64,000 nt of DNA from Roseobacter fucihabitans (GTDB lineage Bacteria > Pseudomonadota > Alphaproteobacteria > Rhodobacterales > Rhodobacteraceae), in the NCBI RefSeq assembly GCF_014337925.2, contig NZ_CP143423.1:4246501-4310500 (forward strand). The letters run 5' to 3'. How positions within the stretch are numbered: position 1 is the first letter of the stretch; every line of letters begins with the position of its first letter. The notes below the pieces were generated by a model, which had not been told where the DNA came from, ran no database searches, and saw nothing but the letters and a program-made list of their open reading frames with translations. This document shows, piece after piece, positions 1 through 64,000 of the stretch. The position numbers were made by a program, and so were the translations under genes.

Positions 1-2
1 AC

Positions 3-746
3 GAAGGTGGCGCGCATCAGTCGATTTCAACGCCGCTGATTGGCATGGCGCAAGACGGATTGGCGACCTTTGAACCTGCCTATGCGGATGAACTTGAAGT
101 TATCATGCGGTGGGGCTTTGATTACATGCAGCGTGACGGGGCCAACCAGCAGGCCGAAGAAACCTGGTTGCGAGATGAAAAAGGTGGATCGCTCTATCTG
201 CGGCTATCCACCCTCCCGCAGGAACAACTTCAGCGTGACATGACAGCGACGTTAGCGACTGAAATTGTCTCTGGCGGCTATTGGTTGCGCCCACCGACCG
301 CTTCAACCACGGTTGTGCTGGCCTATTGCGGTGCTCTGGCACCCGAGGCCATCAATGCGGCGGGCCTCTTGGCTGAAGATATGCGAGACGTGGCCGTGCT
401 GGCGGTGACATCAGCAGATCGGCTCAACGCCGGATGGCAGGCAGCGGAAAGGGCAAGGCAACGCGGGGATGTCACCGCTTTGTCCCATGTTGAAAAACTT
501 CTTGGCGCAGTGCCGCGTGATGCGGGCCTGGTTTCAGTGATAGATGGTCATCCCGCGACACTGAGTTGGCTGGGCGGTGTCTTTGGGCACCGCACCAAAT
601 CGCTGGGGGTCGAGCATTTCGGCCAAGCAGGGATGATAGAGGACATGTATCATCTGCACGGGCTGGATGCGAATGCGATCATGCATGCAGCAAGAGCATT
701 GATGCCGGGTCGTGGTGCGCGATATCTTGCGCCTCTGGCAGGCTGA
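3..746 (+). CDS. Pyruvate dehydrogenase E1-like / transketolase-family protein, C-terminal part
   Basis: Carboxy-terminal part of a thiamine-diphosphate enzyme of the homodimeric pyruvate dehydrogenase E1 (AceE)/transketolase family, which decarboxylates a 2-oxo acid and hands the acyl group to a lipoyl-E2. The frame is open from base 3 and the first readable residues are EGGAHQS, conserved inside this family, so the gene starts upstream of the window; an internal ATG at 45 is not the real start. About 247 residues are visible. The end carries the GVEHFGQAGMIEDMY segment and a HGLDANAI tail typical of the C-terminal domain. The next gene starts 18 bp after the stop, so the two are probably co-transcribed. 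Whether this is the housekeeping E1 or a specialised paralogue cannot be decided without the N-terminus. Confidence 0.8.
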   Translation, partial: EGGAHQSISTPLIGMAQDGLATFEPAYADELEVIMRWGFDYMQRDGANQQAEETWLRDEKGGSLYLRLSTLPQEQLQRDMTATLATEIVSGGYWLRPPTASTTVVLAYCGALAPEAINAAGLLAEDMRDVAVLAVTSADRLNAGWQAAERARQRGDVTALSHVEKLLGAVPRDAGLVSVIDGHPATLSWLGGVFGHRTKSLGVEHFGQAGMIEDMYHLHGLDANAIMHAARALMPGRGARYLAPLAG

Positions 747-764
747 AATCGGAAAGGCTGTGAA

Positions 765-2018
765 ATGAATGAACAACACCCGCCGGGGCCCGCAGAGGCG
801 CCGGGGTTCTGGCTCGACACTCCTGAACATCGACAGTGGCTCATGTCTGAAGCTGAGCGGCAATGGACCTTTTTCGCGGCCAGCCTACGGGACGGTCCCG
901 GGTTTTTCTCATTGGACACTGCCGGCAATCCGCTGTCGGATGACACGCAAGAACTGCACAGCACAACACGACTTATTCACGCCTTTGCGCTTGGCCAAAT
1001 CTCGGGACATGCCGGGGCGGATCGAATCGTTGAACATGGCATGGCCTACCTCCGGGACCATCACCACGACGCGGAGCATGGTGGCTATTTATGGGCCCTG
1101 AGAGGCGATGCCATCGTTGATGATCGCAAACTCGCGTATGGACATGTCTTCGTTCTCTTGGCTGGCGCAAGTGCGAAAATGGCCGGACACCCAGATGCAG
1201 ATGCATTGATTACGGATGTGAGCGACATTCTCGACAAACACTATTGGGAGGAAGACGCGGGCCTGTTTGCAGATGAATGGAACAGAGACTGGACGCCGTT
1301 TTCCACATATCGCGGGATGAATGCGAATATGCACGCAGTCGAAGCTTTGCTGACTGCATATGAGGCAACCGGACAGGATGTGTTTCTCAGCCGCGCGGGT
1401 CGCATCCTCGAATTTTTCACCGCCCGCATCGCACCAGCAGAAAACTGGCGTCTGCCTGAGCATTATTCGCAAGATTGGGAAATTGACCGTTCCTATGCGG
1501 GCAATCCCATGTTTCGCCCTGCCGGAACAACACCGGGTCATTCTTTCGAACTGGGGCGACTGTTGTTGCAATTTTGGGATCTTTCGGGACGTCAGGACCG
1601 AAATATGCCCGTGACTGCGCGACACCTGATCGAACGAGCGTTGAAAGATGCCTGGTGTGCTCACGGCGGCCTTGCCTACACGCTTGAATTCGGAGGAAAA
1701 GTGTCGGCATCTACTCGATTTTGGTGGCCCGTAACCGAAGCGATTGGCGCGGTTGCAGCGCTGATTAAGTTGGATCGGCAGGCCAGCGATGAGCAATGGT
1801 ATCGGAAGCTTTGGACTTTTGCCGATACCCATTTCATCGATCATATCCGCGGCGGTTGGTTTCCAGAGATTGACAACGCCGGGCAAGTCACCAGCACGAT
1901 CTTTAAGGGGAAACCCGACATCTATCACTCTGTGCAGGCATGCCTATTCCCGCTCACAAATGGGCTGTCGGGGCATATTGATGATTTGAAACATAGTGAA
2001 CCTGTGGCGATGAGGTAA
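765..2018 (+). CDS. AGE-family sugar epimerase/isomerase
   Basis: 417-residue protein of the N-acylglucosamine 2-epimerase (AGE) superfamily, an (alpha/alpha)6 barrel. Known members interconvert aldoses and ketoses (mannose-fructose, sulfoquinovose-sulfofructose) or 2-epimerise N-acyl amino sugars in the cytoplasm. Family hallmarks are visible: RGMNANMHAVEAL near residue 182, PGHSFELGRLL near 256, WWPVTEA near 320 and KPDIYHSVQA near 383; the His residues in these stretches are the usual catalytic and sugar-binding positions. The start at 765 follows a GGAAAGG ribosome-binding site. It lies 18 bp downstream of the E1-like gene, suggesting an operon. Substrate cannot be read from sequence; mannose isomerase activity is the commonest for proteins of this length. 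Confidence 0.85.
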   Translation: MNEQHPPGPAEAPGFWLDTPEHRQWLMSEAERQWTFFAASLRDGPGFFSLDTAGNPLSDDTQELHSTTRLIHAFALGQISGHAGADRIVEHGMAYLRDHHHDAEHGGYLWALRGDAIVDDRKLAYGHVFVLLAGASAKMAGHPDADALITDVSDILDKHYWEEDAGLFADEWNRDWTPFSTYRGMNANMHAVEALLTAYEATGQDVFLSRAGRILEFFTARIAPAENWRLPEHYSQDWEIDRSYAGNPMFRPAGTTPGHSFELGRLLLQFWDLSGRQDRNMPVTARHLIERALKDAWCAHGGLAYTLEFGGKVSASTRFWWPVTEAIGAVAALIKLDRQASDEQWYRKLWTFADTHFIDHIRGGWFPEIDNAGQVTSTIFKGKPDIYHSVQACLFPLTNGLSGHIDDLKHSEPVAMR

Positions 2019-2347
2019 GTTTGCCTTATTGGACGTAGAAAAGATGTTTAAGGTGGGGCGGATATATCTATTTGATATCAATAAGCGCCGTTGGGATTTA
2101 GAGCGTTTGCATAATTCAGACGACCCACGCGGCGACGTTAGATAGTAGTATTCGGTAGTGGGTCACTTTGAAATTTAGCTCGGATTCAAGAAAACCCTAC
2201 CGAAGCAGGGCTTTCAGGGACATTGACAATATCTAGGCTAATCTAAGCTTGTCATCGCTCGGGGATCAGCCTGCCTAGTACTCTAGGTCTTAAAGCCCGA
2301 TAGACGGGATACAATGTTGTAACTAGAGGTCACCAAGCACCAAATCT
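2019..2347. other. Intergenic stretch with a possible IS21-type end remnant
   Basis: No credible gene. At 2154-2188 the sequence is recognisably similar to 31961-31995 (shared pattern GGTAGTGGG ... AATTTAGCTC), which suggests both are remnants of the same kind of mobile-element end, plausibly IS21-like. There is also a wide inverted pair, GGGCTTT near 2212 and AAAGCCC near 2291. The stretch ends at the IS6 copy. Confidence 0.4.
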
Positions 2348-3176
2348 GGTTGTGTCGCAAACTTTGTCGTGAGGCGAGATGGGGCCTCGCTAGGATACAA
2401 TTATCCAGCGAGCTCGGCAAACTGTTCGAAGCCGGACAACCCTGGTCGGTCGAATTGTCCTTTGCGGATCATGTGGGCGACTTCGATGCCCGCCAGAGTG
2501 GACGCGGCTGAATTGAACGATTTGAAGGTCTGCATAGGGCGGGTGATCTTTTTTATGAAACGGTGGTCCTGTTCGATAATATTATTGAGATATTTCACCT
2601 GCAGAATCTCGATCAGCCAACACCAGTTATGCATCACCAGCAGGCAATTCATGTTGAACAGACCGACCGCGTTTGATCCGCTCTTGTCGATAAAAACCTT
2701 GTCCGGCCAGCCGTTACTGGCGATCACCTTGGCGAAGAATGCGGTTGCTGCCGCCTCATCACGTCGCTCGGACAGCATGAAATCAAGGGTATTGCCGTAT
2801 TTGTCTATCGCTCGATAGAGATATGTCCACTGGCCTTTGACCTTGATATAGGTTTCGTCCATCCGCCAAGATCGACCGGTCGACGCCTTCTGACAACGCG
2901 CCTCACCGGCAACGGCGACAGAATATTTCTCGACCCATCGATTAAGCGTTGCATGATCAACATCGACGCCGCACTCGTTCATGATTTCTTCGAGATCCCG
3001 ATACGATACCGCAAACCGAACGTAGAAATAGACCGCGTATAGGATCACCGATTTCGGAAAATGCGCGCCTTTGAAACTGATCAATCGTTTAAACCTTGAA
3101 TGAGATGTCGAAAGGCTGCCCAATGAACGTCACTGCCGAGAAGTGCAACAGGGCTCCAAAAGTTTGCGACACTACC
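2348..3176 (-). mobile_element. IS6-family insertion sequence, copy 1
   Basis: Complete 829-bp element bounded by imperfect inverted repeats with the shared core GGTWGTGTCGCAAACTTT (one end has T at the W, the other A). It carries one transposase gene on the minus strand. The 8 bp on either side (CCAAATCT and TTGACCCC) do not match, so there is no target duplication, which fits later recombination between copies. It differs from copies 2 and 3 at base 3122 (A instead of G); I noticed no other difference by eye. Together with copy 2 in the same orientation it brackets the chemoreceptor, glycosyltransferase and RTX genes. Confidence 0.93.
2401..3084 (-). CDS. IS6-family DDE transposase (copy 1)
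   Basis: 227-residue IS6/IS26-type transposase that carries out replicative cointegrate formation. The DDE triad is readable: Asp in MDETYIKVKG, Asp in FIDKSGSN and Glu in NNIIEQDHRF. The start taken is a TTG beginning MISFKGAHFPKS, as in the other copies. In this copy a single-base change creates another TTG upstream, which would extend the frame to 3123; the extension adds no conserved sequence and is probably not used. The protein lacks the longer N-terminal extension found in some IS6 subgroups. It is intact and so potentially active. Confidence 0.9.
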   Translation of the reverse strand: MISFKGAHFPKSVILYAVYFYVRFAVSYRDLEEIMNECGVDVDHATLNRWVEKYSVAVAGEARCQKASTGRSWRMDETYIKVKGQWTYLYRAIDKYGNTLDFMLSERRDEAAATAFFAKVIASNGWPDKVFIDKSGSNAVGLFNMNCLLVMHNWCWLIEILQVKYLNNIIEQDHRFIKKITRPMQTFKSFNSAASTLAGIEVAHMIRKGQFDRPGLSGFEQFAELAG

Positions 3177-3229
3177 TTGACCCCAGACGAAGCATATGAA
3201 ACGAAATTGAGAACAGAGAGACTGGCAGC

Positions 3230-5743
3230 CTAAATGAAACCCTGATCCACCTTAACAGTGCTGGAAACTGGTCGAAAAGCAGGACCACCTCTCACCAACA
3301 TTCCGCCCGAGGTCTCACCGCTGCGCTCTTCTTTGTTGTGATCTGTTCGATCCGAAACACCATGAAACTTTGAAAGAGCCTGACTGAGCGAAACAGCATC
3401 ATTGTTCAACGACACACTAGATGCGGTGAGTTCTTCCAAGGAAGCCGCGTTGTTTTGCGCACTGGTTTCAACGGCTGTTACCGCGCCGTTGATGTCTGAT
3501 ATGCCCGCCGCTTGCTGCTCAATGGCCGTCGCAATCTCAGAGATTTGCTTCGTTGCGATCTGAACTTCAGAGACGATCTTTTCCACGGCGTCTTTGGATG
3601 CCTTCACGTTTGCAATGCTGCCCTCCACCACAACTGTATTTTCACCAATCACCTTGTTGACGTCCTGGACCGCCTCTTGAGATCTGCGGGCCAATGCGCG
3701 TACTTCTGATGCGACCACGGAAAAGCCCCTGCCTTCTTCTCCAGCGCGGGCTGCCTCTACCCCTGCGTTCAAAGCCAAGAGGTTGATTTGGAAAGCGATG
3801 TCCTCAATAACCTTAACGACCTGGTTGATTTCTTCAGAAGCCCTTTTCATATCATCCATTGAGGCTTCGGTCGTGTCAGCGATCTCTAGTGTCTGATTGG
3901 CGCGTTCCTGAATGTTGCGGGTCGCCGCATCCGCAGCCTTTGCGTTTTCGACGACCTGGCGAACGCTTTTGGACATTCTGTCGATTGCGACAGATGTCTC
4001 TTGCACGGTGGCTGCGTCCCCTTCCGCGCGTTCTGACATTTTGGATGCCGCCGTCTGAAGTTCACCCGATGTGGCGGAAACACTCCGACCACTTTGTAAA
4101 ATCGTGGCCATGGAAGAGGACATGGCTTCAAGAGCCGCATTGAAATCATCTTTCATCTTGAGGAACGCGCCTTTGCGGTCTCCCCGCATGCGAACAGCAA
4201 GGTTGCCTTCCGCGAGCTGACCGATTCCGGACACGACATCCGCGATGTTGACGTCCATTTCAGAAAGCACTTCATTTATGACCTCGGCTAATTCGGTCAA
4301 GTTTCGATGGTCTGCCTCAATCGGCATCCGCTGGTCAAACCGACCTTCAGACGCAGCCCCAAGAACGTCACGCATGTTCTGCTGAAACACCTCAAATGCC
4401 TTGAGCCGGGCTGCCTCAACCCTTGCTGATTTCTCTTTTTCCTCGCGCGCCATAGCTTCAGTTTCCATCAACTTGATTCGATCTTTTTCGGCCTCTGCCC
4501 GCTCTCTTTCCCGCACTTCCACATCATCCAGCGTTGCCATCAGTTCCTGTGTCTTGCGCGTACCGGCGATCAGCTTTTCAAGACTGGCCGTCAGGTCCTT
4601 GATCTCAGCCAGATCGTTGTCTTGGCGTATAATTTCCTGTGTCGCATCACCATCTGCTACGGATGCAATCGCCTTCGTCGCATACTCAATGCGCGCGGCA
4701 ACCCGCTTTGAGATGAACAATATTGCACCCACAATCAGAGCGACGAGTACCAATACCGCAGCCACGTCAAAGATCAGCCCTTGCAACTTGCTTGCTTTGC
4801 GGTCCCGCCAGTACAGACGAACCTCTTCCCCCGCCCGTTTAGAAAGGTTCGCAAACCCATCAAGCGCCTCGTTTGATTGTGCGAAAAAGCTCTCAAAGGT
4901 TATCGGATACACGACTTCTTCTGCCAGCATAGCTTGATCCAGAGATGCGATAATATTGAGGTATTCGCCAAAATAGGCCCCCCCAACTCTTGCGATTTCC
5001 TGTCCGAATTCACCATCGGCTTTCGCTATGAGAGCGGCTTTTTGCATCTCGCTCCATGCCCTTGCCGCACGTGCACTATCAGCCTGTATCAGGGATCGCA
5101 CGTCCGTTGGAATTTTGATATTGTTCAGCGTCGCAATTGCATAATAAGTTCTTGCCCTGCCGCCGAATTCACGCACTTCCCATGCCAGATTTTGAATGGA
5201 CACCAATGCGAAAACGGTATTGGAGGTCACACTGTTTTCCATAGATAGCAAATTGGCGATGATCTTCAGTTCTGCGATTGCCCCCTTCAGCTCGAAAGGC
5301 AAGTCTTTGACCCGCTGTTGATCTCTCTCCTCATCGGAAACGGACAGCATACTATCGACTTCCGTGCGCAAGGCCGCGACTTCTTTCAAGGCGTTTTGCG
5401 CTTGGGATGTGAACTCAAACTTGGTTTCTAGCGCTGTAAACTGTTGAAGCGCATGCTGGGCATCAGCAAATAATCCATCGGCCAAAACCCGTTGCCCATC
5501 TATCAAATCCAAAAAAGCCTGTGGCGCTGGTTCACTGACGGAGAGGGCAACCTGCGTCACACTGCGTTCCAAGGACAAAGCGACCGTTGCGTCTTTCCAC
5601 ATCGTAGTAGAGTCAGCCAGTGTCTCAAGCTGTGCGACCGTACGGTAATCATGAGCAGACTGAACTACGGCTTTACCATATTTCCAAGTCGCCAGGCAGC
5701 CGATGAGCAACAACCCAACTATACAAACACGAGAAATTCTCAT
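3230..5743 (-). CDS. Methyl-accepting chemotaxis protein
   Basis: 837-residue transmembrane chemoreceptor. Membrane segments lie at about residues 7-22 and 325-345 and enclose a roughly 300-residue, mostly helical periplasmic sensor region rich in Ala and Glu, reminiscent of four-helix or NIT-type sensors. A HAMP domain follows (about 345-395), then a charged coiled coil (about 400-450), a second HAMP-like segment (about 470-540) and the methyl-accepting signalling domain. The kinase-contact tip reads [20 protein letters not shown], close to the family consensus. It signals through CheW/CheA; no che genes are in the window and the ligand is unknown. It ends 54 bp from IS6 copy 1, so anything originally downstream of it has been displaced. 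Confidence 0.93.
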
Positions 5744-5811
5744 CGTAGTACTCCACTAAAATTCCAGACACGTCTAGCGGGGAATTCTTAAAATTAGGTT
5801 GGTGTCCGTCG

Positions 5812-7089
5812 TTACCCTAAACGCCTTCTCGCGGACTGCGATGTTTCAGCTATTTCGTCTGGTGCAATCATTTCGTTGATGCCTGGCGACGCAACGAGAT
5901 CATAATAAAATTTCGCATGTCGTGGATAAATAGTCCGTTCTGAATCATATTTTTCAACGATTTCCTTGCGTGCCGCCGCACCCAGCCGCTGTGAGTATTC
6001 GGGATCTTCCAGCAGATCCTCTACCGCGTGCACCACCTCATTCGTTACGTAGGGGTTAACAAGCAAGCCGCTTTCTCCGTCGATCATGAATTCCTCAACT
6101 GGTGCAGATCGCGCGGCCACAATCGGTGCGCCACACGCCATGGATTCCACAAAGGACCAAGACAATACAAAAGGTGAAGATAGATAAAGATGAGCACCTG
6201 TTGCCTGCAGAAACTTGATCATGACCGGCCTCGGAACGAGACCTACGAAGTGTAAACGCGCCAGGTCCAGATCAAGGGTATCAAGCATGTGGTTTTTCCA
6301 GGATTTACCTGAAGGTTTGGGACCATAGGCCACCCGATCATCGGCGATAATGACTGCATGCAATTTGGGGCGAGTCTTCTGGAGACGCTCGATTGCCTGC
6401 ATCACTTCGGGAAAACCACGCGCCGGCTCCATGCCGCGCGCAATATATGTAACTAATTCCGCGTCCTTGGGAATGCCGCATTTTTCAAGAAATTCGGTAT
6501 CTCGCGGAGCTGGGCAATGCGTTTGGGTATCAAACCCGTCGTTGAGCACTGAAATATTGTGTTGCAACTTTTCAGGAAACTGTGTCGCTTGGTATTTTGT
6601 GGGGCAAACAGTGGCGTCGGCAGCACTGAAATCCAGCCAGAATGGCGTATTGCGCGTGCGGGCTTTGGCGCTTTCATCAGGCCAGCTTCGGGGGTGCGTA
6701 TGCGGCGTATGATCCGCGTAAGGGTATGTATAATACCACTCGGCATATTGGACATATTTTGTTTCAGGCCAAATATCCTTGACGAAGAAACCAACCCCCC
6801 ATCCGGAATGGGCAACGACCACATCTGGCCGGTACCCTTGCTTTTCAAGAGCGAGCGCGGTGCGCAATAGCCCCTGCCCGGAAATGACCGCACGTTCGGT
6901 GCCGATCAGGTAATGATGCGTCTTGGCCGAAGGTGCCCGGTGCTCGTGGAATTGCACGATCTTCAATTGGGACGATTTCACGTCTTTGCGGGCGGTTGCG
7001 AAAGTGACATCCCAACCATGTTGTGCCAGCCAAACCGCCAAGCGTCCGAATTGCGCCGGGTAGTTCTTATGAATGAACATGATCTTCAT
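5812..7089 (-). CDS. Glycosyltransferase family 4 protein
   Basis: 425-residue cytoplasmic GT-B fold glycosyltransferase. The N-terminal Rossmann half starts MKIMFIHKNYPAQFG with the expected early glycine loop. The C-terminal donor-binding half has the GT4 E-x7-E region (FVESMACGAPIVAARSAPVEEF, split here as FVESMACG and APVEEF) at about residues 318-340. GT4 enzymes transfer a sugar from a nucleotide- or lipid-linked donor with retention. It is divergent from the RTX gene with about 250 bp between the start codons, and follows the chemoreceptor on the same strand. Neighbouring the RTX gene makes a role in modifying the secreted protein or its matrix possible, but nothing in the sequence proves it. 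Confidence 0.88.
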   Translation of the reverse strand: MKIMFIHKNYPAQFGRLAVWLAQHGWDVTFATARKDVKSSQLKIVQFHEHRAPSAKTHHYLIGTERAVISGQGLLRTALALEKQGYRPDVVVAHSGWGVGFFVKDIWPETKYVQYAEWYYTYPYADHTPHTHPRSWPDESAKARTRNTPFWLDFSAADATVCPTKYQATQFPEKLQHNISVLNDGFDTQTHCPAPRDTEFLEKCGIPKDAELVTYIARGMEPARGFPEVMQAIERLQKTRPKLHAVIIADDRVAYGPKPSGKSWKNHMLDTLDLDLARLHFVGLVPRPVMIKFLQATGAHLYLSSPFVLSWSFVESMACGAPIVAARSAPVEEFMIDGESGLLVNPYVTNEVVHAVEDLLEDPEYSQRLGAAARKEIVEKYDSERTIYPRHAKFYYDLVASPGINEMIAPDEIAETSQSARRRLG

Positions 7090-7340
7090 TTCAATTCAGG
7101 CTCCGCCAAACCGGGTCGCATCGGGATCGATGTCCTTCTGGGACCACTTATCAACAGAAATGATTTAACTTCTGTTATCGCCCGGCTTGCGCCGCGAAAT
7201 TCGTATCCGCGCTGTGCCGGAAAATCCGCGTTCTGCGCTCTGCGCTCGGAAAAAAATGTTCTTTACCTTCTGATAATCTTTTTGCCGTTTACTTCGCGCT
7301 GTGTCGATGGGTGGGTACGTCGAAAAAGCGGGTGCGAGTA
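7090..7340. promoter_or_regulatory. Divergent intergenic region between GT4 and RTX genes
   Basis: About 250 bp separating two genes read away from each other, so it must hold both promoters. It contains an AT-rich stretch around 7255-7290. I cannot point to convincing -35/-10 pairs or an operator. Confidence 0.4.
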
Positions 7341-10300
7341 ATGAGTAGTGGGCCGAAAAAGCCTGATGCAGGCGTAAAATCGTCTGCTTCAGATGAACAA
7401 AAAGCAAATTCGAAATCCGAGGCGGGAACACTTCTGACCAATGGATCGGACGGTGGCGCGGATGCGCAAGCCGGAACCGGTCTTGCAGGGTTCCTCGGTG
7501 CTTTGCCGGTATTCTCCATGTTCAGCAGCCATGCAGTGGCCAAAGAAACCCCTGAAACAACGCAAGTGGAGAACGCAGCAATTAATGCTGGCTCGTCTCA
7601 GCCCGCTCCTTTGCAAGACGTGGGCGGTCCTGACTCAAACGATAGCGACCAAGGGCTTCCTGGGGTCTTGGGTGGTGATCCGTCGGAGCGCGTATTGGAT
7701 ACGAATCGCTCAGAGCTGAGTGACCTCACAATGGCTCCCCGCACCCAGAGCATTGAGTCTCCAAATCAAACCACGATGCCTGAAAGTTCCAGCGAGATCG
7801 CTGGCGGACCGTCCCAGAACGGCGATGCGGCCGACCCTTCCTTTGAGGAACCCACCACCCGCAATGGCCCTTCCGTGAAGGACACGGGCGGGTCCGGCGA
7901 CGGCGCAGATGTTGCCACCGGGCTTGATCCGGACACTCTGCCCACAGGAAATGGAAACGACACGTTTTTTGTGCCGGACGGCTTTACAAATGGCACGATC
8001 ATCGGTGGCGAGGATGGCGAGGACGTTGATGTCATCGACCTGACCGCGCTGAGTGGACCCGTCACCGTCACCTATACAGGCGATGAAGCGGGCACGATCA
8101 CCGACGGGACCAATACCATCACTTTCTCGCAGATCGAAGAGCTGGCCCTCACCGACTTTGCGGATGTGGTGGATGGCCGTGCGGATGGTTCTGGTATCCA
8201 GATTAATGCCGGTGCGGGCGATGACACAGTCCAGGGCGGTACGGATGCGGACACGCTTTTGGGCGGTGACGGTGACGACCTGCTTGAGGGCTGGCTGGGG
8301 GATGATCGCATCGAAGGCGGCGCTGGCGCCGATACGATTCGTTACACCGGTTCCACCATTGATAACGACACAATCATCGGTGGCGAAGGCGGTGCTGATG
8401 ACGACGTCGTTGACCTTTCAGCGCTGACAGGCCCGGTCACTGTCACCTACACCGGTGACGAGGCGGGCACGGTCACCGATGGTTCAGATACAATCACATT
8501 CTCCGAAGTCGAGGGGTTGACCCTGACCGATCAGGCGGATGTGGTCAACGCGGGTCCGGGCAGTGCCGCGATGAATATTGATGCGGGGGCCGGAGATGAT
8601 ACGCTGGCGGCCGGGAGTGGCAACGACACACTGACGGGGGGTAGCGGGGATGATACCTTCCTGATCGACGGAAGCGATGTTGACGGGCCGGGCACGATTA
8701 CGATCAACGGCGGAAGTGAAACCGGCGCCGACAGCATCAGCGGAACGGGGCTGAACAACTTCAACTGGGTCAGCGGGCCGACCAATGATGGCTCGGGCAG
8801 TTTCAGCGGCTCGTTTACATTCGAGAATGCCGCCGGTGACACGGTCACGGTCAATTTCTCCGAGATCGAGAGCTTTGGCGGCGAGATTGTGGCTGGCAAT
8901 GGGGTGGTCGAAGGGACGGGTGGCAACGACACAATGTCGCTTGGCTATATTGATAACGATGGGGACCGGATCACAACCGGTGATGATACGATCCACGGTG
9001 GCGCAGGCGCAGATTCCATTGATGCCAGCTCAGGAAATGATTCCGTTCTCGCCGGCGACGGCAATGATACGATCACCGCAGGCGATGGTGATGACACAAT
9101 CGATGGGGGCGACGGTAATGACAGCATTTCTGGCGGCACCGGCGATGATGCGATCACCGGCGGGGACGGCAATGACCGGATTCTCGGCAACAGCGGCAAT
9201 GACACCCTTCTTGGCGGGGCTGGCAACGACGACATCAATGGCGGTTCCGGCAACGATTCCATAGAAGGCGGCGCAGGGAATGACACGATTAACGGCGGTT
9301 CCGGCACAGACACCATCGATGGTGGTGCGGGAAATGACACGATATACGCTTTCTCGGGTGACGATGCGCTCTCGGGCGGTACCGACGCTGACAGCTTTTT
9401 GGTGTATGATCCCTTCGGCAGTGGCACTCTCACCGGCGGCGAGGGCGGCACCGATAACGATTTGATCGACCTCCTTAGCCTCACCAGCCCGGTTTCCGTC
9501 ACCTATACCGGGAATGAGGCGGGCACGATCATCAACGGTGCCGACACGATCACCTTCTCCGAGATCGAGCAGCTGATCCTGACTGATCAGGCGGATGTGG
9601 TGGATGCATCAGCAGACAGCACCGGCGTGCAGATAGATGGCGGGGACGGCAACGACACGATCACCGGCGGGGCTGGCAGCGACGATATCGACGGGGGGGA
9701 CGGAACAGACATTGTGATCTTCAGCGGCGACCGGTCGGATTACACGATCACCGAGAACGCCGGGGTCTATACCGTCAGCGACAACCGGACGGGTGCGCCT
9801 GATGGCACGGATACAGTCACCAACGTCGAGACATTCCGCTTTGCAGACGGTGATATCGCCACTGAGAACGTGCTGAACACAGCGCCCACGGACATCACAT
9901 CCAGTGCTAGCACGGTGGCCGAGAATAGCGCCGTCGGCACGGTCGTCGCCACGCTGAGCACCACCGACGCGAACGCCGGTGACACTTTCACCTATGCGAT
10001 CACCAACGATCCGTCGGGTTTTTTCGAGATTGTCGGCGACGAGATCCGGGTTGCATCGGGCGCGGACATCGATTTTGAGACCGCGACCAGCCACGACGTG
10101 ACCGTCCAGGTCACTGACGCAGGCGGCGCGACCTATTCCGAAACCTTCACCCTCACGGTGAGCGACACAGCCGAGAACCTGCAGTTGGGTGACGGTGGTG
10201 TGACGTTCACCGATGTGGGCGTTGCCGAAACTTCCATAAGTGGCGGTACCGGTAATGACAGCATCACCGCGCATGCAGATGGTGGTACTCTGTACGGCAA

Positions 10301-13268
10301 TGCGGGCGACGACATCATTAACGGTAGCGGCCGCCAGGACGTCATCGACGGTGGACAAGGCAACGACTCGATAGACGGCGGCACGTTTTCGGATACCCTC
10401 ACCGGCGGGACAGGCGAGGATACGATCTGGGGTGGTGGTGGCCACGACATTATCGATGCGGGCGACGGCGATGATCTGGTTTACGGCGACGCCGGAGACG
10501 ACAACCTTGACGGTGGCGCAGGCGATGACTCGCTCTACGGTGGTGAGGGCAATGATACGCTCATGGGCGGCGAAGGCGTGGATTTACTCAGCGGCGGGGC
10601 GGGCGACGACAGTCTCGACGGGGGCGCAGGAAACGACAGGCTCTACGGTGAGGCGGGCAACGACACGCTCCTGGGTGGCGATGGCGCGGATTTGCTCGAT
10701 GGCGGGACGGGAGCGAACAGTCTCGACGGCGGCGCGGGAGACGACAGCCTTTATGGCGGTGAGGGCAATGATACGCTCTCGGGCGGCGCTGGGGCAGATG
10801 AAATCCAGGGCGGGACCGGGGATGACAGTATAGACGGGGGTGCGGGAGGCGATTGGCTTTATGGTGATGAGGGCAATGATACGCTCTCGGGCGGCGATGG
10901 GGCAGATGAAATCCAGGGCGGGATCGGGGATGACAGTATAGACGGGGGTGCGGGAGGCGATTGGCTTTATGGTGATGAGGGCAATGATACAATCTCGGGC
11001 GGCGATGGGGCAGATGAAATCCAGGGCGGGATCGGGGATGACAGTATAGACGGGGGTGCGGCAGGCGATTGGCTTTATGGTGATGAGGGCAATGATACAA
11101 TCTCGGGCGGCGATGGGGCAGATGAAATCCAGGGCTGGACCGGGGACGACAGCATGGACGGCGGGACGGGCGACGATAGTCTTTATGGTGAGGACGGCAA
11201 TGATACGCTCCTGGGTGGCGAAGGCGTGGATTATCTCGATGGCGGGACGGGCGACGACAGTATAGACGGAGGTGCAGCCGATGATACGCTCTACGGTGGC
11301 GAGGGTAACGACACACTCGTAGGCGGCGAAGGCGCGGATTCTCTTATCGGCGTAGCGGGAGTAGATAGTCTCGTTGGGGGCGCAGGCGATGACTCGCTCT
11401 ATAGTGGTGAGGGTAATGACACAGTGTATGGTGGCACCGGGGCTGATTACATTGATGCCGGAGCCGGTGACGATGTTATCGACGGCGGCACTGGCAACGA
11501 CACGATTGAGGGCGGCACTGGAAATGATACGATTGAGGGCGGCACCGGAAATGATACGATCAACGCCTCGGACGGTACTGGCCAAATCGATGGTGGTACA
11601 GGCGATGACGTAATCGACGTCAGCAATTTTCACGGAGACATCTCTGGCGGACATTACTCGGACACGGGGTCCGACCACATTATTCTACGCGATGGGTCGA
11701 GCACCTCTGAGATCGAACTGGGATATGGTGTGGATACGGTGGAGATGTATGACTCCAGCCTGACCGGCAATATCGACTATGGTTTTGGTGATACCACGAC
11801 CGGCGTGGGCAATACCTATACGCTGGTCAATTCGACCATTGGAGGTGCCATCAGAGGCGAGGACGCTGGAGGTGTCTCGTTTGATCATACGATATACTTG
11901 GAAAATACGGATGTAATGGGCTGGATCGACACTGGAGGCGGCAATGACACTGTCACGTTGATCGACTCAAACATCGGGTTGGGCGGCGTGGACGAACTGA
12001 CCACCGGCGCAGGCGACGACTCCGTCTCAATCAGCGGGTCGACAATAACCGAAGGTGTCTTTCTGGACGATGGCGACGATGTGCTGACGTTGGGCAACAA
12101 TGTGGTTGTCGGCGGCAGCGGTATCGAAGGCGGTGGCGGACAGGATCTTTTCAATATCACCGGGACGTTGGATAGCAATTCGATTGATGGCGGCTGGGGC
12201 GGCACGGACGTCGACACCATCGATCTTAGTGGGCTCTCTGGCCCGGTCACCGTCACCTACACCGGCGACGAGGCAGGTACGATCACGGATGGCGTAAATA
12301 CCATCACCTTCTCCGATATCGAGCGCCTGATCCTGACCGGTGGCTCAGATGTGGTGAACGCCTCCGCCGACACGACAGGGGTCGAAATTATTGCGACCGA
12401 TGGCAACGGTGGTGATACAATCACCGGCGGTTCCGGCAATGACACGATATACGGTTCGGATGAGGAAGATCTGATCCAGGGCGGTGCCGGTGACGACTTG
12501 ATCTATACAGGAAAAGACAATGACACCGTGGACGGCGGCGAAGGGTCGGATACAGTCTATCTCCATCACATCGACCAAGGAACATCAAACGTTTTGACAG
12601 ACAGCGGGACGACGGGAACAGACCGGCTCGTCCTGCAGGATGACGGAGCGAACGATACCTATTCCATTCAGGGCACTTTCTCCTCGGCGCAGGGTTTTGA
12701 GATCATTGATGGCAGCCAGGTATCCGGTGAGACCCTCGAGACCAAGGATGCGGTTGCGGATTTCGATTTTAGTGGCATCACCCTGATTGATATCGATGAG
12801 ATCGACGGAACATCCGGGAATGACACGATCATTGGATCCGCTGGCGATGACAGGATCGAAGGTGAAGACGGCAATGATTGTCTGTATGGGGGGGACGGCA
12901 ACGACACCCTTTACGGCGATGACGGCATTGACTTTTTGACGGGGGGGGCGGGTAATGACCTGCTATACGGTGGAGATGATAGCGATGCGTTCTTTATCGC
13001 GGCGATGCAGGGCAATGACACAGTAGACGGCGGCGCTGGTGGTGCCTGGACTGATACGATCAATCTTGAGGGAATGGGCGCTGGAGCAACCAACGTTTCG
13101 GGAGGCACAGTGGATGGCGATGGATGGACATTGGTGCTGGATGGCGGTCATTCCGTGAACTCACTCAATTCCGGCGTGCTGGAGCTATCCAGCGATGCCT
13201 CGGGTGTGGTGACATTTGATGATGGTGGCACTGTGACATTCACGGATGTAGAGCGCGTAACCTGGTAG
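7341..13268 (+). CDS. Giant RTX calcium-binding repeat protein with a cadherin-like domain
   Basis: About 1975 residues, very acidic and glycine-rich, with dozens of RTX nonapeptides (GGxGxDxxx type, such as GGAGNDTI) that bind calcium and fold as beta-rolls outside the cell. The first 200 residues are low-complexity and carry no signal peptide, as expected for type I secretion with a C-terminal signal. A cadherin-like domain lies near residues 846-943 (TVAENSAVGTVVATLSTTD). A roughly 50-residue spacer module (core SGPVTVTYTGDEAGTITDG) recurs four times, near residues 228, 351, 701 and 1621. The array at 10794-11150 consists of near-identical 108-bp units. ATG 7341 was taken; a GTG at 7311 is an alternative. 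No type I exporter genes are nearby. The protein ends at VERVTW, 50 bp before mobile-element sequence. Likely role: adhesin, S-layer or matrix protein. Confidence 0.9.
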   Translation: MSSGPKKPDAGVKSSASDEQKANSKSEAGTLLTNGSDGGADAQAGTGLAGFLGALPVFSMFSSHAVAKETPETTQVENAAINAGSSQPAPLQDVGGPDSNDSDQGLPGVLGGDPSERVLDTNRSELSDLTMAPRTQSIESPNQTTMPESSSEIAGGPSQNGDAADPSFEEPTTRNGPSVKDTGGSGDGADVATGLDPDTLPTGNGNDTFFVPDGFTNGTIIGGEDGEDVDVIDLTALSGPVTVTYTGDEAGTITDGTNTITFSQIEELALTDFADVVDGRADGSGIQINAGAGDDTVQGGTDADTLLGGDGDDLLEGWLGDDRIEGGAGADTIRYTGSTIDNDTIIGGEGGADDDVVDLSALTGPVTVTYTGDEAGTVTDGSDTITFSEVEGLTLTDQADVVNAGPGSAAMNIDAGAGDDTLAAGSGNDTLTGGSGDDTFLIDGSDVDGPGTITINGGSETGADSISGTGLNNFNWVSGPTNDGSGSFSGSFTFENAAGDTVTVNFSEIESFGGEIVAGNGVVEGTGGNDTMSLGYIDNDGDRITTGDDTIHGGAGADSIDASSGNDSVLAGDGNDTITAGDGDDTIDGGDGNDSISGGTGDDAITGGDGNDRILGNSGNDTLLGGAGNDDINGGSGNDSIEGGAGNDTINGGSGTDTIDGGAGNDTIYAFSGDDALSGGTDADSFLVYDPFGSGTLTGGEGGTDNDLIDLLSLTSPVSVTYTGNEAGTIINGADTITFSEIEQLILTDQADVVDASADSTGVQIDGGDGNDTITGGAGSDDIDGGDGTDIVIFSGDRSDYTITENAGVYTVSDNRTGAPDGTDTVTNVETFRFADGDIATENVLNTAPTDITSSASTVAENSAVGTVVATLSTTDANAGDTFTYAITNDPSGFFEIVGDEIRVASGADIDFETATSHDVTVQVTDAGGATYSETFTLTVSDTAENLQLGDGGVTFTDVGVAETSISGGTGNDSITAHADGGTLYGNAGDDIINGSGRQDVIDGGQGNDSIDGGTFSDTLTGGTGEDTIWGGGGHDIIDAGDGDDLVYGDAGDDNLDGGAGDDSLYGGEGNDTLMGGEGVDLLSGGAGDDSLDGGAGNDRLYGEAGNDTLLGGDGADLLDGGTGANSLDGGAGDDSLYGGEGNDTLSGGAGADEIQGGTGDDSIDGGAGGDWLYGDEGNDTLSGGDGADEIQGGIGDDSIDGGAGGDWLYGDEGNDTISGGDGADEIQGGIGDDSIDGGAAGDWLYGDEGNDTISGGDGADEIQGWTGDDSMDGGTGDDSLYGEDGNDTLLGGEGVDYLDGGTGDDSIDGGAADDTLYGGEGNDTLVGGEGADSLIGVAGVDSLVGGAGDDSLYSGEGNDTVYGGTGADYIDAGAGDDVIDGGTGNDTIEGGTGNDTIEGGTGNDTINASDGTGQIDGGTGDDVIDVSNFHGDISGGHYSDTGSDHIILRDGSSTSEIELGYGVDTVEMYDSSLTGNIDYGFGDTTTGVGNTYTLVNSTIGGAIRGEDAGGVSFDHTIYLENTDVMGWIDTGGGNDTVTLIDSNIGLGGVDELTTGAGDDSVSISGSTITEGVFLDDGDDVLTLGNNVVVGGSGIEGGGGQDLFNITGTLDSNSIDGGWGGTDVDTIDLSGLSGPVTVTYTGDEAGTITDGVNTITFSDIERLILTGGSDVVNASADTTGVEIIATDGNGGDTITGGSGNDTIYGSDEEDLIQGGAGDDLIYTGKDNDTVDGGEGSDTVYLHHIDQGTSNVLTDSGTTGTDRLVLQDDGANDTYSIQGTFSSAQGFEIIDGSQVSGETLETKDAVADFDFSGITLIDIDEIDGTSGNDTIIGSAGDDRIEGEDGNDCLYGGDGNDTLYGDDGIDFLTGGAGNDLLYGGDDSDAFFIAAMQGNDTVDGGAGGAWTDTINLEGMGAGATNVSGGTVDGDGWTLVLDGGHSVNSLNSGVLELSSDASGVVTFDDGGTVTFTDVERVTW
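10794..11150 (+). repeat. Tandem 108-bp repeats inside the RTX gene
   Basis: Units starting at 10794, 10902, 11010 and 11118 are spaced exactly 108 bp, i.e. 36 residues or four RTX nonapeptides. Each begins with the bases GCAGATGAAATCCAGGGC and the units are nearly identical at DNA level, the last one decaying. This marks recent tandem duplication, and the array could change length by slippage or recombination without losing frame. Confidence 0.9.
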
Positions 13269-13318
13269 GCGGCTCGTGGCACCCTCCTCTATGATTGTTC
13301 GCCTCTGAAAAGCCGGTT

Positions 13319-13340
13319 GGTAGTGTCGCAAACTTTTGGA
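13319..13340 (+). repeat. Solo IS6 terminal repeat abutting copy 2
   Basis: 22 bp identical to the first 22 bp of the plus-oriented IS6 copy 3, directly joined at 13341 to the opposite-type end of IS6 copy 2. It is a leftover end of a second IS6 element in the opposite orientation, trimmed to its inverted repeat by insertion or deletion. Confidence 0.85.
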
Positions 13341-14169
13341 GGTTGTGTCGCAAACTTTGTCGTGAGGCGAGATGGGGCCTCGCTAGGATACAATTATCCA
13401 GCGAGCTCGGCAAACTGTTCGAAGCCGGACAACCCTGGTCGGTCGAATTGTCCTTTGCGGATCATGTGGGCGACTTCGATGCCCGCCAGAGTGGACGCGG
13501 CTGAATTGAACGATTTGAAGGTCTGCATAGGGCGGGTGATCTTTTTTATGAAACGGTGGTCCTGTTCGATAATATTATTGAGATATTTCACCTGCAGAAT
13601 CTCGATCAGCCAACACCAGTTATGCATCACCAGCAGGCAATTCATGTTGAACAGACCGACCGCGTTTGATCCGCTCTTGTCGATAAAAACCTTGTCCGGC
13701 CAGCCGTTACTGGCGATCACCTTGGCGAAGAATGCGGTTGCTGCCGCCTCATCACGTCGCTCGGACAGCATGAAATCAAGGGTATTGCCGTATTTGTCTA
13801 TCGCTCGATAGAGATATGTCCACTGGCCTTTGACCTTGATATAGGTTTCGTCCATCCGCCAAGATCGACCGGTCGACGCCTTCTGACAACGCGCCTCACC
13901 GGCAACGGCGACAGAATATTTCTCGACCCATCGATTAAGCGTTGCATGATCAACATCGACGCCGCACTCGTTCATGATTTCTTCGAGATCCCGATACGAT
14001 ACCGCAAACCGAACGTAGAAATAGACCGCGTATAGGATCACCGATTTCGGAAAATGCGCGCCTTTGAAACTGATCAATCGTTTAAACCTTGAATGAGATG
14101 TCGAAAGGCTGCCCGATGAACGTCACTGCCGAGAAGTGCAACAGGGCTCCAAAAGTTTGCGACACTACC
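13341..14169 (-). mobile_element. IS6-family insertion sequence, copy 2
   Basis: Complete 829-bp copy, same orientation as copy 1 and inverted relative to copy 3. The left flank is the solo IS6 end; the right flank is the interrupted IS3 orfB. Flanking octamers (CTTTTGGA and CTGGGAAG) do not match. With copy 1 it forms a direct-repeat pair about 10.2 kb apart; with copy 3 an inverted pair around the MHYT-GGDEF-EAL gene. Confidence 0.93.
13394..14077 (-). CDS. IS6-family DDE transposase (copy 2)
   Basis: 227-residue transposase, identical as far as I can read to that of copy 3 and to copy 1 from its TTG start. The DDE residues (MDETY, FIDKSG, IIEQDH) are all present, so it is probably functional. 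Confidence 0.9.
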   Translation of the reverse strand: MISFKGAHFPKSVILYAVYFYVRFAVSYRDLEEIMNECGVDVDHATLNRWVEKYSVAVAGEARCQKASTGRSWRMDETYIKVKGQWTYLYRAIDKYGNTLDFMLSERRDEAAATAFFAKVIASNGWPDKVFIDKSGSNAVGLFNMNCLLVMHNWCWLIEILQVKYLNNIIEQDHRFIKKITRPMQTFKSFNSAASTLAGIEVAHMIRKGQFDRPGLSGFEQFAELAG

Positions 14170-14253
14170 CTGGGAAGCTGCACCTGCGTTCTTCCTCTCT
14201 CGTGCATTTTCAATGCACTGCCGGGCAGTGGATAAACCTAAATCTCATTGCTT
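14170..14253 (-). pseudogene. IS3-family orfB remnant with hairpin insertion
   Basis: Read on the minus strand, an ATG just downstream of the orfA stop begins MRFRFI, the usual start of IS3 orfB. It then runs into the hairpin insertion at 14195-14230, which brings a stop codon. After the hairpin the expected residues resume (EERRCSFP) for eight codons until IS6 copy 2 cuts the gene off. More than 95 per cent of orfB is missing. Confidence 0.75.
14195..14230 (+). repeat. Hairpin insertion A (in IS3 orfB)
   Basis: 36-bp insertion with the stem GTGCATT/AATGCAC around a TTC loop, preceded by CTCTC and followed by TGCCGGGC. Removing it restores the orfB start reading MRFRFIEERR. The element points opposite to the gene. 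Confidence 0.8.
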
Positions 14254-14520
14254 TAGGCCCGCGAAGAACTGGGTGGCCTTTTTTAAGATCTCCCTCTCCT
14301 CCTTCAGGAGTCGGTTCTCCCGTCGAAGTCGATCATTCTCTTGAGCGAGGCTCAAATCCTCTTTGGAAACCACGTCTGTATCTCGGTGCGCGGTGATCCA
14401 TTTGTTCAGCGTCGACATCCCGACACCCAGATCGTCAGCCACCTGCTTGCGCGTCAGCCCACTGGTCAATGCGATACGCATTGCATCTTGGCGGAATTCG
14501 TCCGTCCGTTTCAGTCCCAT
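14245..14520 (-). CDS. IS3-family OrfA (helix-turn-helix transposase subunit)
   Basis: 91-residue OrfA of an IS3-family element. The N-terminal half is a helix-turn-helix (LTRKQVADDLGVGMSTLNKW) that recognises the IS ends. The C-terminal half is a leucine-zipper-like coiled coil (ENDRLRRENRLLKEEREILKKA) used for multimerisation and for OrfAB assembly. OrfA is intact, but its partner OrfB is destroyed by hairpin A and IS6 copy 2, so this element cannot transpose by itself. The upstream end of the IS, beyond 14520, was not resolved. Confidence 0.88.
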   Translation of the reverse strand: MGLKRTDEFRQDAMRIALTSGLTRKQVADDLGVGMSTLNKWITAHRDTDVVSKEDLSLAQENDRLRRENRLLKEEREILKKATQFFAGLKQ

Positions 14521-14719
14521 AGTCCGTCTCCTTTGGTGCAGTAAATGCTATCAAAGGAGCGGCATCAAACCGCGACAGGTCCACGCCCTGACGGGAAGGA
14601 TTGATAACAGAGCAAATGGATGACAGCACCACGACATTTGTAGCTTAAAGAAACTACAATTCTCGACAGTTTTATCCACTAAGTAAGATAGCCGTTAAAC
14701 ACTATTGGGTAGTGCAGGT

Positions 14720-15666
14720 ATGTGTTTTATGGAGGCTGAAGTGTACCGCGTAATTGAATGCCTGACACACGAGCATCACTATGGTTTGCTCGCTGTAGCG
14801 ACTCTGATCTGTCTTAGTGGTTCATTTCTAACTGCGCTCGTTGCACGTAAGATCACTTTTTCACATGATATGCGGAGGCGGATTCAGACATTTTTGGCCG
14901 CACTGATTGGCGGCGCGACCATCTGGTCCACGCATTTCATCTCTATGCTGGCGTATGATCCTGGATACCCTCATGGATTTGATGCCATGTTGACGGCTGT
15001 TTCCTTGCTCATAGCCGTGAGCGGCTTATTCGTCGCCAAGACCACGCTTGGATATGCGCCTTCACCTTTAAACTACGCGTTGGGAGGCATTGCTTTCGGG
15101 CTTACGGTTGCCGTGATGCACTACATCGGCATGGCAGCTTATAGACTTCCCGGAGATATAGCCTGGAACCCCATCACAGTTTTGGTCTCTGTGGCACTGG
15201 GCAGCATTTTTGGTGTGGCCGCATTCCACCGTTTCATCCTCCCCGTCACCAAATACTGCTGGCTGGGAGGCGCTGCGTTCATGGTGTTGTCAATCTGTTC
15301 GATGCATTTCACCGGCATGACCGCTTTTACGCTTGAATTTAGCCCGCTTATCGAAATCCCTGATCCGGTGATATCTGATACGGTCTTTGGAATCGTCATA
15401 TCCAGTGTCACTTCTGCCTTGTTCATCATAGGTTACATCGGCGTCAGGCTTGAGGACGGCGCTGATAGCGATGCGCAGGTCAGGGTTGAGGCAACTGCCA
15501 CAATTGACGCGTTAACCCAGCTGCCCAATCGTCTTGGACTGACAAGAGAGTTATCGAGCTGCAAGAACCTTCTGCAGTTGGATAAAACGCTAAAGATCGC
15601 CATTCTGACAATTGATCTCGACCGGTTCAAAGAAGTGAACGATCTTTACGGTCATGCGGATGGAGA
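14720..15666 (+). pseudogene. MHYT-GGDEF-EAL cyclic-di-GMP protein, 5' part (split by IS66)
   Basis: Membrane-anchored cyclic-di-GMP enzyme interrupted by the IS66 element. This half holds the seven-helix MHYT sensor with its three signature motifs (THFISM, MHYIGM, MHFTGM), thought to bind a metal and sense a diatomic gas, and the beginning of the GGDEF domain up to LDRFKEVNDLYGHADG. ATG at 14720 or 14729 are both possible starts. The IS66 element cuts inside the first GGDEF metal/nucleotide loop. Removing the IS and one 8-bp duplicate gives LYGHADGDAVLSQV and a continuous frame into 18068-19196, so the interruption is recent and clean. Confidence 0.92.
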
Positions 15667-15751
15667 GTAAGCGTGCGGCCACGCTGCTCTGACGCCTCAT
15701 AGAGTGGGTTGATAGTGTCCACTAACGATAGTGGACATCTTGAGGGCAGAT

Positions 15752-16144
15752 ATGGCGGGTAAGAAGGGTCAAAAGAAGCGGTTTTGGTCTGATGAGGAGA
15801 AGGTGTCGATCTGTGCGCAAACATGTGCGCCGGGGGTATCGGTAGCGCAGGTCGCGCGGCGGTACGCGATGAACACCAACCTGATCCACAAATGGCTACG
15901 TGATCCCAAGTTTGCACCTGATCCGGAGATCATCGAAGACGAGGTTGGTGAAGCGCCATGTTTTCTGCCTGTGGAGATTGTTGACCGGCCAGGTGCTGAA
16001 GAACCGGTTCCCGCGCTTGCGGCAAATGCCACATCCGGCCATAGCGCGATTGAGATCGACATCGCGGGCGGTCATCAGCTGAGGATTGTCGGTAGCTACG
16101 ATCCCGAAGCATTGGCTCGGCTCATCCGAGGTCTTTCTGCATGA
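15752..16144 (+). CDS. tnpA: IS66 TnpA (Orf1, helix-turn-helix)
   Basis: 130-residue IS66 Orf1. The N-terminal [14 protein letters not shown] followed by [18 protein letters not shown] is the helix-turn-helix typical of this subunit, which is required for transposition together with TnpB and TnpC. The ATG at 15752 has a GAGGG ribosome-binding site; a GTG at 15731 is a less likely start. The stop overlaps the tnpB start (ATGA). Confidence 0.93.
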
Positions 16145-16488
16145 TCCCTGTCCCGGCGAACACGCGCGTCTGGCTGGCTGCCGGTGTGACCGACATGCGT
16201 CGTGGGTTCACGACGTTGGCTGCGCAGGCTGAACAGACATTGAAGCAAGATCCGTTTACCGGGCATCTGTTTGTCTTTCGTGGACGGCGAGGTGATCTGA
16301 TCAAGATTATCTGGTGGGACGGGCAAGGTGCATGTCTGTTCAGCAAGCGCCTGGAGAAAGGTCGGTTTGTTTGGCCGTCGGCGAAAGAGGGCAAGATCGC
16401 TCTGACCGCGGCCCAGTTGGCGATGCTGCTCGAAGGGATCGATTGGCGTTTACCACAACGCAGCTGGACACCGCTCAAGGCAGGATAA
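16141..16488 (+). CDS. tnpB: IS66 TnpB (Orf2)
   Basis: 115-residue accessory protein of IS66 elements, of standard length. The N-terminus [14 protein letters not shown] and the core [21 protein letters not shown] are the conserved family signature. The biochemical role is unresolved, but the gene is needed for transposition. It overlaps tnpA by 4 bp, giving translational coupling. Confidence 0.96.
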
Positions 16489-16537
16489 ATGCGCGTGTGG
16501 GATTCCCGCCGGATCGTTGTTTTGCTATAGTCTGGCC

Positions 16538-18037
16538 ATGCTGGACGTCGATAAATCACTGCCGAAAGACCCTGATGAACTCAGGCAGTTCACGGCGATT
16601 TTGCTGGCCGAGGTGAGGTCGCAGGCTGTTTTGATCGAGAAGTTGCGGCATCAATTGGCCGGTCAACGCCAATGCCGCTTTGGGTCGTCATCAGAAAGCA
16701 TTGAACAACTACAACTGGCCTTGGAAACAAGCGAGATCGCGGTTGCCAAGATGACCGTGAAGCTACGCCTTCCCGATGAGGAGCCAAGAGACAAACCAAA
16801 ACGCCGCCCGATCCCCGATCACATCCCGCGCATGGAAGTTGAGCTGACCACCGGTGATGATGATTGCGCTCAGTGCGGTGGTGGCTTGCGCCGTCTGGGC
16901 GAGGATGTGACCGAAGAGCTTGAGTATGTTCCTGGACGCTTCATCGTGAACCGCATTGTGCGTCCACGCTTTGCATGTTCTGGCTGTGAGGCCTTCACAC
17001 AAGCAGCGTTACCTTCGCGCCCAATCGAACGGGGCCGTCCCGGCCCGGGCCTGCTGGCCCATGTTCTGGTCAACAAATACGCTGACCACCTGCCGCTGTA
17101 TCGCCAAAGCGGCATCTTCGAGCGCGACGGGATCGACATTGACCGTTCAACGCTGGCCGACTGGGTTGGCAAATCCACAGCTCTGTTGGAACCACTGGCT
17201 GATGCCATCGGGCGGCATGTGTTGGCTGGACAGGCTATCTTTGCAGACGACACGCCGGTAAAGATGTTGGCCCCCGGCACTGGCAAAACAGCGACAGCGC
17301 GTTTGTGGGCTTACGGTCGAGATGAACGGCCCTGGGGCGGCGATGCCCCTCCCGCCAGTTGGTATCAGTTCTCGCCGGATCGCAAAGGGCAGCACCCCAA
17401 GGATCATCTCGCAAAATATCGGGGCTGGATGCACGCGGACGGCTATGCCGGGTTCGAAGATCTCTATCGTTCCGGCGACATCCACGAGGTCGCCTGTATG
17501 GCGCATGTCAGACGCAAGTTCGTAGATGTTCATCGCGCCCAAGGCTCTGCCATCGCCAATGAGGCCATCCAGCGCATCGCGCAGCTCTACGCGGTCGAGA
17601 AAGAGGCACGCGGGTCACCACCAGATCGACGCGCCGGTCTCCGACAGGCGCATGCAAAACCGATCTTCGATGATCTGGAAGTCTGGCTACACACCCAACT
17701 CCCAAGTATCTCTGGCAAATCGCCGCTTGCGGGTGCGATCCGCTACGCTCTGACGCGCATGGCGCGGCTCCGGCCATATCTCGACCACGGCATCCTGGAG
17801 TTGGACAACAACACCGCCGAACGGGCCATGCGGTCTGTTGCAATCGGGCGCAAAAACTACCTGTTCGTTGGATCACAAACCGGCGGCCGCGCTGCCGCCA
17901 TCGCCTACACCTTGATCGAAACGGCCAAACTGAACCGCATCGATCCGCAGGCTTGGCTGGCCGACACCTTGGCACGCATCCCAGACTACAAAATCAACCG
18001 CGTCGATGACCTGCTGCCATGGAAAACTGCCTCATAG
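16538..18037 (+). CDS. tnpC: IS66 TnpC (DDE transposase)
   Basis: 499-residue IS66 transposase. An N-terminal coiled coil leads to the zinc-ribbon region (CAQCGGGL and CSGCEAF), then the DDE catalytic core (ADDTPVKML for the first Asp, HADGYAGF for the second, ELDNNTAERAMR for the Glu) and the C-terminal DDE-tail LIETAKLNRIDPQAWLADTL. That tail is uninterrupted here and serves as the empty-site control for hairpin G in the second IS66 tnpC fragment. ATG 16538 was taken as start. Confidence 0.95.
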   Translation: MLDVDKSLPKDPDELRQFTAILLAEVRSQAVLIEKLRHQLAGQRQCRFGSSSESIEQLQLALETSEIAVAKMTVKLRLPDEEPRDKPKRRPIPDHIPRMEVELTTGDDDCAQCGGGLRRLGEDVTEELEYVPGRFIVNRIVRPRFACSGCEAFTQAALPSRPIERGRPGPGLLAHVLVNKYADHLPLYRQSGIFERDGIDIDRSTLADWVGKSTALLEPLADAIGRHVLAGQAIFADDTPVKMLAPGTGKTATARLWAYGRDERPWGGDAPPASWYQFSPDRKGQHPKDHLAKYRGWMHADGYAGFEDLYRSGDIHEVACMAHVRRKFVDVHRAQGSAIANEAIQRIAQLYAVEKEARGSPPDRRAGLRQAHAKPIFDDLEVWLHTQLPSISGKSPLAGAIRYALTRMARLRPYLDHGILELDNNTAERAMRSVAIGRKNYLFVGSQTGGRAAAIAYTLIETAKLNRIDPQAWLADTLARIPDYKINRVDDLLPWKTAS

Positions 18038-18059
18038 GGCGGTCAGACCGGACGCTTAC

Positions 18060-19196
18060 GATGGAGATGCCGTCTTATCACAAGTAACACACCGCTTTTC
18101 CGAAGCGCTGATGGAGGGAGAATTTGTTGCGCGCTCAGGTGGCGACGAGTTTGTCGCGATCAAAAAAGGCTTTCGCCGGATGGAAGAAGTCAAGGCTTTC
18201 GCGGCAAGGTTGAATACTGCGTTCGTTGAACCAATAGACCTGTCCGTTGCGTCGGTCTTCATCGGCGGCTCCATAGGAATAGCAACAACAGTTGAAGACG
18301 GTAAGGACATAGATGGCCTTCTGCAAAAATCTGATATGGCCATGTACCGCGCAAAGGCGGACCCGGATAGGAACATAAGTTTTTTTGACGTTGAGATCGG
18401 GCAAATCAACCGGGAGCGTCTCTTGCTGTTACAGGATCTGCGCAGAGCAATTGCCAGAGAAGAGTTTGAGCTTGTCTATCAGCTGCAAAATGACGTGACC
18501 TCTAGGGCCCCCAGCGGCTTTGAAGCGCTTTTGCGCTGGAACCATCCTAAACGTGGCCGGGTCTCACCGGCGGAGTTCATTCCTTTGGCAGAAGAAACAG
18601 GGCTCATTCGAGAAATTGGACTATGGGTATTACGCACAGCTTGTTTGGAAGCTGCCTCTTGGCAGACACCCTACTCAATTGCTGTAAACGTCGCGCCACA
18701 GCAGTTGGTTCAACCTTCCTTTCTGGAACATCTTTCCGACGTTCTCATGGAAAGCCGGCTGGATCCTGCCTTGCTAGAACTTGAAGTGACAGAGGCCAGC
18801 ATTATCGATGATCAAGAGTACACTCTCAAAGTCATGTCCAAGATCAAGGAAATGGGTGTGTGCATTGCGATGGACGATTTTGGCACCGGATACTCTTCGC
18901 TCGCTACGTTGCAGGCGTTTCCCTTCGACAAGATCAAGATTGACAAGAGTTTCATACGGGATGTTCATCTGAACAAACAGAGGGCCGCAATTGTGCGCGC
19001 AACGCTCTTGCTTGGTGAAGCGCTCGAAATTCCGATCCTCGCTGAAGGTGTTGAAGATGAAGATGAGCTGTCATTCTTGAATGATGAGCAATGCAAATTT
19101 GTCCAAGGGTTCCTGTTTGGGCAACCCATGTCCGTCCATCAGGTCCGGGAACTTACAGATAACCTTCCTGCAAGTATATCAATTCGGGCGGGATAA
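18060..19196 (+). pseudogene. MHYT-GGDEF-EAL protein, 3' part (after IS66)
   Basis: Remainder of the split cyclic-di-GMP gene. It begins in the second copy of the 8-bp duplication and encodes the rest of GGDEF with an intact SGGDEF active-site motif, followed by a full EAL phosphodiesterase domain (FEALLRW, DDFGTGYSSL, ILAEGVED). Both catalytic signatures look competent, so the ancestral protein could have made or degraded cyclic-di-GMP. As it stands the fragment lacks its sensor and half the cyclase domain. A frame entering from inside IS66 at 18006 runs into it, but whether it is translated is unknown. Confidence 0.92.
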
Positions 19197-19197
19197 A

Positions 19198-19304
19198 ATG
19201 AATGAAACTGAGAACGACGTGCTCCCAAGACATCGCTGGAATCCGCTCTCCACCGTGCGCCGCGTCGGTGACTTCCAGATCGAGGATTTGCAGCGCCTGG
19301 CGGA
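19198..19304 (+). pseudogene. Truncated unknown gene, first 35 codons only
   Basis: ATG directly after the EAL gene stop, with a purine-rich GGCGGGAT ribosome-binding site, opens a frame beginning MNETENDVLPRHRWNPLST and ending in IEDLQRLAE where IS6 copy 3 begins. I do not recognise the family. The close spacing suggests it was co-transcribed with the cyclic-di-GMP gene. The rest of the gene is not found elsewhere in the window. Confidence 0.5.
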
Positions 19305-20133
19305 GGTAGTGTCGCAAACTTTTGGAGCCCTGTTGCACTTCTCGGCAGTGACGTTCATCGGGCAGCCTTTCGACATCTCATTCAAGGTTTAAACGATTGA
19401 TCAGTTTCAAAGGCGCGCATTTTCCGAAATCGGTGATCCTATACGCGGTCTATTTCTACGTTCGGTTTGCGGTATCGTATCGGGATCTCGAAGAAATCAT
19501 GAACGAGTGCGGCGTCGATGTTGATCATGCAACGCTTAATCGATGGGTCGAGAAATATTCTGTCGCCGTTGCCGGTGAGGCGCGTTGTCAGAAGGCGTCG
19601 ACCGGTCGATCTTGGCGGATGGACGAAACCTATATCAAGGTCAAAGGCCAGTGGACATATCTCTATCGAGCGATAGACAAATACGGCAATACCCTTGATT
19701 TCATGCTGTCCGAGCGACGTGATGAGGCGGCAGCAACCGCATTCTTCGCCAAGGTGATCGCCAGTAACGGCTGGCCGGACAAGGTTTTTATCGACAAGAG
19801 CGGATCAAACGCGGTCGGTCTGTTCAACATGAATTGCCTGCTGGTGATGCATAACTGGTGTTGGCTGATCGAGATTCTGCAGGTGAAATATCTCAATAAT
19901 ATTATCGAACAGGACCACCGTTTCATAAAAAAGATCACCCGCCCTATGCAGACCTTCAAATCGTTCAATTCAGCCGCGTCCACTCTGGCGGGCATCGAAG
20001 TCGCCCACATGATCCGCAAAGGACAATTCGACCGACCAGGGTTGTCCGGCTTCGAACAGTTTGCCGAGCTCGCTGGATAATTGTATCCTAGCGAGGCCCC
20101 ATCTCGCCTCACGACAAAGTTTGCGACACAACC
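19305..20133 (+). mobile_element. IS6-family insertion sequence, copy 3
   Basis: Complete 829-bp copy in the plus orientation, inverted relative to copies 1 and 2. It separates the truncated unknown gene on its left from an IS5-type element on its right. Flanking octamers (CTGGCGGA and TCCTGGGC) do not match, so this junction arose by recombination or adjacent deletion rather than simple insertion. Confidence 0.93.
19397..20080 (+). CDS. IS6-family DDE transposase (copy 3)
   Basis: 227-residue transposase with a TTG start and intact DDE residues. It is the only IS6 transposase in the window on the plus strand and is probably functional, able to act on all three copies and on the partial copy that keeps one end. 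Confidence 0.9.
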   Translation: MISFKGAHFPKSVILYAVYFYVRFAVSYRDLEEIMNECGVDVDHATLNRWVEKYSVAVAGEARCQKASTGRSWRMDETYIKVKGQWTYLYRAIDKYGNTLDFMLSERRDEAAATAFFAKVIASNGWPDKVFIDKSGSNAVGLFNMNCLLVMHNWCWLIEILQVKYLNNIIEQDHRFIKKITRPMQTFKSFNSAASTLAGIEVAHMIRKGQFDRPGLSGFEQFAELAG

Positions 20134-20348
20134 TCCTGGGCATGGTTTTCCGGCAGCCGCGGCGCCAGACCCAAGGCATGATGCGTTCGATTGCTAAGCT
20201 GCTTGGCGTTGAAATTGCCGCGCCCAGTTTCTCTACTTTGTCGCGCCGGGGTAACGGCCTGACATTGCGCGTTCCGTCGCAGGCCAACAACCAAGCGGGG
20301 ATCCGGTTGGTTGTAGACAGCACCGGATTGAAGATGTTTGGCGCGGGC

Positions 20349-20389
20349 GCCCTCTCGGCAGCATGCTATGCATGCGCCTGCCGGGTAAG
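20349..20389 (+). repeat. Hairpin insertion B (in IS5 transposase)
   Basis: 41-bp insertion starting GCCCTCTC, with arms GGC(A)GCATGC and GCATGCGCC around a TAT loop, ending CTGCCGGGTAAG. One arm has a bulged A. It shifts the frame by two; removing it gives MFGAGKWLEAKY. Confidence 0.8.
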
Positions 20390-20798
20390 AAATGGCTTGA
20401 AGCAAAGTACAAAACTAAGCGCAAACGGCGCTCCTGGCGCAAGCTGCACCTCGGCCTCGATCTGGCGAGCGGCGAGATCATTTGCGCCGATTTGACCACC
20501 GATGGCGTCGGTGATTCCACCGCGCTGCCGGGTCTTTTAGCTCAAATTGATGGCCCGGTCGCCGTATTTCTCGCAGACGGTGCTTACGATGGCGACCTAA
20601 CCTGCGATCTCCTCGTCGAGCGCTTTGGTGCAGAGATCGACGTCACGATCCCGCCTCCCAAAAACGCGGTCCTCAGCCCGGACAGCGCCCGGAATCCGAC
20701 GGTCCGCGATCAGCCATATCATCGAGATTGAGGTGCACGGACGCATAGCCTGGCAGACGTCATCGGGCTACAATCAGCTCAGCCGCGGTGAAACTCTT

Positions 20799-20836
20799 CC
20801 TCTCATGCATGCTCCGCATACACTGCCGGGCAATGC
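20799..20836 (+). repeat. Hairpin insertion C (in IS5 transposase)
   Basis: 38-bp insertion starting CCTCTCA, with arms TGCATGC and GCATACA (one mismatch) around a TCC loop, then CTGCCGGGCAATGC. It shifts the frame by two; removing it gives RGETLMGRWKAV. It lies in the same gene as hairpin B but has a different stem. Confidence 0.8.
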
Positions 20837-21171
20837 ATGGGTCGTTGGAAAGCAGTCATCCGGCCGAAGCTAAAGGCGCGCAGCTTCGATAACCAGAAGA
20901 CCGAAGCCAAGATTGGCGCCCACGTCCTAAATCGCATGACCAAACTTGGTCGCCCGCATCGCTTGAAATCCGCCTCGGGTAGGGCGCGTTCCGAGCCGAA
21001 ATTGATCCGCGCAACACGGTCGCTTGGAACGAAGAATGGCCTGTTCAATTTGCGACAGTTAAGTTTCCAGTACCCAGCGCAGTGTTGCGGGATGGTGCGC
21101 TCGGCACAATTGGGTTGCAATAAGTTGGAAGACGGCTGAAGTTGACAGCTGGACTCTCTGGGAGGCGTTCA

Positions 21172-22551
21172 TTGTCTGTTGAACTGGGGCATCCAATAAG
21201 AAATCTGCGCGACGCGATGGAAACAGTTGCCGTCGAACACGCTCTACCAGGGGTCTCGGTCTCAATTCGTCGTAACGGGTGTGAGATTTTCGCCGATAGT
21301 TTTGGCGCATGCGACGCCGATGGTTTGCGACCGGTTTCGACAGACACAATGTTTGGTGTCGCCTCAGTGACCAAGTTCCTGACGGCCACATTAATCATGC
21401 TGGCGCGACATCACAAACGCGTCAAACTGTCGGACCCGGTATCGCGTTTCTACCCAGATCTGAAGTGTGCCTACGATGGCAAAATCTGTATCCGTCACCT
21501 TTTGTCCCATTCCGGTGGTTTTCCGGGCCTGCCCTTTCGCCACAGGACGACACGCGTAGAGCATTCCAATGGCGTCGCCCCGATACTGACGCCAAGCGCA
21601 TTGGTGCAGGGTATCAACGGTTTGGATTTTGAGATGCTTGGATCGCCCGGCGACCGCCTCAGCTATAGCAATGAGAGCTACTGTCTCTTGGGCGGGATAA
21701 TCGAGGATCTGTACCACTGCTCATACGCAGACGCTGCAGAGAAACTCGTGTTCCAACCGTTGCAGATGAAGAGCAGCTCAATTGGGGCCAGTATCATGCG
21801 TCAGCGCCCCAATGTTGCTCAGCCGTTGATACGCATCGATGCCGCGTTGCAGCCCTGTGGCTTTTGGGATGCGCCCCTCTTGGATCCGGCAGGCGGGCTA
21901 AGTGCATCTACCCGCGATATGGCCCGGCTGATTTCCATCCTTGCAGGTGACACTGAGGTGCTTGGCGCAGATGCGATACGGGACATGACGGCACATTGCC
22001 TGCCCGTGGCATCGCGGCCGGTGTCTGGCGCAAGGTATGGGCTGGGGCTGGAAGTCACAGATCTGGACGCACATCACACGCTGGCATGGCACACAGGCCA
22101 GCGCCCCGGTATTTCCAGCTTTGTCGGTCATGTTATGCAACAGCGACTTTCGGTAGCCTTTGCCACAAATGTCGCAGATGCGCCGGCTTCTACCATCGGT
22201 CACCAGATCATCGCTTACATGTTGAAGGAGGACCTAGAGCCCGGATCTTGCGTCTGGCCACCTCAGGCCAAACAAGTCAAGGACAACCAGCTTGAGTGGT
22301 TTTGCGGTCGTTTCGGATCACTAGAGATGGGAGAGTTTTCAATCCGGCTCGATCAGGGGCGGTTGCTGCTCGACATGCAAACGGCCCAGCATAAGTTTCG
22401 TTTCGATGGGCCATGCAGCGGAACGGTCGGTGGGCAGACCTTTTGCTTTCTTTACGACGATGAAACCGCTGCGGTGCGACAACCAGCTGCGGCACTCGCT
22501 TTGGATCTTCGTGTGTTACCACGTCTTGGTGCGGCGCGACGGCAATCTTGA
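21172..22551 (+). CDS. Serine hydrolase, beta-lactamase class C-like (MlrB/D-aminopeptidase type)
   Basis: About 459-residue serine hydrolase of the beta-lactamase/penicillin-binding fold. The active-site triad motifs are complete: S65-V-T-K68 (ASVTKF), Y165-S-N167, and H307-T-G309 replacing the KTG box. Such enzymes cleave D-amino-acid peptides, esters or linearised cyclic peptides. A C-terminal extension of about 120 residues looks like the beta-barrel tail of D-aminopeptidase-type members. A TTG at 21172 was taken as start because GGGAGG lies 6 bp upstream; TTG 21142 and ATG 21217 are alternatives, the latter cutting into the domain. No signal peptide is visible, so it is cytoplasmic. It opens the gene cluster that continues with the M81 peptidase and the peptide importer. 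Confidence 0.85.
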   Translation: MSVELGHPIRNLRDAMETVAVEHALPGVSVSIRRNGCEIFADSFGACDADGLRPVSTDTMFGVASVTKFLTATLIMLARHHKRVKLSDPVSRFYPDLKCAYDGKICIRHLLSHSGGFPGLPFRHRTTRVEHSNGVAPILTPSALVQGINGLDFEMLGSPGDRLSYSNESYCLLGGIIEDLYHCSYADAAEKLVFQPLQMKSSSIGASIMRQRPNVAQPLIRIDAALQPCGFWDAPLLDPAGGLSASTRDMARLISILAGDTEVLGADAIRDMTAHCLPVASRPVSGARYGLGLEVTDLDAHHTLAWHTGQRPGISSFVGHVMQQRLSVAFATNVADAPASTIGHQIIAYMLKEDLEPGSCVWPPQAKQVKDNQLEWFCGRFGSLEMGEFSIRLDQGRLLLDMQTAQHKFRFDGPCSGTVGGQTFCFLYDDETAAVRQPAAALALDLRVLPRLGAARRQS

Positions 22552-22606
22552 TCCGTACTAAGAAACCCCACCCCCGCCGCGCTCAACAAAAATGAAGGAT
22601 AGAGAC

Positions 22607-24154
22607 ATGACAACGCCTAGAAACCCAAGGATAGCAATTCTGGGATTTGTGCTCGAATCCAATAGAAACGCGCCGGTCTCTGATCGGCAATCTTTTTTGG
22701 ACTCCCTGTATCTGGACGCCGACGCGATAAACCATGAGCTGGCTGGAGATCGTTCGCGCTTGCCGGGTACGGTGCAGGGTTTTTGTACGGAAATGGACAG
22801 AACGCAAAGATGGACGCCGGTCCCGATCCTGTTGGCAGAAGCACCCCCCGGCGGCCCGGCGGATCACAGGTTTTTCCTTGAGATACTAGAGGACATGCGC
22901 GCTGGACTGATGGCAAGTGGACCGATCGATGGTGTCTATATTTCCGAACATGGCGCGGGGTTAAGCACCCAAGATGACGATCCGGACGGTGCTGTTTTCG
23001 CGATGGTCCGGGACGTGGTTGGGGCGGCTGTGCCGATCATAGCGACCCTTGATCTGCATGGGCATGTGACGCCGCGGATGCAGCATTCGGTCGATGTGAT
23101 CGTGGCATATCTGACAAATCCTCACGTAGATCAACTCGAACGCGGCTGCGAGGCGGCACAGACCATGACCGCGATGCTTTCGGGCCTCAAGACCACCAGC
23201 ACGCTGATCAAGGTGCCTATGATCAGCCCCGCCGTCAGCCTGTTGACCGCGCAAGGCCCCTATGCTGATTTGATAAATTACGGTCAGACGCTGGTCTCCT
23301 CACCGATCCTGAACGTCTCGATCCTTGCGGGCTTTGCACCGGCAAATGCATCAACCAACGGGATGTCGATTGTTGTTACCGCCGACGCAGGTCAGCCAGA
23401 GGCGGCTGCGGCCGCAGGGCAAATTGCACAGGAATTAGCCGACCGCGCCTGGGCCGACCGCCACAGGTACAAGGCTCAACTGACCAGTCTGGAGGACGCC
23501 GTCGCGCTATCCAGAGAAGTGACCGAGAACCCGACAAAGCCTGCCATAATCCTGGCCGACGTCGCAGACAATCCGGGCGCTGGTGGGCGCGGCAATACCA
23601 TGTACATCCTGCAAAGGTTGCACGAGGCAGGCATCAAAGACGTGACCGTCGGCATGATTATCGACCCTGAACTGGCAGGTGAGGCACATGAATTGGGCAT
23701 TGGCGCGCAGTTTCGAGCAAAGTTCAACAGGAGTGAAACAATCCGGTTCTCCGAACGCTTTGAGGCAGATGCGCGCGTTGAGCGGTTGGCAGACGGTGAT
23801 TGCGTCGGCAGGCATGGATTGTTTGAAGGAAGGCGCATGGATCTGGGGCGCTGCGCGTTGCTATCGCTGGATGGGATTGAGGTTGTCGTGGCCACAGCGC
23901 GTCAGCAATTGGCCGAGCCCGCCTTTCTGGAAAGGCTGGGGTTGGACGTTGCCAAATTGAGGGTTCTTGTGGTGAAATCACGGGGACATTTTCGTGCAGG
24001 CTTCGATGAGCACCACACGCCGGAACAAATTTTTGAAGTTGGCGTGCCCGGCCTGACAACGCCGATCCTCGGTGACCTGGGTCTGGATCGTGTGCCGCGC
24101 CCAATTTTCCCGCTTGATCCTGACATGGAGTGGAAAGCGCCACATTGTAAGTGA
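22607..24154 (+). CDS. M81-family metallopeptidase (MlrC-like)
   Basis: 515-residue zinc hydrolase of peptidase family M81, named after microcystinase MlrC. Candidate metal ligands are D149 and H151 (LDLHGH) and H173 (NPHVD), with the SEHGAG stretch at 113-118 supplying the nearby acidic residue. The C-terminal MlrC domain includes ADNPGAGGRGNT. The family hydrolyses amide bonds in small or linearised peptides containing D- or beta-amino acids. ATG 22607 has an AAGGA ribosome-binding site; an ATG at 22592 is less likely. It is 55 bp downstream of the serine hydrolase and upstream of the peptide ABC transporter, which argues for a joint degradative pathway. Confidence 0.9.
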   Translation: MTTPRNPRIAILGFVLESNRNAPVSDRQSFLDSLYLDADAINHELAGDRSRLPGTVQGFCTEMDRTQRWTPVPILLAEAPPGGPADHRFFLEILEDMRAGLMASGPIDGVYISEHGAGLSTQDDDPDGAVFAMVRDVVGAAVPIIATLDLHGHVTPRMQHSVDVIVAYLTNPHVDQLERGCEAAQTMTAMLSGLKTTSTLIKVPMISPAVSLLTAQGPYADLINYGQTLVSSPILNVSILAGFAPANASTNGMSIVVTADAGQPEAAAAAGQIAQELADRAWADRHRYKAQLTSLEDAVALSREVTENPTKPAIILADVADNPGAGGRGNTMYILQRLHEAGIKDVTVGMIIDPELAGEAHELGIGAQFRAKFNRSETIRFSERFEADARVERLADGDCVGRHGLFEGRRMDLGRCALLSLDGIEVVVATARQQLAEPAFLERLGLDVAKLRVLVVKSRGHFRAGFDEHHTPEQIFEVGVPGLTTPILGDLGLDRVPRPIFPLDPDMEWKAPHCK

Positions 24155-24497
24155 GAAGTAGGATCACTTTACGTCCCTTTCTGGCCAAGTCAGCCCTTAG
24201 CTGCCACACAAAAACCCTGATGGGTTATCCAGTCTTGGAGCCGCCGCTGATGGCGCCGTTAACAATTTGACAAAGTCGGTTGATCCATGTTCCCATCTTT
24301 TAGACAGTTTTTGACGATTCGTAGTTTTGATATTTTTTTAAATAGAATCAGCGGAGTGCGGATGGTCACGCTGTCTGTTCAAGCGAGGTGAAGCCTACGG
24401 CTGCGTCCTTAAATACGCGACCCCTGGCCAAAAAAGTTCCTAACAAAAGGTCGGGCATTTTACAGTTCAGGCTTTATCAAAAGACAGGAGATCTGGA
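24155..24497. other. Intergenic region upstream of the peptide ABC operon
   Basis: 343 bp with no gene. It is AT-rich around 24300-24350 (runs of T and A, several TTGAC-like hexamers at about 24267 and 24312), so it probably holds the promoter of the transporter genes. I cannot assign an exact -10. Confidence 0.4.
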
Positions 24498-26093
24498 ATG
24501 ACGATCAGAACCAAAGCAATTCAATTTGCGTCGACACTGGTGCTGGGGATGGCGACCCTTGTGCCGGCCGTACATGCGGAGGAACCTGTGCAAGGCGGCA
24601 CGGTCGTTTATCTGTCGTCCAAGATTCCAAGCCTTAACCCACTGCATTCGGCTTACGAAGTCGGGCTTGTGGCATCGCAGATTTTCTCAAGTCTGGTCAG
24701 GTTGGACGAGAACAACGAGATTGCCCCCTATCTGGCTGAAAGCTGGGAAATTTCCGACGATGGTAAGACCTACACTTTCAACCTCGCGGCAAACGGTCAG
24801 TTTCATGATGGTAGCCCGATCACATCAGAGGATGTGGCATTTTCCTTCGAGACGATGAAAGAATATCACCGCTTTGGCACTCAGATGTTCGGACCCATCG
24901 AGCGGTATGAGTTTCCCGATGCAAACACACTTGTCATGCATCTTTCCAAACCTCATGGACCCTTGCTCCTTGCAGCCACGAACCCACGCCAAATGCCTAT
25001 CCTTTCGAAAGCGGTTTACGGTCAGGCCGAAGACTTCATGAAGCAGGATGCCCATCGGGACCCTGTCGGATCCGGGCCGTTCAGGATCGGCGAGATGAAA
25101 GCCGACGAATTTGTAAGGATTGTTCGCAACGAGGATCATTTCGTTGAGGGCCTGCCCTATCTAGATGCGATCATCTACCGGAATGTGCAGGATAAAACCG
25201 CAAAACGGATCGGGCTGAGGCAGAACCAGTTTCAGCTTGCGCGCACGGATTCAGTGATGCAGTTCAGCGACATCGCGGAGTTTTCAAAGCTCGATCATCT
25301 GTCGCTCGAAGAGTATAAAGGTGTCTCAGGCGGCGCGATTGTTCTTGAATTCAACAACCGCAAAGAACCCCTGAACAACAAGCTGGTGCGTCAGGCAATC
25401 GCCTACGCCATCAACCGAACTCAGATTTCGGACGTCTTGCATGGTGGTTTCACCAAACCGTCACGGTCGCCTTTTCCCGCAACGAATGTCTTTTTCAACG
25501 ATCAACTCAAAGGCTACCCGTTTGACGTTGAAAAAGCTAACGCCTTGCTGGATGAAGCTGGTTTTCCGATGGGAGACGATGACACAAGGTTTGAGTTAAA
25601 CCTCATCTACATCGCCCCACCATTCATGCCTGATTTCAACACATTGCCATCAGAGTTCATCGCAGCATCCCTCAAAAAGGTCGGTATCAAAGTCAACCTT
25701 GAACCACAGCAGGGTTTTGCCGGCTGGGCAGAGCGCAGCGCGGCCTGGGATTTTGACATGTCGATCAACTGGCCCGGTGACAAGACTGACCCAGCCATCG
25801 GCATAAGCAGGCTTTATGTCTGCGAAAACATCAAAAACCAAGCGTACACAAACACTTCGGGCTACTGTAACGAAAAGGTCGATGAAATTTTTGAGCAAGC
25901 GGCTGTCGAAGCCGACTTCGAAAAGCGCAGTGCACTTTATGTCGAGGTGCAGGATATTCTGCTTGAGGACATGCCGATGTTGTGGCTCTTTGACACTCCC
26001 ACGCTGTTCTTTGCCCACACTGACCTGTTTTTCCCGTCCTACGGCACGGCGGAAAACTGGGATGTGATGTACTGGAAAGAAGCTCAGGAATAG
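24498..26093 (+). CDS. Peptide/amide ABC transporter substrate-binding protein (family 5)
   Basis: 531-residue periplasmic binding protein of the DppA/OppA family (SBP_bac_5). The signal peptide runs to about residue 27, with cleavage after VHA and mature protein starting EEPVQGG. Family features include SLNPLHSAYEVG near the start, YLAESWEISDDGKTYTF, the domain-defining SEDVAFSFETM and DPVGSGPFRI. It captures peptides or related amides in the periplasm and delivers them to the two permeases that follow. AGGAG 7 bp upstream supports the start. A strong stem-loop after its stop probably raises its level relative to the membrane genes. Confidence 0.93.
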   Translation: MTIRTKAIQFASTLVLGMATLVPAVHAEEPVQGGTVVYLSSKIPSLNPLHSAYEVGLVASQIFSSLVRLDENNEIAPYLAESWEISDDGKTYTFNLAANGQFHDGSPITSEDVAFSFETMKEYHRFGTQMFGPIERYEFPDANTLVMHLSKPHGPLLLAATNPRQMPILSKAVYGQAEDFMKQDAHRDPVGSGPFRIGEMKADEFVRIVRNEDHFVEGLPYLDAIIYRNVQDKTAKRIGLRQNQFQLARTDSVMQFSDIAEFSKLDHLSLEEYKGVSGGAIVLEFNNRKEPLNNKLVRQAIAYAINRTQISDVLHGGFTKPSRSPFPATNVFFNDQLKGYPFDVEKANALLDEAGFPMGDDDTRFELNLIYIAPPFMPDFNTLPSEFIAASLKKVGIKVNLEPQQGFAGWAERSAAWDFDMSINWPGDKTDPAIGISRLYVCENIKNQAYTNTSGYCNEKVDEIFEQAAVEADFEKRSALYVEVQDILLEDMPMLWLFDTPTLFFAHTDLFFPSYGTAENWDVMYWKEAQE

Positions 26094-26122
26094 TTTCAGG
26101 TGATGACCTGAGATCATAAATG

Positions 26123-26155
26123 AGGTGTGAGCACCCCCGAGACGTGCTCACACCT
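26123..26155 (+). terminator. Stem-loop between binding protein and permease genes
   Basis: Perfect 12-bp inverted repeat AGGTGTGAGCAC / GTGCTCACACCT around a 9-base loop, followed by TCTTCT rather than a full T tract. Such hairpins after binding-protein genes act as leaky terminators or protect the upstream mRNA end from decay. Confidence 0.75.
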
Positions 26156-26217
26156 TCTTCTGCGGTCGCGACATGTGGCGACCGTAATTTTCCCAGTGCA
26201 AACAGTGGTCTCGATCA

Positions 26218-27189
26218 ATGAAATTTGCGATCCTTCAAAGAGTTCTATTCGGATTTGTTCTGATCATCGCGGTCATTGTTTTGAACTTCTTCCTGCTGCA
26301 TGCGGCACCCGGCGATGTGGTCGATGCAATGCTCGCCGAAGCGGGGGGCGGTGATCCCGAAATGGCCGCCAGATTGCGCGCGCTCTACGGTCTTGACGAA
26401 CCCACCTACATCCAACTTATCAAATACTTGGGGCGGGTTTTGACGGGCGACCTCGGGTATTCGTTCTACTACGACCAGCCCGTCTCGACGCTGCTGCTTC
26501 AGCGCTTGCCCACAACGTTGATGCTGACCTTGTCCGCCTTGGTCATTGCCGTCGTTTTTGGCACCCTCTTTGGCGTCTATGCCGCCATCAAGCCAAATGG
26601 TCTGTTCAGCAATTTCGTGACGATTTTTTCGCTGTTTGGCTATGCGACCCCCGTGTTCTGGCTGGGGATGATAATCCTGCTGGCATTCGCGCTGCACATA
26701 CCCTTGTTCCCCGCGTTTGGCATTCGCTCTTTTCCGGAACCCGACACCGCGATTGCACGGTTCTTTGACGTGCTCAATCACCTTGTACTCCCCACGTTCA
26801 CGCTCGCTATTCTCTATTTGGCGAACTACAGCCGGATCTCGCGCGCCGCGATGATGGACGTTTTGGGGGCTGACTATATTCGGACTGCAAGAACCAAGGG
26901 TCTGCCCGAGACCAAGGTGATCTTTAAGCATGCGCTTAAAAACGCGTCCTTGCCGGTGGTCACTTTGGCCGGTTTGCAGCTTGCGCAGGTGTTCTCCGGT
27001 GCCGTGCTTGTTGAGACAGTTTTTAGCCTGCCGGGGGTTGGCCCACTTTTGTACGAGTCGATTGTACGGCGCGATTTCCCTGTGATCCTGGGTGTTCTGT
27101 TTGGCGCTGCGGCCACAACCATCGTTGCCAACATCATCACTGATCTTATCTATAAAAAGATGGACCCAAGGATCCAGTCCATCACATGA
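26218..27189 (+). CDS. Peptide ABC transporter permease (DppB-like)
   Basis: 323-residue inner-membrane permease with six predicted helices. The first helix begins near residue 9, followed by the typical periplasmic loop before AALRALYGL-type sequence (here RLRALYGLDEPTYIQ). The EAA-like coupling loop DYIRTARTKGLPETKVIFKH contacts the ATPases, and VFSGAVLVETVFSLPG is the family signature near the C-terminus. It overlaps the next permease gene by 4 bp. Confidence 0.93.
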   Translation: MKFAILQRVLFGFVLIIAVIVLNFFLLHAAPGDVVDAMLAEAGGGDPEMAARLRALYGLDEPTYIQLIKYLGRVLTGDLGYSFYYDQPVSTLLLQRLPTTLMLTLSALVIAVVFGTLFGVYAAIKPNGLFSNFVTIFSLFGYATPVFWLGMIILLAFALHIPLFPAFGIRSFPEPDTAIARFFDVLNHLVLPTFTLAILYLANYSRISRAAMMDVLGADYIRTARTKGLPETKVIFKHALKNASLPVVTLAGLQLAQVFSGAVLVETVFSLPGVGPLLYESIVRRDFPVILGVLFGAAATTIVANIITDLIYKKMDPRIQSIT

Positions 27190-28088
27190 CCCAGCCCCTC
27201 CCGCCTGTCGACGAGCCCGTTTTCAAGTTCGAAGAAGAAGCCGCCGAACCCGAACGCAAATGGCGCGAGACGTTCCGCCTGTTCTGCGCAAACCGGGCAG
27301 CTTTGGTCGGGCTGATATTCGTCACTATTTTTGTTCTGGTCGGAATATTCGGCCCGATTTTCCTGACAGCTGATCCTTTCGAAATGGTCGCGGCGCCATT
27401 GACCGGACCGGGGGTGCAAACAATCCTTGGCTCGGACTATCTGGGCCGTGACGTTTTTGTCGGCATCATCCACGGCACCCGACCAACCTTGATCATCGCT
27501 GTCACAGCCACGCTGGTTACGGTTTTGATCGGTGTCACGGTTGGTGCAATTGCGGGTTATTACGGTGGAATGGTAGATAATGCACTGATGCGCATTACTG
27601 AATTTTTTCAGGTGCTTCCGCCGCTTGTCTTTGCCATGGTCATTGTGGCGGTTTATTCGTCTGATATCGTCGTCGTCATCCTTGCGATTGCGGTCACCAC
27701 CTGGACGACCGAAGCCAGATTAACGCGAGCGGAATTTCTCAAGATCCGCGAGCAGGAATATGTGACAGCATCACGCGCCATTGGTGACAGGAATTGGCGC
27801 ATCATCACCAAAACCATCCTGCCCAATGCGATGCCGCCGATCATTATTGCGATCACGCTGAGGATCGGCATTACGATCATCTACGAAGCGGCGCTCAGCT
27901 TTCTTGGACTGACGGATCCCGATGTGATCACCTGGGGAAAAATGATCGGATTGTCGCGTGACTACTTTTTTAATGCATGGTGGACCGTCACTTTTCCGGG
28001 TCTGGCAATCCTGTTGGTTGTATTGTGCATTGCCTTGATCGGCGATGGCCTGAATGACGCCTTCAATCCCAAACTGCGGGGCAGGTAG
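27186..28088 (+). CDS. Peptide ABC transporter permease (DppC-like)
   Basis: 300-residue second permease of the importer, with a longer cytoplasmic N-terminus (WRETFRLFCANRAALVGL) as in DppC/OppC, six membrane helices and the coupling loop EYVTASRAIGDRNWRIITKT. It starts within the stop codon region of the preceding permease, so translation is coupled. It pairs with the DppB-like protein to form the channel. Confidence 0.93.
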   Translation: MTQPLPPVDEPVFKFEEEAAEPERKWRETFRLFCANRAALVGLIFVTIFVLVGIFGPIFLTADPFEMVAAPLTGPGVQTILGSDYLGRDVFVGIIHGTRPTLIIAVTATLVTVLIGVTVGAIAGYYGGMVDNALMRITEFFQVLPPLVFAMVIVAVYSSDIVVVILAIAVTTWTTEARLTRAEFLKIREQEYVTASRAIGDRNWRIITKTILPNAMPPIIIAITLRIGITIIYEAALSFLGLTDPDVITWGKMIGLSRDYFFNAWWTVTFPGLAILLVVLCIALIGDGLNDAFNPKLRGR

Positions 28089-28096
28089 AGAGAACG

Positions 28097-29107
28097 ATGA
28101 CCCAAGCAAAGGCCCCGTCACAGACTGTCTTGTCGGTCCGCAATCTCAGCGTCGATTTCGATGTCAGGGGTCAATCCGTGAGCGTCTTGTCAAATGTTGC
28201 GTTCAGTCTGGATCGTGGCGAAACGCTTGGGATCATCGGTGAAAGCGGGTGCGGGAAAAGCATGACGGCATTGGCGCTGCTGCGGATGGTGCCGTCGCCG
28301 CCCGGTAAGATCAGTTCGGGGGCGGTTCTGCTTAATGGCGAGGATCTGTTGGCGGTTTCGAAAAAGCAGATGAATACTCTGCGCGGCAGAGAAATATCTA
28401 TGATCTTCCAGGAACCGATGACGTCTTTGAACCCGGTCTATACCGTTGGCAACCAACTCGTCGAGACGATTCAGCAGCACCTGTCCGTCAGCGACGCAGA
28501 GGCCGAGGAGCAAGCGATTGCACTTCTGCGTTCGGTTCAGATTCCAGCCCCTGAACGACGCATCAAAGAGTATCCACACCAGCTTTCAGGTGGGATGCGG
28601 CAGCGGGTGATGATTGCCATGGCGCTTGTATGTGATCCCAAAGTTCTGATCGCAGATGAGCCGACAACGGCATTGGATGTCACGGTTCAAGCGCAAATAT
28701 TCGACCTTCTGAAGGACATACAAAACCGAAACCAAACCAGCATCATCTTGATAACCCATGATTTTAGCGCCGTCAGAGCGATGGCTGATCGCGTTATCGT
28801 CATGTATGCGGGCTATAAGATCGAGGAAGGGACGCTGGATGAGGTGCACAACAGTCCAATGCACCCCTATACCCAAGGCCTGTTGCGCTCGATGCTCGAA
28901 CTGAAACCGGACTCCTCGGGGTTCAGAGAGGTTCTGCCCGAAATTCCTGGGTCCGTGCCCGATCTGCGCAATCGCCGACCAGGTTGTCCTTTTGGCCCAC
29001 GATGCGCCTCGGCCACGGCCAAATGCCACGAGATGCCCCCCAGTTTTGATCTCGGCGACAGGCGGTCCGTCATGTGTTGGCTCGCGGAAAACGAGGGCAC
29101 GCGATGA
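28097..29107 (+). CDS. Peptide ABC transporter ATP-binding protein (DppD-like)
   Basis: 336-residue ATPase. Walker A is GESGCGKS near residue 52, the ABC signature LSGGMRQR, and Walker [13 protein letters not shown]. The C-terminal oligopeptide-transporter extension has four conserved cysteines ([15 protein letters not shown] plus the later Cys) that can bind an iron-sulfur cluster in DppD relatives. It overlaps the next gene by 4 bp and works as a heterodimer with it. Confidence 0.94.
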
Positions 29108-30105
29108 GTGAACAGAGCGCCCCCAAACCGCTGATTAGGATCGAGGATCTGAGTGTTCACTTTAAGCTGAAACGCGATAACTGGTTTGCGGAGCCGGACG
29201 TTGTGCATGCCGTTGACGGTGTCAGTTTTGACATTCAAAGCGGTCAGACGCTCGGCCTGGTCGGGGAAAGCGGCTGCGGCAAAACGACGACGGGACGCGC
29301 TTTGTTGGGGCTGGTCAAATCTACGACTGGCCATGTGCTGTTTGATGACACCGATCTGAGCACCGTCTCGGGCGAAGAAATGTTTCCTCTGCGCCAACGG
29401 ATGCAGATCATTTTTCAAGATCCCTATTCGGCGCTCAATCCACGCCAGACCGCGGGCGATATTGTGATGGATCCGCTGGTGGTGCACAACGTTGGCACCC
29501 CCAGCGCGCGCAAAGAGCGTGTCGAAGAACTATTTGCTTTGGTGGGGTTGCGCAAAAACCAGCTGTCGCTTTATCCGCATCAGTTCTCTGGTGGGCAAAG
29601 GCAACGGATCTGCATCGCAAGGGCGCTTGCCCTGAACCCCCAGTTCATCGTTTGCGACGAACCCGTGTCGGCTCTTGATGTGGCGATCCAAGCACAGATC
29701 CTGAACCTCTTGTGCAAGCTACAGGACGAACTCAACCTGACGTACCTCTTTATCTCTCATGATCTGGCTGTCGTGCAGCATATGTGTGATGAAATCGCGG
29801 TCATGTATCTTGGCGTGATCGTCGAACGGGCGGATCGCAAGTCCCTGTTCGAGAACCCGCGCCATCCCTATACCCGCGCGTTGCTGTCAGCGGTTCTCAC
29901 AAGTGTATCTGGCGAAAAGATCGAACGCATCCGGTTGGAAGGCGACATCCCCAACCCGATCAATAAACCATCCGGATGCCGTTTTCGCACGAGATGCCCC
30001 TTTGCTCAGCAGGTCTGTAGCGAAGTGGAACCGGTGCTGGAAGAAAAGTCCCCGAACCACTGGGAAGCCTGCCATTTTCATACATCTCTCGACGTGACAG
30101 CCTAA
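29104..30105 (+). CDS. Peptide ABC transporter ATP-binding protein (DppF-like)
   Basis: 333-residue second ATPase of the importer. Walker A is GESGCGKTT, signature FSGGQRQR, Walker B FIVCDEPVSALD, and the C-terminal Cys-rich extension begins GCRFRTRCPF. The ATG at 29104 lies in an ATGA overlap with the preceding stop. An upstream in-frame start at 29074 would only duplicate the tail region of the neighbour. Its stop codon overlaps by 3 bp the stop of the convergent deacylase gene. Confidence 0.94.
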   Translation: MSEQSAPKPLIRIEDLSVHFKLKRDNWFAEPDVVHAVDGVSFDIQSGQTLGLVGESGCGKTTTGRALLGLVKSTTGHVLFDDTDLSTVSGEEMFPLRQRMQIIFQDPYSALNPRQTAGDIVMDPLVVHNVGTPSARKERVEELFALVGLRKNQLSLYPHQFSGGQRQRICIARALALNPQFIVCDEPVSALDVAIQAQILNLLCKLQDELNLTYLFISHDLAVVQHMCDEIAVMYLGVIVERADRKSLFENPRHPYTRALLSAVLTSVSGEKIERIRLEGDIPNPINKPSGCRFRTRCPFAQQVCSEVEPVLEEKSPNHWEACHFHTSLDVTA

Positions 30106-31694
30106 TTGGGTCTGAGAACGCGTCCGGAATCGATTTCCGTTCTTTGCCCATCACGCATAGAGATCCCACCATTGACCAGTACATGGGCAATGCCAGTTGC
30201 ATATTTTCGGGGCGTCTCGACGGTTGCATGACTTTCGATACCCGTTGCGTCAAACACCGTGATATCGGCGCAGGCCCCCTTACGCAGGGTGCCGCGATCG
30301 CTGACCCCCAACCGCTCGGCTGGTAGGGACGTAATCCGACGAATGCCCTCTTGGAGTGACAAAATACCTTGGTCCCGCACGTAGTGGGCAAGGAACCGTG
30401 CGGCCCAGCCATACCCGGAGAGCGACCCGATATGATGTTTGAGGCAGCCATAGGGGGCAAGTGCTTGGGTATCAGAAATCACCGCGCATTGTGGCTGTTC
30501 CAGCGCCAGCTTGATATCCCCGTTGTCAAACGATTGCGAGGTCCACATCAGATGGTTCATCTGGTCGCCCTCTTCTTCCAGCAGCAGATCAAAGACGGCG
30601 TCATAGGGATGGGTGTTTCGGCGTCGGCCGATATCGTCAAAACTCATGCCGACCATGTCCTGATTGGCCTCCGATTGCATGAGAACGATCCTGTCCCAGC
30701 CATCAGAATTCACCAAACGCCACATCGGCCTCGGGTTCCGCTTTATCTTCTCGCGGATGGCGTTATCGTGCAGACGTTCACGGACCTTTTCGACACCACC
30801 CTCCTGAGCCCATTGCGGCAGGATTGCCATCACCCGGGTATGCGACCAATCGTGGGGGATGACATCGAACGCCACATCGACGCCATGTCCGCGGGCCTGT
30901 TCGCACATGTCGATGGCATGTTGCATTGCATAATCGGGCGCACCGAATTTGGGCTGAATATGCGAGATCTGCAGCCGGGCACCCGCCGCACGGGCCGTCG
31001 CCAAAGCCTCGCCAAATCCGAGATCGTAGAACAAATCCCGGTTGCGCACATGGGTTGCGTAAAGCACGTCGTGTTTGGCGGCGACTTTGGCCATATCAGC
31101 AAGCTGGTCGGGGCTTGCCAGGCTCCCCGGCCAATATTCCAGACCGGTCGAAAAGCCGTAGGCACCGCCCTCGATGCTTTCGTCCAACAGCGCAACCATA
31201 TCGTCCATTTCGTCTTCATCAGCGGATCGCAGCGCGTCTCCGACAACCGCGCGATGGATGGTGCCATGCCCGACAAAGGCTGCGACGTTGACCCCAAGAG
31301 GCGTTTTGCCGAGATGGTCGAGGTAGTCGCCAAAAGATCGCCAAGTGGTTTCTACAGCACCGTCAATAAAGCCCGGTGCCATCAGGGCGATATCTGCGCT
31401 TGAACGGGCCGGGGCACATGAAACGCCGCACTGGCCCACCACCTCGGTTGTTACGCCCTGATGCACCTGGCTTTCCGCCCGGCCATTGGCGGCGAGGGTG
31501 AAATCAGAGTGGGTATGCAAATCCACAAAACCTGGGGATATCGCCAAATCGGATGCATCAAGAACATGCTCTGCGTCGCCATCGATCAAACCGATGTCTA
31601 CAATCACGCCATCCTTAACGGCAATATCTGCCTTGAATGGATTGGCTCCGGACCCATCGTACACAGTGCCATTTTTGATCAAAACATTCAGCAT
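30102..31694 (-). CDS. N-acyl-D-amino-acid deacylase (D-aminoacylase) family
   Basis: 530-residue amidohydrolase-superfamily protein. The metal-binding HTHSD is at residues 60-64 and the Cys zinc ligand typical of D-aminoacylases is C89 in VGQCGVS; YATHVRNRD and LQISHIQ further along supply later metal and substrate residues. The family removes N-acyl groups from D-amino acids or acts on related N-substituted D-amino acids. ATG 31694 was taken because it begins the conserved MLNVLIKNGTVYDG and has an AGAGGG ribosome-binding site; the frame stays open to 31910 but that part has no family similarity. It is convergent with the importer operon and fits it as a catabolic partner. Confidence 0.9.
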   Translation of the reverse strand: MLNVLIKNGTVYDGSGANPFKADIAVKDGVIVDIGLIDGDAEHVLDASDLAISPGFVDLHTHSDFTLAANGRAESQVHQGVTTEVVGQCGVSCAPARSSADIALMAPGFIDGAVETTWRSFGDYLDHLGKTPLGVNVAAFVGHGTIHRAVVGDALRSADEDEMDDMVALLDESIEGGAYGFSTGLEYWPGSLASPDQLADMAKVAAKHDVLYATHVRNRDLFYDLGFGEALATARAAGARLQISHIQPKFGAPDYAMQHAIDMCEQARGHGVDVAFDVIPHDWSHTRVMAILPQWAQEGGVEKVRERLHDNAIREKIKRNPRPMWRLVNSDGWDRIVLMQSEANQDMVGMSFDDIGRRRNTHPYDAVFDLLLEEEGDQMNHLMWTSQSFDNGDIKLALEQPQCAVISDTQALAPYGCLKHHIGSLSGYGWAARFLAHYVRDQGILSLQEGIRRITSLPAERLGVSDRGTLRKGACADITVFDATGIESHATVETPRKYATGIAHVLVNGGISMRDGQRTEIDSGRVLRPN

Positions 31695-32059
31695 TTTCAC
31701 ACCCTCTTGATGACTTTCGATACAATCGCAATTTGGCGCATGTGCTGCGCGCTTTGATCCAATACGCCAACCTTTCTTGATGCTAGCATGGCATGTGCTG
31801 CCCATGCAATTGGCCACGATCTTTGCCTGCGACTGTTCTACCGGGTTAGACTCCATGATCGTCTTTTGGCCTGATAGTTTCTTTGAATATTTCATCAAAA
31901 TTTGCCGCATTAATACGGTATTGTTGCCCAGCCCGGCATAGTCAAGTTATCGGAGTTCCAGGTAGTGGGCTATTTTTTAATTTAGCTCAGATTGTTGAAT
32001 CTCACTGAGAACTGATCCGGTAGCCTCATAAATTGTCACTGAGAATTGACCCATATGAA
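31695..32059. other. Upstream region of the deacylase with IS21-like end repeats
   Basis: Holds the deacylase promoter region and then mobile-element debris. Two imperfect direct repeats, TCACTGAGAACTGATCC at 32002-32018 and TCACTGAGAATTGACCC at 32036-32052, are 34 bp apart, a layout seen at IS21-family ends. The block at 31961-31995 resembles 2154-2188. No gene is seen. Confidence 0.5.
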
Positions 32060-32494
32060 CGACCGTGTTGCGCGGATCAATTTCGGCTCGGAACGCGCCC
32101 TACCCGAGGCGGATTTCAAGCGATGCGGGCGACCAAGTTTGGTCATGCGATTTAGGACGTGGGCGCCAATCTTGGCTTCGGTCTTCTGGTTATCGAAGCT
32201 GCGCGCCTTTAGCTTCGGCCGGATGACTGCTTTCCAACGACCCATGCATTGCCCGGCAGTGTATGCGGAGCATGCATGAGAGGAAGAGTTTCACCGCGGC
32301 TGAGCTGATTGTAGCCCGATGACGTCTGCCAGGCTATGCGTCCGTGCACCTCAATCTCGATGATATGGCTGATCGCGGACCGTCGGATTCCGGGCGCTGT
32401 CCGGGCTGAGGACCGCGTTTTTGGGAGGCGGGATCGTGACGTCGATCTCTGCACCAAAGCGCTCGACGAGGAGATCGCAGGTTAGGTCGCCATC
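32060..32494 (-). pseudogene. IS5-type transposase 3' fragment, inverted duplicate
   Basis: 435-bp reverse-strand copy of the end of the IS5-type element at 20589-21025, including the same single-base frameshift and hairpin C. Because hairpin and frameshift are shared, this is a segmental copy made after both changes, not a second independent insertion. It joins an IS6 fragment at 32496 with one extra base between. With the plus-strand copy it forms inverted repeats around the peptide-catabolism cluster. Confidence 0.88.
32246..32283 (-). repeat. Hairpin insertion D (duplicate of C)
   Basis: Reverse-strand copy of hairpin C with the same 38 bp, carried along by duplication of the surrounding IS5 fragment. 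It should not be counted as an independent event. Confidence 0.85.
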
Positions 32495-32495
32495 T

Positions 32496-32682
32496 GGTTG
32501 TGTCGCAAACTTTGTCGTGAGGCGAGATGGGGCCTCGCTAGGATACAATTATCCAGCGAGCTCAGCAAACTGTTCAAAGCCGGACAACCCTGGTCGGTCG
32601 AATTGTCCTTTGCGGATCATGTGGGCGACTTCGATGCCCGCCAGAGTGGACGCGGCTGAATTGAACGATTTGAAGGTCTGCA
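32496..32682 (-). mobile_element. IS6-family element, partial copy 4
   Basis: 187 bp matching one end and the last part of the transposase gene (C-terminal residues ending FEQFAELAG) of the full copies, with two base differences noticed near 32564-32576. It stops abruptly at GGTCTGCA where the IS1182 element begins, so it was probably cut by that insertion. Confidence 0.88.
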
Positions 32683-32952
32683 CTGAGCCGATTCTGTTGA
32701 AAAACTCTTGCTTGATCGGGTGGCTATTCGCTGATTCAATTTTCCTTAGCAACGGGGGTGATTTCGATGCTGGGACCAAAGCAAGAAGCACAAGGCGCGC
32801 TGTTTTACGAGTTCTCGATTGACGATCATGTGCCCCAAGATCACCTGCTGCGGTCAATTGATAGGTTCGTTGATCTAAGCGACATCCGCCAATACCTAGC
32901 GGACTTTTATAGCCACACTGGCCGCCCGTCCATCGACCCAGAACTGCTGATC

Positions 32953-32989
32953 TATTACCCGGCAGTGCATGTTTACATGCATGAGAGGG
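32953..32989 (-). repeat. Hairpin insertion E (in IS1182 transposase)
   Basis: 37-bp insertion. Read on the minus strand it starts CCCTCTCA, has the arms TGCATG/CATGCA around TAAA, and ends CTGCCGGGTAATA. It shifts the frame by one; removal gives DPELLIRMLLVGY. It points opposite to the gene. Confidence 0.82.
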
Positions 32990-33622
32990 CGCATGCTGCT
33001 CGTGGGCTATTGTTCTGGCATCCGCTCGGAGCGCCGTCTTTGTGAAGAGGTGCATTTGAAACTGGCGTATCGTTGGTTTTGCCGCCTCGATCTATCTGAT
33101 CCGGTGCCGAACCACTCGACGTTCTCCAAGAACCGGCATGGGCGTTTCCGGGAGAGTGCATTGTTGCGACACCTGTTCGAGAAGACCGTAGCTCGGTGCA
33201 TCGCGGATGGCTTGGTGAGTGGCCAGCGCCTTGCGGCAGACGCCAGTTTGATCGAGGCAGATGCGAACAAACAAAACGCGACGCCGAAGGAAGATTGGGA
33301 CCATAATGCCATCGATCCAAACGATGCGCCGCGTGCCGTGAAGGAGTATCTTGATGTCTTGGATAACGCAGCTTTTGGCGCAGCATCTGAGGTTGAACCC
33401 AAGTTCACGTCCCATTCTGATCCTGCAAGCCAATGGACGGCAGCCCGTAAAGGCCCTGCGTTCTTCAGTTATTCCACCAATTACCTGATCGACACGGATC
33501 ATGCCGTGATCGTCGATGTGGAGGCCAGACGATCAATCCGGCAAGCAGAAGTCGGGTCTGTGCGCTCAATGTTGGATCGGGTCAAAGACACGTTCGATCT
33601 GCATCCCGAATGGATTATCGCC

Positions 33623-33662
33623 CCCTCTCATTGATTGCTTTGCAATCAACTGCCGGGCAATG
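33623..33662 (+). repeat. Hairpin insertion F (in IS1182 transposase)
   Basis: 40-bp insertion starting CCCTCTCA, with perfect 8-bp arms TTGATTGC/GCAATCAA around TTT, ending CTGCCGGGCAATG. It sits immediately before the catalytic Asp codon of DTAYG. The second IS1182 copy reads LIADAAYG at this point with no insertion. Confidence 0.88.
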
Positions 33663-34306
33663 GACACAGCTTACGGTTCCGGCCCGATGCTCGGGTGGTT
33701 GGTTGATCGCAAGATCGAACCGCACATTCCGGTTATGGATAAAGCGAGCCGCACGGATGGCACATGGTCTTGCGCGGACTTTGAATGGGATGCGGAGAAT
33801 AACCAATACATCTGCCCGGAAGGCGAGCCGCTCAAGCAATTCCGGCGCAACTATTCTGACCCAAATCGTGGGCCAACCGGCAAAGGCGTCGCCAAGTATA
33901 AGGCCCTTAAACAGACGTGTCAGGCCTGTCTGTCAGAAATGCAATGCTGCCCGAATGCTGATGCGCGAAAAATTACCCGCGAAGAACATGAAGACGCCCG
34001 TCAGGTCGCCCGCGACATTGCCAAGACCAAGCAATACGCAATCTCAATGCGGCTGCGCAAGAAAGTTGAGATGCTCTTCGCGCATCTCAAACGCATCCTC
34101 GGGCTGGGACGTCCCCGATTACGTGGCCCATGCGGCGCAAATGACGAATTCCTGCTCGCCGCCACCGCCCAAAACCTCCGCAAACTCGCCAAGATCTTTC
34201 CTGCACCGCAGCAAATGCAAAAAGCCTGATAAGAAAGGCGCTCGCGCTCCATTTAGATCACCACTTCCTGCGCTCGCAACACGTTGTTTTTCCACAGAAT
34301 CAGCCA

Positions 34307-34654
34307 ATGCGGACCTTCAAATCGTTCCTGTCCGATGGCCGCGTCGCAATCGACAACAATCCCGCTGAGCGGGCTCTGCGTCCGATTGGAATAGGGCGGA
34401 AGAATTGGCTATTTGCAGGGGCCGACACCGGCGCGGAAACCCTCGCGCGCGCGATGACCATCATCGAAACCGCCAAGCTCAACCATTGCCCGACAGGCGA
34501 TTTGCAAGGCAAATCTGCCGAGAGGGGTCGCGATCCGTTGGCCTGTCTCGCTGACATCCTGAACCGCATCCACGATCACAAGATCAACCGGCTCGATGAA
34601 TTGCTCACGTGGAATTGGGAGCCGCTGGCTGCTGCCCATCCCGAAGCCGCTTGA
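34307..34654 (+). pseudogene. IS66 tnpC 3' fragment with in-frame hairpin insertion
   Basis: C-terminal 115 codons of a second IS66-type transposase, cut at its 5' end by the IS1182 element. It reads FKSFLSDGRVAIDNNPAERALRP (Glu of the DDE triad in PAERALRP), then IIETAKLNH, then 13 foreign residues from hairpin G, then GRDPLACLADIL to the stop. The intact tnpC at 16538-18037 has no such insert. It diverges clearly from the intact copy, so it is a different IS66 element. Confidence 0.88.
34487..34525 (-). repeat. Hairpin insertion G (in IS66 tnpC)
   Basis: 39-bp insertion. On the minus strand it starts CCTCTC, has arms GGC(A)GATTTGC and GCAAATCGCC around CTT (same bulged A as hairpin B), and ends CTGTCGGGCA. 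It is in frame with no stop, adding 13 residues to TnpC. Confidence 0.85.
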
Positions 34655-34662
34655 GGGCTGCG

Positions 34663-34950
34663 GTGATCCATGTCTGCACCATCGACTACGTCGCCAAAAT
34701 GCTGAACGAAGATGTCGCGCTTCCCGAAGCGATCATCTCCAACGACGACAACCTGACCTATGCCAACATCGTGAGCGTTTACCTCGGACCCCACGAAACA
34801 ATCTCCGCACTGAAAGAGGACGGGGAGAAAGAACTGACGGACATGATCCGAGCCGCTCGTATCACCACCAAAACCTGGCATGAATTCCTTGACGACTTCG
34901 TCGATGACGCTGACCTTGTCAGCCGGATCAAGGTGCTGTCATCGCGGTAG
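34663..34950 (+). CDS. Small acidic IS66-associated passenger protein, unknown function
   Basis: 95 residues from a GTG 8 bp after the tnpC stop: MIHVCTIDYVAKMLNEDV ... ISNDDNLTYANIVSVYLG ... TWHEFLDDFVDD ... VSRIKVLSSR. It is acidic, has no membrane segment and no recognised catalytic motif. I recall similar small ORFs directly after IS66 tnpC genes in alphaproteobacteria, so it is probably a passenger of that IS66 subgroup; this is from memory, not a search. The complete IS66 at 15667-18059 lacks it. Function unknown. Confidence 0.65.
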   Translation: MIHVCTIDYVAKMLNEDVALPEAIISNDDNLTYANIVSVYLGPHETISALKEDGEKELTDMIRAARITTKTWHEFLDDFVDDADLVSRIKVLSSR

Positions 34951-34965
34951 CAATGGAGCGATTAT

Positions 34966-35650
34966 GTTCCACTTTTTTTCGCAACCGCATCGAGACGACG
35001 TATTGTTTGGTTTTGGCAATGTCCTGGGCGACCTGACCGGCGTCTTCATGGTTTTAACGGGTGATTTTGCGGGCATCGGCATTTGGGCAGCATTTCATCT
35101 TTGACGGGCACGCCTGGCAAGTGTGCTTCAAGGCCTGATACTTGACCACACCCTTGCCGGTCGGACCACGGTTTGGATCCGAGCGATTCCGGCGAAACTG
35201 TTTCAATGGCTCACCTTCGGGGCAAACGTATTGGTTGTGCTCCGGGTCCCATGCAAAGTCAGCGCGAGACCATGTGCCATCTCGACGTCCAGACTGATCA
35301 AGGACCGGAATATGTGGTTTGATATCGCGCTTCACCAACCAATCCAGCATTGGACCAAATCCATAGGCAGCGTCCGCGATGAGCCGCTCAGGATCCAGAT
35401 CAAATTGCCCTTTAACGCGGTCCAGCATCATGCGCACGGACCCGACCTTGGCTTGGCGCATTGATCTTGTCGCGGCGACATCCACGATTACGCTATGATT
35501 CGTGTCGATCAGGTAATTCGTGGAATACGCAAAAAAATGCTGGGCCTTTGCGTGCAGCGGTCCATTGGCTGGACGGGTCTGAATGAAATATGAACTTCGG
35601 TTCGACGGTTGGGGGCGGCTCCGAATGCTTCGTCATGGCACAGCAAAACG
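34966..35650 (-). pseudogene. IS1182-family transposase fragment, second copy
   Basis: Decayed internal fragment of a second IS1182-type transposase. On the minus strand it reads VEPKF ... SSQWTAARKGPAFF, then a frameshift in a run of seven Ts, then NYLIDTNHSVIVDVAATRS ... RLIADAAYGFGPMLDWLVK ... CQACPSKMKCCP, then a premature stop where the first copy has Glu (KITR-stop), ending at KKVE. It is fused to a tniQ remnant at about 35650. It has no hairpin at the site equivalent to F, giving the empty-site sequence. Confidence 0.85.
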
Positions 35651-36001
35651 TCCACGGAAGTGCCGAGACCTTACGGTGAACAGCAGCTGGGCAATCCTGG
35701 CAGTAATACCGGTCTTTCCGTGCGATCATAATCCGCGCGTCCGATGTGATTTCCTGAAATATCATCGCCTGCAACGCCACCTCCGAAACCCCAGTCCTAG
35801 CTGCGATCAACGTCCCCTCCCCTGCCCAAAGACGTCACTCCAAATCGAACACGTCGCGACCGGACAAGCCAAGCTCGGCGAAAAATTCTGGCACTGTAAC
35901 GCATAGAATATCGCCATTCTTGCGAGCCATGACGACAGCCGCTCGCCTGCTTCGGGAGGCAAGACAACCGGCAGCCGGCCAGGCTCTGTCACACCGGGTC
36001 T
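35651..36001 (-). pseudogene. tniQ: tniQ remnant (TniQ-family transposition protein)
   Basis: Starts with a GTG overlapping the tniB stop (GTGA) and reads RLPVVLPPEAGERLSSWLARMA, the conserved N-terminus of TniQ, which acts as target-selection or resolution adaptor in TniAB-type transposons. A frameshift near 35900 is followed by VPEFFAELGLSGRDVFDLE and later ARTGVSEVALQAM and the zinc-finger-like YYCQDCP. It is then cut off by the IS1182 fragment. Non-functional. Confidence 0.75.
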
Positions 36002-36835
36002 CCCAGAACCGCCTGCAATTTTCCGGCGCTTGAAACGTCGCCCGGTATGACCCGCTCCTCACCGCGCTTGATGGCGGCGATCGCCAGTTGTGACATCACC
36101 GATAAAATGCCGGAGGTGATACCGCCAGTGACACTCAGAATCTGTGTGAGCATCTTCTCATCGATCTGGCTTTCGCGCCGTAGCGGCAAGGTCCGTTGAA
36201 GCGTGCTGATCAATCCGATGACATCCTCCCCGTCCCGCCAGGGCGGCAAGGCGAAAGCCTCAAAGCGGCGGACAAGTTGATCGTCAGTGCGCAGCGCGTT
36301 ACGTGCCTGCGCGGTGACGACACAGACCAGCGGCACGTGCAACTCGTTACCCAGAAAGCGCGGGCCATGTTCAGAAACCTTGCCTGCTCGCGGACCGTAC
36401 CGGCTTTTAGGCTGTGGATCTCATCGATCACCAGTAGCCTAGGGCGCAGCTCGAATAGAAGCCACGGGGCCAGGCTTTCGCGCACGGCGAGCGTGGCACT
36501 TGACGGTTCAGAGGCACCAATGGCCGCAAGAATCTTGCATTAGAAACGGCTCTCATCCGGCCCTGATACTATCTAAACCGCAACGACCGGCATATGCAGC
36601 CGTCCGCTCGTTTCGTCAAAACTTACCGGATGATCGCGGGCGAACTTCTCGATAATCATCGTCTTGCCCATACCGCTTTTACCGACAATGAGCAGGTTCG
36701 GTATTCTGGCCCGTTCAGGGAACGACATCAACGTCTCCAGCGCGGCCTCGGCCCGAGGGTAGGAGACCCACCGGTCAGCTCGGATGCGGAGAATACGCGC
36801 TTTGGCGCTGAGAGCAGCCAGCTGGCGGGCTCATG
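35989..36835 (-). pseudogene. tniB: tniB remnant (AAA ATPase of a Tn5053/Tn552-type transposon)
   Basis: On the minus strand: RWVSYPRAEAALETLMSFPE, then the Walker A IVGKSGMGKTMIIEKFA, then MPVVAV, then two in-frame stops around 36550-36570. It continues as LLVIDEIHSLKAGTVREQARFLN (Walker B), has a frameshift near 36360, and ends with the sensor/arginine region RTDDQLVRRFEAFALPPW. TniB is the ATP-dependent target-capture partner of the TniA transposase. The nonsense changes and shifts show a long-dead transposon. Confidence 0.8.
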
Positions 36836-37284
36836 ATACAGGTACCTTGGGGTCGTCCTTATGGACGTCAGCGGCCTTTAGCGCGGCCTTCTGCTATCCT
36901 GCAATCTCGTCGTGTTTCTTGATTGGTCCGAATATCGTGTGTTCCATATCCCCTTGGGCATGGCTCGGTTATCTTGCAACGGAGCCATACTGCATTATGG
37001 ATTCACAACGTTCAATTGTTCAGACAAATTGTTGGTGCGTTTGATACATAAGGCCGGACATCTGGGGTAATCGGCGTCGGACTCCCCACATTCGGCGCAA
37101 GCCAGGCGCTCGACAACAAGAACCGCAGGTTCTCTCAAGAACCCCGACCCTGCGTCCAACGACATGTGGTCAGGGCCAAAAACCCCGGATCGCGAGAGAT
37201 CGATGGGATCTCTGCCGGATGGGCTTGCTCCACACCTGTGCTTTGGTCATAACTGCAAGGCAAGGACCAAAGGAAAAACCCATC
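36836..37284. other. Decayed sequence upstream of tniB, possible tniA tail
   Basis: On the minus strand, 36836-36935 can be read as IFGPIKKHDEIAG, a stop, then QKAALKAADVHKDDPKVPVS and a stop overlapping the tniB start, which could be the end of tniA; this is weak. The rest, to 37284, shows no gene. A short inverted repeat, GAACC/GGTTC, lies near 37120. Confidence 0.35.
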
Positions 37285-37461
37285 ATGCAGCAACCCCCAG
37301 AAACCAAAATCGTCGATAGTTTCCGAATCGCTTGCGATGGCGGCGAGGGCGCCTTGGGTCACCCGCGTGTCTGGCTACAAATCCCCAAGGACGTCGGATG
37401 GGTGGAATGTGGATATTGCGACTGCAAATATGTTCACAAGGATCATACGGACAAAGTCTGA
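37285..37461 (+). CDS. Zinc-finger domain protein (NDUFS6-like, CHCC type)
   Basis: 58-residue protein with the zf-CHCC pattern: [19 protein letters not shown] followed by [11 protein letters not shown]. The Cys, His, Cys and Cys residues bind zinc. It resembles the mitochondrial complex I subunit NDUFS6 (13 kDa), and alphaproteobacterial homologues are thought to assist complex I. An AAAGGA ribosome-binding site lies about 10 bp upstream of the ATG. It lies just upstream of polA, a neighbourhood I recall as common in Rhodobacterales, and marks the return to core chromosome after the IS-rich region. Confidence 0.85.
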
Positions 37462-37733
37462 TCAATCGGTCCAACTTTGCCTGAGGTGGTCGGCCACTCA
37501 TTTTCGATGATCCGAGCAGCCGCCCGAAACGGGCTGAACCCATCCGCATCAGACCTATTTTGTCTGGTTTGAACACAGCCGAAATATCTGGTGGATGCCA
37601 AGACAGACCATGCGGAAGTAATCCCTTCCGCCAGCACCCATATCAGGCCGGTGGGCAAAGTATGATTGCAGCGGCTGCCGCGATACGGGATAACATTGCT
37701 GAACATCCATAAATGACGATGAAGGTAGCCAAA

Positions 37734-40535
37734 ATGAGCACAACATTCGGGAAAGGCCATCATCTTCATTTGATCGACGGGTCCGCGTTCATCTTTCGCG
37801 CCTATCACGCCCTGCCGCCTTTGACGCGGAAATCAGATGGGTTGCCGATTGGGGCCGTTTCCGGGTTTTGCAACATGCTGCAACGCTATGTGGAAACCAA
37901 CACCGGCCCGGATGCACCGACCCATGTGGCGGTGATTTTTGATAAGGGCAGCCACACATTTCGCAACGACATGTATGACCAATACAAGGCCAACCGCGAG
38001 GCGATGCCCGAAGATTTGCGCCCGCAAATCCCCCTGACACGGCAAGCAACGATCGCGTTCAACATCGCCTGTGAGGAAAAAGAGGGCTTTGAGGCCGACG
38101 ACATTATCGCCACGCTGGCCGTGCAAGCGCGTACGGCGGGTGGGCGGTGTACGATCATCAGTTCGGACAAGGATTTGATGCAGTTGGTCGGTGACGGCGT
38201 TGAAATGCTGGATGCGATGAAAAACAAGCGCATCGACCGCGACGGCGTTTTCGAGAAATTCGGTGTCTACCCGGATCGGGTTGTCGATGTGCAGGCGCTG
38301 GCCGGGGATAGCGTGGATAACGTGCCGGGCGCGCCCGGGATCGGGATCAAAACCGCCGCCTTGCTGATCAATGAATACGGTGATCTGGACGCGCTGCTGG
38401 AGCGTGCCGGGGAGATCAAACAGCCCAAGCGGCGCGAAACGCTGATCAACCACGCGGACCAAATCCGGCTATCGCGCCGCCTGGTGTTGCTTGATGAAAA
38501 CACGCCGCTTGATTTTACACTGGATGATCTGGAGGTGCGCGAACCGGATGCGGATTTGTTGATGCCATTCCTGGCGGAGATGGAATTTCGCACGCTGACA
38601 AAGCGGATTGCCGATCAATTGGGCGTCACCCCCCCCGCGATTGAGGACACCCCCGCCACCGCACCGGATGCGCCCGAAGTGGCCGATATCCCCTTCGACA
38701 AGTCGGGGTATTCCAAGGTCAGCACAGGCGCGGAACTGCAAGAGTGGATCGACCGCATCTATGAACGCGGTTATGTGGCCGTCGATACGGAAACCACGGG
38801 GCTGAACGAAATGACCGCCGATCTGGTCGGTATATCGCTGTGCGTGGAAGCCGGGCAGGCCTGTTATATCCCGTTGATTCACAAGGCGTATCGGGGCGAT
38901 GATCTCTTTGGATCAGATGATCTGGCCGAGGGGCAGATGCCCTTGAACGACGCGCTGGAAATGCTGAAGCCCATGCTTGAGGACCCGTCAATCCTGAAAA
39001 TCGGGCAGAACATGAAATATGACGCCAAGATCTTTGCGCAGGTCGGCATCCATGTCGCGCCCATCGACGACACGATGTTGATGTCCTACGCAATGCATGG
39101 CGGGCTGCATAATCACGGGATGGATGCGCTGTCGGATCGGTATCTGGGACATACACCGATCCCGATCAAACCCCTCTTGGGCTCTGGTAAATCCGCAATT
39201 ACTTTCGACAAGGTGCCGCTTGAGGACGCCGTCCCCTATGCCGCAGAGGACGCCGATATCACCCTGCGCCTGTGGCAAAAATTCAAACCAATGCTGCACC
39301 GCACGCAGGTCACGCGCGTTTACGAAACATTGGAACGCCCCTTGGTGCCGGTTCTGGCGCAAATGGAGCGTACCGGCATCAAAGTGGACCGTGATACATT
39401 ATCGCGCATGTCCAACGCCTTCAGCCAGAGCATGGCCGGGCTGGAGGATGAGATTTACGAGATGGTCGGGCGTAAATTCAATGTCGGTTCCCCCAAGCAA
39501 TTGGGGGAAATCCTGTTTGACGAAATGGGCATTGAGGGCGGCAAAAAGGGCAAGACCGGGGCCTATGCGACCGGCGCGGATGTGCTCGAAGACCTTGCAA
39601 CAGAACATGAATTGCCGCGACGCATTCTGGACTGGCGTCAGCTGTCCAAGCTGAAATCCACCTATACGGACGCGTTGCAGGAGCATATCAACCCGGACAC
39701 CGGGCGCGTTCATACGTCGTATTCGATTACCGGGGCCTCAACCGGGCGTTTGGCTTCCAACAGCCCCAACCTGCAAAATATCCCGATCCGAACCGAGGAA
39801 GGCCGGCGCATCCGCGAAGCCTTTGTCGCCGAGGACGGCAAGACGCTCGTTGCGCTCGATTACAGCCAGATCGAACTGCGTATTCTGGCCCATATCGCGG
39901 ATATCGAGGCTCTAAAGCAGGCGTTCCGCGACGGGCAGGACATTCACGCCATGACCGCCTCGGAGATGTTCGATGTCCCGATGGAAAATATGACGCCCGA
40001 CATCCGACGCCGCGCCAAGGCGATCAATTTCGGCGTGATCTATGGCATTTCTGGCTTTGGTCTGGCGCGCAACCTGCGCATTCCGCGCAGCGAAGCGCAG
40101 GGGTTCATTGATCGGTATTTCGAACGCTTCCCCGGAATCCGGACCTATATGGATGACACCAAGGCCTTTGCCAAAGAACATGGTTATGTCCAGACCCTGT
40201 TCGGGCGGCGCATCCACACGCCGAATATTGCCGCAAAAGGGCCGCATGCGGGATTTGCCGCGCGCGCCGCGATCAATGCTCCCATCCAGGGGACCGCGGC
40301 GGATGTCATCCGCAGGGCGATGGTCCGGATGCCCGATGCCATCGCCGATCTGCCCGCCAAGATGCTCTTGCAGGTCCATGATGAATTGCTTTTCGAGGTC
40401 GAACAAGGGGCCGAGGGCGCATTGATCAAAGCGGCTCGGGACGTGATGGAGGGAGCCGCAGATCCGGTTGTGAAACTGGATGTCACGCTGAATGTCGATG
40501 CAGGGCAAGGACCGAATTGGGCCGTGGCGCATTGA
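37734..40535 (+). CDS. polA: DNA polymerase I
   Basis: 933-residue DNA polymerase I, for Okazaki-fragment maturation and repair synthesis. The N-terminal 5'-3' exonuclease (about 1-290) has DGSAFIFRAYHA and SSDKDLMQL. The 3'-5' proofreading domain carries an intact VAVDTETTGL motif near residue 355, so proofreading is probably active. The polymerase domain shows motif A DYSQIELRILAHI, motif B RRRAKAINFGVIYGISGFG and motif C LLQVHDELLFEV. ATG 37734 was taken because GAAGG lies 8 bp upstream and the conserved HLIDGSAFIFR starts soon after; an upstream ATG at 37713 adds seven unconserved residues. Confidence 0.97.
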   Translation: MSTTFGKGHHLHLIDGSAFIFRAYHALPPLTRKSDGLPIGAVSGFCNMLQRYVETNTGPDAPTHVAVIFDKGSHTFRNDMYDQYKANREAMPEDLRPQIPLTRQATIAFNIACEEKEGFEADDIIATLAVQARTAGGRCTIISSDKDLMQLVGDGVEMLDAMKNKRIDRDGVFEKFGVYPDRVVDVQALAGDSVDNVPGAPGIGIKTAALLINEYGDLDALLERAGEIKQPKRRETLINHADQIRLSRRLVLLDENTPLDFTLDDLEVREPDADLLMPFLAEMEFRTLTKRIADQLGVTPPAIEDTPATAPDAPEVADIPFDKSGYSKVSTGAELQEWIDRIYERGYVAVDTETTGLNEMTADLVGISLCVEAGQACYIPLIHKAYRGDDLFGSDDLAEGQMPLNDALEMLKPMLEDPSILKIGQNMKYDAKIFAQVGIHVAPIDDTMLMSYAMHGGLHNHGMDALSDRYLGHTPIPIKPLLGSGKSAITFDKVPLEDAVPYAAEDADITLRLWQKFKPMLHRTQVTRVYETLERPLVPVLAQMERTGIKVDRDTLSRMSNAFSQSMAGLEDEIYEMVGRKFNVGSPKQLGEILFDEMGIEGGKKGKTGAYATGADVLEDLATEHELPRRILDWRQLSKLKSTYTDALQEHINPDTGRVHTSYSITGASTGRLASNSPNLQNIPIRTEEGRRIREAFVAEDGKTLVALDYSQIELRILAHIADIEALKQAFRDGQDIHAMTASEMFDVPMENMTPDIRRRAKAINFGVIYGISGFGLARNLRIPRSEAQGFIDRYFERFPGIRTYMDDTKAFAKEHGYVQTLFGRRIHTPNIAAKGPHAGFAARAAINAPIQGTAADVIRRAMVRMPDAIADLPAKMLLQVHDELLFEVEQGAEGALIKAARDVMEGAADPVVKLDVTLNVDAGQGPNWAVAH

Positions 40536-40550
40536 CCCCGGCTCGATCGC

Positions 40551-40784
40551 TCAGGCCTCTGCGCGTACCAGTTTCGACACGATCCGGCGGGCCAGGGGTG
40601 ACACAATCAATAGGGTCGGATAAGCGATGGACCAGCTGGGCAGCCAGTTGCTGATCCAGACGATAAAAAAATTATCGATCAGGCCAAGGCTTCGATAGGT
40701 CGCAATTCCCGAGACTATAAATGACATCAAGCCAGACAGAATGAAACCAAAGACAAAATGCTGGTATCTGGCGGGAAGCATCAA
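40551..40784 (-). CDS. DUF2798 membrane protein
   Basis: 77-residue protein with two predicted membrane helices: one about residues 10-28 (FGFILSGLMSFIVSGIATY), one about 48-66 (WSIAYPTLLIVSPLA), ending RRIVSKLVRAEA. This is the layout of DUF2798 proteins, whose function is unknown. It is convergent with polA, with 15 bp between the stops. Confidence 0.8.
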   Translation of the reverse strand: MMLPARYQHFVFGFILSGLMSFIVSGIATYRSLGLIDNFFIVWISNWLPSWSIAYPTLLIVSPLARRIVSKLVRAEA

Positions 40785-40878
40785 AAGCCTCCTCTGGCGT
40801 CACAGGAAATCTAGGATGCCAAAAAGGGGATTACATGCGCGTTAACGCACATATATCCCGCAGCCGCTGCAAGGCACA

Positions 40879-41643
40879 TCATGACCGCAACGCGCGCAAC
40901 CACTCCAGGCTATCCTCTGTGTGCGGGCCGGGGGCGTATTCCGCACTGACCCATCCGCCGTATCCATCCGTTTTCAAACACTCGAAAAGCCTGGTGAAAT
41001 CCACCTCCCCATTGCCCGGCGTGACACGACCCGGCGCATCGCCGATCTGGATATGGCGCACCCAGGATTTGTGTTTTTCGTAGACCGCGACCGCATCGCC
41101 ATGGATCATCTGGGCGTGGAAACTGTCAAACTGCAAAGCGACGTTGGGCGCATCAAGGTCGCGCAGGATATCGACGGTCAGATCATAGTCGTTGAGGTAG
41201 TACCCCGGCATGCTGTCTGCGTTCAGCGGTTCCAGCAGCAGTGTCACGTTTTCCGGAACCTCTTCGGACGCCCAGCGCAGATTATTGATCAAGGTTTCGC
41301 GCGCCGCAGCACCCACCCCTGGCCCGATCATCACGTGCAACATCGGGACGCGCAAGGCATCGCAGTACCGAAGCGCCCGGCGCATGTCGAAACGGAACCG
41401 GTCCTTGGCCTCGGGCACCGCCGCAAATCCGCGCGCACCGCCGGTGTAATTGGGCGGTGGCGCGTTCATCAAGATCATGGGCAATCCGGATTTCAGCAGC
41501 GCGCGCCGCGTATCCTTGGCCGGCATGTCATAAGGGAAAAGGACCTCGACACCGTCGAACCCGGCCTTCGCCGCCGCATCGAAACGGTCCAGATAAGGCA
41601 GCTCAGCCCATAGATGGCTCAGGTTGGCGGCGATTTTGAACAT
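40879..41643 (-). CDS. hyi: Hydroxypyruvate isomerase family TIM-barrel protein
   Basis: 254-residue xylose-isomerase-like TIM barrel. It starts IAANLSHLWAELPYLDRFDAA, typical of hydroxypyruvate isomerase, and carries the metal-binding Glu in LLLEPLN, His in FDSFHAQMIHGD and a late Glu in SAEYAPG. The family interconverts hydroxypyruvate and tartronate semialdehyde in glyoxylate metabolism. Length fits. It is a single gene here without other glyoxylate genes, so a related sugar isomerase role remains possible. Confidence 0.85.
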   Translation of the reverse strand: MFKIAANLSHLWAELPYLDRFDAAAKAGFDGVEVLFPYDMPAKDTRRALLKSGLPMILMNAPPPNYTGGARGFAAVPEAKDRFRFDMRRALRYCDALRVPMLHVMIGPGVGAAARETLINNLRWASEEVPENVTLLLEPLNADSMPGYYLNDYDLTVDILRDLDAPNVALQFDSFHAQMIHGDAVAVYEKHKSWVRHIQIGDAPGRVTPGNGEVDFTRLFECLKTDGYGGWVSAEYAPGPHTEDSLEWLRALRS

Positions 41644-41798
41644 GGCACCTTAATCATTTGGTTTTTGAAGGCTTATCTCCGAGAGCGGCATGACCCAAGA
41701 CGGGATTTGCCTTTGACGCTCCCACAAAACAACTTCACGCCGCACGTTGCCGATAAACCACGCCCGTTGTACCGGGCTCGCAGGGCCGCCATCACAAA

Positions 41799-42386
41799 TC
41801 AAGGGAGTTCTGCGCTTGGAATGATCTGGAAAAACCGCCCGCTCGACCAGACCCCAAACCAACCATCGTGATGGGTGCCAAGATCGACCAGACGGTAAAA
41901 ACTCTTACGGTCAATCAGCGCCTCCAATTCGGTGCGCACCAGCACATAAGGCGACGGCTCGCCGGTATCGGGATCGCGCATAACGCGGATCGGCAATGCT
42001 TCACTGGCAACGGCGGTGTCCCCGACCTGAGTGGTAAAACTCAACACCTGCGTGCGACCCTCGCCCGTTACCTCGAAATCGACGGCGACAAAGGGGGCAT
42101 CATCCACGGCGATTCCAACTTTCTCGACCGGTGTCACCAGAAAGAAGTTTTTACCCTCTTTCTTGAGAATCGATGAGAACAATTTGACCAAACCGGGCCG
42201 CCCAATCGGTGTTCCTTCGTAAAACCACGTCCCATCGCGGGCAATGCGCATGTCGATATCGCCACAAAATGGCGGATTCCACAGGTGTACGGGCGGCAAT
42301 CCGCGTGTTTTTACAGCAGTTAAGGATGCAGCAAGGCCTTCCGCCGAAGGTGTAACGGTTTTTTGTCCACTCATTGCTTTTGCCAT
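41799..42386 (-). CDS. DUF1285 domain-containing protein
   Basis: About 195 residues, of the DUF1285 family, common as a single conserved copy in alphaproteobacteria and of unknown function. Conserved stretches are LPPVHLWNPPFCGDIDMRI, GTWFYEGTPIGRPGLVKLFS and YVLVRTELEALIDRKSFYRL. It has no signal peptide or membrane segment. ATG 42386 was taken after an AAGGG; ATGs at 42374 and 42419 are alternatives. It is divergent from the moxR operon, 56 bp away, a conserved arrangement in this group as far as I recall. Confidence 0.85.
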   Translation of the reverse strand: MAKAMSGQKTVTPSAEGLAASLTAVKTRGLPPVHLWNPPFCGDIDMRIARDGTWFYEGTPIGRPGLVKLFSSILKKEGKNFFLVTPVEKVGIAVDDAPFVAVDFEVTGEGRTQVLSFTTQVGDTAVASEALPIRVMRDPDTGEPSPYVLVRTELEALIDRKSFYRLVDLGTHHDGWFGVWSSGRFFQIIPSAELP

Positions 42387-42442
42387 TTCCCTTGAGCACG
42401 ATAGAGTTACATCAAACATATAATCCTTTGGAGCACGTTGTC

Positions 42443-43450
42443 ATGAGCGAAGCAGAAGACATGGTCACTGAAATCGAAGCGCTCGGCGAAAAGCTGTTAG
42501 CCGCGAAGCAGTCGATCACGCAGCGGTTCATCGGACAGGAACGCGTCGTGGAACTGACGTTGACCGCGTTGCTTTGCGGGGGACACGGCTTGCTGATCGG
42601 CCTGCCGGGCCTGGGCAAGACGCGCCTGGTCGAAACCCTCTCGACGGTCATGGGGCTGCATGGCAACCGGGTGCAATTCACGCCCGACCTGATGCCAGCG
42701 GATATTTTGGGCTCCGAAGTGCTGGACACCGCACCGGATGGCAGCCGGGCGTTTCGCTTCATTGAGGGGCCGATTTTTTGTCAGCTGCTGATGGCCGATG
42801 AGATCAACCGCGCCAGCCCCCGCACGCAATCAGCACTTTTGCAGGCGATGCAGGAAAAAACCGTCACCGTGGCGGGCGAAAACCGTGTCCTAGGCGTACC
42901 ATTCCATGTGCTAGCGACGCAGAACCCGATTGAACAGGAAGGCACCTATCCGCTGCCCGAAGCGCAGCTTGACCGCTTTCTGGTGCAGATCGACGTGCTC
43001 TACCCCGACCGGGATACTGAGCGCGACATTCTGCTGGCGACGACAGGCGATGGGGAGGCCGTGTCCACCGAGATTTTCACGGCTGCGGAACTGTTGAGCG
43101 CGCAGCGGTTGTTGCGTCGCATGCCGGTGGGTGAAAGCGTCGTGGAGATGATCCTTGATCTGGTCCGCGCGTTTCGTCCCGACGAAGATGGCGTATCCCA
43201 GCAGGTGCGCGACACCGTGGCCTGGGGTCCGGGACCGCGTGCGGCCCAGGCGCTGATGTTGACCGTGCGGGCGCGGGCGTTGCTGCAAGGGCGGCTTGCC
43301 CCATCGGCTGAGGATGTCCTCAATATGGCGCGCCCTGTCCTAAGCCACCGGATGGCGCTGAACTTTGCCGCACGCGCACGCGGGGACAGTCTTGCAGATC
43401 TGATCGACACAACCGCGATGGAGCTTGCAGGCGCGAAGGCCGCCGCGTGA
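42443..43450 (+). CDS. MoxR-family AAA+ ATPase
   Basis: 335-residue MoxR ATPase. Walker A is GLPGLGKT near residue 56 and Walker B LLMADEINRASP; sensor 1 lies in VLATQNPIEQEGTYPLPEAQ and the arginine finger follows in LDRFL. MoxR proteins act as chaperones that insert cofactors into, or mature, partner proteins, usually with a VWA or DUF58 partner encoded next to them. That partner follows directly, overlapping by GTGA. First gene of a four-gene operon. Confidence 0.95.
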   Translation: MSEAEDMVTEIEALGEKLLAAKQSITQRFIGQERVVELTLTALLCGGHGLLIGLPGLGKTRLVETLSTVMGLHGNRVQFTPDLMPADILGSEVLDTAPDGSRAFRFIEGPIFCQLLMADEINRASPRTQSALLQAMQEKTVTVAGENRVLGVPFHVLATQNPIEQEGTYPLPEAQLDRFLVQIDVLYPDRDTERDILLATTGDGEAVSTEIFTAAELLSAQRLLRRMPVGESVVEMILDLVRAFRPDEDGVSQQVRDTVAWGPGPRAAQALMLTVRARALLQGRLAPSAEDVLNMARPVLSHRMALNFAARARGDSLADLIDTTAMELAGAKAAA

Positions 43451-44349
43451 GCACATCCCCCGCCCAGATGTCTGACCAACCCACTGCTCTGCGCGCGGGT
43501 GCCGAAGAGCAGGCCGCAGCACTGCCCGCTCTTTTGGCGCGGGCCGAACATCTTGCGGGCGCGGTACTCTTGGGCGATCACGGGCGCCGGCGTGCCGGGA
43601 TGGGTGATGATTTCTGGCAATACAGACCCGCCCAGATCGGCGACAGCCGTCGTATGATCGATCACCGCCGCTCGGCGCGCGGCGACCAGGAGTTCGTGCG
43701 CGAACGCGAATGGCAAATCGCGCAATCGGTGATGCTCTGGGTCGATCAGGGGGCCTCGATGCGGTTTTCCAGCGACGCGGGTTTACCGCTCAAAGCGGAT
43801 CGCGCGCGTCTATTGGGCCTGGCCGTTGCCGTGCTGCTGGTGCGGGGCGGTGAACGCGTCGGGTTGACCGGCACGACCTTGCCTCCGCGACGGGGCAATG
43901 CGCAAATCCTGCGTTTGGCCGAGGCCTTCACGACAGATGCGCCTGATGATTACGCCCCCCCCGAACATCGCGCCATGATTCCATCGGCGCGGGCCGTGTT
44001 CATATCGGACTTCATGGGCGACATCGCAGAGGTAAAACTGGCGCTGACCAAGGCGGCTGATCGCGGTGTGCGCGGCGTGTTGATGCATGTTCTGGACCCC
44101 AGCGAAGAGGCGTTCCCTTTCCGCGGGCGCACGATTTTCGAGAGCGTCGGCGGTAGCCTGCGCCATGAGACCCTCAAGGCCAACGACCTCAAAAGCCGCT
44201 ATCTCGAACGGCTGGGTGCGCGCAAGAATGAGCTGGCGAAACTCTGTGCGGTCACGGGCTGGCAATATGGCTTGCATCACACGGATGCCTCGGCGCAATC
44301 GGCGCTATTGTGGCTCTACCGCGCTTTGGATACGGGGAGCATCCGATGA
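43447..44349 (+). CDS. DUF58 domain-containing protein
   Basis: 300-residue DUF58 protein, the usual partner of MoxR ATPases, with the signature RRAGMGDDFWQYRPAQIGDS and MIDHRRSARGDQ-type region followed by a VWA-like fold (MLWVDQGASMRF, VFISDFMGD). It is cytoplasmic, with no signal peptide. It starts with a GTG inside the moxR stop and ends in an ATGA overlap with the next gene, so the operon is tightly coupled. Confidence 0.92.
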   Translation: MSTSPAQMSDQPTALRAGAEEQAAALPALLARAEHLAGAVLLGDHGRRRAGMGDDFWQYRPAQIGDSRRMIDHRRSARGDQEFVREREWQIAQSVMLWVDQGASMRFSSDAGLPLKADRARLLGLAVAVLLVRGGERVGLTGTTLPPRRGNAQILRLAEAFTTDAPDDYAPPEHRAMIPSARAVFISDFMGDIAEVKLALTKAADRGVRGVLMHVLDPSEEAFPFRGRTIFESVGGSLRHETLKANDLKSRYLERLGARKNELAKLCAVTGWQYGLHHTDASAQSALLWLYRALDTGSIR

Positions 44350-47123
44350 CCGTTCTGGGAGGCATTGGTTTCACCGCACCGTGGTTGCTCATGGCTCTGC
44401 TGGCTTTACCGATCCTATGGCTGATCCTGCGCGCGGTGCCACCTGCGCCCATCCGTCGCCGCTTTCCCGGCGTGGCGCTCCTGCTCGGTCTCAAGGACGA
44501 TGAAACGGTCTCTGATCGCACCCCCTGGTGGCTTTTATTGCTGCGCATGCTGGCGGTTGCCGCGATCATTCTGGGTCTGGCAGGCCCGGTTTTGAACCCA
44601 AATGAAGATCAGGCACAGGGCACGGGCCCCTTGCTGATCGTACTGGATGGCAGCTGGGCCGGGGCCACAAGATGGGCCGAACAGGAAGAGGCGATTGCCG
44701 CGCAGCTCACCCGCGCAAGCCGCGCCGGGCGTACCGTATCTTTCCTTGATATGGCGCGCCCTGAACCGCCGGTTTTCCAGGCAGCAGATGCCTGGCGTTC
44801 ACGGCTTCCGGGTTTCCGGCCCGCACCCTGGCAACCGGACGCCGCGCGCGCAGCACAGGCGGTTTCCTTTGCCGTAGCGGCTGATGGCTTTGACACATTA
44901 TGGTTCAGTGACGGACTGGAGTACCCTGGGCGCGCAGATGTGCTTGCGGCCTTCGAGGCGCAGGGAACGGTAGAGGTCTATCAGACAGCTGCAAACGTCA
45001 TCGCATTGCGGCCCGCCGGATTTGAGGATGGTGCGGTGCAAATCGCCGCCCTGCGCGCGGCCCCCGGTCCCGAGCGCGAGGTTACAGTTCAGGCACAGGG
45101 GCGCGATCCGGCGGGCAATCCGAGCATCCTGGCCACGGCCATCGCCACATTCGCGCAGGGCGAAACCATGGCCGATACGGCTCTGGCACTCCCTTCCGAG
45201 CTGCGCGCGCGCATCACACGGTTCGAGGTACAAGGCCAACGCTCTGCCGGGGCGAGCACATTGGCCGATGACGGGCTGCGCCGCCGCGAGATCGCACTGA
45301 TTGCGGGGCGTGAAAACCGCGAGGGCCTGCAACTCCTGTCACCGCTGCATTATATTGAGCAGGCGCTATCGCCCAATGCGGATTTGATACGCGGTGCGAT
45401 CAGCGATATTTTGCCCGCCAACCCCGACGTCATCGTTTTGGCGGATATTGCGACCCTGTCGCCCGCGGAAATGGAAGGCATAGGGGCTTGGATTGATCAG
45501 GGCGGCATGCTCGTGCGTTTCGCCGGTCCGCGCGTGGCCGCAAGTGACGTCAGCCGTATGGATGAGGATCCGATGATGCCCGTGCGTCTGCGCACTGGCG
45601 GACGGACGGTGGGTGGCGCGATGAGCTGGGGCGCACCCAAGGCGCTTGCGCCGTTTCGCGAAAGCTCTCCGTTTTTCGGCCTGCCCATTCCCGATGATGT
45701 CCAGATCACATCGCAGGTGATGGCGCAGCCCGACCCGACGCTTGCCGAGCGGGTGATCGCCGAATTGACTGACGGCACGCCGCTGGTGACCCGCAAAGCG
45801 CGTGAACAGGGACAGATCGTGCTGTTCCACGTGACGGCCACGGCGGATTGGTCGACATTACCGCTCTCGGGTCTCTTTGTGCAGATGATGGAACGTCTGG
45901 CAATCTCGACCTCCGCGGCGCAACCCGATGTCACGCAACTGGATGGCACCACGTGGACGCCGGAACTGGTGATGGACGGGTTTGGAACCCTGAGCGACGC
46001 TGGCACCTTGCCGGGGGTCCCCGGTCCCGACCTGCTCAACGCTCCCGCCGGACCGGATATGCAACCGGGAATCTATGCCTCCGGTGACCGCCGCCTTGCG
46101 CGCAACGTCGTGACAGCTGATACCGTATTGACGCCCGTGACCTGGCCTGCGAACATTCCCGTCAGAGGTTTCGCCGTGCCGCCTGAACAACCCATCGCGG
46201 GCTGGCTGTTGAGCCTCTCGATCTTGCTCTTGCTGGCCGATGTCGTGGCGTCGCTTGCCTTATCGGGACGTTTGCTGGGCCACATGAACCGCGCCGCAAT
46301 GATCGGCTTGATCGCTGTCCTGCCTCTCGGCGTCACGCCCCCGGTCGAGGCCCAGACAACCGAGGAAGACGCCTTTGCGCTCAATGCAACCGCCGAGCTT
46401 GTGTTGGCCTATGTGCGCACTGGAAATACACGGGTGGATGAAATATCGGACGCCGGGCTGCGTGGCCTGTCCGATACCCTCTATTTTCGTACCTCGGTCG
46501 AACCCGCCGCCCCCGTCGGGGTTGATCTTGAAACGGATGAGCTTGCGTTTTTCCCTGTGCTCTACTGGCCCATTACCCTTGATCAACCGCGTCCCTCATC
46601 GGTGGCCTATGCAAAACTCAACGCCTATCTGCGCTCGGGCGGGCTGATCATCTTTGACACACGGGATGCGGATATCGCGCGCTTCGGCGCGGCCAGCCCC
46701 AATGGTCGCAAGTTGCAGGACCTTGCAGCACCCTTGGATATTCCCCCACTCGAACCGTTGCCCGCCGATCACGTTCTGACGCGCACATTCTATCTGTTGC
46801 AGGATTTTCCGGGCCGCCATGCCAGCCGTGACGTCTGGGTCGAGGCCGCCCCGCCCGACGCGGAGCAGGTCGAAGGCATGCCATTTCGCAACCTCAATGA
46901 CGGGGTAACGCCGGTGGTGATCGGCGGCAATGATTGGGCATCCGCATGGGCGGTCAGCGCCTCCGGGGCCCCCATGGTGCCAATCGGGCGCGGCTTTACT
47001 GGCGAGCGACAGAGGGAGCTGGCCTTCCGCTTTGGCGTCAACCTTGTGATGCATGTGCTGACCGGCAATTATAAATCAGATCAGGTGCATGTGCCTGCAT
47101 TGCTGGACAGGTTGGGCCAATGA
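44346..47123 (+). CDS. BatA/DUF4159 membrane protein
   Basis: 925 residues. The N-terminus has the double-helix BatA domain (FTAPWLLMALLALPILWLIL, then a second helix near 60-80 ending VLNPNEDQ). A long periplasmic or cytoplasmic middle part contains a glutamine-amidotransferase-like fold (VIVLADIATLSPAEMEGI). A further membrane pair near residues 620-660 precedes the C-terminal DUF4159 domain (LYFRTSVEP ... LIIFDTRDADIARF). Third gene of the MoxR operon, overlapping neighbours on both sides by 4 bp. Exact function unknown; such proteins are thought to work with MoxR in envelope protein maturation or stress resistance. Confidence 0.9.
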   Translation: MTVLGGIGFTAPWLLMALLALPILWLILRAVPPAPIRRRFPGVALLLGLKDDETVSDRTPWWLLLLRMLAVAAIILGLAGPVLNPNEDQAQGTGPLLIVLDGSWAGATRWAEQEEAIAAQLTRASRAGRTVSFLDMARPEPPVFQAADAWRSRLPGFRPAPWQPDAARAAQAVSFAVAADGFDTLWFSDGLEYPGRADVLAAFEAQGTVEVYQTAANVIALRPAGFEDGAVQIAALRAAPGPEREVTVQAQGRDPAGNPSILATAIATFAQGETMADTALALPSELRARITRFEVQGQRSAGASTLADDGLRRREIALIAGRENREGLQLLSPLHYIEQALSPNADLIRGAISDILPANPDVIVLADIATLSPAEMEGIGAWIDQGGMLVRFAGPRVAASDVSRMDEDPMMPVRLRTGGRTVGGAMSWGAPKALAPFRESSPFFGLPIPDDVQITSQVMAQPDPTLAERVIAELTDGTPLVTRKAREQGQIVLFHVTATADWSTLPLSGLFVQMMERLAISTSAAQPDVTQLDGTTWTPELVMDGFGTLSDAGTLPGVPGPDLLNAPAGPDMQPGIYASGDRRLARNVVTADTVLTPVTWPANIPVRGFAVPPEQPIAGWLLSLSILLLLADVVASLALSGRLLGHMNRAAMIGLIAVLPLGVTPPVEAQTTEEDAFALNATAELVLAYVRTGNTRVDEISDAGLRGLSDTLYFRTSVEPAAPVGVDLETDELAFFPVLYWPITLDQPRPSSVAYAKLNAYLRSGGLIIFDTRDADIARFGAASPNGRKLQDLAAPLDIPPLEPLPADHVLTRTFYLLQDFPGRHASRDVWVEAAPPDAEQVEGMPFRNLNDGVTPVVIGGNDWASAWAVSASGAPMVPIGRGFTGERQRELAFRFGVNLVMHVLTGNYKSDQVHVPALLDRLGQ

Positions 47124-49162
47124 CCGGGAACATCATCTTTGATCCGCTGATCCCCTGGACGCTTTTGGTGGTTGTCGCCCTTGTCGCTTTGAGCGGTGTG
47201 ATCCTTGCCGTGGTGCGCGGCCTGAATGGCTGGGCGCTGCGGGCGTTGGCGGCGCTGGTTGTTCTGGCCGCCTTGACGGGCCCATCCTACCAGCAGGAGG
47301 ATCGCGCGCCCCTGACCGATATCGTGATGCTCCTGGAAGACAAAAGCGCCAGCCAGGACCTGTCGGACCGACCAAATCAGACGACATCCGCCGCCGACAC
47401 GCTGGAGAAGCAAATCAACGCGCGCCCCAATACCGAAGTGCGCCGGATCACGGTACCAGATGGCGCGGGAGACGCGGGTACGCAATTGATGACGACACTG
47501 TCCAATGCCTTGGCCGAAGAACCCCGCGCCCGGATTGCAGGCATCATCGCGCTGAGCGACGGGCAGGTGCATGATACCGATCTACCGCTCGTACTACCCG
47601 CACCGATGCATGTGTTGCTAACCGGCAAGTCCACCGATTGGGACCGACGTCTGAGCGTGAAAAACGCGCCCGCCTTTGCGATCATCGGTGAACCTGTGAC
47701 CTTGACGCTACGGATCGACGACATGGGCGCGGCCCCGACCGGATCGGGGATGGCACCTTTGGATATCTCGGTGGATGGCTCGGACCCCCAGAGCTTTCAG
47801 GTGCCCCTGGGCGAGGATATCGAGTTGCCCGTGACGCTGCCCCATGGCGGGCGTAACGTGATCCAATTCACTGTTCCCATGGCGACAGGAGAGTTGACGG
47901 ATCGCAACAACACGGCCCTGATCCAGATGAACGGTGTGCGCGACCGTTTGCGCGTGCTTTTGGTGAGCGGAGAGCCCCATCCCGGCGGGCGGACATGGCG
48001 CAACCTTTTGAAATCAGACAGTTCCGTTGATCTGGTGCATTTCACCATCCTGCGCCCCCCGGAAAAGCAGGACGGCGTCCCGGTCAGCGAGCTTTCTCTG
48101 ATCGCCTTTCCGACGCGCGAATTGTTCCTGGAGAAGATCGACGATTTCGATCTGATTATTTTTGACCGCTATAAGCGCCGCGGGATCCTGCCCGCGCTCT
48201 ATCTCGACAACGTTGCAAATTATATCCGCCAGGGCGGTGCCGTGCTGGTGGCAGCCGGTGCGGATTTTGCCGGCGCGGACAGCATTTTCCGCTCCCCTTT
48301 GGGCTCCGTCCTCCCGGCGGCCCCCACGGCGCGCGTCTTGGACGAACCCTATCGCCCGGTCGTCACTGATCTGGGCGAACGCCACCCGGTCACGACGCAA
48401 TTGCCCGGTGTCGGGGAGTGGGGCAGGTGGCTACGCCAGATTGACGTCTCCGAGACCGCTGGAAACGTCGTCATGTCGGGCGTGGATGATCGGCCACTGT
48501 TGATATTGGACCGTGTGGGCGAGGGTCGCGTTGCCCTGTTGGCGTCGGACCATGCGTGGCTGTGGAACCGGGGGTATGAAGGCGGTGGACCGCAATTGGA
48601 ACTGCTGCGCAGGCTGGCGCATTGGATGATGAAGGAGCCGGAACTCGAAGAAGAATCCCTGACCGCAGACGCCACAGGCCAGAACATGCGGATCAAACGG
48701 CGTACGCTGGCCGAAACCGTGCCCCCGCTGAGCGTTACCGACCCCTCGGGCACCACCACGGAACTTACCCTTTTAGAAACCAGCCCAGGCGTTTTTGAAG
48801 GGAGCTTTGCGGGTCCGGAAATTGGCCTCTATCGCCTGAGCAATGGGGATAAAAATGCGGTCATCGGGCTTGGCCCGGCAGCACCGCGGGAGTTCGAGAA
48901 AACCATCGCGACCGCGGATATCATGGTTCCGGTACTCTCGGAGATGCGTGGTGGCATCCTGCGACTCGAAGAGGGCTTGCCGCGCCTTCGCAATGTGCGA
49001 ATCGGGCGACCAGCGGCGGGACGTGGATGGATCGGCCTGACCCCCCGCGCCGCCTTTGAGACCCGTGATATCCGGCAAACCAACCTGCTACCCGGCTGGC
49101 TGGTCTTATTGCTTTCTGCGGGGTTGATTACGGCAGCCTGGCTGCGAGAAGGCCGCAGGTAG
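47120..49162 (+). CDS. Membrane protein with VWA/glutamine-amidotransferase-like domain (MoxR operon)
   Basis: 680 residues with two N-terminal helices (about 12-33 and 40-58), a large extramembrane region and a C-terminal helix (LLPGWLVLLLSAGLITAAWL) ending in a charged tail. The middle resembles VWA and class I glutamine amidotransferase-like folds (DRLRVLLVSGEPHPGGRTW, YIRQGGAVLVAAGADFAG) without the catalytic Cys, as in other large membrane proteins of these operons. Last gene of the operon, overlapping the preceding one by ATGA. Confidence 0.82.
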   Translation: MTGNIIFDPLIPWTLLVVVALVALSGVILAVVRGLNGWALRALAALVVLAALTGPSYQQEDRAPLTDIVMLLEDKSASQDLSDRPNQTTSAADTLEKQINARPNTEVRRITVPDGAGDAGTQLMTTLSNALAEEPRARIAGIIALSDGQVHDTDLPLVLPAPMHVLLTGKSTDWDRRLSVKNAPAFAIIGEPVTLTLRIDDMGAAPTGSGMAPLDISVDGSDPQSFQVPLGEDIELPVTLPHGGRNVIQFTVPMATGELTDRNNTALIQMNGVRDRLRVLLVSGEPHPGGRTWRNLLKSDSSVDLVHFTILRPPEKQDGVPVSELSLIAFPTRELFLEKIDDFDLIIFDRYKRRGILPALYLDNVANYIRQGGAVLVAAGADFAGADSIFRSPLGSVLPAAPTARVLDEPYRPVVTDLGERHPVTTQLPGVGEWGRWLRQIDVSETAGNVVMSGVDDRPLLILDRVGEGRVALLASDHAWLWNRGYEGGGPQLELLRRLAHWMMKEPELEEESLTADATGQNMRIKRRTLAETVPPLSVTDPSGTTTELTLLETSPGVFEGSFAGPEIGLYRLSNGDKNAVIGLGPAAPREFEKTIATADIMVPVLSEMRGGILRLEEGLPRLRNVRIGRPAAGRGWIGLTPRAAFETRDIRQTNLLPGWLVLLLSAGLITAAWLREGRR

Positions 49163-49276
49163 AGCGCCCACGGCTCGGATAGCAACGGGATTCGTAGCCA
49201 AAGCCGCCACGCATTAAGCAGTTATTCACCCTGTTGGTGGCACTCTTTGAAAAAGGATGTGAAACCCGGTGGTCGG

Positions 49277-51574
49277 ATGAGTCTTGCCAACAAACTGGCG
49301 GAAGAACGCCGCGGCAGATTGGCCGCCGAACGTCTGCTTGAACTCAAGCAGGCGGAGCTTTTCGCGGCCAACCGCAAACTCGGGGCACATGCGAAAGCGT
49401 TGTCGCATGAAATCGTGGAAACCCGCGCCGAGGTCGCCACCGTTCGGAACGAGAATCAGCGCGTCAAATCAGACCTTTCTGCAGCACATCAGAAAATTGA
49501 ATTGGTCGAGCGTCGGCTTTGGCATTCCATTGAAACCATCAACGATGGATTTGCATTCTTCACGCCGGATCTGGAAATGATCATGGCGAACCGCTCCTAC
49601 CTTGCCGTTTTTGACAAGCTGGAAGAGGTAACCCCCGGAATCAACTATGTCACCATATTACAACTTCTTACGGATGAAGGTATCGTCAATACCGGTGATC
49701 TGAACCCCGCCGCATGGCGTCAAAAGATGATCGAAAGGGTCCAGAACCCCGAACCCGAATCCGTCGTGATCCGACTGTGGAACGGGGAATACATCAAGGT
49801 CATCGATCAGCGCGGGCCGGATGGCGACATTATCTCATTAGGGCTGAACATCACCGAAACGGTCAAATACGAAAAGAACCTGAAGGCCGCACGCAAGAGC
49901 GCCGAATCCGCAAACCGGGCAAAATCGGCGTTTCTGGCGAATATGAGTCACGAGATCAGAACACCCATGAACGGTGTCGTGGGAATGGCCGATGTGTTGG
50001 TGGATACCCCCCTGACAGAAGAACAACGGCTCTATGTAGATACGATCAAGAATTCCGGCGAGGCGTTGCTTGTCATCATCAATGACGTTCTGGATTATTC
50101 CAAAATCGAGGCGGAACGCCTGCAACTGCACCCTGAACCTTTCGACCTGGAACAGGCGATTCTTGAAGTGATCATGCTGTTGCAATCCTCCGCACGGGAC
50201 AAGGGTCTGGTACTGACGCTTGATTACGGTATGCATCTTCCCTGCCGTTTCATTGGCGATCCCGGCAGGCTGCGCCAGATATTGACCAATCTGATGGGCA
50301 ACGCCGTCAAATTTACGCAGAAAGGGCATGTGCTGATCAAAGTCCGCGGAAACGCAGATGCGGGCGGCACCAATTTCACACTATCCGTTACGGTCGAAGA
50401 TACCGGGATCGGCATTCCGGAAGATATGATCGAACATGTCTTTGGCGAATTCAACCAGGTCGAAAATGAACGCAACCGTCAATTTGACGGGACCGGGCTT
50501 GGCCTGACGATTACCAAACATCTGATCAAGATGATGGGCGGAAAAATATGGCTTACCTCGGAAGAGGGCGTAGGGTCATGTTTCGGTTTCGAGCTCAACT
50601 TCGAGACCGCACCCGATGAAAAACCGCAAAATCCGGATTTGCCTGATGCCCTGCGGCATGTGATGATCATCGACGATTTTGAGCCCAATCTCAATATCTT
50701 GACGCAGCAGGTTGAGGCATTGGGTTTCAAAGCGACCGCCTGTCCGGACGCTGCAAAGGCATTGGCGCTCTTGGATCGTACTGTCGATGTGGTGCTCGTG
50801 GATCATATGATGCCGGTAATGAATGGGCTCGAATTTGCGCAGACGGCGCGCAAGGCCGGACATCAGATGCCGATTGTTCTGATCAGTTCCAATGTCGGTT
50901 ACGCACAGGCAGACCCGGCAAAAGATGCGATCACCACAATTTCGCCACGCCCGTTTCCACGCCGAGAATTAATCAACTGGTTGTCTCTCGTGAAAGACTC
51001 CGGCTCCCCGCATGTTGATGAGGCCTCCGAGACGTCCCTTTCGCCTGGGTTTTCTCACCGGAAATCAACAGCCGAGACATCGTCCGTTGATGGGGTCAAA
51101 AAGACAGGGGAGGATTCAACTCCCGCGCAACCGATTGTGCAGCAAACAGATGAGAGGCGCATGCGCGTGCTCGCAGCAGAGGACAACAAGACCAATCAAC
51201 TGGTTTTCCGCAAAATGCTCAAGGATTTCGATGTTGATTTGAAATTCGCCAATGATGGGCTGGATGCGGTCCAAGCCCATCAGTCCTTTGATCCTGATAT
51301 TATCTTTATGGATATTTCGATGCCGCGAATGGATGGCAAGGAAGCGACCCAGGCTATTCGAAAAGCTGAGTTGGAGACAGGGCGTCATATTCCCATTGTG
51401 GCGCTAACTGCGCATGCCATGGAAGGCGACAGCAAGGATATTCTCTCTGCCGGACTGGATCACTACATGTCCAAACCGGTTCGTAAAGCGGAACTACACG
51501 CGCGCATCATGGAATACTGCCCGGTCGATGCCATAAACCCGAGACCCGAAACGCCCGATCAGGAAGCCGGATAG
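49277..51574 (+). CDS. Soluble hybrid sensor histidine kinase (PAS-HisKA-HATPase-REC-REC)
   Basis: 765 residues without membrane helices, so a cytoplasmic sensor. An N-terminal coiled coil (about 1-75) leads to a PAS domain (about 80-200, INDGFAFFTPDLEMIMANRS). HisKA follows with the phospho-accepting H225 in ANMSHEIRTPMNG, then the HATPase with N box (NLMGNAVKFT), DTGIGIP and GTGLGL. Two receiver domains follow: REC1 (about 455-575) has VLVDHMMP but Arg in place of the conserved Lys (SPRPFPRRE), and REC2 (about 630-755) is complete (AAEDN, IFMDISMP, SKPVRK). A TTG at 49247 could extend the start; ATG 49277 was preferred. No partner regulator is adjacent. Confidence 0.93.
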   Translation: MSLANKLAEERRGRLAAERLLELKQAELFAANRKLGAHAKALSHEIVETRAEVATVRNENQRVKSDLSAAHQKIELVERRLWHSIETINDGFAFFTPDLEMIMANRSYLAVFDKLEEVTPGINYVTILQLLTDEGIVNTGDLNPAAWRQKMIERVQNPEPESVVIRLWNGEYIKVIDQRGPDGDIISLGLNITETVKYEKNLKAARKSAESANRAKSAFLANMSHEIRTPMNGVVGMADVLVDTPLTEEQRLYVDTIKNSGEALLVIINDVLDYSKIEAERLQLHPEPFDLEQAILEVIMLLQSSARDKGLVLTLDYGMHLPCRFIGDPGRLRQILTNLMGNAVKFTQKGHVLIKVRGNADAGGTNFTLSVTVEDTGIGIPEDMIEHVFGEFNQVENERNRQFDGTGLGLTITKHLIKMMGGKIWLTSEEGVGSCFGFELNFETAPDEKPQNPDLPDALRHVMIIDDFEPNLNILTQQVEALGFKATACPDAAKALALLDRTVDVVLVDHMMPVMNGLEFAQTARKAGHQMPIVLISSNVGYAQADPAKDAITTISPRPFPRRELINWLSLVKDSGSPHVDEASETSLSPGFSHRKSTAETSSVDGVKKTGEDSTPAQPIVQQTDERRMRVLAAEDNKTNQLVFRKMLKDFDVDLKFANDGLDAVQAHQSFDPDIIFMDISMPRMDGKEATQAIRKAELETGRHIPIVALTAHAMEGDSKDILSAGLDHYMSKPVRKAELHARIMEYCPVDAINPRPETPDQEAG

Positions 51575-51794
51575 AGGTCAAACTCTATATCTCTGGCTCA
51601 TTCGGTCGTGCCATCTGTATGCTTTAAGCCTGCGCCGATCCCACCCGGTCATATATCTGGGCGTCGTCAGAATTCAGACACGCCGTCGCCCAACATGCGA
51701 TCAACCCGAGGCGGAAGTGAATTGGTTAATGGGTTGATTTAAAATGGAAGCACCCAACCCGCGGCGATCACGCGCCAAAGCACCGATTGGGTTT

Positions 51795-52562
51795 TCAAGC
51801 CGCGACCCTTACAAAAACCGGGCAAAGCTCGGTTGAGCTCTCCGCATCAAATGCATACCCCCCAATATCAAAATCCGCCAGATCACCGGGCGCGGTGATA
51901 CGGTTCTCAAGCGCCCAACGCGCCATCGCACCCCGCGCGCGTTTTGCACAAAAGGATATCATCTTTCGCACGCCATTTCGGTCCTCTTCAAAGCGGGGGG
52001 ACACAAGATGCAGCCCGGCAAGAGCGTTCCGATCAACGGATTTCGCATATTCCTCAGAGGCCAGATTCAATATCGTATCGGTATCCGCCACCTGCGCATC
52101 AGACACCAGCGCATCTGCTATTTTGCTGCCCCAGAACTTGTAGAGCGAGCCCGCCGCATGCCCGGGAAGCTTACGGCCCATCTCAAGGCGATAGGCGCAA
52201 ACATCGTCGCTCGGTCGCAACAGCCCATATAACCCTGAAAGAATCCTCAATCGCCGGTTGGCTTCCGCACGCGTCGCCTCGTCCAACGTGGCCACTTCGA
52301 GGGTCTGATACACATCCCCGTCAAACATGTCGCCCGCCGCCTGCGCCACCCCGGACTCGCGCGACCAGGTCGACACCCGCTCGACATTTAGCCGTGCAAT
52401 TTTTGCAGAAACCTTCATCAGCTCTGCAATCTCAGCTTCGGACCAACCCGCCATTGTCGCTGTCAGTTCTTCGGCCTGATCAATGAACCGCGGCGACGTG
52501 GTCGCCTTACCGGCGGCGCGGTTTTCGTTCAGGTTTTTCGCGGGTGACAGTAAAATGATCAT
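51795..52562 (-). CDS. yaaA: Peroxide stress protein YaaA
   Basis: 255-residue UPF0246/YaaA protein, starting MIILLSPAKNLN with conserved LSGLYGLLRPSD and YRLEMGRKL. YaaA lowers free intracellular iron during hydrogen peroxide stress and limits Fenton damage. A late conserved part, MISFCAKRARGAMARW, is present. Single gene, convergent with the histidine kinase gene about 220 bp away; no transcription terminator is obvious between them. Confidence 0.95.
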   Translation of the reverse strand: MIILLSPAKNLNENRAAGKATTSPRFIDQAEELTATMAGWSEAEIAELMKVSAKIARLNVERVSTWSRESGVAQAAGDMFDGDVYQTLEVATLDEATRAEANRRLRILSGLYGLLRPSDDVCAYRLEMGRKLPGHAAGSLYKFWGSKIADALVSDAQVADTDTILNLASEEYAKSVDRNALAGLHLVSPRFEEDRNGVRKMISFCAKRARGAMARWALENRITAPGDLADFDIGGYAFDAESSTELCPVFVRVAA

Positions 52563-52696
52563 GGATGGCGTGCTTTCTTTTCATCAGCGGCGAATGCTTC
52601 GTATCTTATGTAGGGTGGCAGGGTCAAAGCACCATCTGCTGGCGCTCATATCCGGTACTTTTTACGTAATAAGAGACGTTCTGCGCGCACCGCGCC

Positions 52697-54742
52697 TCAA
52701 TTGGCATCCCGCAGAACATCAAGAAAGGCGGTGCCAAACCGTTCGGCCCGTCGTCCGCCCAAAACACGCTCCAAGGCTGAGGGATCCGCGTTACGCATCT
52801 GGGCCACTTTCGCCAGGAGTGACGCAGAGCAGCTGAGTGGCTTATCCACCCCATCCGCACCGCGGGCAAGACCGGCTTGTGCCGCGAGCAACCGGTCATA
52901 AACGGTCCCCGCCTCACGCCCGGCAAGCTTACGCCGGGTCGGATGCATCTGCTCTGCCTCTCCCACGATCACCTGCAAGAACGCAGTGCCGTAGCGTTCC
53001 AGTTTTTTGGCACCGACGCCCCCAATCCTGGCCATATCGTCCAGGGTTTGCGGTCGCGTTTCGGCCATTTCAACAAGTGTTCGGTCGTTGAATATCACAT
53101 AAGCCGGTGCCTTGGCGGCCTCGGCAAAGGCGCGGCGTTTTGCCTTAAGCGCGGACAACAGCGGCGCATCCTCTTCGGAGACCATGGTTTTTACGGCCGG
53201 ACGCCGGGTGGCATTTGCCGCACGGATGCTGTCGCGTCGAAGTTCAATGCGCGTTTCATCGCGCAAAATTGGAAGAGCCGCATCCGTCATCCGCAAAGCG
53301 CCATGGCGTTCGGGATCCGGGCGTACCAGATCATGCCCCATCATTTGCCGAAAAATCGCTTGCCATTGACGACGATCATATTCCGTGCCGACCCCGTAAG
53401 TCGGTAAATTCTGATGCCCTCGCTGACGCACCTTATCGGTTTCATTTCCGATCAGGATATCAATCAAATGTCCCGCGCCAAACCATTCTTCGGTGCGCAG
53501 GATCGCCGACAGCGCCTTGCGCACCGCCGTCGTACCGTCAAAAACATCCGCCGGTTGATCGCAGAGATCACAGTTTCGGCAAGTTATTTCCGTTTCATCA
53601 AAATATCCCAGCAGAGTCTTGCGACGGCATGCAAGAGCTTCTGCCAATCCTAAAAGTGCGTTCAACCGTCCATGATCCGCCGCCCGACGTTCGGGGGGTG
53701 CGAGCCCTTCGTCGATCTGCGAACGGCGCAGGCGGATGTCCTCGGGACCAAAAAGCGTCAGGGTTTCAGCGGGCGCGCCGTCCCTGCCCGCGCGGCCGAT
53801 TTCCTGATAATAAGCTTCGATAGATTTGGGTAAATCCGCATGGGCGACCCAGCGGATATCCGGTTTGTCGACCCCCATGCCAAAGGCGACCGTGGCCACC
53901 ACAATCAGGCCGTCCTCTTGCTGAAACCGGGTTTCCGCGATCCGGCGGTCTTGGGCTTCCATGCCACCATGGTAATGCAGCGCGGTATGGCCCGCCTCGC
54001 GAAGAGCACCCGCGAGGCCTTCAGTTTTCGCGCGCGTGCCACAATAAACAATGCCGGACTGCCCTTTGCGCGCGGAGGCGAAATCGAGAATTTGACGGCG
54101 AGGGCTGTCTTTTGAGGCAAAGGCCAAGTGGATGTTGGGCCGATCAAACCCGCGCAGAAACGCGCGTGGCGCAATGCCGTCAAACAGCTTTTGAACAATT
54201 TCGGCCTGCGTTTCTGTGTCGGCGGTCGCGGTGAAAGCCGCCAGCTGCACGTCCAGGTCGCGCCGTAATTCGCCGATACGCAAGTAATCGGGCCGAAAAT
54301 CATGACCCCACTGGCTCACGCAATGCGCCTCGTCCACAGCGATCAACGACACGCCCACCCGGCGCAGCAATCCAAGGGCGGACCCAGTGGCCAACCGCTC
54401 AGGCGCCATATAAAGCAGTTTCAACCGGCCAGCATCCAGTGCTTCAAAAACCGCATCGGTCTCTTGCGGCGTGTTGCCAGAGGTCAAAGCGCCGGCGCAA
54501 ACCCCGGCCTCTTGCAAAGCACGTACCTGATCCCGCATCAGCGCAATCAGCGGAGATATCACCACAGTCACACCGTTTCGCATCAGCGCAGGCAGTTGGA
54601 AACAAAGCGATTTCCCACCGCCGGTCGGCATGATTGCAAGAACGTTTTCACCGGCAGTCACGGCCTCAACGATTTCGCCTTGTCCAGGACGGAAATCATC
54701 AAAACCGAATACATTTTTTAACAGATCGCCCGCGCCTGTCAT
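52697..54742 (-). CDS. recQ: ATP-dependent DNA helicase RecQ
   Basis: 681-residue RecQ. It has Walker A PTGGGKSLCFQLPA, the DEAH box DEAHCVSQWGHDFRP and motif VI YYQEIGRAGRDG. The RQC zinc site uses Cys residues in ACRRKTLLGYF and CRNCDLC. C-terminal HRDC-type segments are present (VIFNDRTLVEMAE, and a second near LLAKVAQMRNADPS), so it may carry two HRDC domains. It unwinds recombination intermediates and stalled forks. Confidence 0.96.
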   Translation of the reverse strand: MTGAGDLLKNVFGFDDFRPGQGEIVEAVTAGENVLAIMPTGGGKSLCFQLPALMRNGVTVVISPLIALMRDQVRALQEAGVCAGALTSGNTPQETDAVFEALDAGRLKLLYMAPERLATGSALGLLRRVGVSLIAVDEAHCVSQWGHDFRPDYLRIGELRRDLDVQLAAFTATADTETQAEIVQKLFDGIAPRAFLRGFDRPNIHLAFASKDSPRRQILDFASARKGQSGIVYCGTRAKTEGLAGALREAGHTALHYHGGMEAQDRRIAETRFQQEDGLIVVATVAFGMGVDKPDIRWVAHADLPKSIEAYYQEIGRAGRDGAPAETLTLFGPEDIRLRRSQIDEGLAPPERRAADHGRLNALLGLAEALACRRKTLLGYFDETEITCRNCDLCDQPADVFDGTTAVRKALSAILRTEEWFGAGHLIDILIGNETDKVRQRGHQNLPTYGVGTEYDRRQWQAIFRQMMGHDLVRPDPERHGALRMTDAALPILRDETRIELRRDSIRAANATRRPAVKTMVSEEDAPLLSALKAKRRAFAEAAKAPAYVIFNDRTLVEMAETRPQTLDDMARIGGVGAKKLERYGTAFLQVIVGEAEQMHPTRRKLAGREAGTVYDRLLAAQAGLARGADGVDKPLSCSASLLAKVAQMRNADPSALERVLGGRRAERFGTAFLDVLRDAN

Positions 54743-55177
54743 GTCATAACCCTAATAATACCTGCTCTTTTTGCGCAATCTCCCATACTCGGAATTCGCG
54801 GACAAGTGCTTGCCCCGAAGCGCGTCGAAAATAAGTTTACGGATCATGTTTGAACGCGCGTGGCAGGCGCATTATTTTGCATCCACAACGCAGACCTGAG
54901 AACCCACCACCCGGCACCTTTTGGGATCGTTCTTTCAATTTCCCACCACTTTGGAGAATATGAAAAACCGTCCGTAAACCGGCTGACAATAGCGCATCGG
55001 GCTCTCATCTGGTTGACAACCGCAGGGTTAATCGGGGAAAGGTGGCGTAGTTTCTTTTCCTAAATTGAAACTTGAGGAATCCATGACAGGTTGCGCATCA
55101 GGCGTGTTTTACTTGCTTCGAAATTCCGAATTTTGGTCGATACTGTGCGTTTGGAGTACAGAGTAGCGGAGTGATCA
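54743..55177. other. Intergenic region between recQ and GT2 gene
   Basis: 435 bp of divergent spacer holding the promoters of recQ and of the glycosyltransferase gene. It is AT-rich near 55040-55075. I see no gene, repeat or recognisable operator. Confidence 0.45.
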
Positions 55178-56233
55178 ATGTCAGATGCTGAGGTTTTGGT
55201 CACGGTTGTGATACCCGCGTATAATGCCGCGGCGACAATCGATACCACGCTGAACAGCGTGCGTTGCCAAACCCATCGCAATCTCGAGATCATCGTTGTC
55301 ATAGATGGCGCAACGGATAACACCGAAGCGTTGGTCCGGCGGCACGCGCAAGAGGATGATCGCATTGTCATCATCGTGACGCCGAATTGCGGTTTATGTC
55401 CGACGCGAAATACCGGGGCGCGGGCCGGATCGGGCAAGTTCATCGCGCCTTTGGATGCGGATGATGTCTGGCACCCCCAAAAAATCGAAAAGCAGCTTGA
55501 GGTCTTCGCTGAGGGAGGCGCGGACATCGGCTTCGTTTACACGCTTTTCAGACGGATCGACCAATGGGATTATCTCATCCGGGATGGTGCTTTGACCGTT
55601 TGGTCCGGTGATATCTTCTGCGCTTCGCTTTTGTATAATTGCGTGGGCAATGGCAGTTCCATCATGATCAGACGCCGCGCATTCGAACAGGTCGATGGGT
55701 ATTGCATGGCGTTGAACAGATGGGGCTGTGAGGATTACTTGCTTCAGGTTCTCATCTCGCGCGACTGGAAGGTTGGTGTCGTGCCTGAATACCTGACCGG
55801 TTACAGATATGATCACCGGTCCATGTCAAGAAATCATGTGCGTATGGCACTGGCCCGGTTGAAAATGCTGAACATCGTGGCGCAACGCCATTCCAACGTA
55901 CCGGACAATGTTATGCAATTGGCACGTTCATACGCGACTGCCGAACTGGCGATCGCACATGCAAGAGATGGTAAACTCCTCACCGCGCTCTCCGACTTTT
56001 TAGCAGCGTTCCAAATCAGTTCCTTGTCAACAGCAGCCTATGCCTTCTACCGCCTTCGAGATTTCGGGTATCGGTTTATTCGCAATGCCGGCGGTGCTTT
56101 ACGCCAGCAAAAGCCGCCTAAATTTCAGAGCGTTAACCCGACAACGCGATATGGCATCTCATTTCACCCTCTGAGGTCGCGGACCATGCGCCGCCTGCTC
56201 CATCAAACGGCCTTGTCTACCAAGTCATTTTGA
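55178..56233 (+). CDS. Glycosyltransferase family 2 protein
   Basis: 351-residue GT-A glycosyltransferase. The N-terminus VTVVIPAYNAAATIDTTL is the nucleotide-sugar-binding start and PLDADDVWHP contains the metal-binding DxD. The acceptor-side region follows (MALNRWGCEDYLL). A GCGGAG ribosome-binding site precedes the ATG. About 300 bp downstream is a flippase gene in the same direction, so the pair probably contributes to a surface polysaccharide. Confidence 0.9.
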   Translation: MSDAEVLVTVVIPAYNAAATIDTTLNSVRCQTHRNLEIIVVIDGATDNTEALVRRHAQEDDRIVIIVTPNCGLCPTRNTGARAGSGKFIAPLDADDVWHPQKIEKQLEVFAEGGADIGFVYTLFRRIDQWDYLIRDGALTVWSGDIFCASLLYNCVGNGSSIMIRRRAFEQVDGYCMALNRWGCEDYLLQVLISRDWKVGVVPEYLTGYRYDHRSMSRNHVRMALARLKMLNIVAQRHSNVPDNVMQLARSYATAELAIAHARDGKLLTALSDFLAAFQISSLSTAAYAFYRLRDFGYRFIRNAGGALRQQKPPKFQSVNPTTRYGISFHPLRSRTMRRLLHQTALSTKSF

Positions 56234-56550
56234 TATTTTACGCTTGCAACAAGGTGCAAGATAAACTGCCGTGTCGAGCCGCCCGGCTTGGGTTTTTCCT
56301 GCCCACGCATTGCCTTTGGATAGATTGCTGAGCTACAGGGTTCTTTCATGAGAACTGGTCCGACGCGGAAATCATATAACCCGGATGGCGTCTGCCGGTT
56401 TGGCGCGGCGACAAGCCCAATACGCACGCTAAACCGGAATGCGGGCCAAGCCATCCTGGTCGGTTCGGCCCCTCTGCGGAATAGGGTTTCGCACCCCTTT
56501 TGCGTCTGCTCAGCCGACCGATCCCGGTCGATACCCGGCAACACAACACC
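56234..56550. other. Intergenic region before the flippase gene
   Basis: 317 bp. A weak stem, CTTGCA/TGCAAG, lies near 56245-56262 after the glycosyltransferase stop and may be part of a terminator. The flippase frame is open upstream to a TTG at 56500 without conserved sequence. Nothing else recognised. Confidence 0.4.
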
Positions 56551-57990
56551 ATGAGCCTGCGCCGCGCGATCCGTGACAGATTGCTGAGCCGCCCGGCCGT
56601 ACTGGCCGCGCATGCCATTGCGCTTGTCGTGTTATCCCGGTTGTTGAGCCCGGCCGATTTCGGACTTTTCGCCCTCGCCGCGATTTCCCATCAAATTGCG
56701 GTTTCACTTGCTGATCTTGGCATCAAATCCCAACTGCTCAAAGATCCGACCCTGGAGCCGCGCAGACATGGGGAGGCTTTTGGCCTGGCGCTCGCATCGG
56801 CAATGGTCGTGGGGGGCGGTTTTCTCTTTATTTTGCTGGTGCTACCCGAACAGATCGTGCCGCCGTCGCTGGATGTAACACTTTGGATCCTGGCCGCTTC
56901 GGTTTTCCTTGGTCCACTCGAACTTCTGTTCAACATCCCGCTGATGCAGAGCATGCGTTTTGGGTTGATTTCCACGGTCAATGTGTTTGGTGCCTGGACG
57001 CGCTGCGGCGTTTCGATACTGGCCGCGATTTACGGAGCTGGCCCTGCCGCCTTGGCCGCCGGTCTGCTTGCAGAGCAAATCGTGTCTTTCGCCTTATTTG
57101 CATGCGCCAGGCAAAGGCAGGCGATTCCCGCCCCGCGGATCACCGGATGGCAAACACTTATCGTGGATGGCACCCGTCTGAGCGGAAATCAGGTCATTCG
57201 CCACCTTTGTGACCTGGGGATATTGGGTGCGATTTCCAGCTTTCTGGGCGTCGCGACCCTTGGCGTTTACAACCGCGCGGATCAGGTTGTGAAACTGTTC
57301 GACAAGGTCTTTCTTAACAGCATGAGCCCGGTGATCATGCCCGCTTTTGTTCAGGCCATACAGAACGGCCATCAACCGGCGGCGATCTATCTCAAGAAAG
57401 TCGAGCTACTCTCCGCTTTGACCTGGCCAGCCTTCGCAGCGATTGCAATCCTTGCCGATCCGCTCTGTCGTGTGGTCCTGGGACCCGGATGGGATGCGGC
57501 GCCGATTATCGTACAGCTGCTGGCTCTCATCGGCATCGCGGATGCATTTACGAAAATGAACCAGGCCCTTTTTATTGCGCTTGGCGAATTGCGGCTTGGC
57601 ACCCGTCTTGACGTGCTGCATCATATCACCCGCGTCATTCTCGCGACCGTCGGGGCGTTCATTTCGATCGAGGCGTTATGTATCGCCCTTGTGCTTGCAC
57701 AGATCATAAATGTGGTTCGCCAAACCTGCGCATTTGGACGTACAACCGGTTATAATCACAAACAATTCCGCAACGTTCTGCTCAGTTCGGCTTTGCTGGC
57801 CATCTGCACCGCCGGCCCTGCCGCGCTGGCGCTGCATCTTTACACCAGCGAGCATGCCGCATTGCAGCTGCTGGTCGCGAGTGCCGCGGGCATCGCAGGC
57901 TTTGTCATCGCGGTGATCGCCCTGCGCCATATGCTGTTTTACGAAGCGCAAAAAGCGCTGAAACTCATTCCTTGGGCGCGCCCGCGTTAG
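56551..57990 (+). CDS. Polysaccharide flippase (Wzx/MOP superfamily)
   Basis: 479-residue inner-membrane protein with about 12 helices. It starts RPAVLAAHAIALVVLSRLLSPADFGLFALA, the characteristic first helices and SPADFG loop of the oligosaccharide flippase family that moves lipid-linked glycan units to the periplasm. It has the later conserved LGVYNRADQVVKL segment. ATG 56551 was chosen over TTG 56500 because similarity begins there. It probably acts with the upstream GT2 enzyme. Confidence 0.88.
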   Translation: MSLRRAIRDRLLSRPAVLAAHAIALVVLSRLLSPADFGLFALAAISHQIAVSLADLGIKSQLLKDPTLEPRRHGEAFGLALASAMVVGGGFLFILLVLPEQIVPPSLDVTLWILAASVFLGPLELLFNIPLMQSMRFGLISTVNVFGAWTRCGVSILAAIYGAGPAALAAGLLAEQIVSFALFACARQRQAIPAPRITGWQTLIVDGTRLSGNQVIRHLCDLGILGAISSFLGVATLGVYNRADQVVKLFDKVFLNSMSPVIMPAFVQAIQNGHQPAAIYLKKVELLSALTWPAFAAIAILADPLCRVVLGPGWDAAPIIVQLLALIGIADAFTKMNQALFIALGELRLGTRLDVLHHITRVILATVGAFISIEALCIALVLAQIINVVRQTCAFGRTTGYNHKQFRNVLLSSALLAICTAGPAALALHLYTSEHAALQLLVASAAGIAGFVIAVIALRHMLFYEAQKALKLIPWARPR

Positions 57991-58042
57991 GGGCGTTCGA
58001 CCCCACAAACGGCGCGCATTTTGGGTATCCCGGCCGCAGATT

Positions 58043-59182
58043 TTAATCCGGCAACGTCACCCAAGCGGCATTTCGCGCCGAAGAGCGCACGCAGGCATCC
58101 ACGAATTGCATGCCGCGCAGCCCATCGTGAATATCCGGATATATTACGTCTGCGGGGGGCTTTGACCCCGTGCGATGCGCGATGATCGCTTCCGCCGCCT
58201 CACTGTAAATATTGGCGAACCCTTCGAGATAGCCTTCGGGATGCCCGGGCGGAATGCGGCTCATCCGTGCGGCGGCACCGCCAGCACCCGCCCCATTGCG
58301 GGTGATCATCTGCTTGGGCGCGCCAAAGGGCGAAAACCACAATCGGTTGGGATTTTCCTGCTCCCATTCCAACCCGCCTTTTTCACCGTAAATCCGCAAT
58401 CGAAGCGCGTTTTCATTGCCGGGCGCGACCTGGCTGCACCACAGCATCCCGCGCGCGCCGCCCTGAAAGCGCAGCAGCACATGCGCATTATCGTCCAGCT
58501 GCCGCCCGGATACGAAAGCCTGTATATCAGCGGCTAGGCTTTCGACCGTAAGACCACTGACGAAACAGGCAAGGTTATGCGCGTGGGTGCCGATATCGCC
58601 GGTGGAACCGCCCGCGCCAGATTGCGCCGGGTCCGTGCGCCAGGCCGCCTGCTTGAAATCCTCCTGCTTGGTCAGCCAGTCCTGCGGGTATTCCACCTGA
58701 ACCACGCGGATTTTGCCCAGATCGCCGCCCGCCACCATCTCGCGGGCCTGCCGCACCATCGGGTATCCGGTGTAATTATGCGTCAGGAAAAACAGCGCCT
58801 CGGAGTCCGCAACCGCCTTCACCATTCTGCGCGCATCCGCCATGGTCGAGGTCAGCGGCTTGTCGCAGATCACATGAATGCCGCGTTTGAGAAACTCGCG
58901 CGCGGCGGCGAAATGCACGTGGTTCGGCGTGACGATGGACACCGCCTCGATACCGTTTTTCAGACGCGCCTCGCGGATCGCCATCTGTTTGAAATCATCG
59001 TAAATGCGGTCCTCAGCCAGCCCAAGTGCCGCACCGGAGGCCTGCGCCTTTTCCGGTGTGGAGGACAACGCCCCCGCGACCAGTTCATAGCGGTCATCCA
59101 AACGCGCGGCGATGCGGTGAACACCCCCGATGAAGGCGTCATTGCCCCCGCCGACCATGCCTAGGCGAATACGGCCCCCCAT
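58043..59182 (-). CDS. Gfo/Idh/MocA-family oxidoreductase
   Basis: 379-residue NAD(P)-dependent dehydrogenase. The N-terminal Rossmann motif IRLGMVGGGNDAFIGGVH binds the cofactor. The catalytic Lys lies in VICDKPLTSTMADARRM, the EKP-type motif, and GDIGTHAHNLA holds the catalytic His/Asp region. The family oxidises sugars, inositols or sugar acids. It overlaps the stop of the upstream isomerase gene (TGATG), and is the last gene of the minus-strand sugar operon. Confidence 0.92.
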   Translation of the reverse strand: MGGRIRLGMVGGGNDAFIGGVHRIAARLDDRYELVAGALSSTPEKAQASGAALGLAEDRIYDDFKQMAIREARLKNGIEAVSIVTPNHVHFAAAREFLKRGIHVICDKPLTSTMADARRMVKAVADSEALFFLTHNYTGYPMVRQAREMVAGGDLGKIRVVQVEYPQDWLTKQEDFKQAAWRTDPAQSGAGGSTGDIGTHAHNLACFVSGLTVESLAADIQAFVSGRQLDDNAHVLLRFQGGARGMLWCSQVAPGNENALRLRIYGEKGGLEWEQENPNRLWFSPFGAPKQMITRNGAGAGGAAARMSRIPPGHPEGYLEGFANIYSEAAEAIIAHRTGSKPPADVIYPDIHDGLRGMQFVDACVRSSARNAAWVTLPD

Positions 59183-60237
59183 CACGAAATCCCCAGAATC
59201 TTGCGGTTTGCGGCGACGTCCGTGCCGCCATCCGCGAAATCATCAAAGGCGCGTTCGGTCACGCGGATGATGTGATCCTTGACAAATTGCGCCCCTTCGC
59301 GCGCGCCGTCCTCGGGGTGTTTGAGGCAACATTCCCATTCAACCACAGCCCAGCCGTCGAAATCATTGGCCGCCATCTTGGAGAAGATCGCCGCAAAATC
59401 GACCTGCCCGTCGCCCAAGGAACGGAACCGTCCGGCCCGGTCCACCCAGGGCTGATACCCGGAATAGACGCCTTGACGCCCGGTCGGATTGAACTCGGCA
59501 TCCTTGACATGGAACATCTTGATCCGGTCCTTATAGATGTCGATGTGGTCGAGGTAATCCAGACATTGCAGCACGAAATGCGACGGATCATAGAGCATGT
59601 TACAGCGCGCATGATTGTCCACCCGCTCCAGGAACATCTCGAAGGTCACACCGTCATGCAGGTCCTCGCCGGGGTGTATCTCATAGCAGATGTTCACGTC
59701 ATTTTCATCCGCATGATCCAGGATCGGACGCCAGCGCGCAGCCAGTTCATCAAATGCCGTTTCAATCAATCCGGCAGGGCGTTGGGGCCAGGGATAGATG
59801 TAGGGCCAGGCCAAAGCGCCCGAGAAGGAGACGTGGTTCTTGATGCCCATATTGGCCGAGGCGCTGATGGCTTTCATCACCTGATCGACGGCCCATGCCT
59901 GGCGGGCCTTGGGGTTCGCGTGTACCGATGGGTGCGCGAAACCGTCGAACGCGGTGTCATAGGCCGGGTGAACGGCAACCAATTGCCCCTGCAAATGGGT
60001 CGAAAGCTCGGTGAGCTCGACGCCATTGGCCGCCGCCCGCCCCTTGAATTCATCGCAATAGGTCTTGCTTGTCGCGGCCTTCTCCAGATCAAACAGGCGC
60101 GTGTCCCAGCTGGGCACCTGCACGCCTTTGTAACCGCAGTCCGCCGACCATTTCGTGATCGCGTCCCAGGAATTGAACGGCGCGTCATCCCCTGCGAATT
60201 GCGCCAGAAACAGCGCCGGTCCTTTGATCGTCTTCAT
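59182..60237 (-). CDS. Sugar phosphate isomerase/epimerase (AP-endonuclease 2-like TIM barrel)
   Basis: 351-residue TIM-barrel protein of the IolE/xylose-isomerase-like family. Metal ligands are expected at the Glu of ICYEIHPGEDLHDG, the Asp/His of LYDPSHFVLQ, the His of MFHVKDAEF and the Glu of AVVEWECCL. This is the pattern of 2-keto-sugar isomerases often paired with Gfo/Idh/MocA enzymes; the two act in sequence on one sugar. Preceded by the LacI-type regulator. Confidence 0.88.
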   Translation of the reverse strand: MKTIKGPALFLAQFAGDDAPFNSWDAITKWSADCGYKGVQVPSWDTRLFDLEKAATSKTYCDEFKGRAAANGVELTELSTHLQGQLVAVHPAYDTAFDGFAHPSVHANPKARQAWAVDQVMKAISASANMGIKNHVSFSGALAWPYIYPWPQRPAGLIETAFDELAARWRPILDHADENDVNICYEIHPGEDLHDGVTFEMFLERVDNHARCNMLYDPSHFVLQCLDYLDHIDIYKDRIKMFHVKDAEFNPTGRQGVYSGYQPWVDRAGRFRSLGDGQVDFAAIFSKMAANDFDGWAVVEWECCLKHPEDGAREGAQFVKDHIIRVTERAFDDFADGGTDVAANRKILGIS

Positions 60238-60247
60238 GGTGTCCTCC

Positions 60248-61315
60248 CTAAATGCCGCCGATATCCGGTGGCAGGTTTTCTTTCAGATAAACGTCGATGC
60301 GAATGCGTTCCTGTGCCGGATTGACCGGAACTTTATCGCTATGCGCGCGCATGATCCGCACGGCACTGCGCACCAGATGCCCGGCGTCCTGGCTGATGAC
60401 CGCATCGAAAAGCCGCGCCCCAAGGGCTTTACGTGACAAGGCCGTCAACTCATGCGCGATGATCACGGGCTGGCTGGTCTTCACCACATTGGCGAAGTGG
60501 CGGATCAAACCGGCGTTGCCCGCAGCGGAGGAATAAATTCCGATCACCTTGCGCGCGCCTGCCAAGGCCTGTGGCAACAAGCGTTCGATCAGGTTCGGAT
60601 CGTCACGACCCTCCAAAGAGGCCAGAACGGTGAGATTGGGAAAGTCGCGCGCCATAACGTCGTCAAATCCCAGCCGCCGTTCAAGGTGGTCCCTGGCCAG
60701 CATTGATCCCGTCACCACAAGAATATTGCCCGTTACCGGCCCCAAAAAGCGCCCCATAAGTTGTGCGGCCGTGCGGCCCGCCGCGACATTATCGATGCCC
60801 ACATAGGTGTTGCGTTCAGAACTGGGAATATCCGCGACCAGCGACACAACCGCCACACCATGCGCCCTCAGACGGGAAATACTGTCGCGCACTGATGGCG
60901 TTTCAGGGCCAAAGATCGCGACACCGTCCAATTCGTTCGGATCAAGCGCATTGATCCGTTCCGCAAGCGCCATGGGATCAAATGCGGGGACGCGCGTGCA
61001 GGAGATTTGCGTACGTTCGCGCTTCAGGCCACCGGACAGGTCGGTTATCTGATCCTCGATCAGATCGACAAATTCGTTTTGCGTCGCGGGCAGGATGAAA
61101 AGAAAGCGATACACCCGGCCCCGCGCCAGGTTGGCCGCAGCGGTATCGCGCACATAGCCCAGATCGGCGATGGCGCGATTGACCTTTTCGACCGTGATCT
61201 TGCGCACGCCAGGACGTTCGTTCAGCACGCGATCAACGGTTGCAAGGCTCACCTGAGCCACGCGGGCGATGTCATTCACCGTAGGGTTGGAGAGAGTTTC
61301 CCGGCTGATCTTCAT
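60248..61315 (-). CDS. LacI-family transcriptional regulator
   Basis: 355 residues. The N-terminal helix-turn-helix reads TVNDIARVAQVSLATVDRVLNERPGV and is followed by the hinge helix (AAANLARG). The C-terminal periplasmic-binding-like domain binds a sugar effector (AVVSLVADIPSSERNTYVGIDN). It lies within the operon it presumably controls, between the kinase and isomerase genes. No operator palindrome could be assigned inside the window because the operon start is outside it. Confidence 0.92.
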   Translation of the reverse strand: MKISRETLSNPTVNDIARVAQVSLATVDRVLNERPGVRKITVEKVNRAIADLGYVRDTAAANLARGRVYRFLFILPATQNEFVDLIEDQITDLSGGLKRERTQISCTRVPAFDPMALAERINALDPNELDGVAIFGPETPSVRDSISRLRAHGVAVVSLVADIPSSERNTYVGIDNVAAGRTAAQLMGRFLGPVTGNILVVTGSMLARDHLERRLGFDDVMARDFPNLTVLASLEGRDDPNLIERLLPQALAGARKVIGIYSSAAGNAGLIRHFANVVKTSQPVIIAHELTALSRKALGARLFDAVISQDAGHLVRSAVRIMRAHSDKVPVNPAQERIRIDVYLKENLPPDIGGI

Positions 61316-61326
61316 GCCCAAATTCG

Positions 61327-62958
61327 CTAGCCTTTCAGCGCGGTTGCCAGCCCTTCGAACAGGCGCGCAACGGCTTCGGCACCCGGATCATTATGGCCGA
61401 TCAGGTTTTCCTCAGGCACATAAGAGGCGCGCCCGGCTTTGGCTTTGCCCATTTGCGCGGTTCCATTCGCACCCGTACGGGCCGCGGCGGCGGCATCTTC
61501 AAACCCCTGCGGCAAAGCATCAAACGCGGGTTTGAGCGCATCAATCATCGTGCGGTCTCCCTGCTGCGCGCCACCAACCTGGCTGATCCGATCCAAGCCG
61601 ATCATCAAGGCTTGCGATGTCGGGTGCCCGTTCGCACAGGCATCCCCCGTCGCACCAAAGAAGATGGCAAGGATAACCCCCGATGACCCCCCCATTGTTT
61701 GACTGAGTTCATTGCTGATCGCACGGAAAAGCTGTGTCAGGTCGGCAAGTGGCATCCTGTCCAGAGAGCCCTTAAGGGCGCGTGCGGCTGTTGCCAGGGT
61801 GCTGCCCGTATCACCGTCACCGGATTTTGCATCCAGCGCGTTCAAATCCGTTTGGGCCGCGATCAACAGATCACAACAGGTCTCGATCAAGGCGCGGGTT
61901 TTGGCGTTTTCCGAAGGAATTGGCTCGATTGGACTCAACCCGTCGGGGAGAGGCTTACTTATGACAGGCGCAAGATCCGTCATACCCGGCCAGTCCGACA
62001 TTGGCACAGGTCGGTTCAGGGCATCCAACCGCACCGGCGTCAGGGGGAGGATCGATACGGAGAACCCATGCATGTCGAGCGACGTCATCAAGGGCGCAGG
62101 ACCAATGATTTTCGTGATCGCTTTCGCCTTTTGCGATGTTGCGAGGGCCTGTGTCAGCACGGCCATTTCCAGCGGGGTGGTTGCACCAAGGTTGTTGAGC
62201 AACGCAACGCAGCCCTCCCCGTTCAAATGTGGCGCGAGCTTGTCGAGCACCATGTCCATTGCACCGACCGCGCCATCAAAGGCAACCTGCTGGACGCCAG
62301 CCTCGCCGTGGATACCGAGGCCAAGCTCCACCATACCGACCGCAATCCGGTCTTCCTTGACCGAACCCGGCACGCTACAGGTGTCCAGCGACGTACCGAT
62401 GGAGGCCATATCCGTCACGGCGTCCTGCGCGGCGGCGGTGACGGTATCGAGGTCCGCGCCATCCTCTGCAAGGCTGCCGGCGATCTTGTGCACGAATAAT
62501 GTGCCCGCAACCCCACGCGCCTGTGGCAGGTCAGGCAGGGCAATGTCGTCATCGACGATAACCATCGAAACCTTCAAACCATACGCACGCGCACGTTCTG
62601 CGGCGAGACCAAAATTCAGCCGATCGCCTGTGTAGTTCTTGACGATCAAGAGGCATCCCGCTTCCCCTGTCACAGCCAGAATTCCGGCCAATACGGCGTC
62701 CACTGAAGGGGAGGCAAAGACCTCGCCACAGACAGCCGCCGTCAACATGCCCTCTCCGACAAATCCGGCATGAGCGGGTTCATGCCCCGACCCCCCGCCC
62801 GAGATCAGCGCAACGCGGGATTTATCCCAATCGGCGCGACAGACCACCTTGATATGGGGATACCCGTCCAGCCGATAGAGAGCACCACCTGAGGCCGCCA
62901 ACAGACCGTCGATGGCATCTGTCACAAGCGTCTCCGTGCCATTGATGAATTGCGCCAT
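61327..62958 (-). CDS. Dihydroxyacetone kinase, fused DhaK-DhaL (ATP-dependent)
   Basis: 543-residue kinase. The DhaK part (about 1-330) has GGGSGHEPAHAGFVG, and the His that covalently binds the ketone substrate lies in GLGIHGEAG. The DhaL part (about 350-543) has the ATP/Mg motif KSGDGDTGSTLA and the GGSSGV loop. Fused forms use ATP rather than the PTS. Substrate could be dihydroxyacetone or a tetrulose such as erythrulose, given the sugar operon. ATG 62958 has a GGGGAG ribosome-binding site; longer frames to 63000 are not supported. Confidence 0.93.
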   Translation of the reverse strand: MAQFINGTETLVTDAIDGLLAASGGALYRLDGYPHIKVVCRADWDKSRVALISGGGSGHEPAHAGFVGEGMLTAAVCGEVFASPSVDAVLAGILAVTGEAGCLLIVKNYTGDRLNFGLAAERARAYGLKVSMVIVDDDIALPDLPQARGVAGTLFVHKIAGSLAEDGADLDTVTAAAQDAVTDMASIGTSLDTCSVPGSVKEDRIAVGMVELGLGIHGEAGVQQVAFDGAVGAMDMVLDKLAPHLNGEGCVALLNNLGATTPLEMAVLTQALATSQKAKAITKIIGPAPLMTSLDMHGFSVSILPLTPVRLDALNRPVPMSDWPGMTDLAPVISKPLPDGLSPIEPIPSENAKTRALIETCCDLLIAAQTDLNALDAKSGDGDTGSTLATAARALKGSLDRMPLADLTQLFRAISNELSQTMGGSSGVILAIFFGATGDACANGHPTSQALMIGLDRISQVGGAQQGDRTMIDALKPAFDALPQGFEDAAAAARTGANGTAQMGKAKAGRASYVPEENLIGHNDPGAEAVARLFEGLATALKG

Positions 62959-62971
62959 ATCTCTCCCCTTT

Positions 62972-63967
62972 TCAGTAAATTCTGTTTCCGGCCGCATCAA
63001 AACATAGCGGATTATGCGGGGCGATTTTCACCTCGCTGCCGGGTGTGTAGCCCGTATGCGGATCGGCCAGCGTCGTGATGTCATGCCCGTCCAGTCGCAG
63101 ATGCAACCGCGTGTGATCCCCCAGCCGTTCGACACGACCGACCTGAGCCGCGCGGCCTTCGCCCTGCATCACATGCTCGGGACGCAGACCGATGCGATGC
63201 GCGCCTTTGGGGGCCGTACCAAACAGATCAGCGGGCAGGATATTGATCCGCGGTTGCCCCAAACGCGAGGCGACATAGAGCGAATTTGGGTTCTCATAAA
63301 TCTCGCGCGGGGTGCCGAATTGCACCAACTTTCCTTCGTTGAGCACGCCCACATGGGTGGCCATGGTCATGGCTTCGATCTGGTCATGGGTCACGTAGAG
63401 GATCGTCGCGCCAAGGCTGGCCTGAATGCGTTTGAGCTCGATCCGCAGGTCGGTGCGCAATTTGGCATCGAGCGAGCTCAGCGGCTCGTCCATGAGGTAA
63501 ACCTGCGGCTCACGCACCAACGCGCGCCCGATGGACACACGCTGCATCTCCCCGCCCGACAAAGCGGTCGCCTTATTATCGAGCTTATGGGTGATTTGCA
63601 GGACCGAGGCGACCTCATCCACCTTGCGTTTGATCTCCTCCGGCAGCGTCTTGAGGATCGGCGATTTCAGCGGGAATTCGAGATTTTCGCGCACTGTCAA
63701 ATGCGGATAAAGAGAGTATTGCTGAAACACCATGGCCACGTCACGCTGCGCGGGCGTTTCACCGTTCACAACACGTCCGCCGATGCTGATTTCACCGCCG
63801 TCCAGCGTTTCAAGACCCGAGATCAGCCGCAGCGTTGTGGTTTTTCCCGCACCGGTCGGCCCGAGCAAAACAACAAATGCCCCATCGGGAATGGTCATAT
63901 CAATATCCGACACCGCGACCGTTTTGCCAAAGGATTTTGACACATTTTTCAGGATCACCTCAGCCAT
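62972..63967 (-). CDS. Carbohydrate ABC transporter ATP-binding protein (MalK/UgpC type)
   Basis: 331-residue ATPase of the CUT1 sugar/polyol importers. Walker A is GPTGAGKTTT, signature LSGGEMQRV and Walker B VYLMDEPLSSLDAKLR. The C-terminal TOBE/regulatory domain starts about residue 235 (GLRPEHVM). MAEV at 63967 was taken as start, with GAGGT about 9 bp upstream. It heads the visible part of the operon; permeases and binding protein are expected upstream, outside the window. Confidence 0.93.
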   Translation of the reverse strand: MAEVILKNVSKSFGKTVAVSDIDMTIPDGAFVVLLGPTGAGKTTTLRLISGLETLDGGEISIGGRVVNGETPAQRDVAMVFQQYSLYPHLTVRENLEFPLKSPILKTLPEEIKRKVDEVASVLQITHKLDNKATALSGGEMQRVSIGRALVREPQVYLMDEPLSSLDAKLRTDLRIELKRIQASLGATILYVTHDQIEAMTMATHVGVLNEGKLVQFGTPREIYENPNSLYVASRLGQPRINILPADLFGTAPKGAHRIGLRPEHVMQGEGRAAQVGRVERLGDHTRLHLRLDGHDITTLADPHTGYTPGSEVKIAPHNPLCFDAAGNRIY

Positions 63968-64000
63968 GGGAGAACACCTCATTGTTCAACTCCGAGCGCA

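Follow-up and report, generated by a model that had tools for sequence, protein, structure and literature searches.

A probable family of mobile hairpins inserted in transposase genes of Roseobacter-group bacteria

Hairpin copies in the window

The window, a 64,000-nucleotide stretch of Roseobacter fucihabitans DNA, carries seven short hairpin elements (A to G) in IS3 (A), IS5 (B, C and D), IS1182 (E and F) and IS66 (G) sequences. Element A (14195-14230, plus strand, 36 nt) lies in a truncated IS3 orfB copy, part of an IS3 fragment on the minus strand (14170..14589). The IS5 copy region at 20061..21120 (plus strand), whose 5′ part is cut by another IS, holds element B in its transposase gene (20350-20390, plus strand, 41 nt, with the T-type end TAAGA) and, as the second element of the same IS5, element C (20798-20835, plus strand, 38 nt); this copy also has a 1-nt frameshift separate from the elements. 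A second IS5 fragment carries element D (32247-32284, minus strand), which duplicates C. The IS1182 copy at 32687..34318 (plus strand), a unit of about 1.63 kb that is repeated in the genome, contains element E (32953-32989, minus strand, 37 nt, with the T-type end TAATA) between LLI and RML of the transposase, as well as element F (33623-33662, plus strand, 40 nt), before the Asp of ADTAYG. Finally, element G (34484-34525, minus strand, 42 nt) was mapped to the C-terminal part of an IS66 transposase gene.

All seven copies listed in an earlier note on this DNA are present, to within 1-3 nt of the positions given there. We built a covariance model, as that note had suggested, from 57 distinct copies, with B, E, F and G in the training set and A, C and D outside it. 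The model found A to G and nothing else in the window at E-values up to 1. Coordinates were taken from this model and from empty sites. No Rfam match was found within the window at gathering scores.

Insertion sites and structure of the family

The comparison with hairpin-free copies was made by aligning element-free homologues (L001-L004, L007 and L008) to the window, and it delimited precise inserts of 37 nt (E), 40 nt (F), 41 nt (B), 38 nt (C) and 42 nt (G). Two homologues tried at the window did not reach A; a related IS3 (L130, row L016_1423) has no element at its site, which is nt18, as in a five-element IS3 discussed below. The site of B is also filled in Octadecabacter arcticus (L005). 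Many further empty sites were observed among the matches listed, and in one IS3 stretch the copies that have and lack the element share 95% identity (L130 and L055).

The shared flanks recur genome-wide, with 117 strict flank-pattern matches (52 + 65) and none for the reversed control. Removal of L135_1740 (a second call at one site) and L026_5686 (a chance match) reduced 79 site clusters to 77, and removal of rows without the CCCTC start and of a few doubtful ones led to 72 sites; two 72-site sets differ slightly, and the sites are not a random sample, some regions having been picked for holding several matches. The elements are 36-44 nt long and read CCCTCTC-stem-loop-TGYCGGG-YRRYR on the plus strand, the better-folding strand being 5′-YRYYR-CCCGGCA-hairpin-GAGAGGG-3′. 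Divided by three, their lengths (n = 72) leave a remainder of 2 in 40 cases, 1 in 25 and 0 in 7. The outer three stem pairs were paired in 87.1% of cases versus 52.8% after shuffling, with 55 double-change cells versus 23.1, and each value was reached in 0 of 500 shuffles, bearing out the earlier proposal that the structure is kept while the sequence changes. In 71 distinct hairpins, the minus strand forms 11 G·T wobbles and the plus strand 1; the minus strand is the more stable in 40 hairpins and the plus strand in 3. A bulged A was detected in 28 of the 38 long cores.

No 4- or 5-nt target duplication was found at any of 72 sites, and 3-nt duplications were found at 3/72, where about 1 is expected; elements occur in both orientations. 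Both observations agree with the earlier note. The target is S^GATG, a weak signal of about 4 bits. Among 77 sites, the up-1 and dn1 bases were C and C in 51 and G and T in 10, while dn1 and dn5 were C and G in 62 and T and A in 11. This target base rule is loose, since up-1 was T in 7, A in 3 and G in 3 of the sites with C at dn1. A single core, ATGCATGTAAACATGCAC, was seen with CAGTG, TAATA and TGACA ends. Position nt18 of IS3 is occupied by different cores in three genera, a recurrence that targeting of about 4 bits accounts for only loosely. The elements are insertions, as the precise empty sites show; they come without target duplication and are weakly targeted to S^GATG.

Nearly all sites with a nameable gene fall within transposases, and these represent at least eight IS families. 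In 150 segments from the 77 sites, the families matched were transposases and helper or HTH parts, except for one PhoH/AAA_19 member, a tally that covers only sites with a protein family match. A few viral-contig sites are in other genes, so the statement that all copies lie inside transposase genes holds for the window only. In a phage-like C5-methyltransferase gene the element is in frame and readable in two of three contigs, which would be expected if genes are usually disrupted by copies out of frame.

Comparison with known systems and search for an enzyme

The earlier note recognised no named family, and membership tests for REP, CGTC, IS200/IS605, attC, byp and Rickettsia elements each failed on at least one feature. 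Integron attC sites carry GTTRRRY and RYYYAAC boxes; in 72 elements, GTTRRRY was found 0 times on the plus and once on the minus strand, and RYYYAAC once on the plus and 0 times on the minus strand. IS200/IS605-derived elements have two hairpin ends and a body, whereas here there is a single hairpin and no enzyme gene in the element. The likeness to that family lies in the lack of target duplication, the position of the target, next to the folding strand's 5′ end, and the ends that follow the target base; PMC8266576 describes pairing of guide and cleavage site for IS200/IS605. CGTC-tagged repeats, presented in PMC3733652 as having no known dedicated transposase, and Rickettsia palindromic elements are described as palindromes found inside genes too, as here (PMC3733652). 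However, the terminal CGTC of the former was found in 5/72 elements on the plus and 11/72 on the minus strand (its variant CCTC is present in the 5′ flank), and in place of two first A-T stem pairs and a CCA tail, columns 9-34 and 10-33 are not A-T and the tail is TGYCGGG. Rickettsia palindromic elements insert in frame, while 65 of the 72 elements have a length not divisible by three.

The hairpins could be true REPs of a RAYT/TnpAREP system whose enzyme gene was lost or went undetected, and the 20-50 nt hairpin, strand-specific features, frequent bulge and high copy number described for REPs (PMC8266576, PMC3733652) are all found here. This reading is nevertheless improbable, as the GTAG found 5′ of REP hairpins is present in only 1/72 elements on the plus and 5/72 on the minus strand, no flanking Y1 gene like that associated with REPs was found, and the matched segments are transposase genes, REPs being described as mostly intergenic (PMC8266576, PMC3733652). 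Less probable still is that they are native regulatory hairpins, ancestral to the IS elements and lost in some copies. The same sites are indeed filled in several genera, but different cores occupy one site, one core is found at unrelated sites and in unrelated IS families, and element-free homologues are many; the precise empty sites, seen in several IS families, largely refute native, conserved IS parts, which the earlier note had named as a possible refutation.

The Y1 family PF01797 had no match in three of seven element-rich genomes (G013, G067 and G075). A search of ten Y1 loci returned one element inside a Y1 frame and two weak matches (E 0.11 and 0.93), with no flanking element. A candidate REPtron, in which three Y1 copies had an element at a distance of 9 nt, was rejected; the element sits within the Y1 frame and interrupts it. 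No mobilising enzyme was found in these Y1 searches. The earlier proposal of HUH/Y1-like single-strand mobilisation agrees with the strand-specific wobbles, the bulged A and the target-linked ends; its Y1 (HUH) partner is unsupported.

We favour, with a probability of roughly two in three, a non-autonomous mobile hairpin family that moves in single-stranded, folded form and so resembles REP/IS200 elements in manner, although it fails the membership tests tried. The hairpins would be inserted by a putative recombinase that acts on them while they are single-stranded and folded, much as REP/IS200-IS605 HUH enzymes do. Insertions would survive mainly in IS genes, most others being lost by selection, and loaded ISs may multiply at least partly through transposase supplied in trans.

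Loaded transposase genes

Some ISs hold four or five elements, and excision yields a single open frame in some of them. The earlier note's statement that removal restores the reading is corrected for A (36 nt) and G (42 nt), which are multiples of three, so that their removal leaves the frame unchanged. Several loaded ISs are present in multiple copies, and no closely related copy lacking the elements was found for them. An alternative, which we regard as rather unlikely, is that the hairpins are skipped, by the ribosome or at another step of expression, and loaded transposases are made at some level, as with the byp elements of yeast mitochondria. In those elements, take-off and landing triplets match; here they match in 0/72, elements occur in both orientations yet one strand folds better, and the codon comparisons given below bear on decoding indirectly. 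The byp elements of Magnusiomyces capitatus mitochondria are, like those described here, many short frame-breaking inserts, with several genes holding more than one (PMC5009743).

Skipping would fit a G013 IS3 with four elements (38, 38, 40 and 38 nt), which on excision becomes one stop-to-stop frame of 308 codons that contains all DDE motifs. It has six full-length copies, the remaining matches being fragments of 41-154 nt, and no match is both element-free and full-length. Across the six copies, 7/855 columns vary in codons versus 15/376 elsewhere outside elements, but 5 of these 7 are amino acid changes, the pattern expected without selection. The two-element IS1182 of the window likewise excises to a 478-codon frame and has five near-full and two partial copies, with no intact element-free relative found. 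In an IS5 pair with both sites and core types in common, mismatches by codon position were 14/14/28, 35/18/60 and 10/7/20 in the three segments. The five-element IS3 excises to a 258-codon frame, with dN 0.061 and dS 1.84 against an element-free relative. Low dN/dS was discarded as proof of bypass, because different cores occupy the same sites and the codon bias may thus predate insertion. The five-element IS3 is also multi-copy though it lacks the segment that, by its motif, would hold the catalytic Glu; this segment seems to have been lost by deletion between two elements. This suggests mobilisation in trans, and it weakens amplification as proof of an active transposase. In addition, excision leaves no single frame in L018, the L021 type, L020 and both G075 copies (L121 and L123).

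A further reading, which we consider unlikely, takes the hairpins as a transposon-specialised hyperparasite: a single-strand recombinase would target S^GAT of transposase genes, decoding of a loaded gene would continue through as many as five hairpins, the majority of which shift the frame, and the carriers would keep multiplying. If true, this would be a bacterial counterpart of the mitochondrial bypassing inserts, and if any loaded transposase is truly translated, the family would provide a large number of naturally occurring bacterial inserts that are skipped.

The spread of REP-like hairpins is described as poorly understood in PMC8266576. For the family described here, the many precise empty sites, the two target-linked end types and the 95% identical stretches with and without insert make the insertion rule readable from sequence and testable. 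The hairpins may account for part of the many transposase "pseudogenes" in the Roseobacter group; the IS1182 row for O. antarcticus in the Octadecabacter genome paper gives 1, 14 and 15, which we take to mean 1 coding gene and 14 pseudogenes (PMC3646047). In these marine bacteria, foldable inserts of about 40 nt have been placed repeatedly and precisely in mobile-element genes, up to five per gene.

Design of the hairpin element and its insertion sites

The seven hairpin stretches of the window (A in an IS3 element, B, C and D in IS5, E and F in IS1182 and G in IS66) were all found in the sequence and share one common design. The covariance model proposed in the earlier note, here built on 57 distinct copies that include B, E, F and G, recovers precisely A to G within the window. 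Comparison with element-free homologues on plasmids of Yoonia, Thioclava, Dinoroseobacter, Pseudosulfitobacter and Roseovarius shows five of the seven to be clean insertions: 37 nt for E, 40 for F, 41 for B, 38 for C and 42 for G. At 13300-14900 and 32000-36500 of the window, fragments of IS6, IS3, IS5, IS1182 and IS66 are nested in one another.

On its plus strand the element reads CCCTCTC, a stem of about 5-10 bp with a loop of mostly 3-5 nt, TGYCGGG and YRRYR. A bulged A follows the third pair in 28/38 long cores (the hairpin part). The covariation of the stem noted earlier was confirmed: the outer three positions of the stem pair in 87.1% of cells versus 52.8% after shuffling, and both sides of these pairs have changed in 55 cells versus 23.1. 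Outer-pair formation is at most 58.5% under a slid alignment. In 20 of the 57 copies the outermost pair does not form. Over 71 distinct hairpins, 11 G·T pairs are found on the minus strand and one on the plus strand, and the more stable fold is that of the minus strand in 40 cases and of the plus strand in 3. The strand that matters is therefore probably the minus one, 5'-YRYYR-CCCGGCA-hairpin-GAGAGGG-3', regardless of host-gene direction.

The earlier note saw no obvious target duplication, and none accompanies the insertions (4- and 5-nt repeats at 0/72 sites; 3-nt repeats at 3/72, about 1 being expected). The target is C or G followed by GATG, about 4 bits in total over the 72 sites. The base before the insert (up-1) goes with its end (dn1), the pair being C,C in 51/77 and G,T in 10/77, with T,C (7), G,C (3), A,C (3) and others (3) making up the rest; within the insert end, dn1,dn5 are C,G in 62/77 and T,A in 11/77. 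Element ends are not strictly inherited along with the core, since the core ATGCATGTAAACATGCAC occurs with both kinds. This coupling resembles the pairing of a guide with the cleavage site in IS200/IS605 elements, as described in PMC8266576, but the base pairs of end and target are not simply Watson-Crick.

Distribution and host genes

The strict flank pattern matches 117 times in the 4.85-Mb genome of R. fucihabitans, which looks IS-rich, versus 0 for the reversed control. Within the family, 211/295 genomes gave one match or more; chance accounts for many of these, as the reversed control too gives one or two matches in many genomes. A clear excess of forward over reversed matches was found in some other genomes of the family, for example G007 (41 versus 1), G067 (34 versus 0), G013 (23 versus 0) and G064 (22 versus 1). 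At E ≤1e-4, with at most 16 candidates scored per genome under strict filters, the covariance model matches at least 6/385 genomes of the class: R. fucihabitans, three others of its family and two from other families (2 and 1 matches). Plasmid searches with two elements as queries returned 12 and 78 records; the matches listed belong to Roseobacter-group genera except for two Shinella records, and five more genera were matched beyond those listed. Most listed plasmid matches fall where the gene table, which holds no pseudogenes, shows no gene.

The claim that all copies lie inside transposase genes holds for the window but not for every site elsewhere. Among 150 stop-free segments from 77 site clusters, compared with Pfam and NCBIfam and tallied by matched family, Pfam gave transposase domains, HTH domains and the IS21 helper, and a single member matched PhoH/AAA_19. 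The NCBIfam matches listed (25 of 27 families named in the first list) include IS3 (10 and 15 members), IS1182 (4 and 5), IS5, the IS21 helper, IS66, IS200, IS256, IS630 and others. DnaA- and DnaC-like matches fit the IS21 helper ATPase. Some sites are possibly intergenic, as the tally gives no number for sites without a match. On viral contigs, a few elements sit in other genes. Three occupy one site in a phage-like C5-methyltransferase gene, readable in frame at L153:8880-8916 and L165:1527-1563, whose stems differ by a compensatory change, and not in frame at L162:5556-5594. A 41-nt element at L157:1472-1512 lies in an open frame that by eye looks like a RelE-type toxin-antitoxin gene. A further element was seen in two sources, L138:1746 and L171:5958-5994, without a clear transposase reading and in what looks like one shared site.

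The Y1 transposase suggested as mobiliser was not borne out as a partner: PF01797 matches were found in 4/7 element-rich genomes. In one Y1 gene type an element sits inside the gene's own frame, and this was the sole strong match when 10 Y1 loci were searched with the model (two weak matches, E 0.11 and 0.93). No description of the family was found in the available portions of the literature on bypassing, REP, palindromes in transposase genes, Rhodobacterales, Rickettsia palindromes and Octadecabacter; "hairpin" and "palindrom" are absent from the main text of the Octadecabacter genome paper (PMC3646047).

Insertion sequences carrying several elements

Elements accumulate in single ISs: five in an IS3 of R. 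fucihabitans, four in a G013 IS3, two in IS1182 and, in an IS21 example, two in istA and one in istB. Cutting them out in silico leaves one stop-to-stop frame of 258, 308, 478, 520 and 270 codons, respectively; several other cut loci stay broken, e.g., L018, L027, L020, L034, L121 and L123. The loaded units recur as copies with sharp ends. The 1277-1283-bp unit has four full copies and some partial ones, the unit of about 1.62-1.63 kb has five copies, those of 1447, about 1440 and 1142 bp have three each and further partial ones, and the 1385-bp IS3 unit of G013 has six. For 20 cut junctions, at least 3 matches without an element turned up in the R. fucihabitans genome, at 85-92% (40/119 candidates scored). 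An intact element-free IS1182 was not found in this genome, nor an element-free full-length IS3 in G013, where only fragments accompany the six loaded copies. Compared with loci L031 and L130, one IS3 (L016:2235-2275) appears to have lost its presumed catalytic-Glu segment by a deletion between two elements; elements may thus act as recombination points.

Loaded transposase genes are possibly still decoded across the hairpins. The frames left open after cutting argue for this, as do a dN of 0.061 against a dS of 1.84 when the five-element IS3 is compared with a relative lacking elements, and a bias by codon position in two IS5 copies, from R. fucihabitans and Octadecabacter arcticus, that have both sites and both core types in common. 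In the six G013 IS3 copies, variable columns number 7/855 in codons versus 15/376 elsewhere outside elements, with no stops; however, 5 of the 7 codon changes alter the protein. The selection signal may also be older than the insertions, since nt18 and about nt311 of the IS3 gene each hold different cores in different genera. Moreover, the five-element IS3 is still multi-copy without its presumed catalytic-Glu segment, and stops occur in 6/13 IS3-subgroup copies compared, both element-bearing and element-free. Weighing this evidence, we therefore consider it more likely that loaded ISs are mobilised in trans than that they are decoded across their hairpins.
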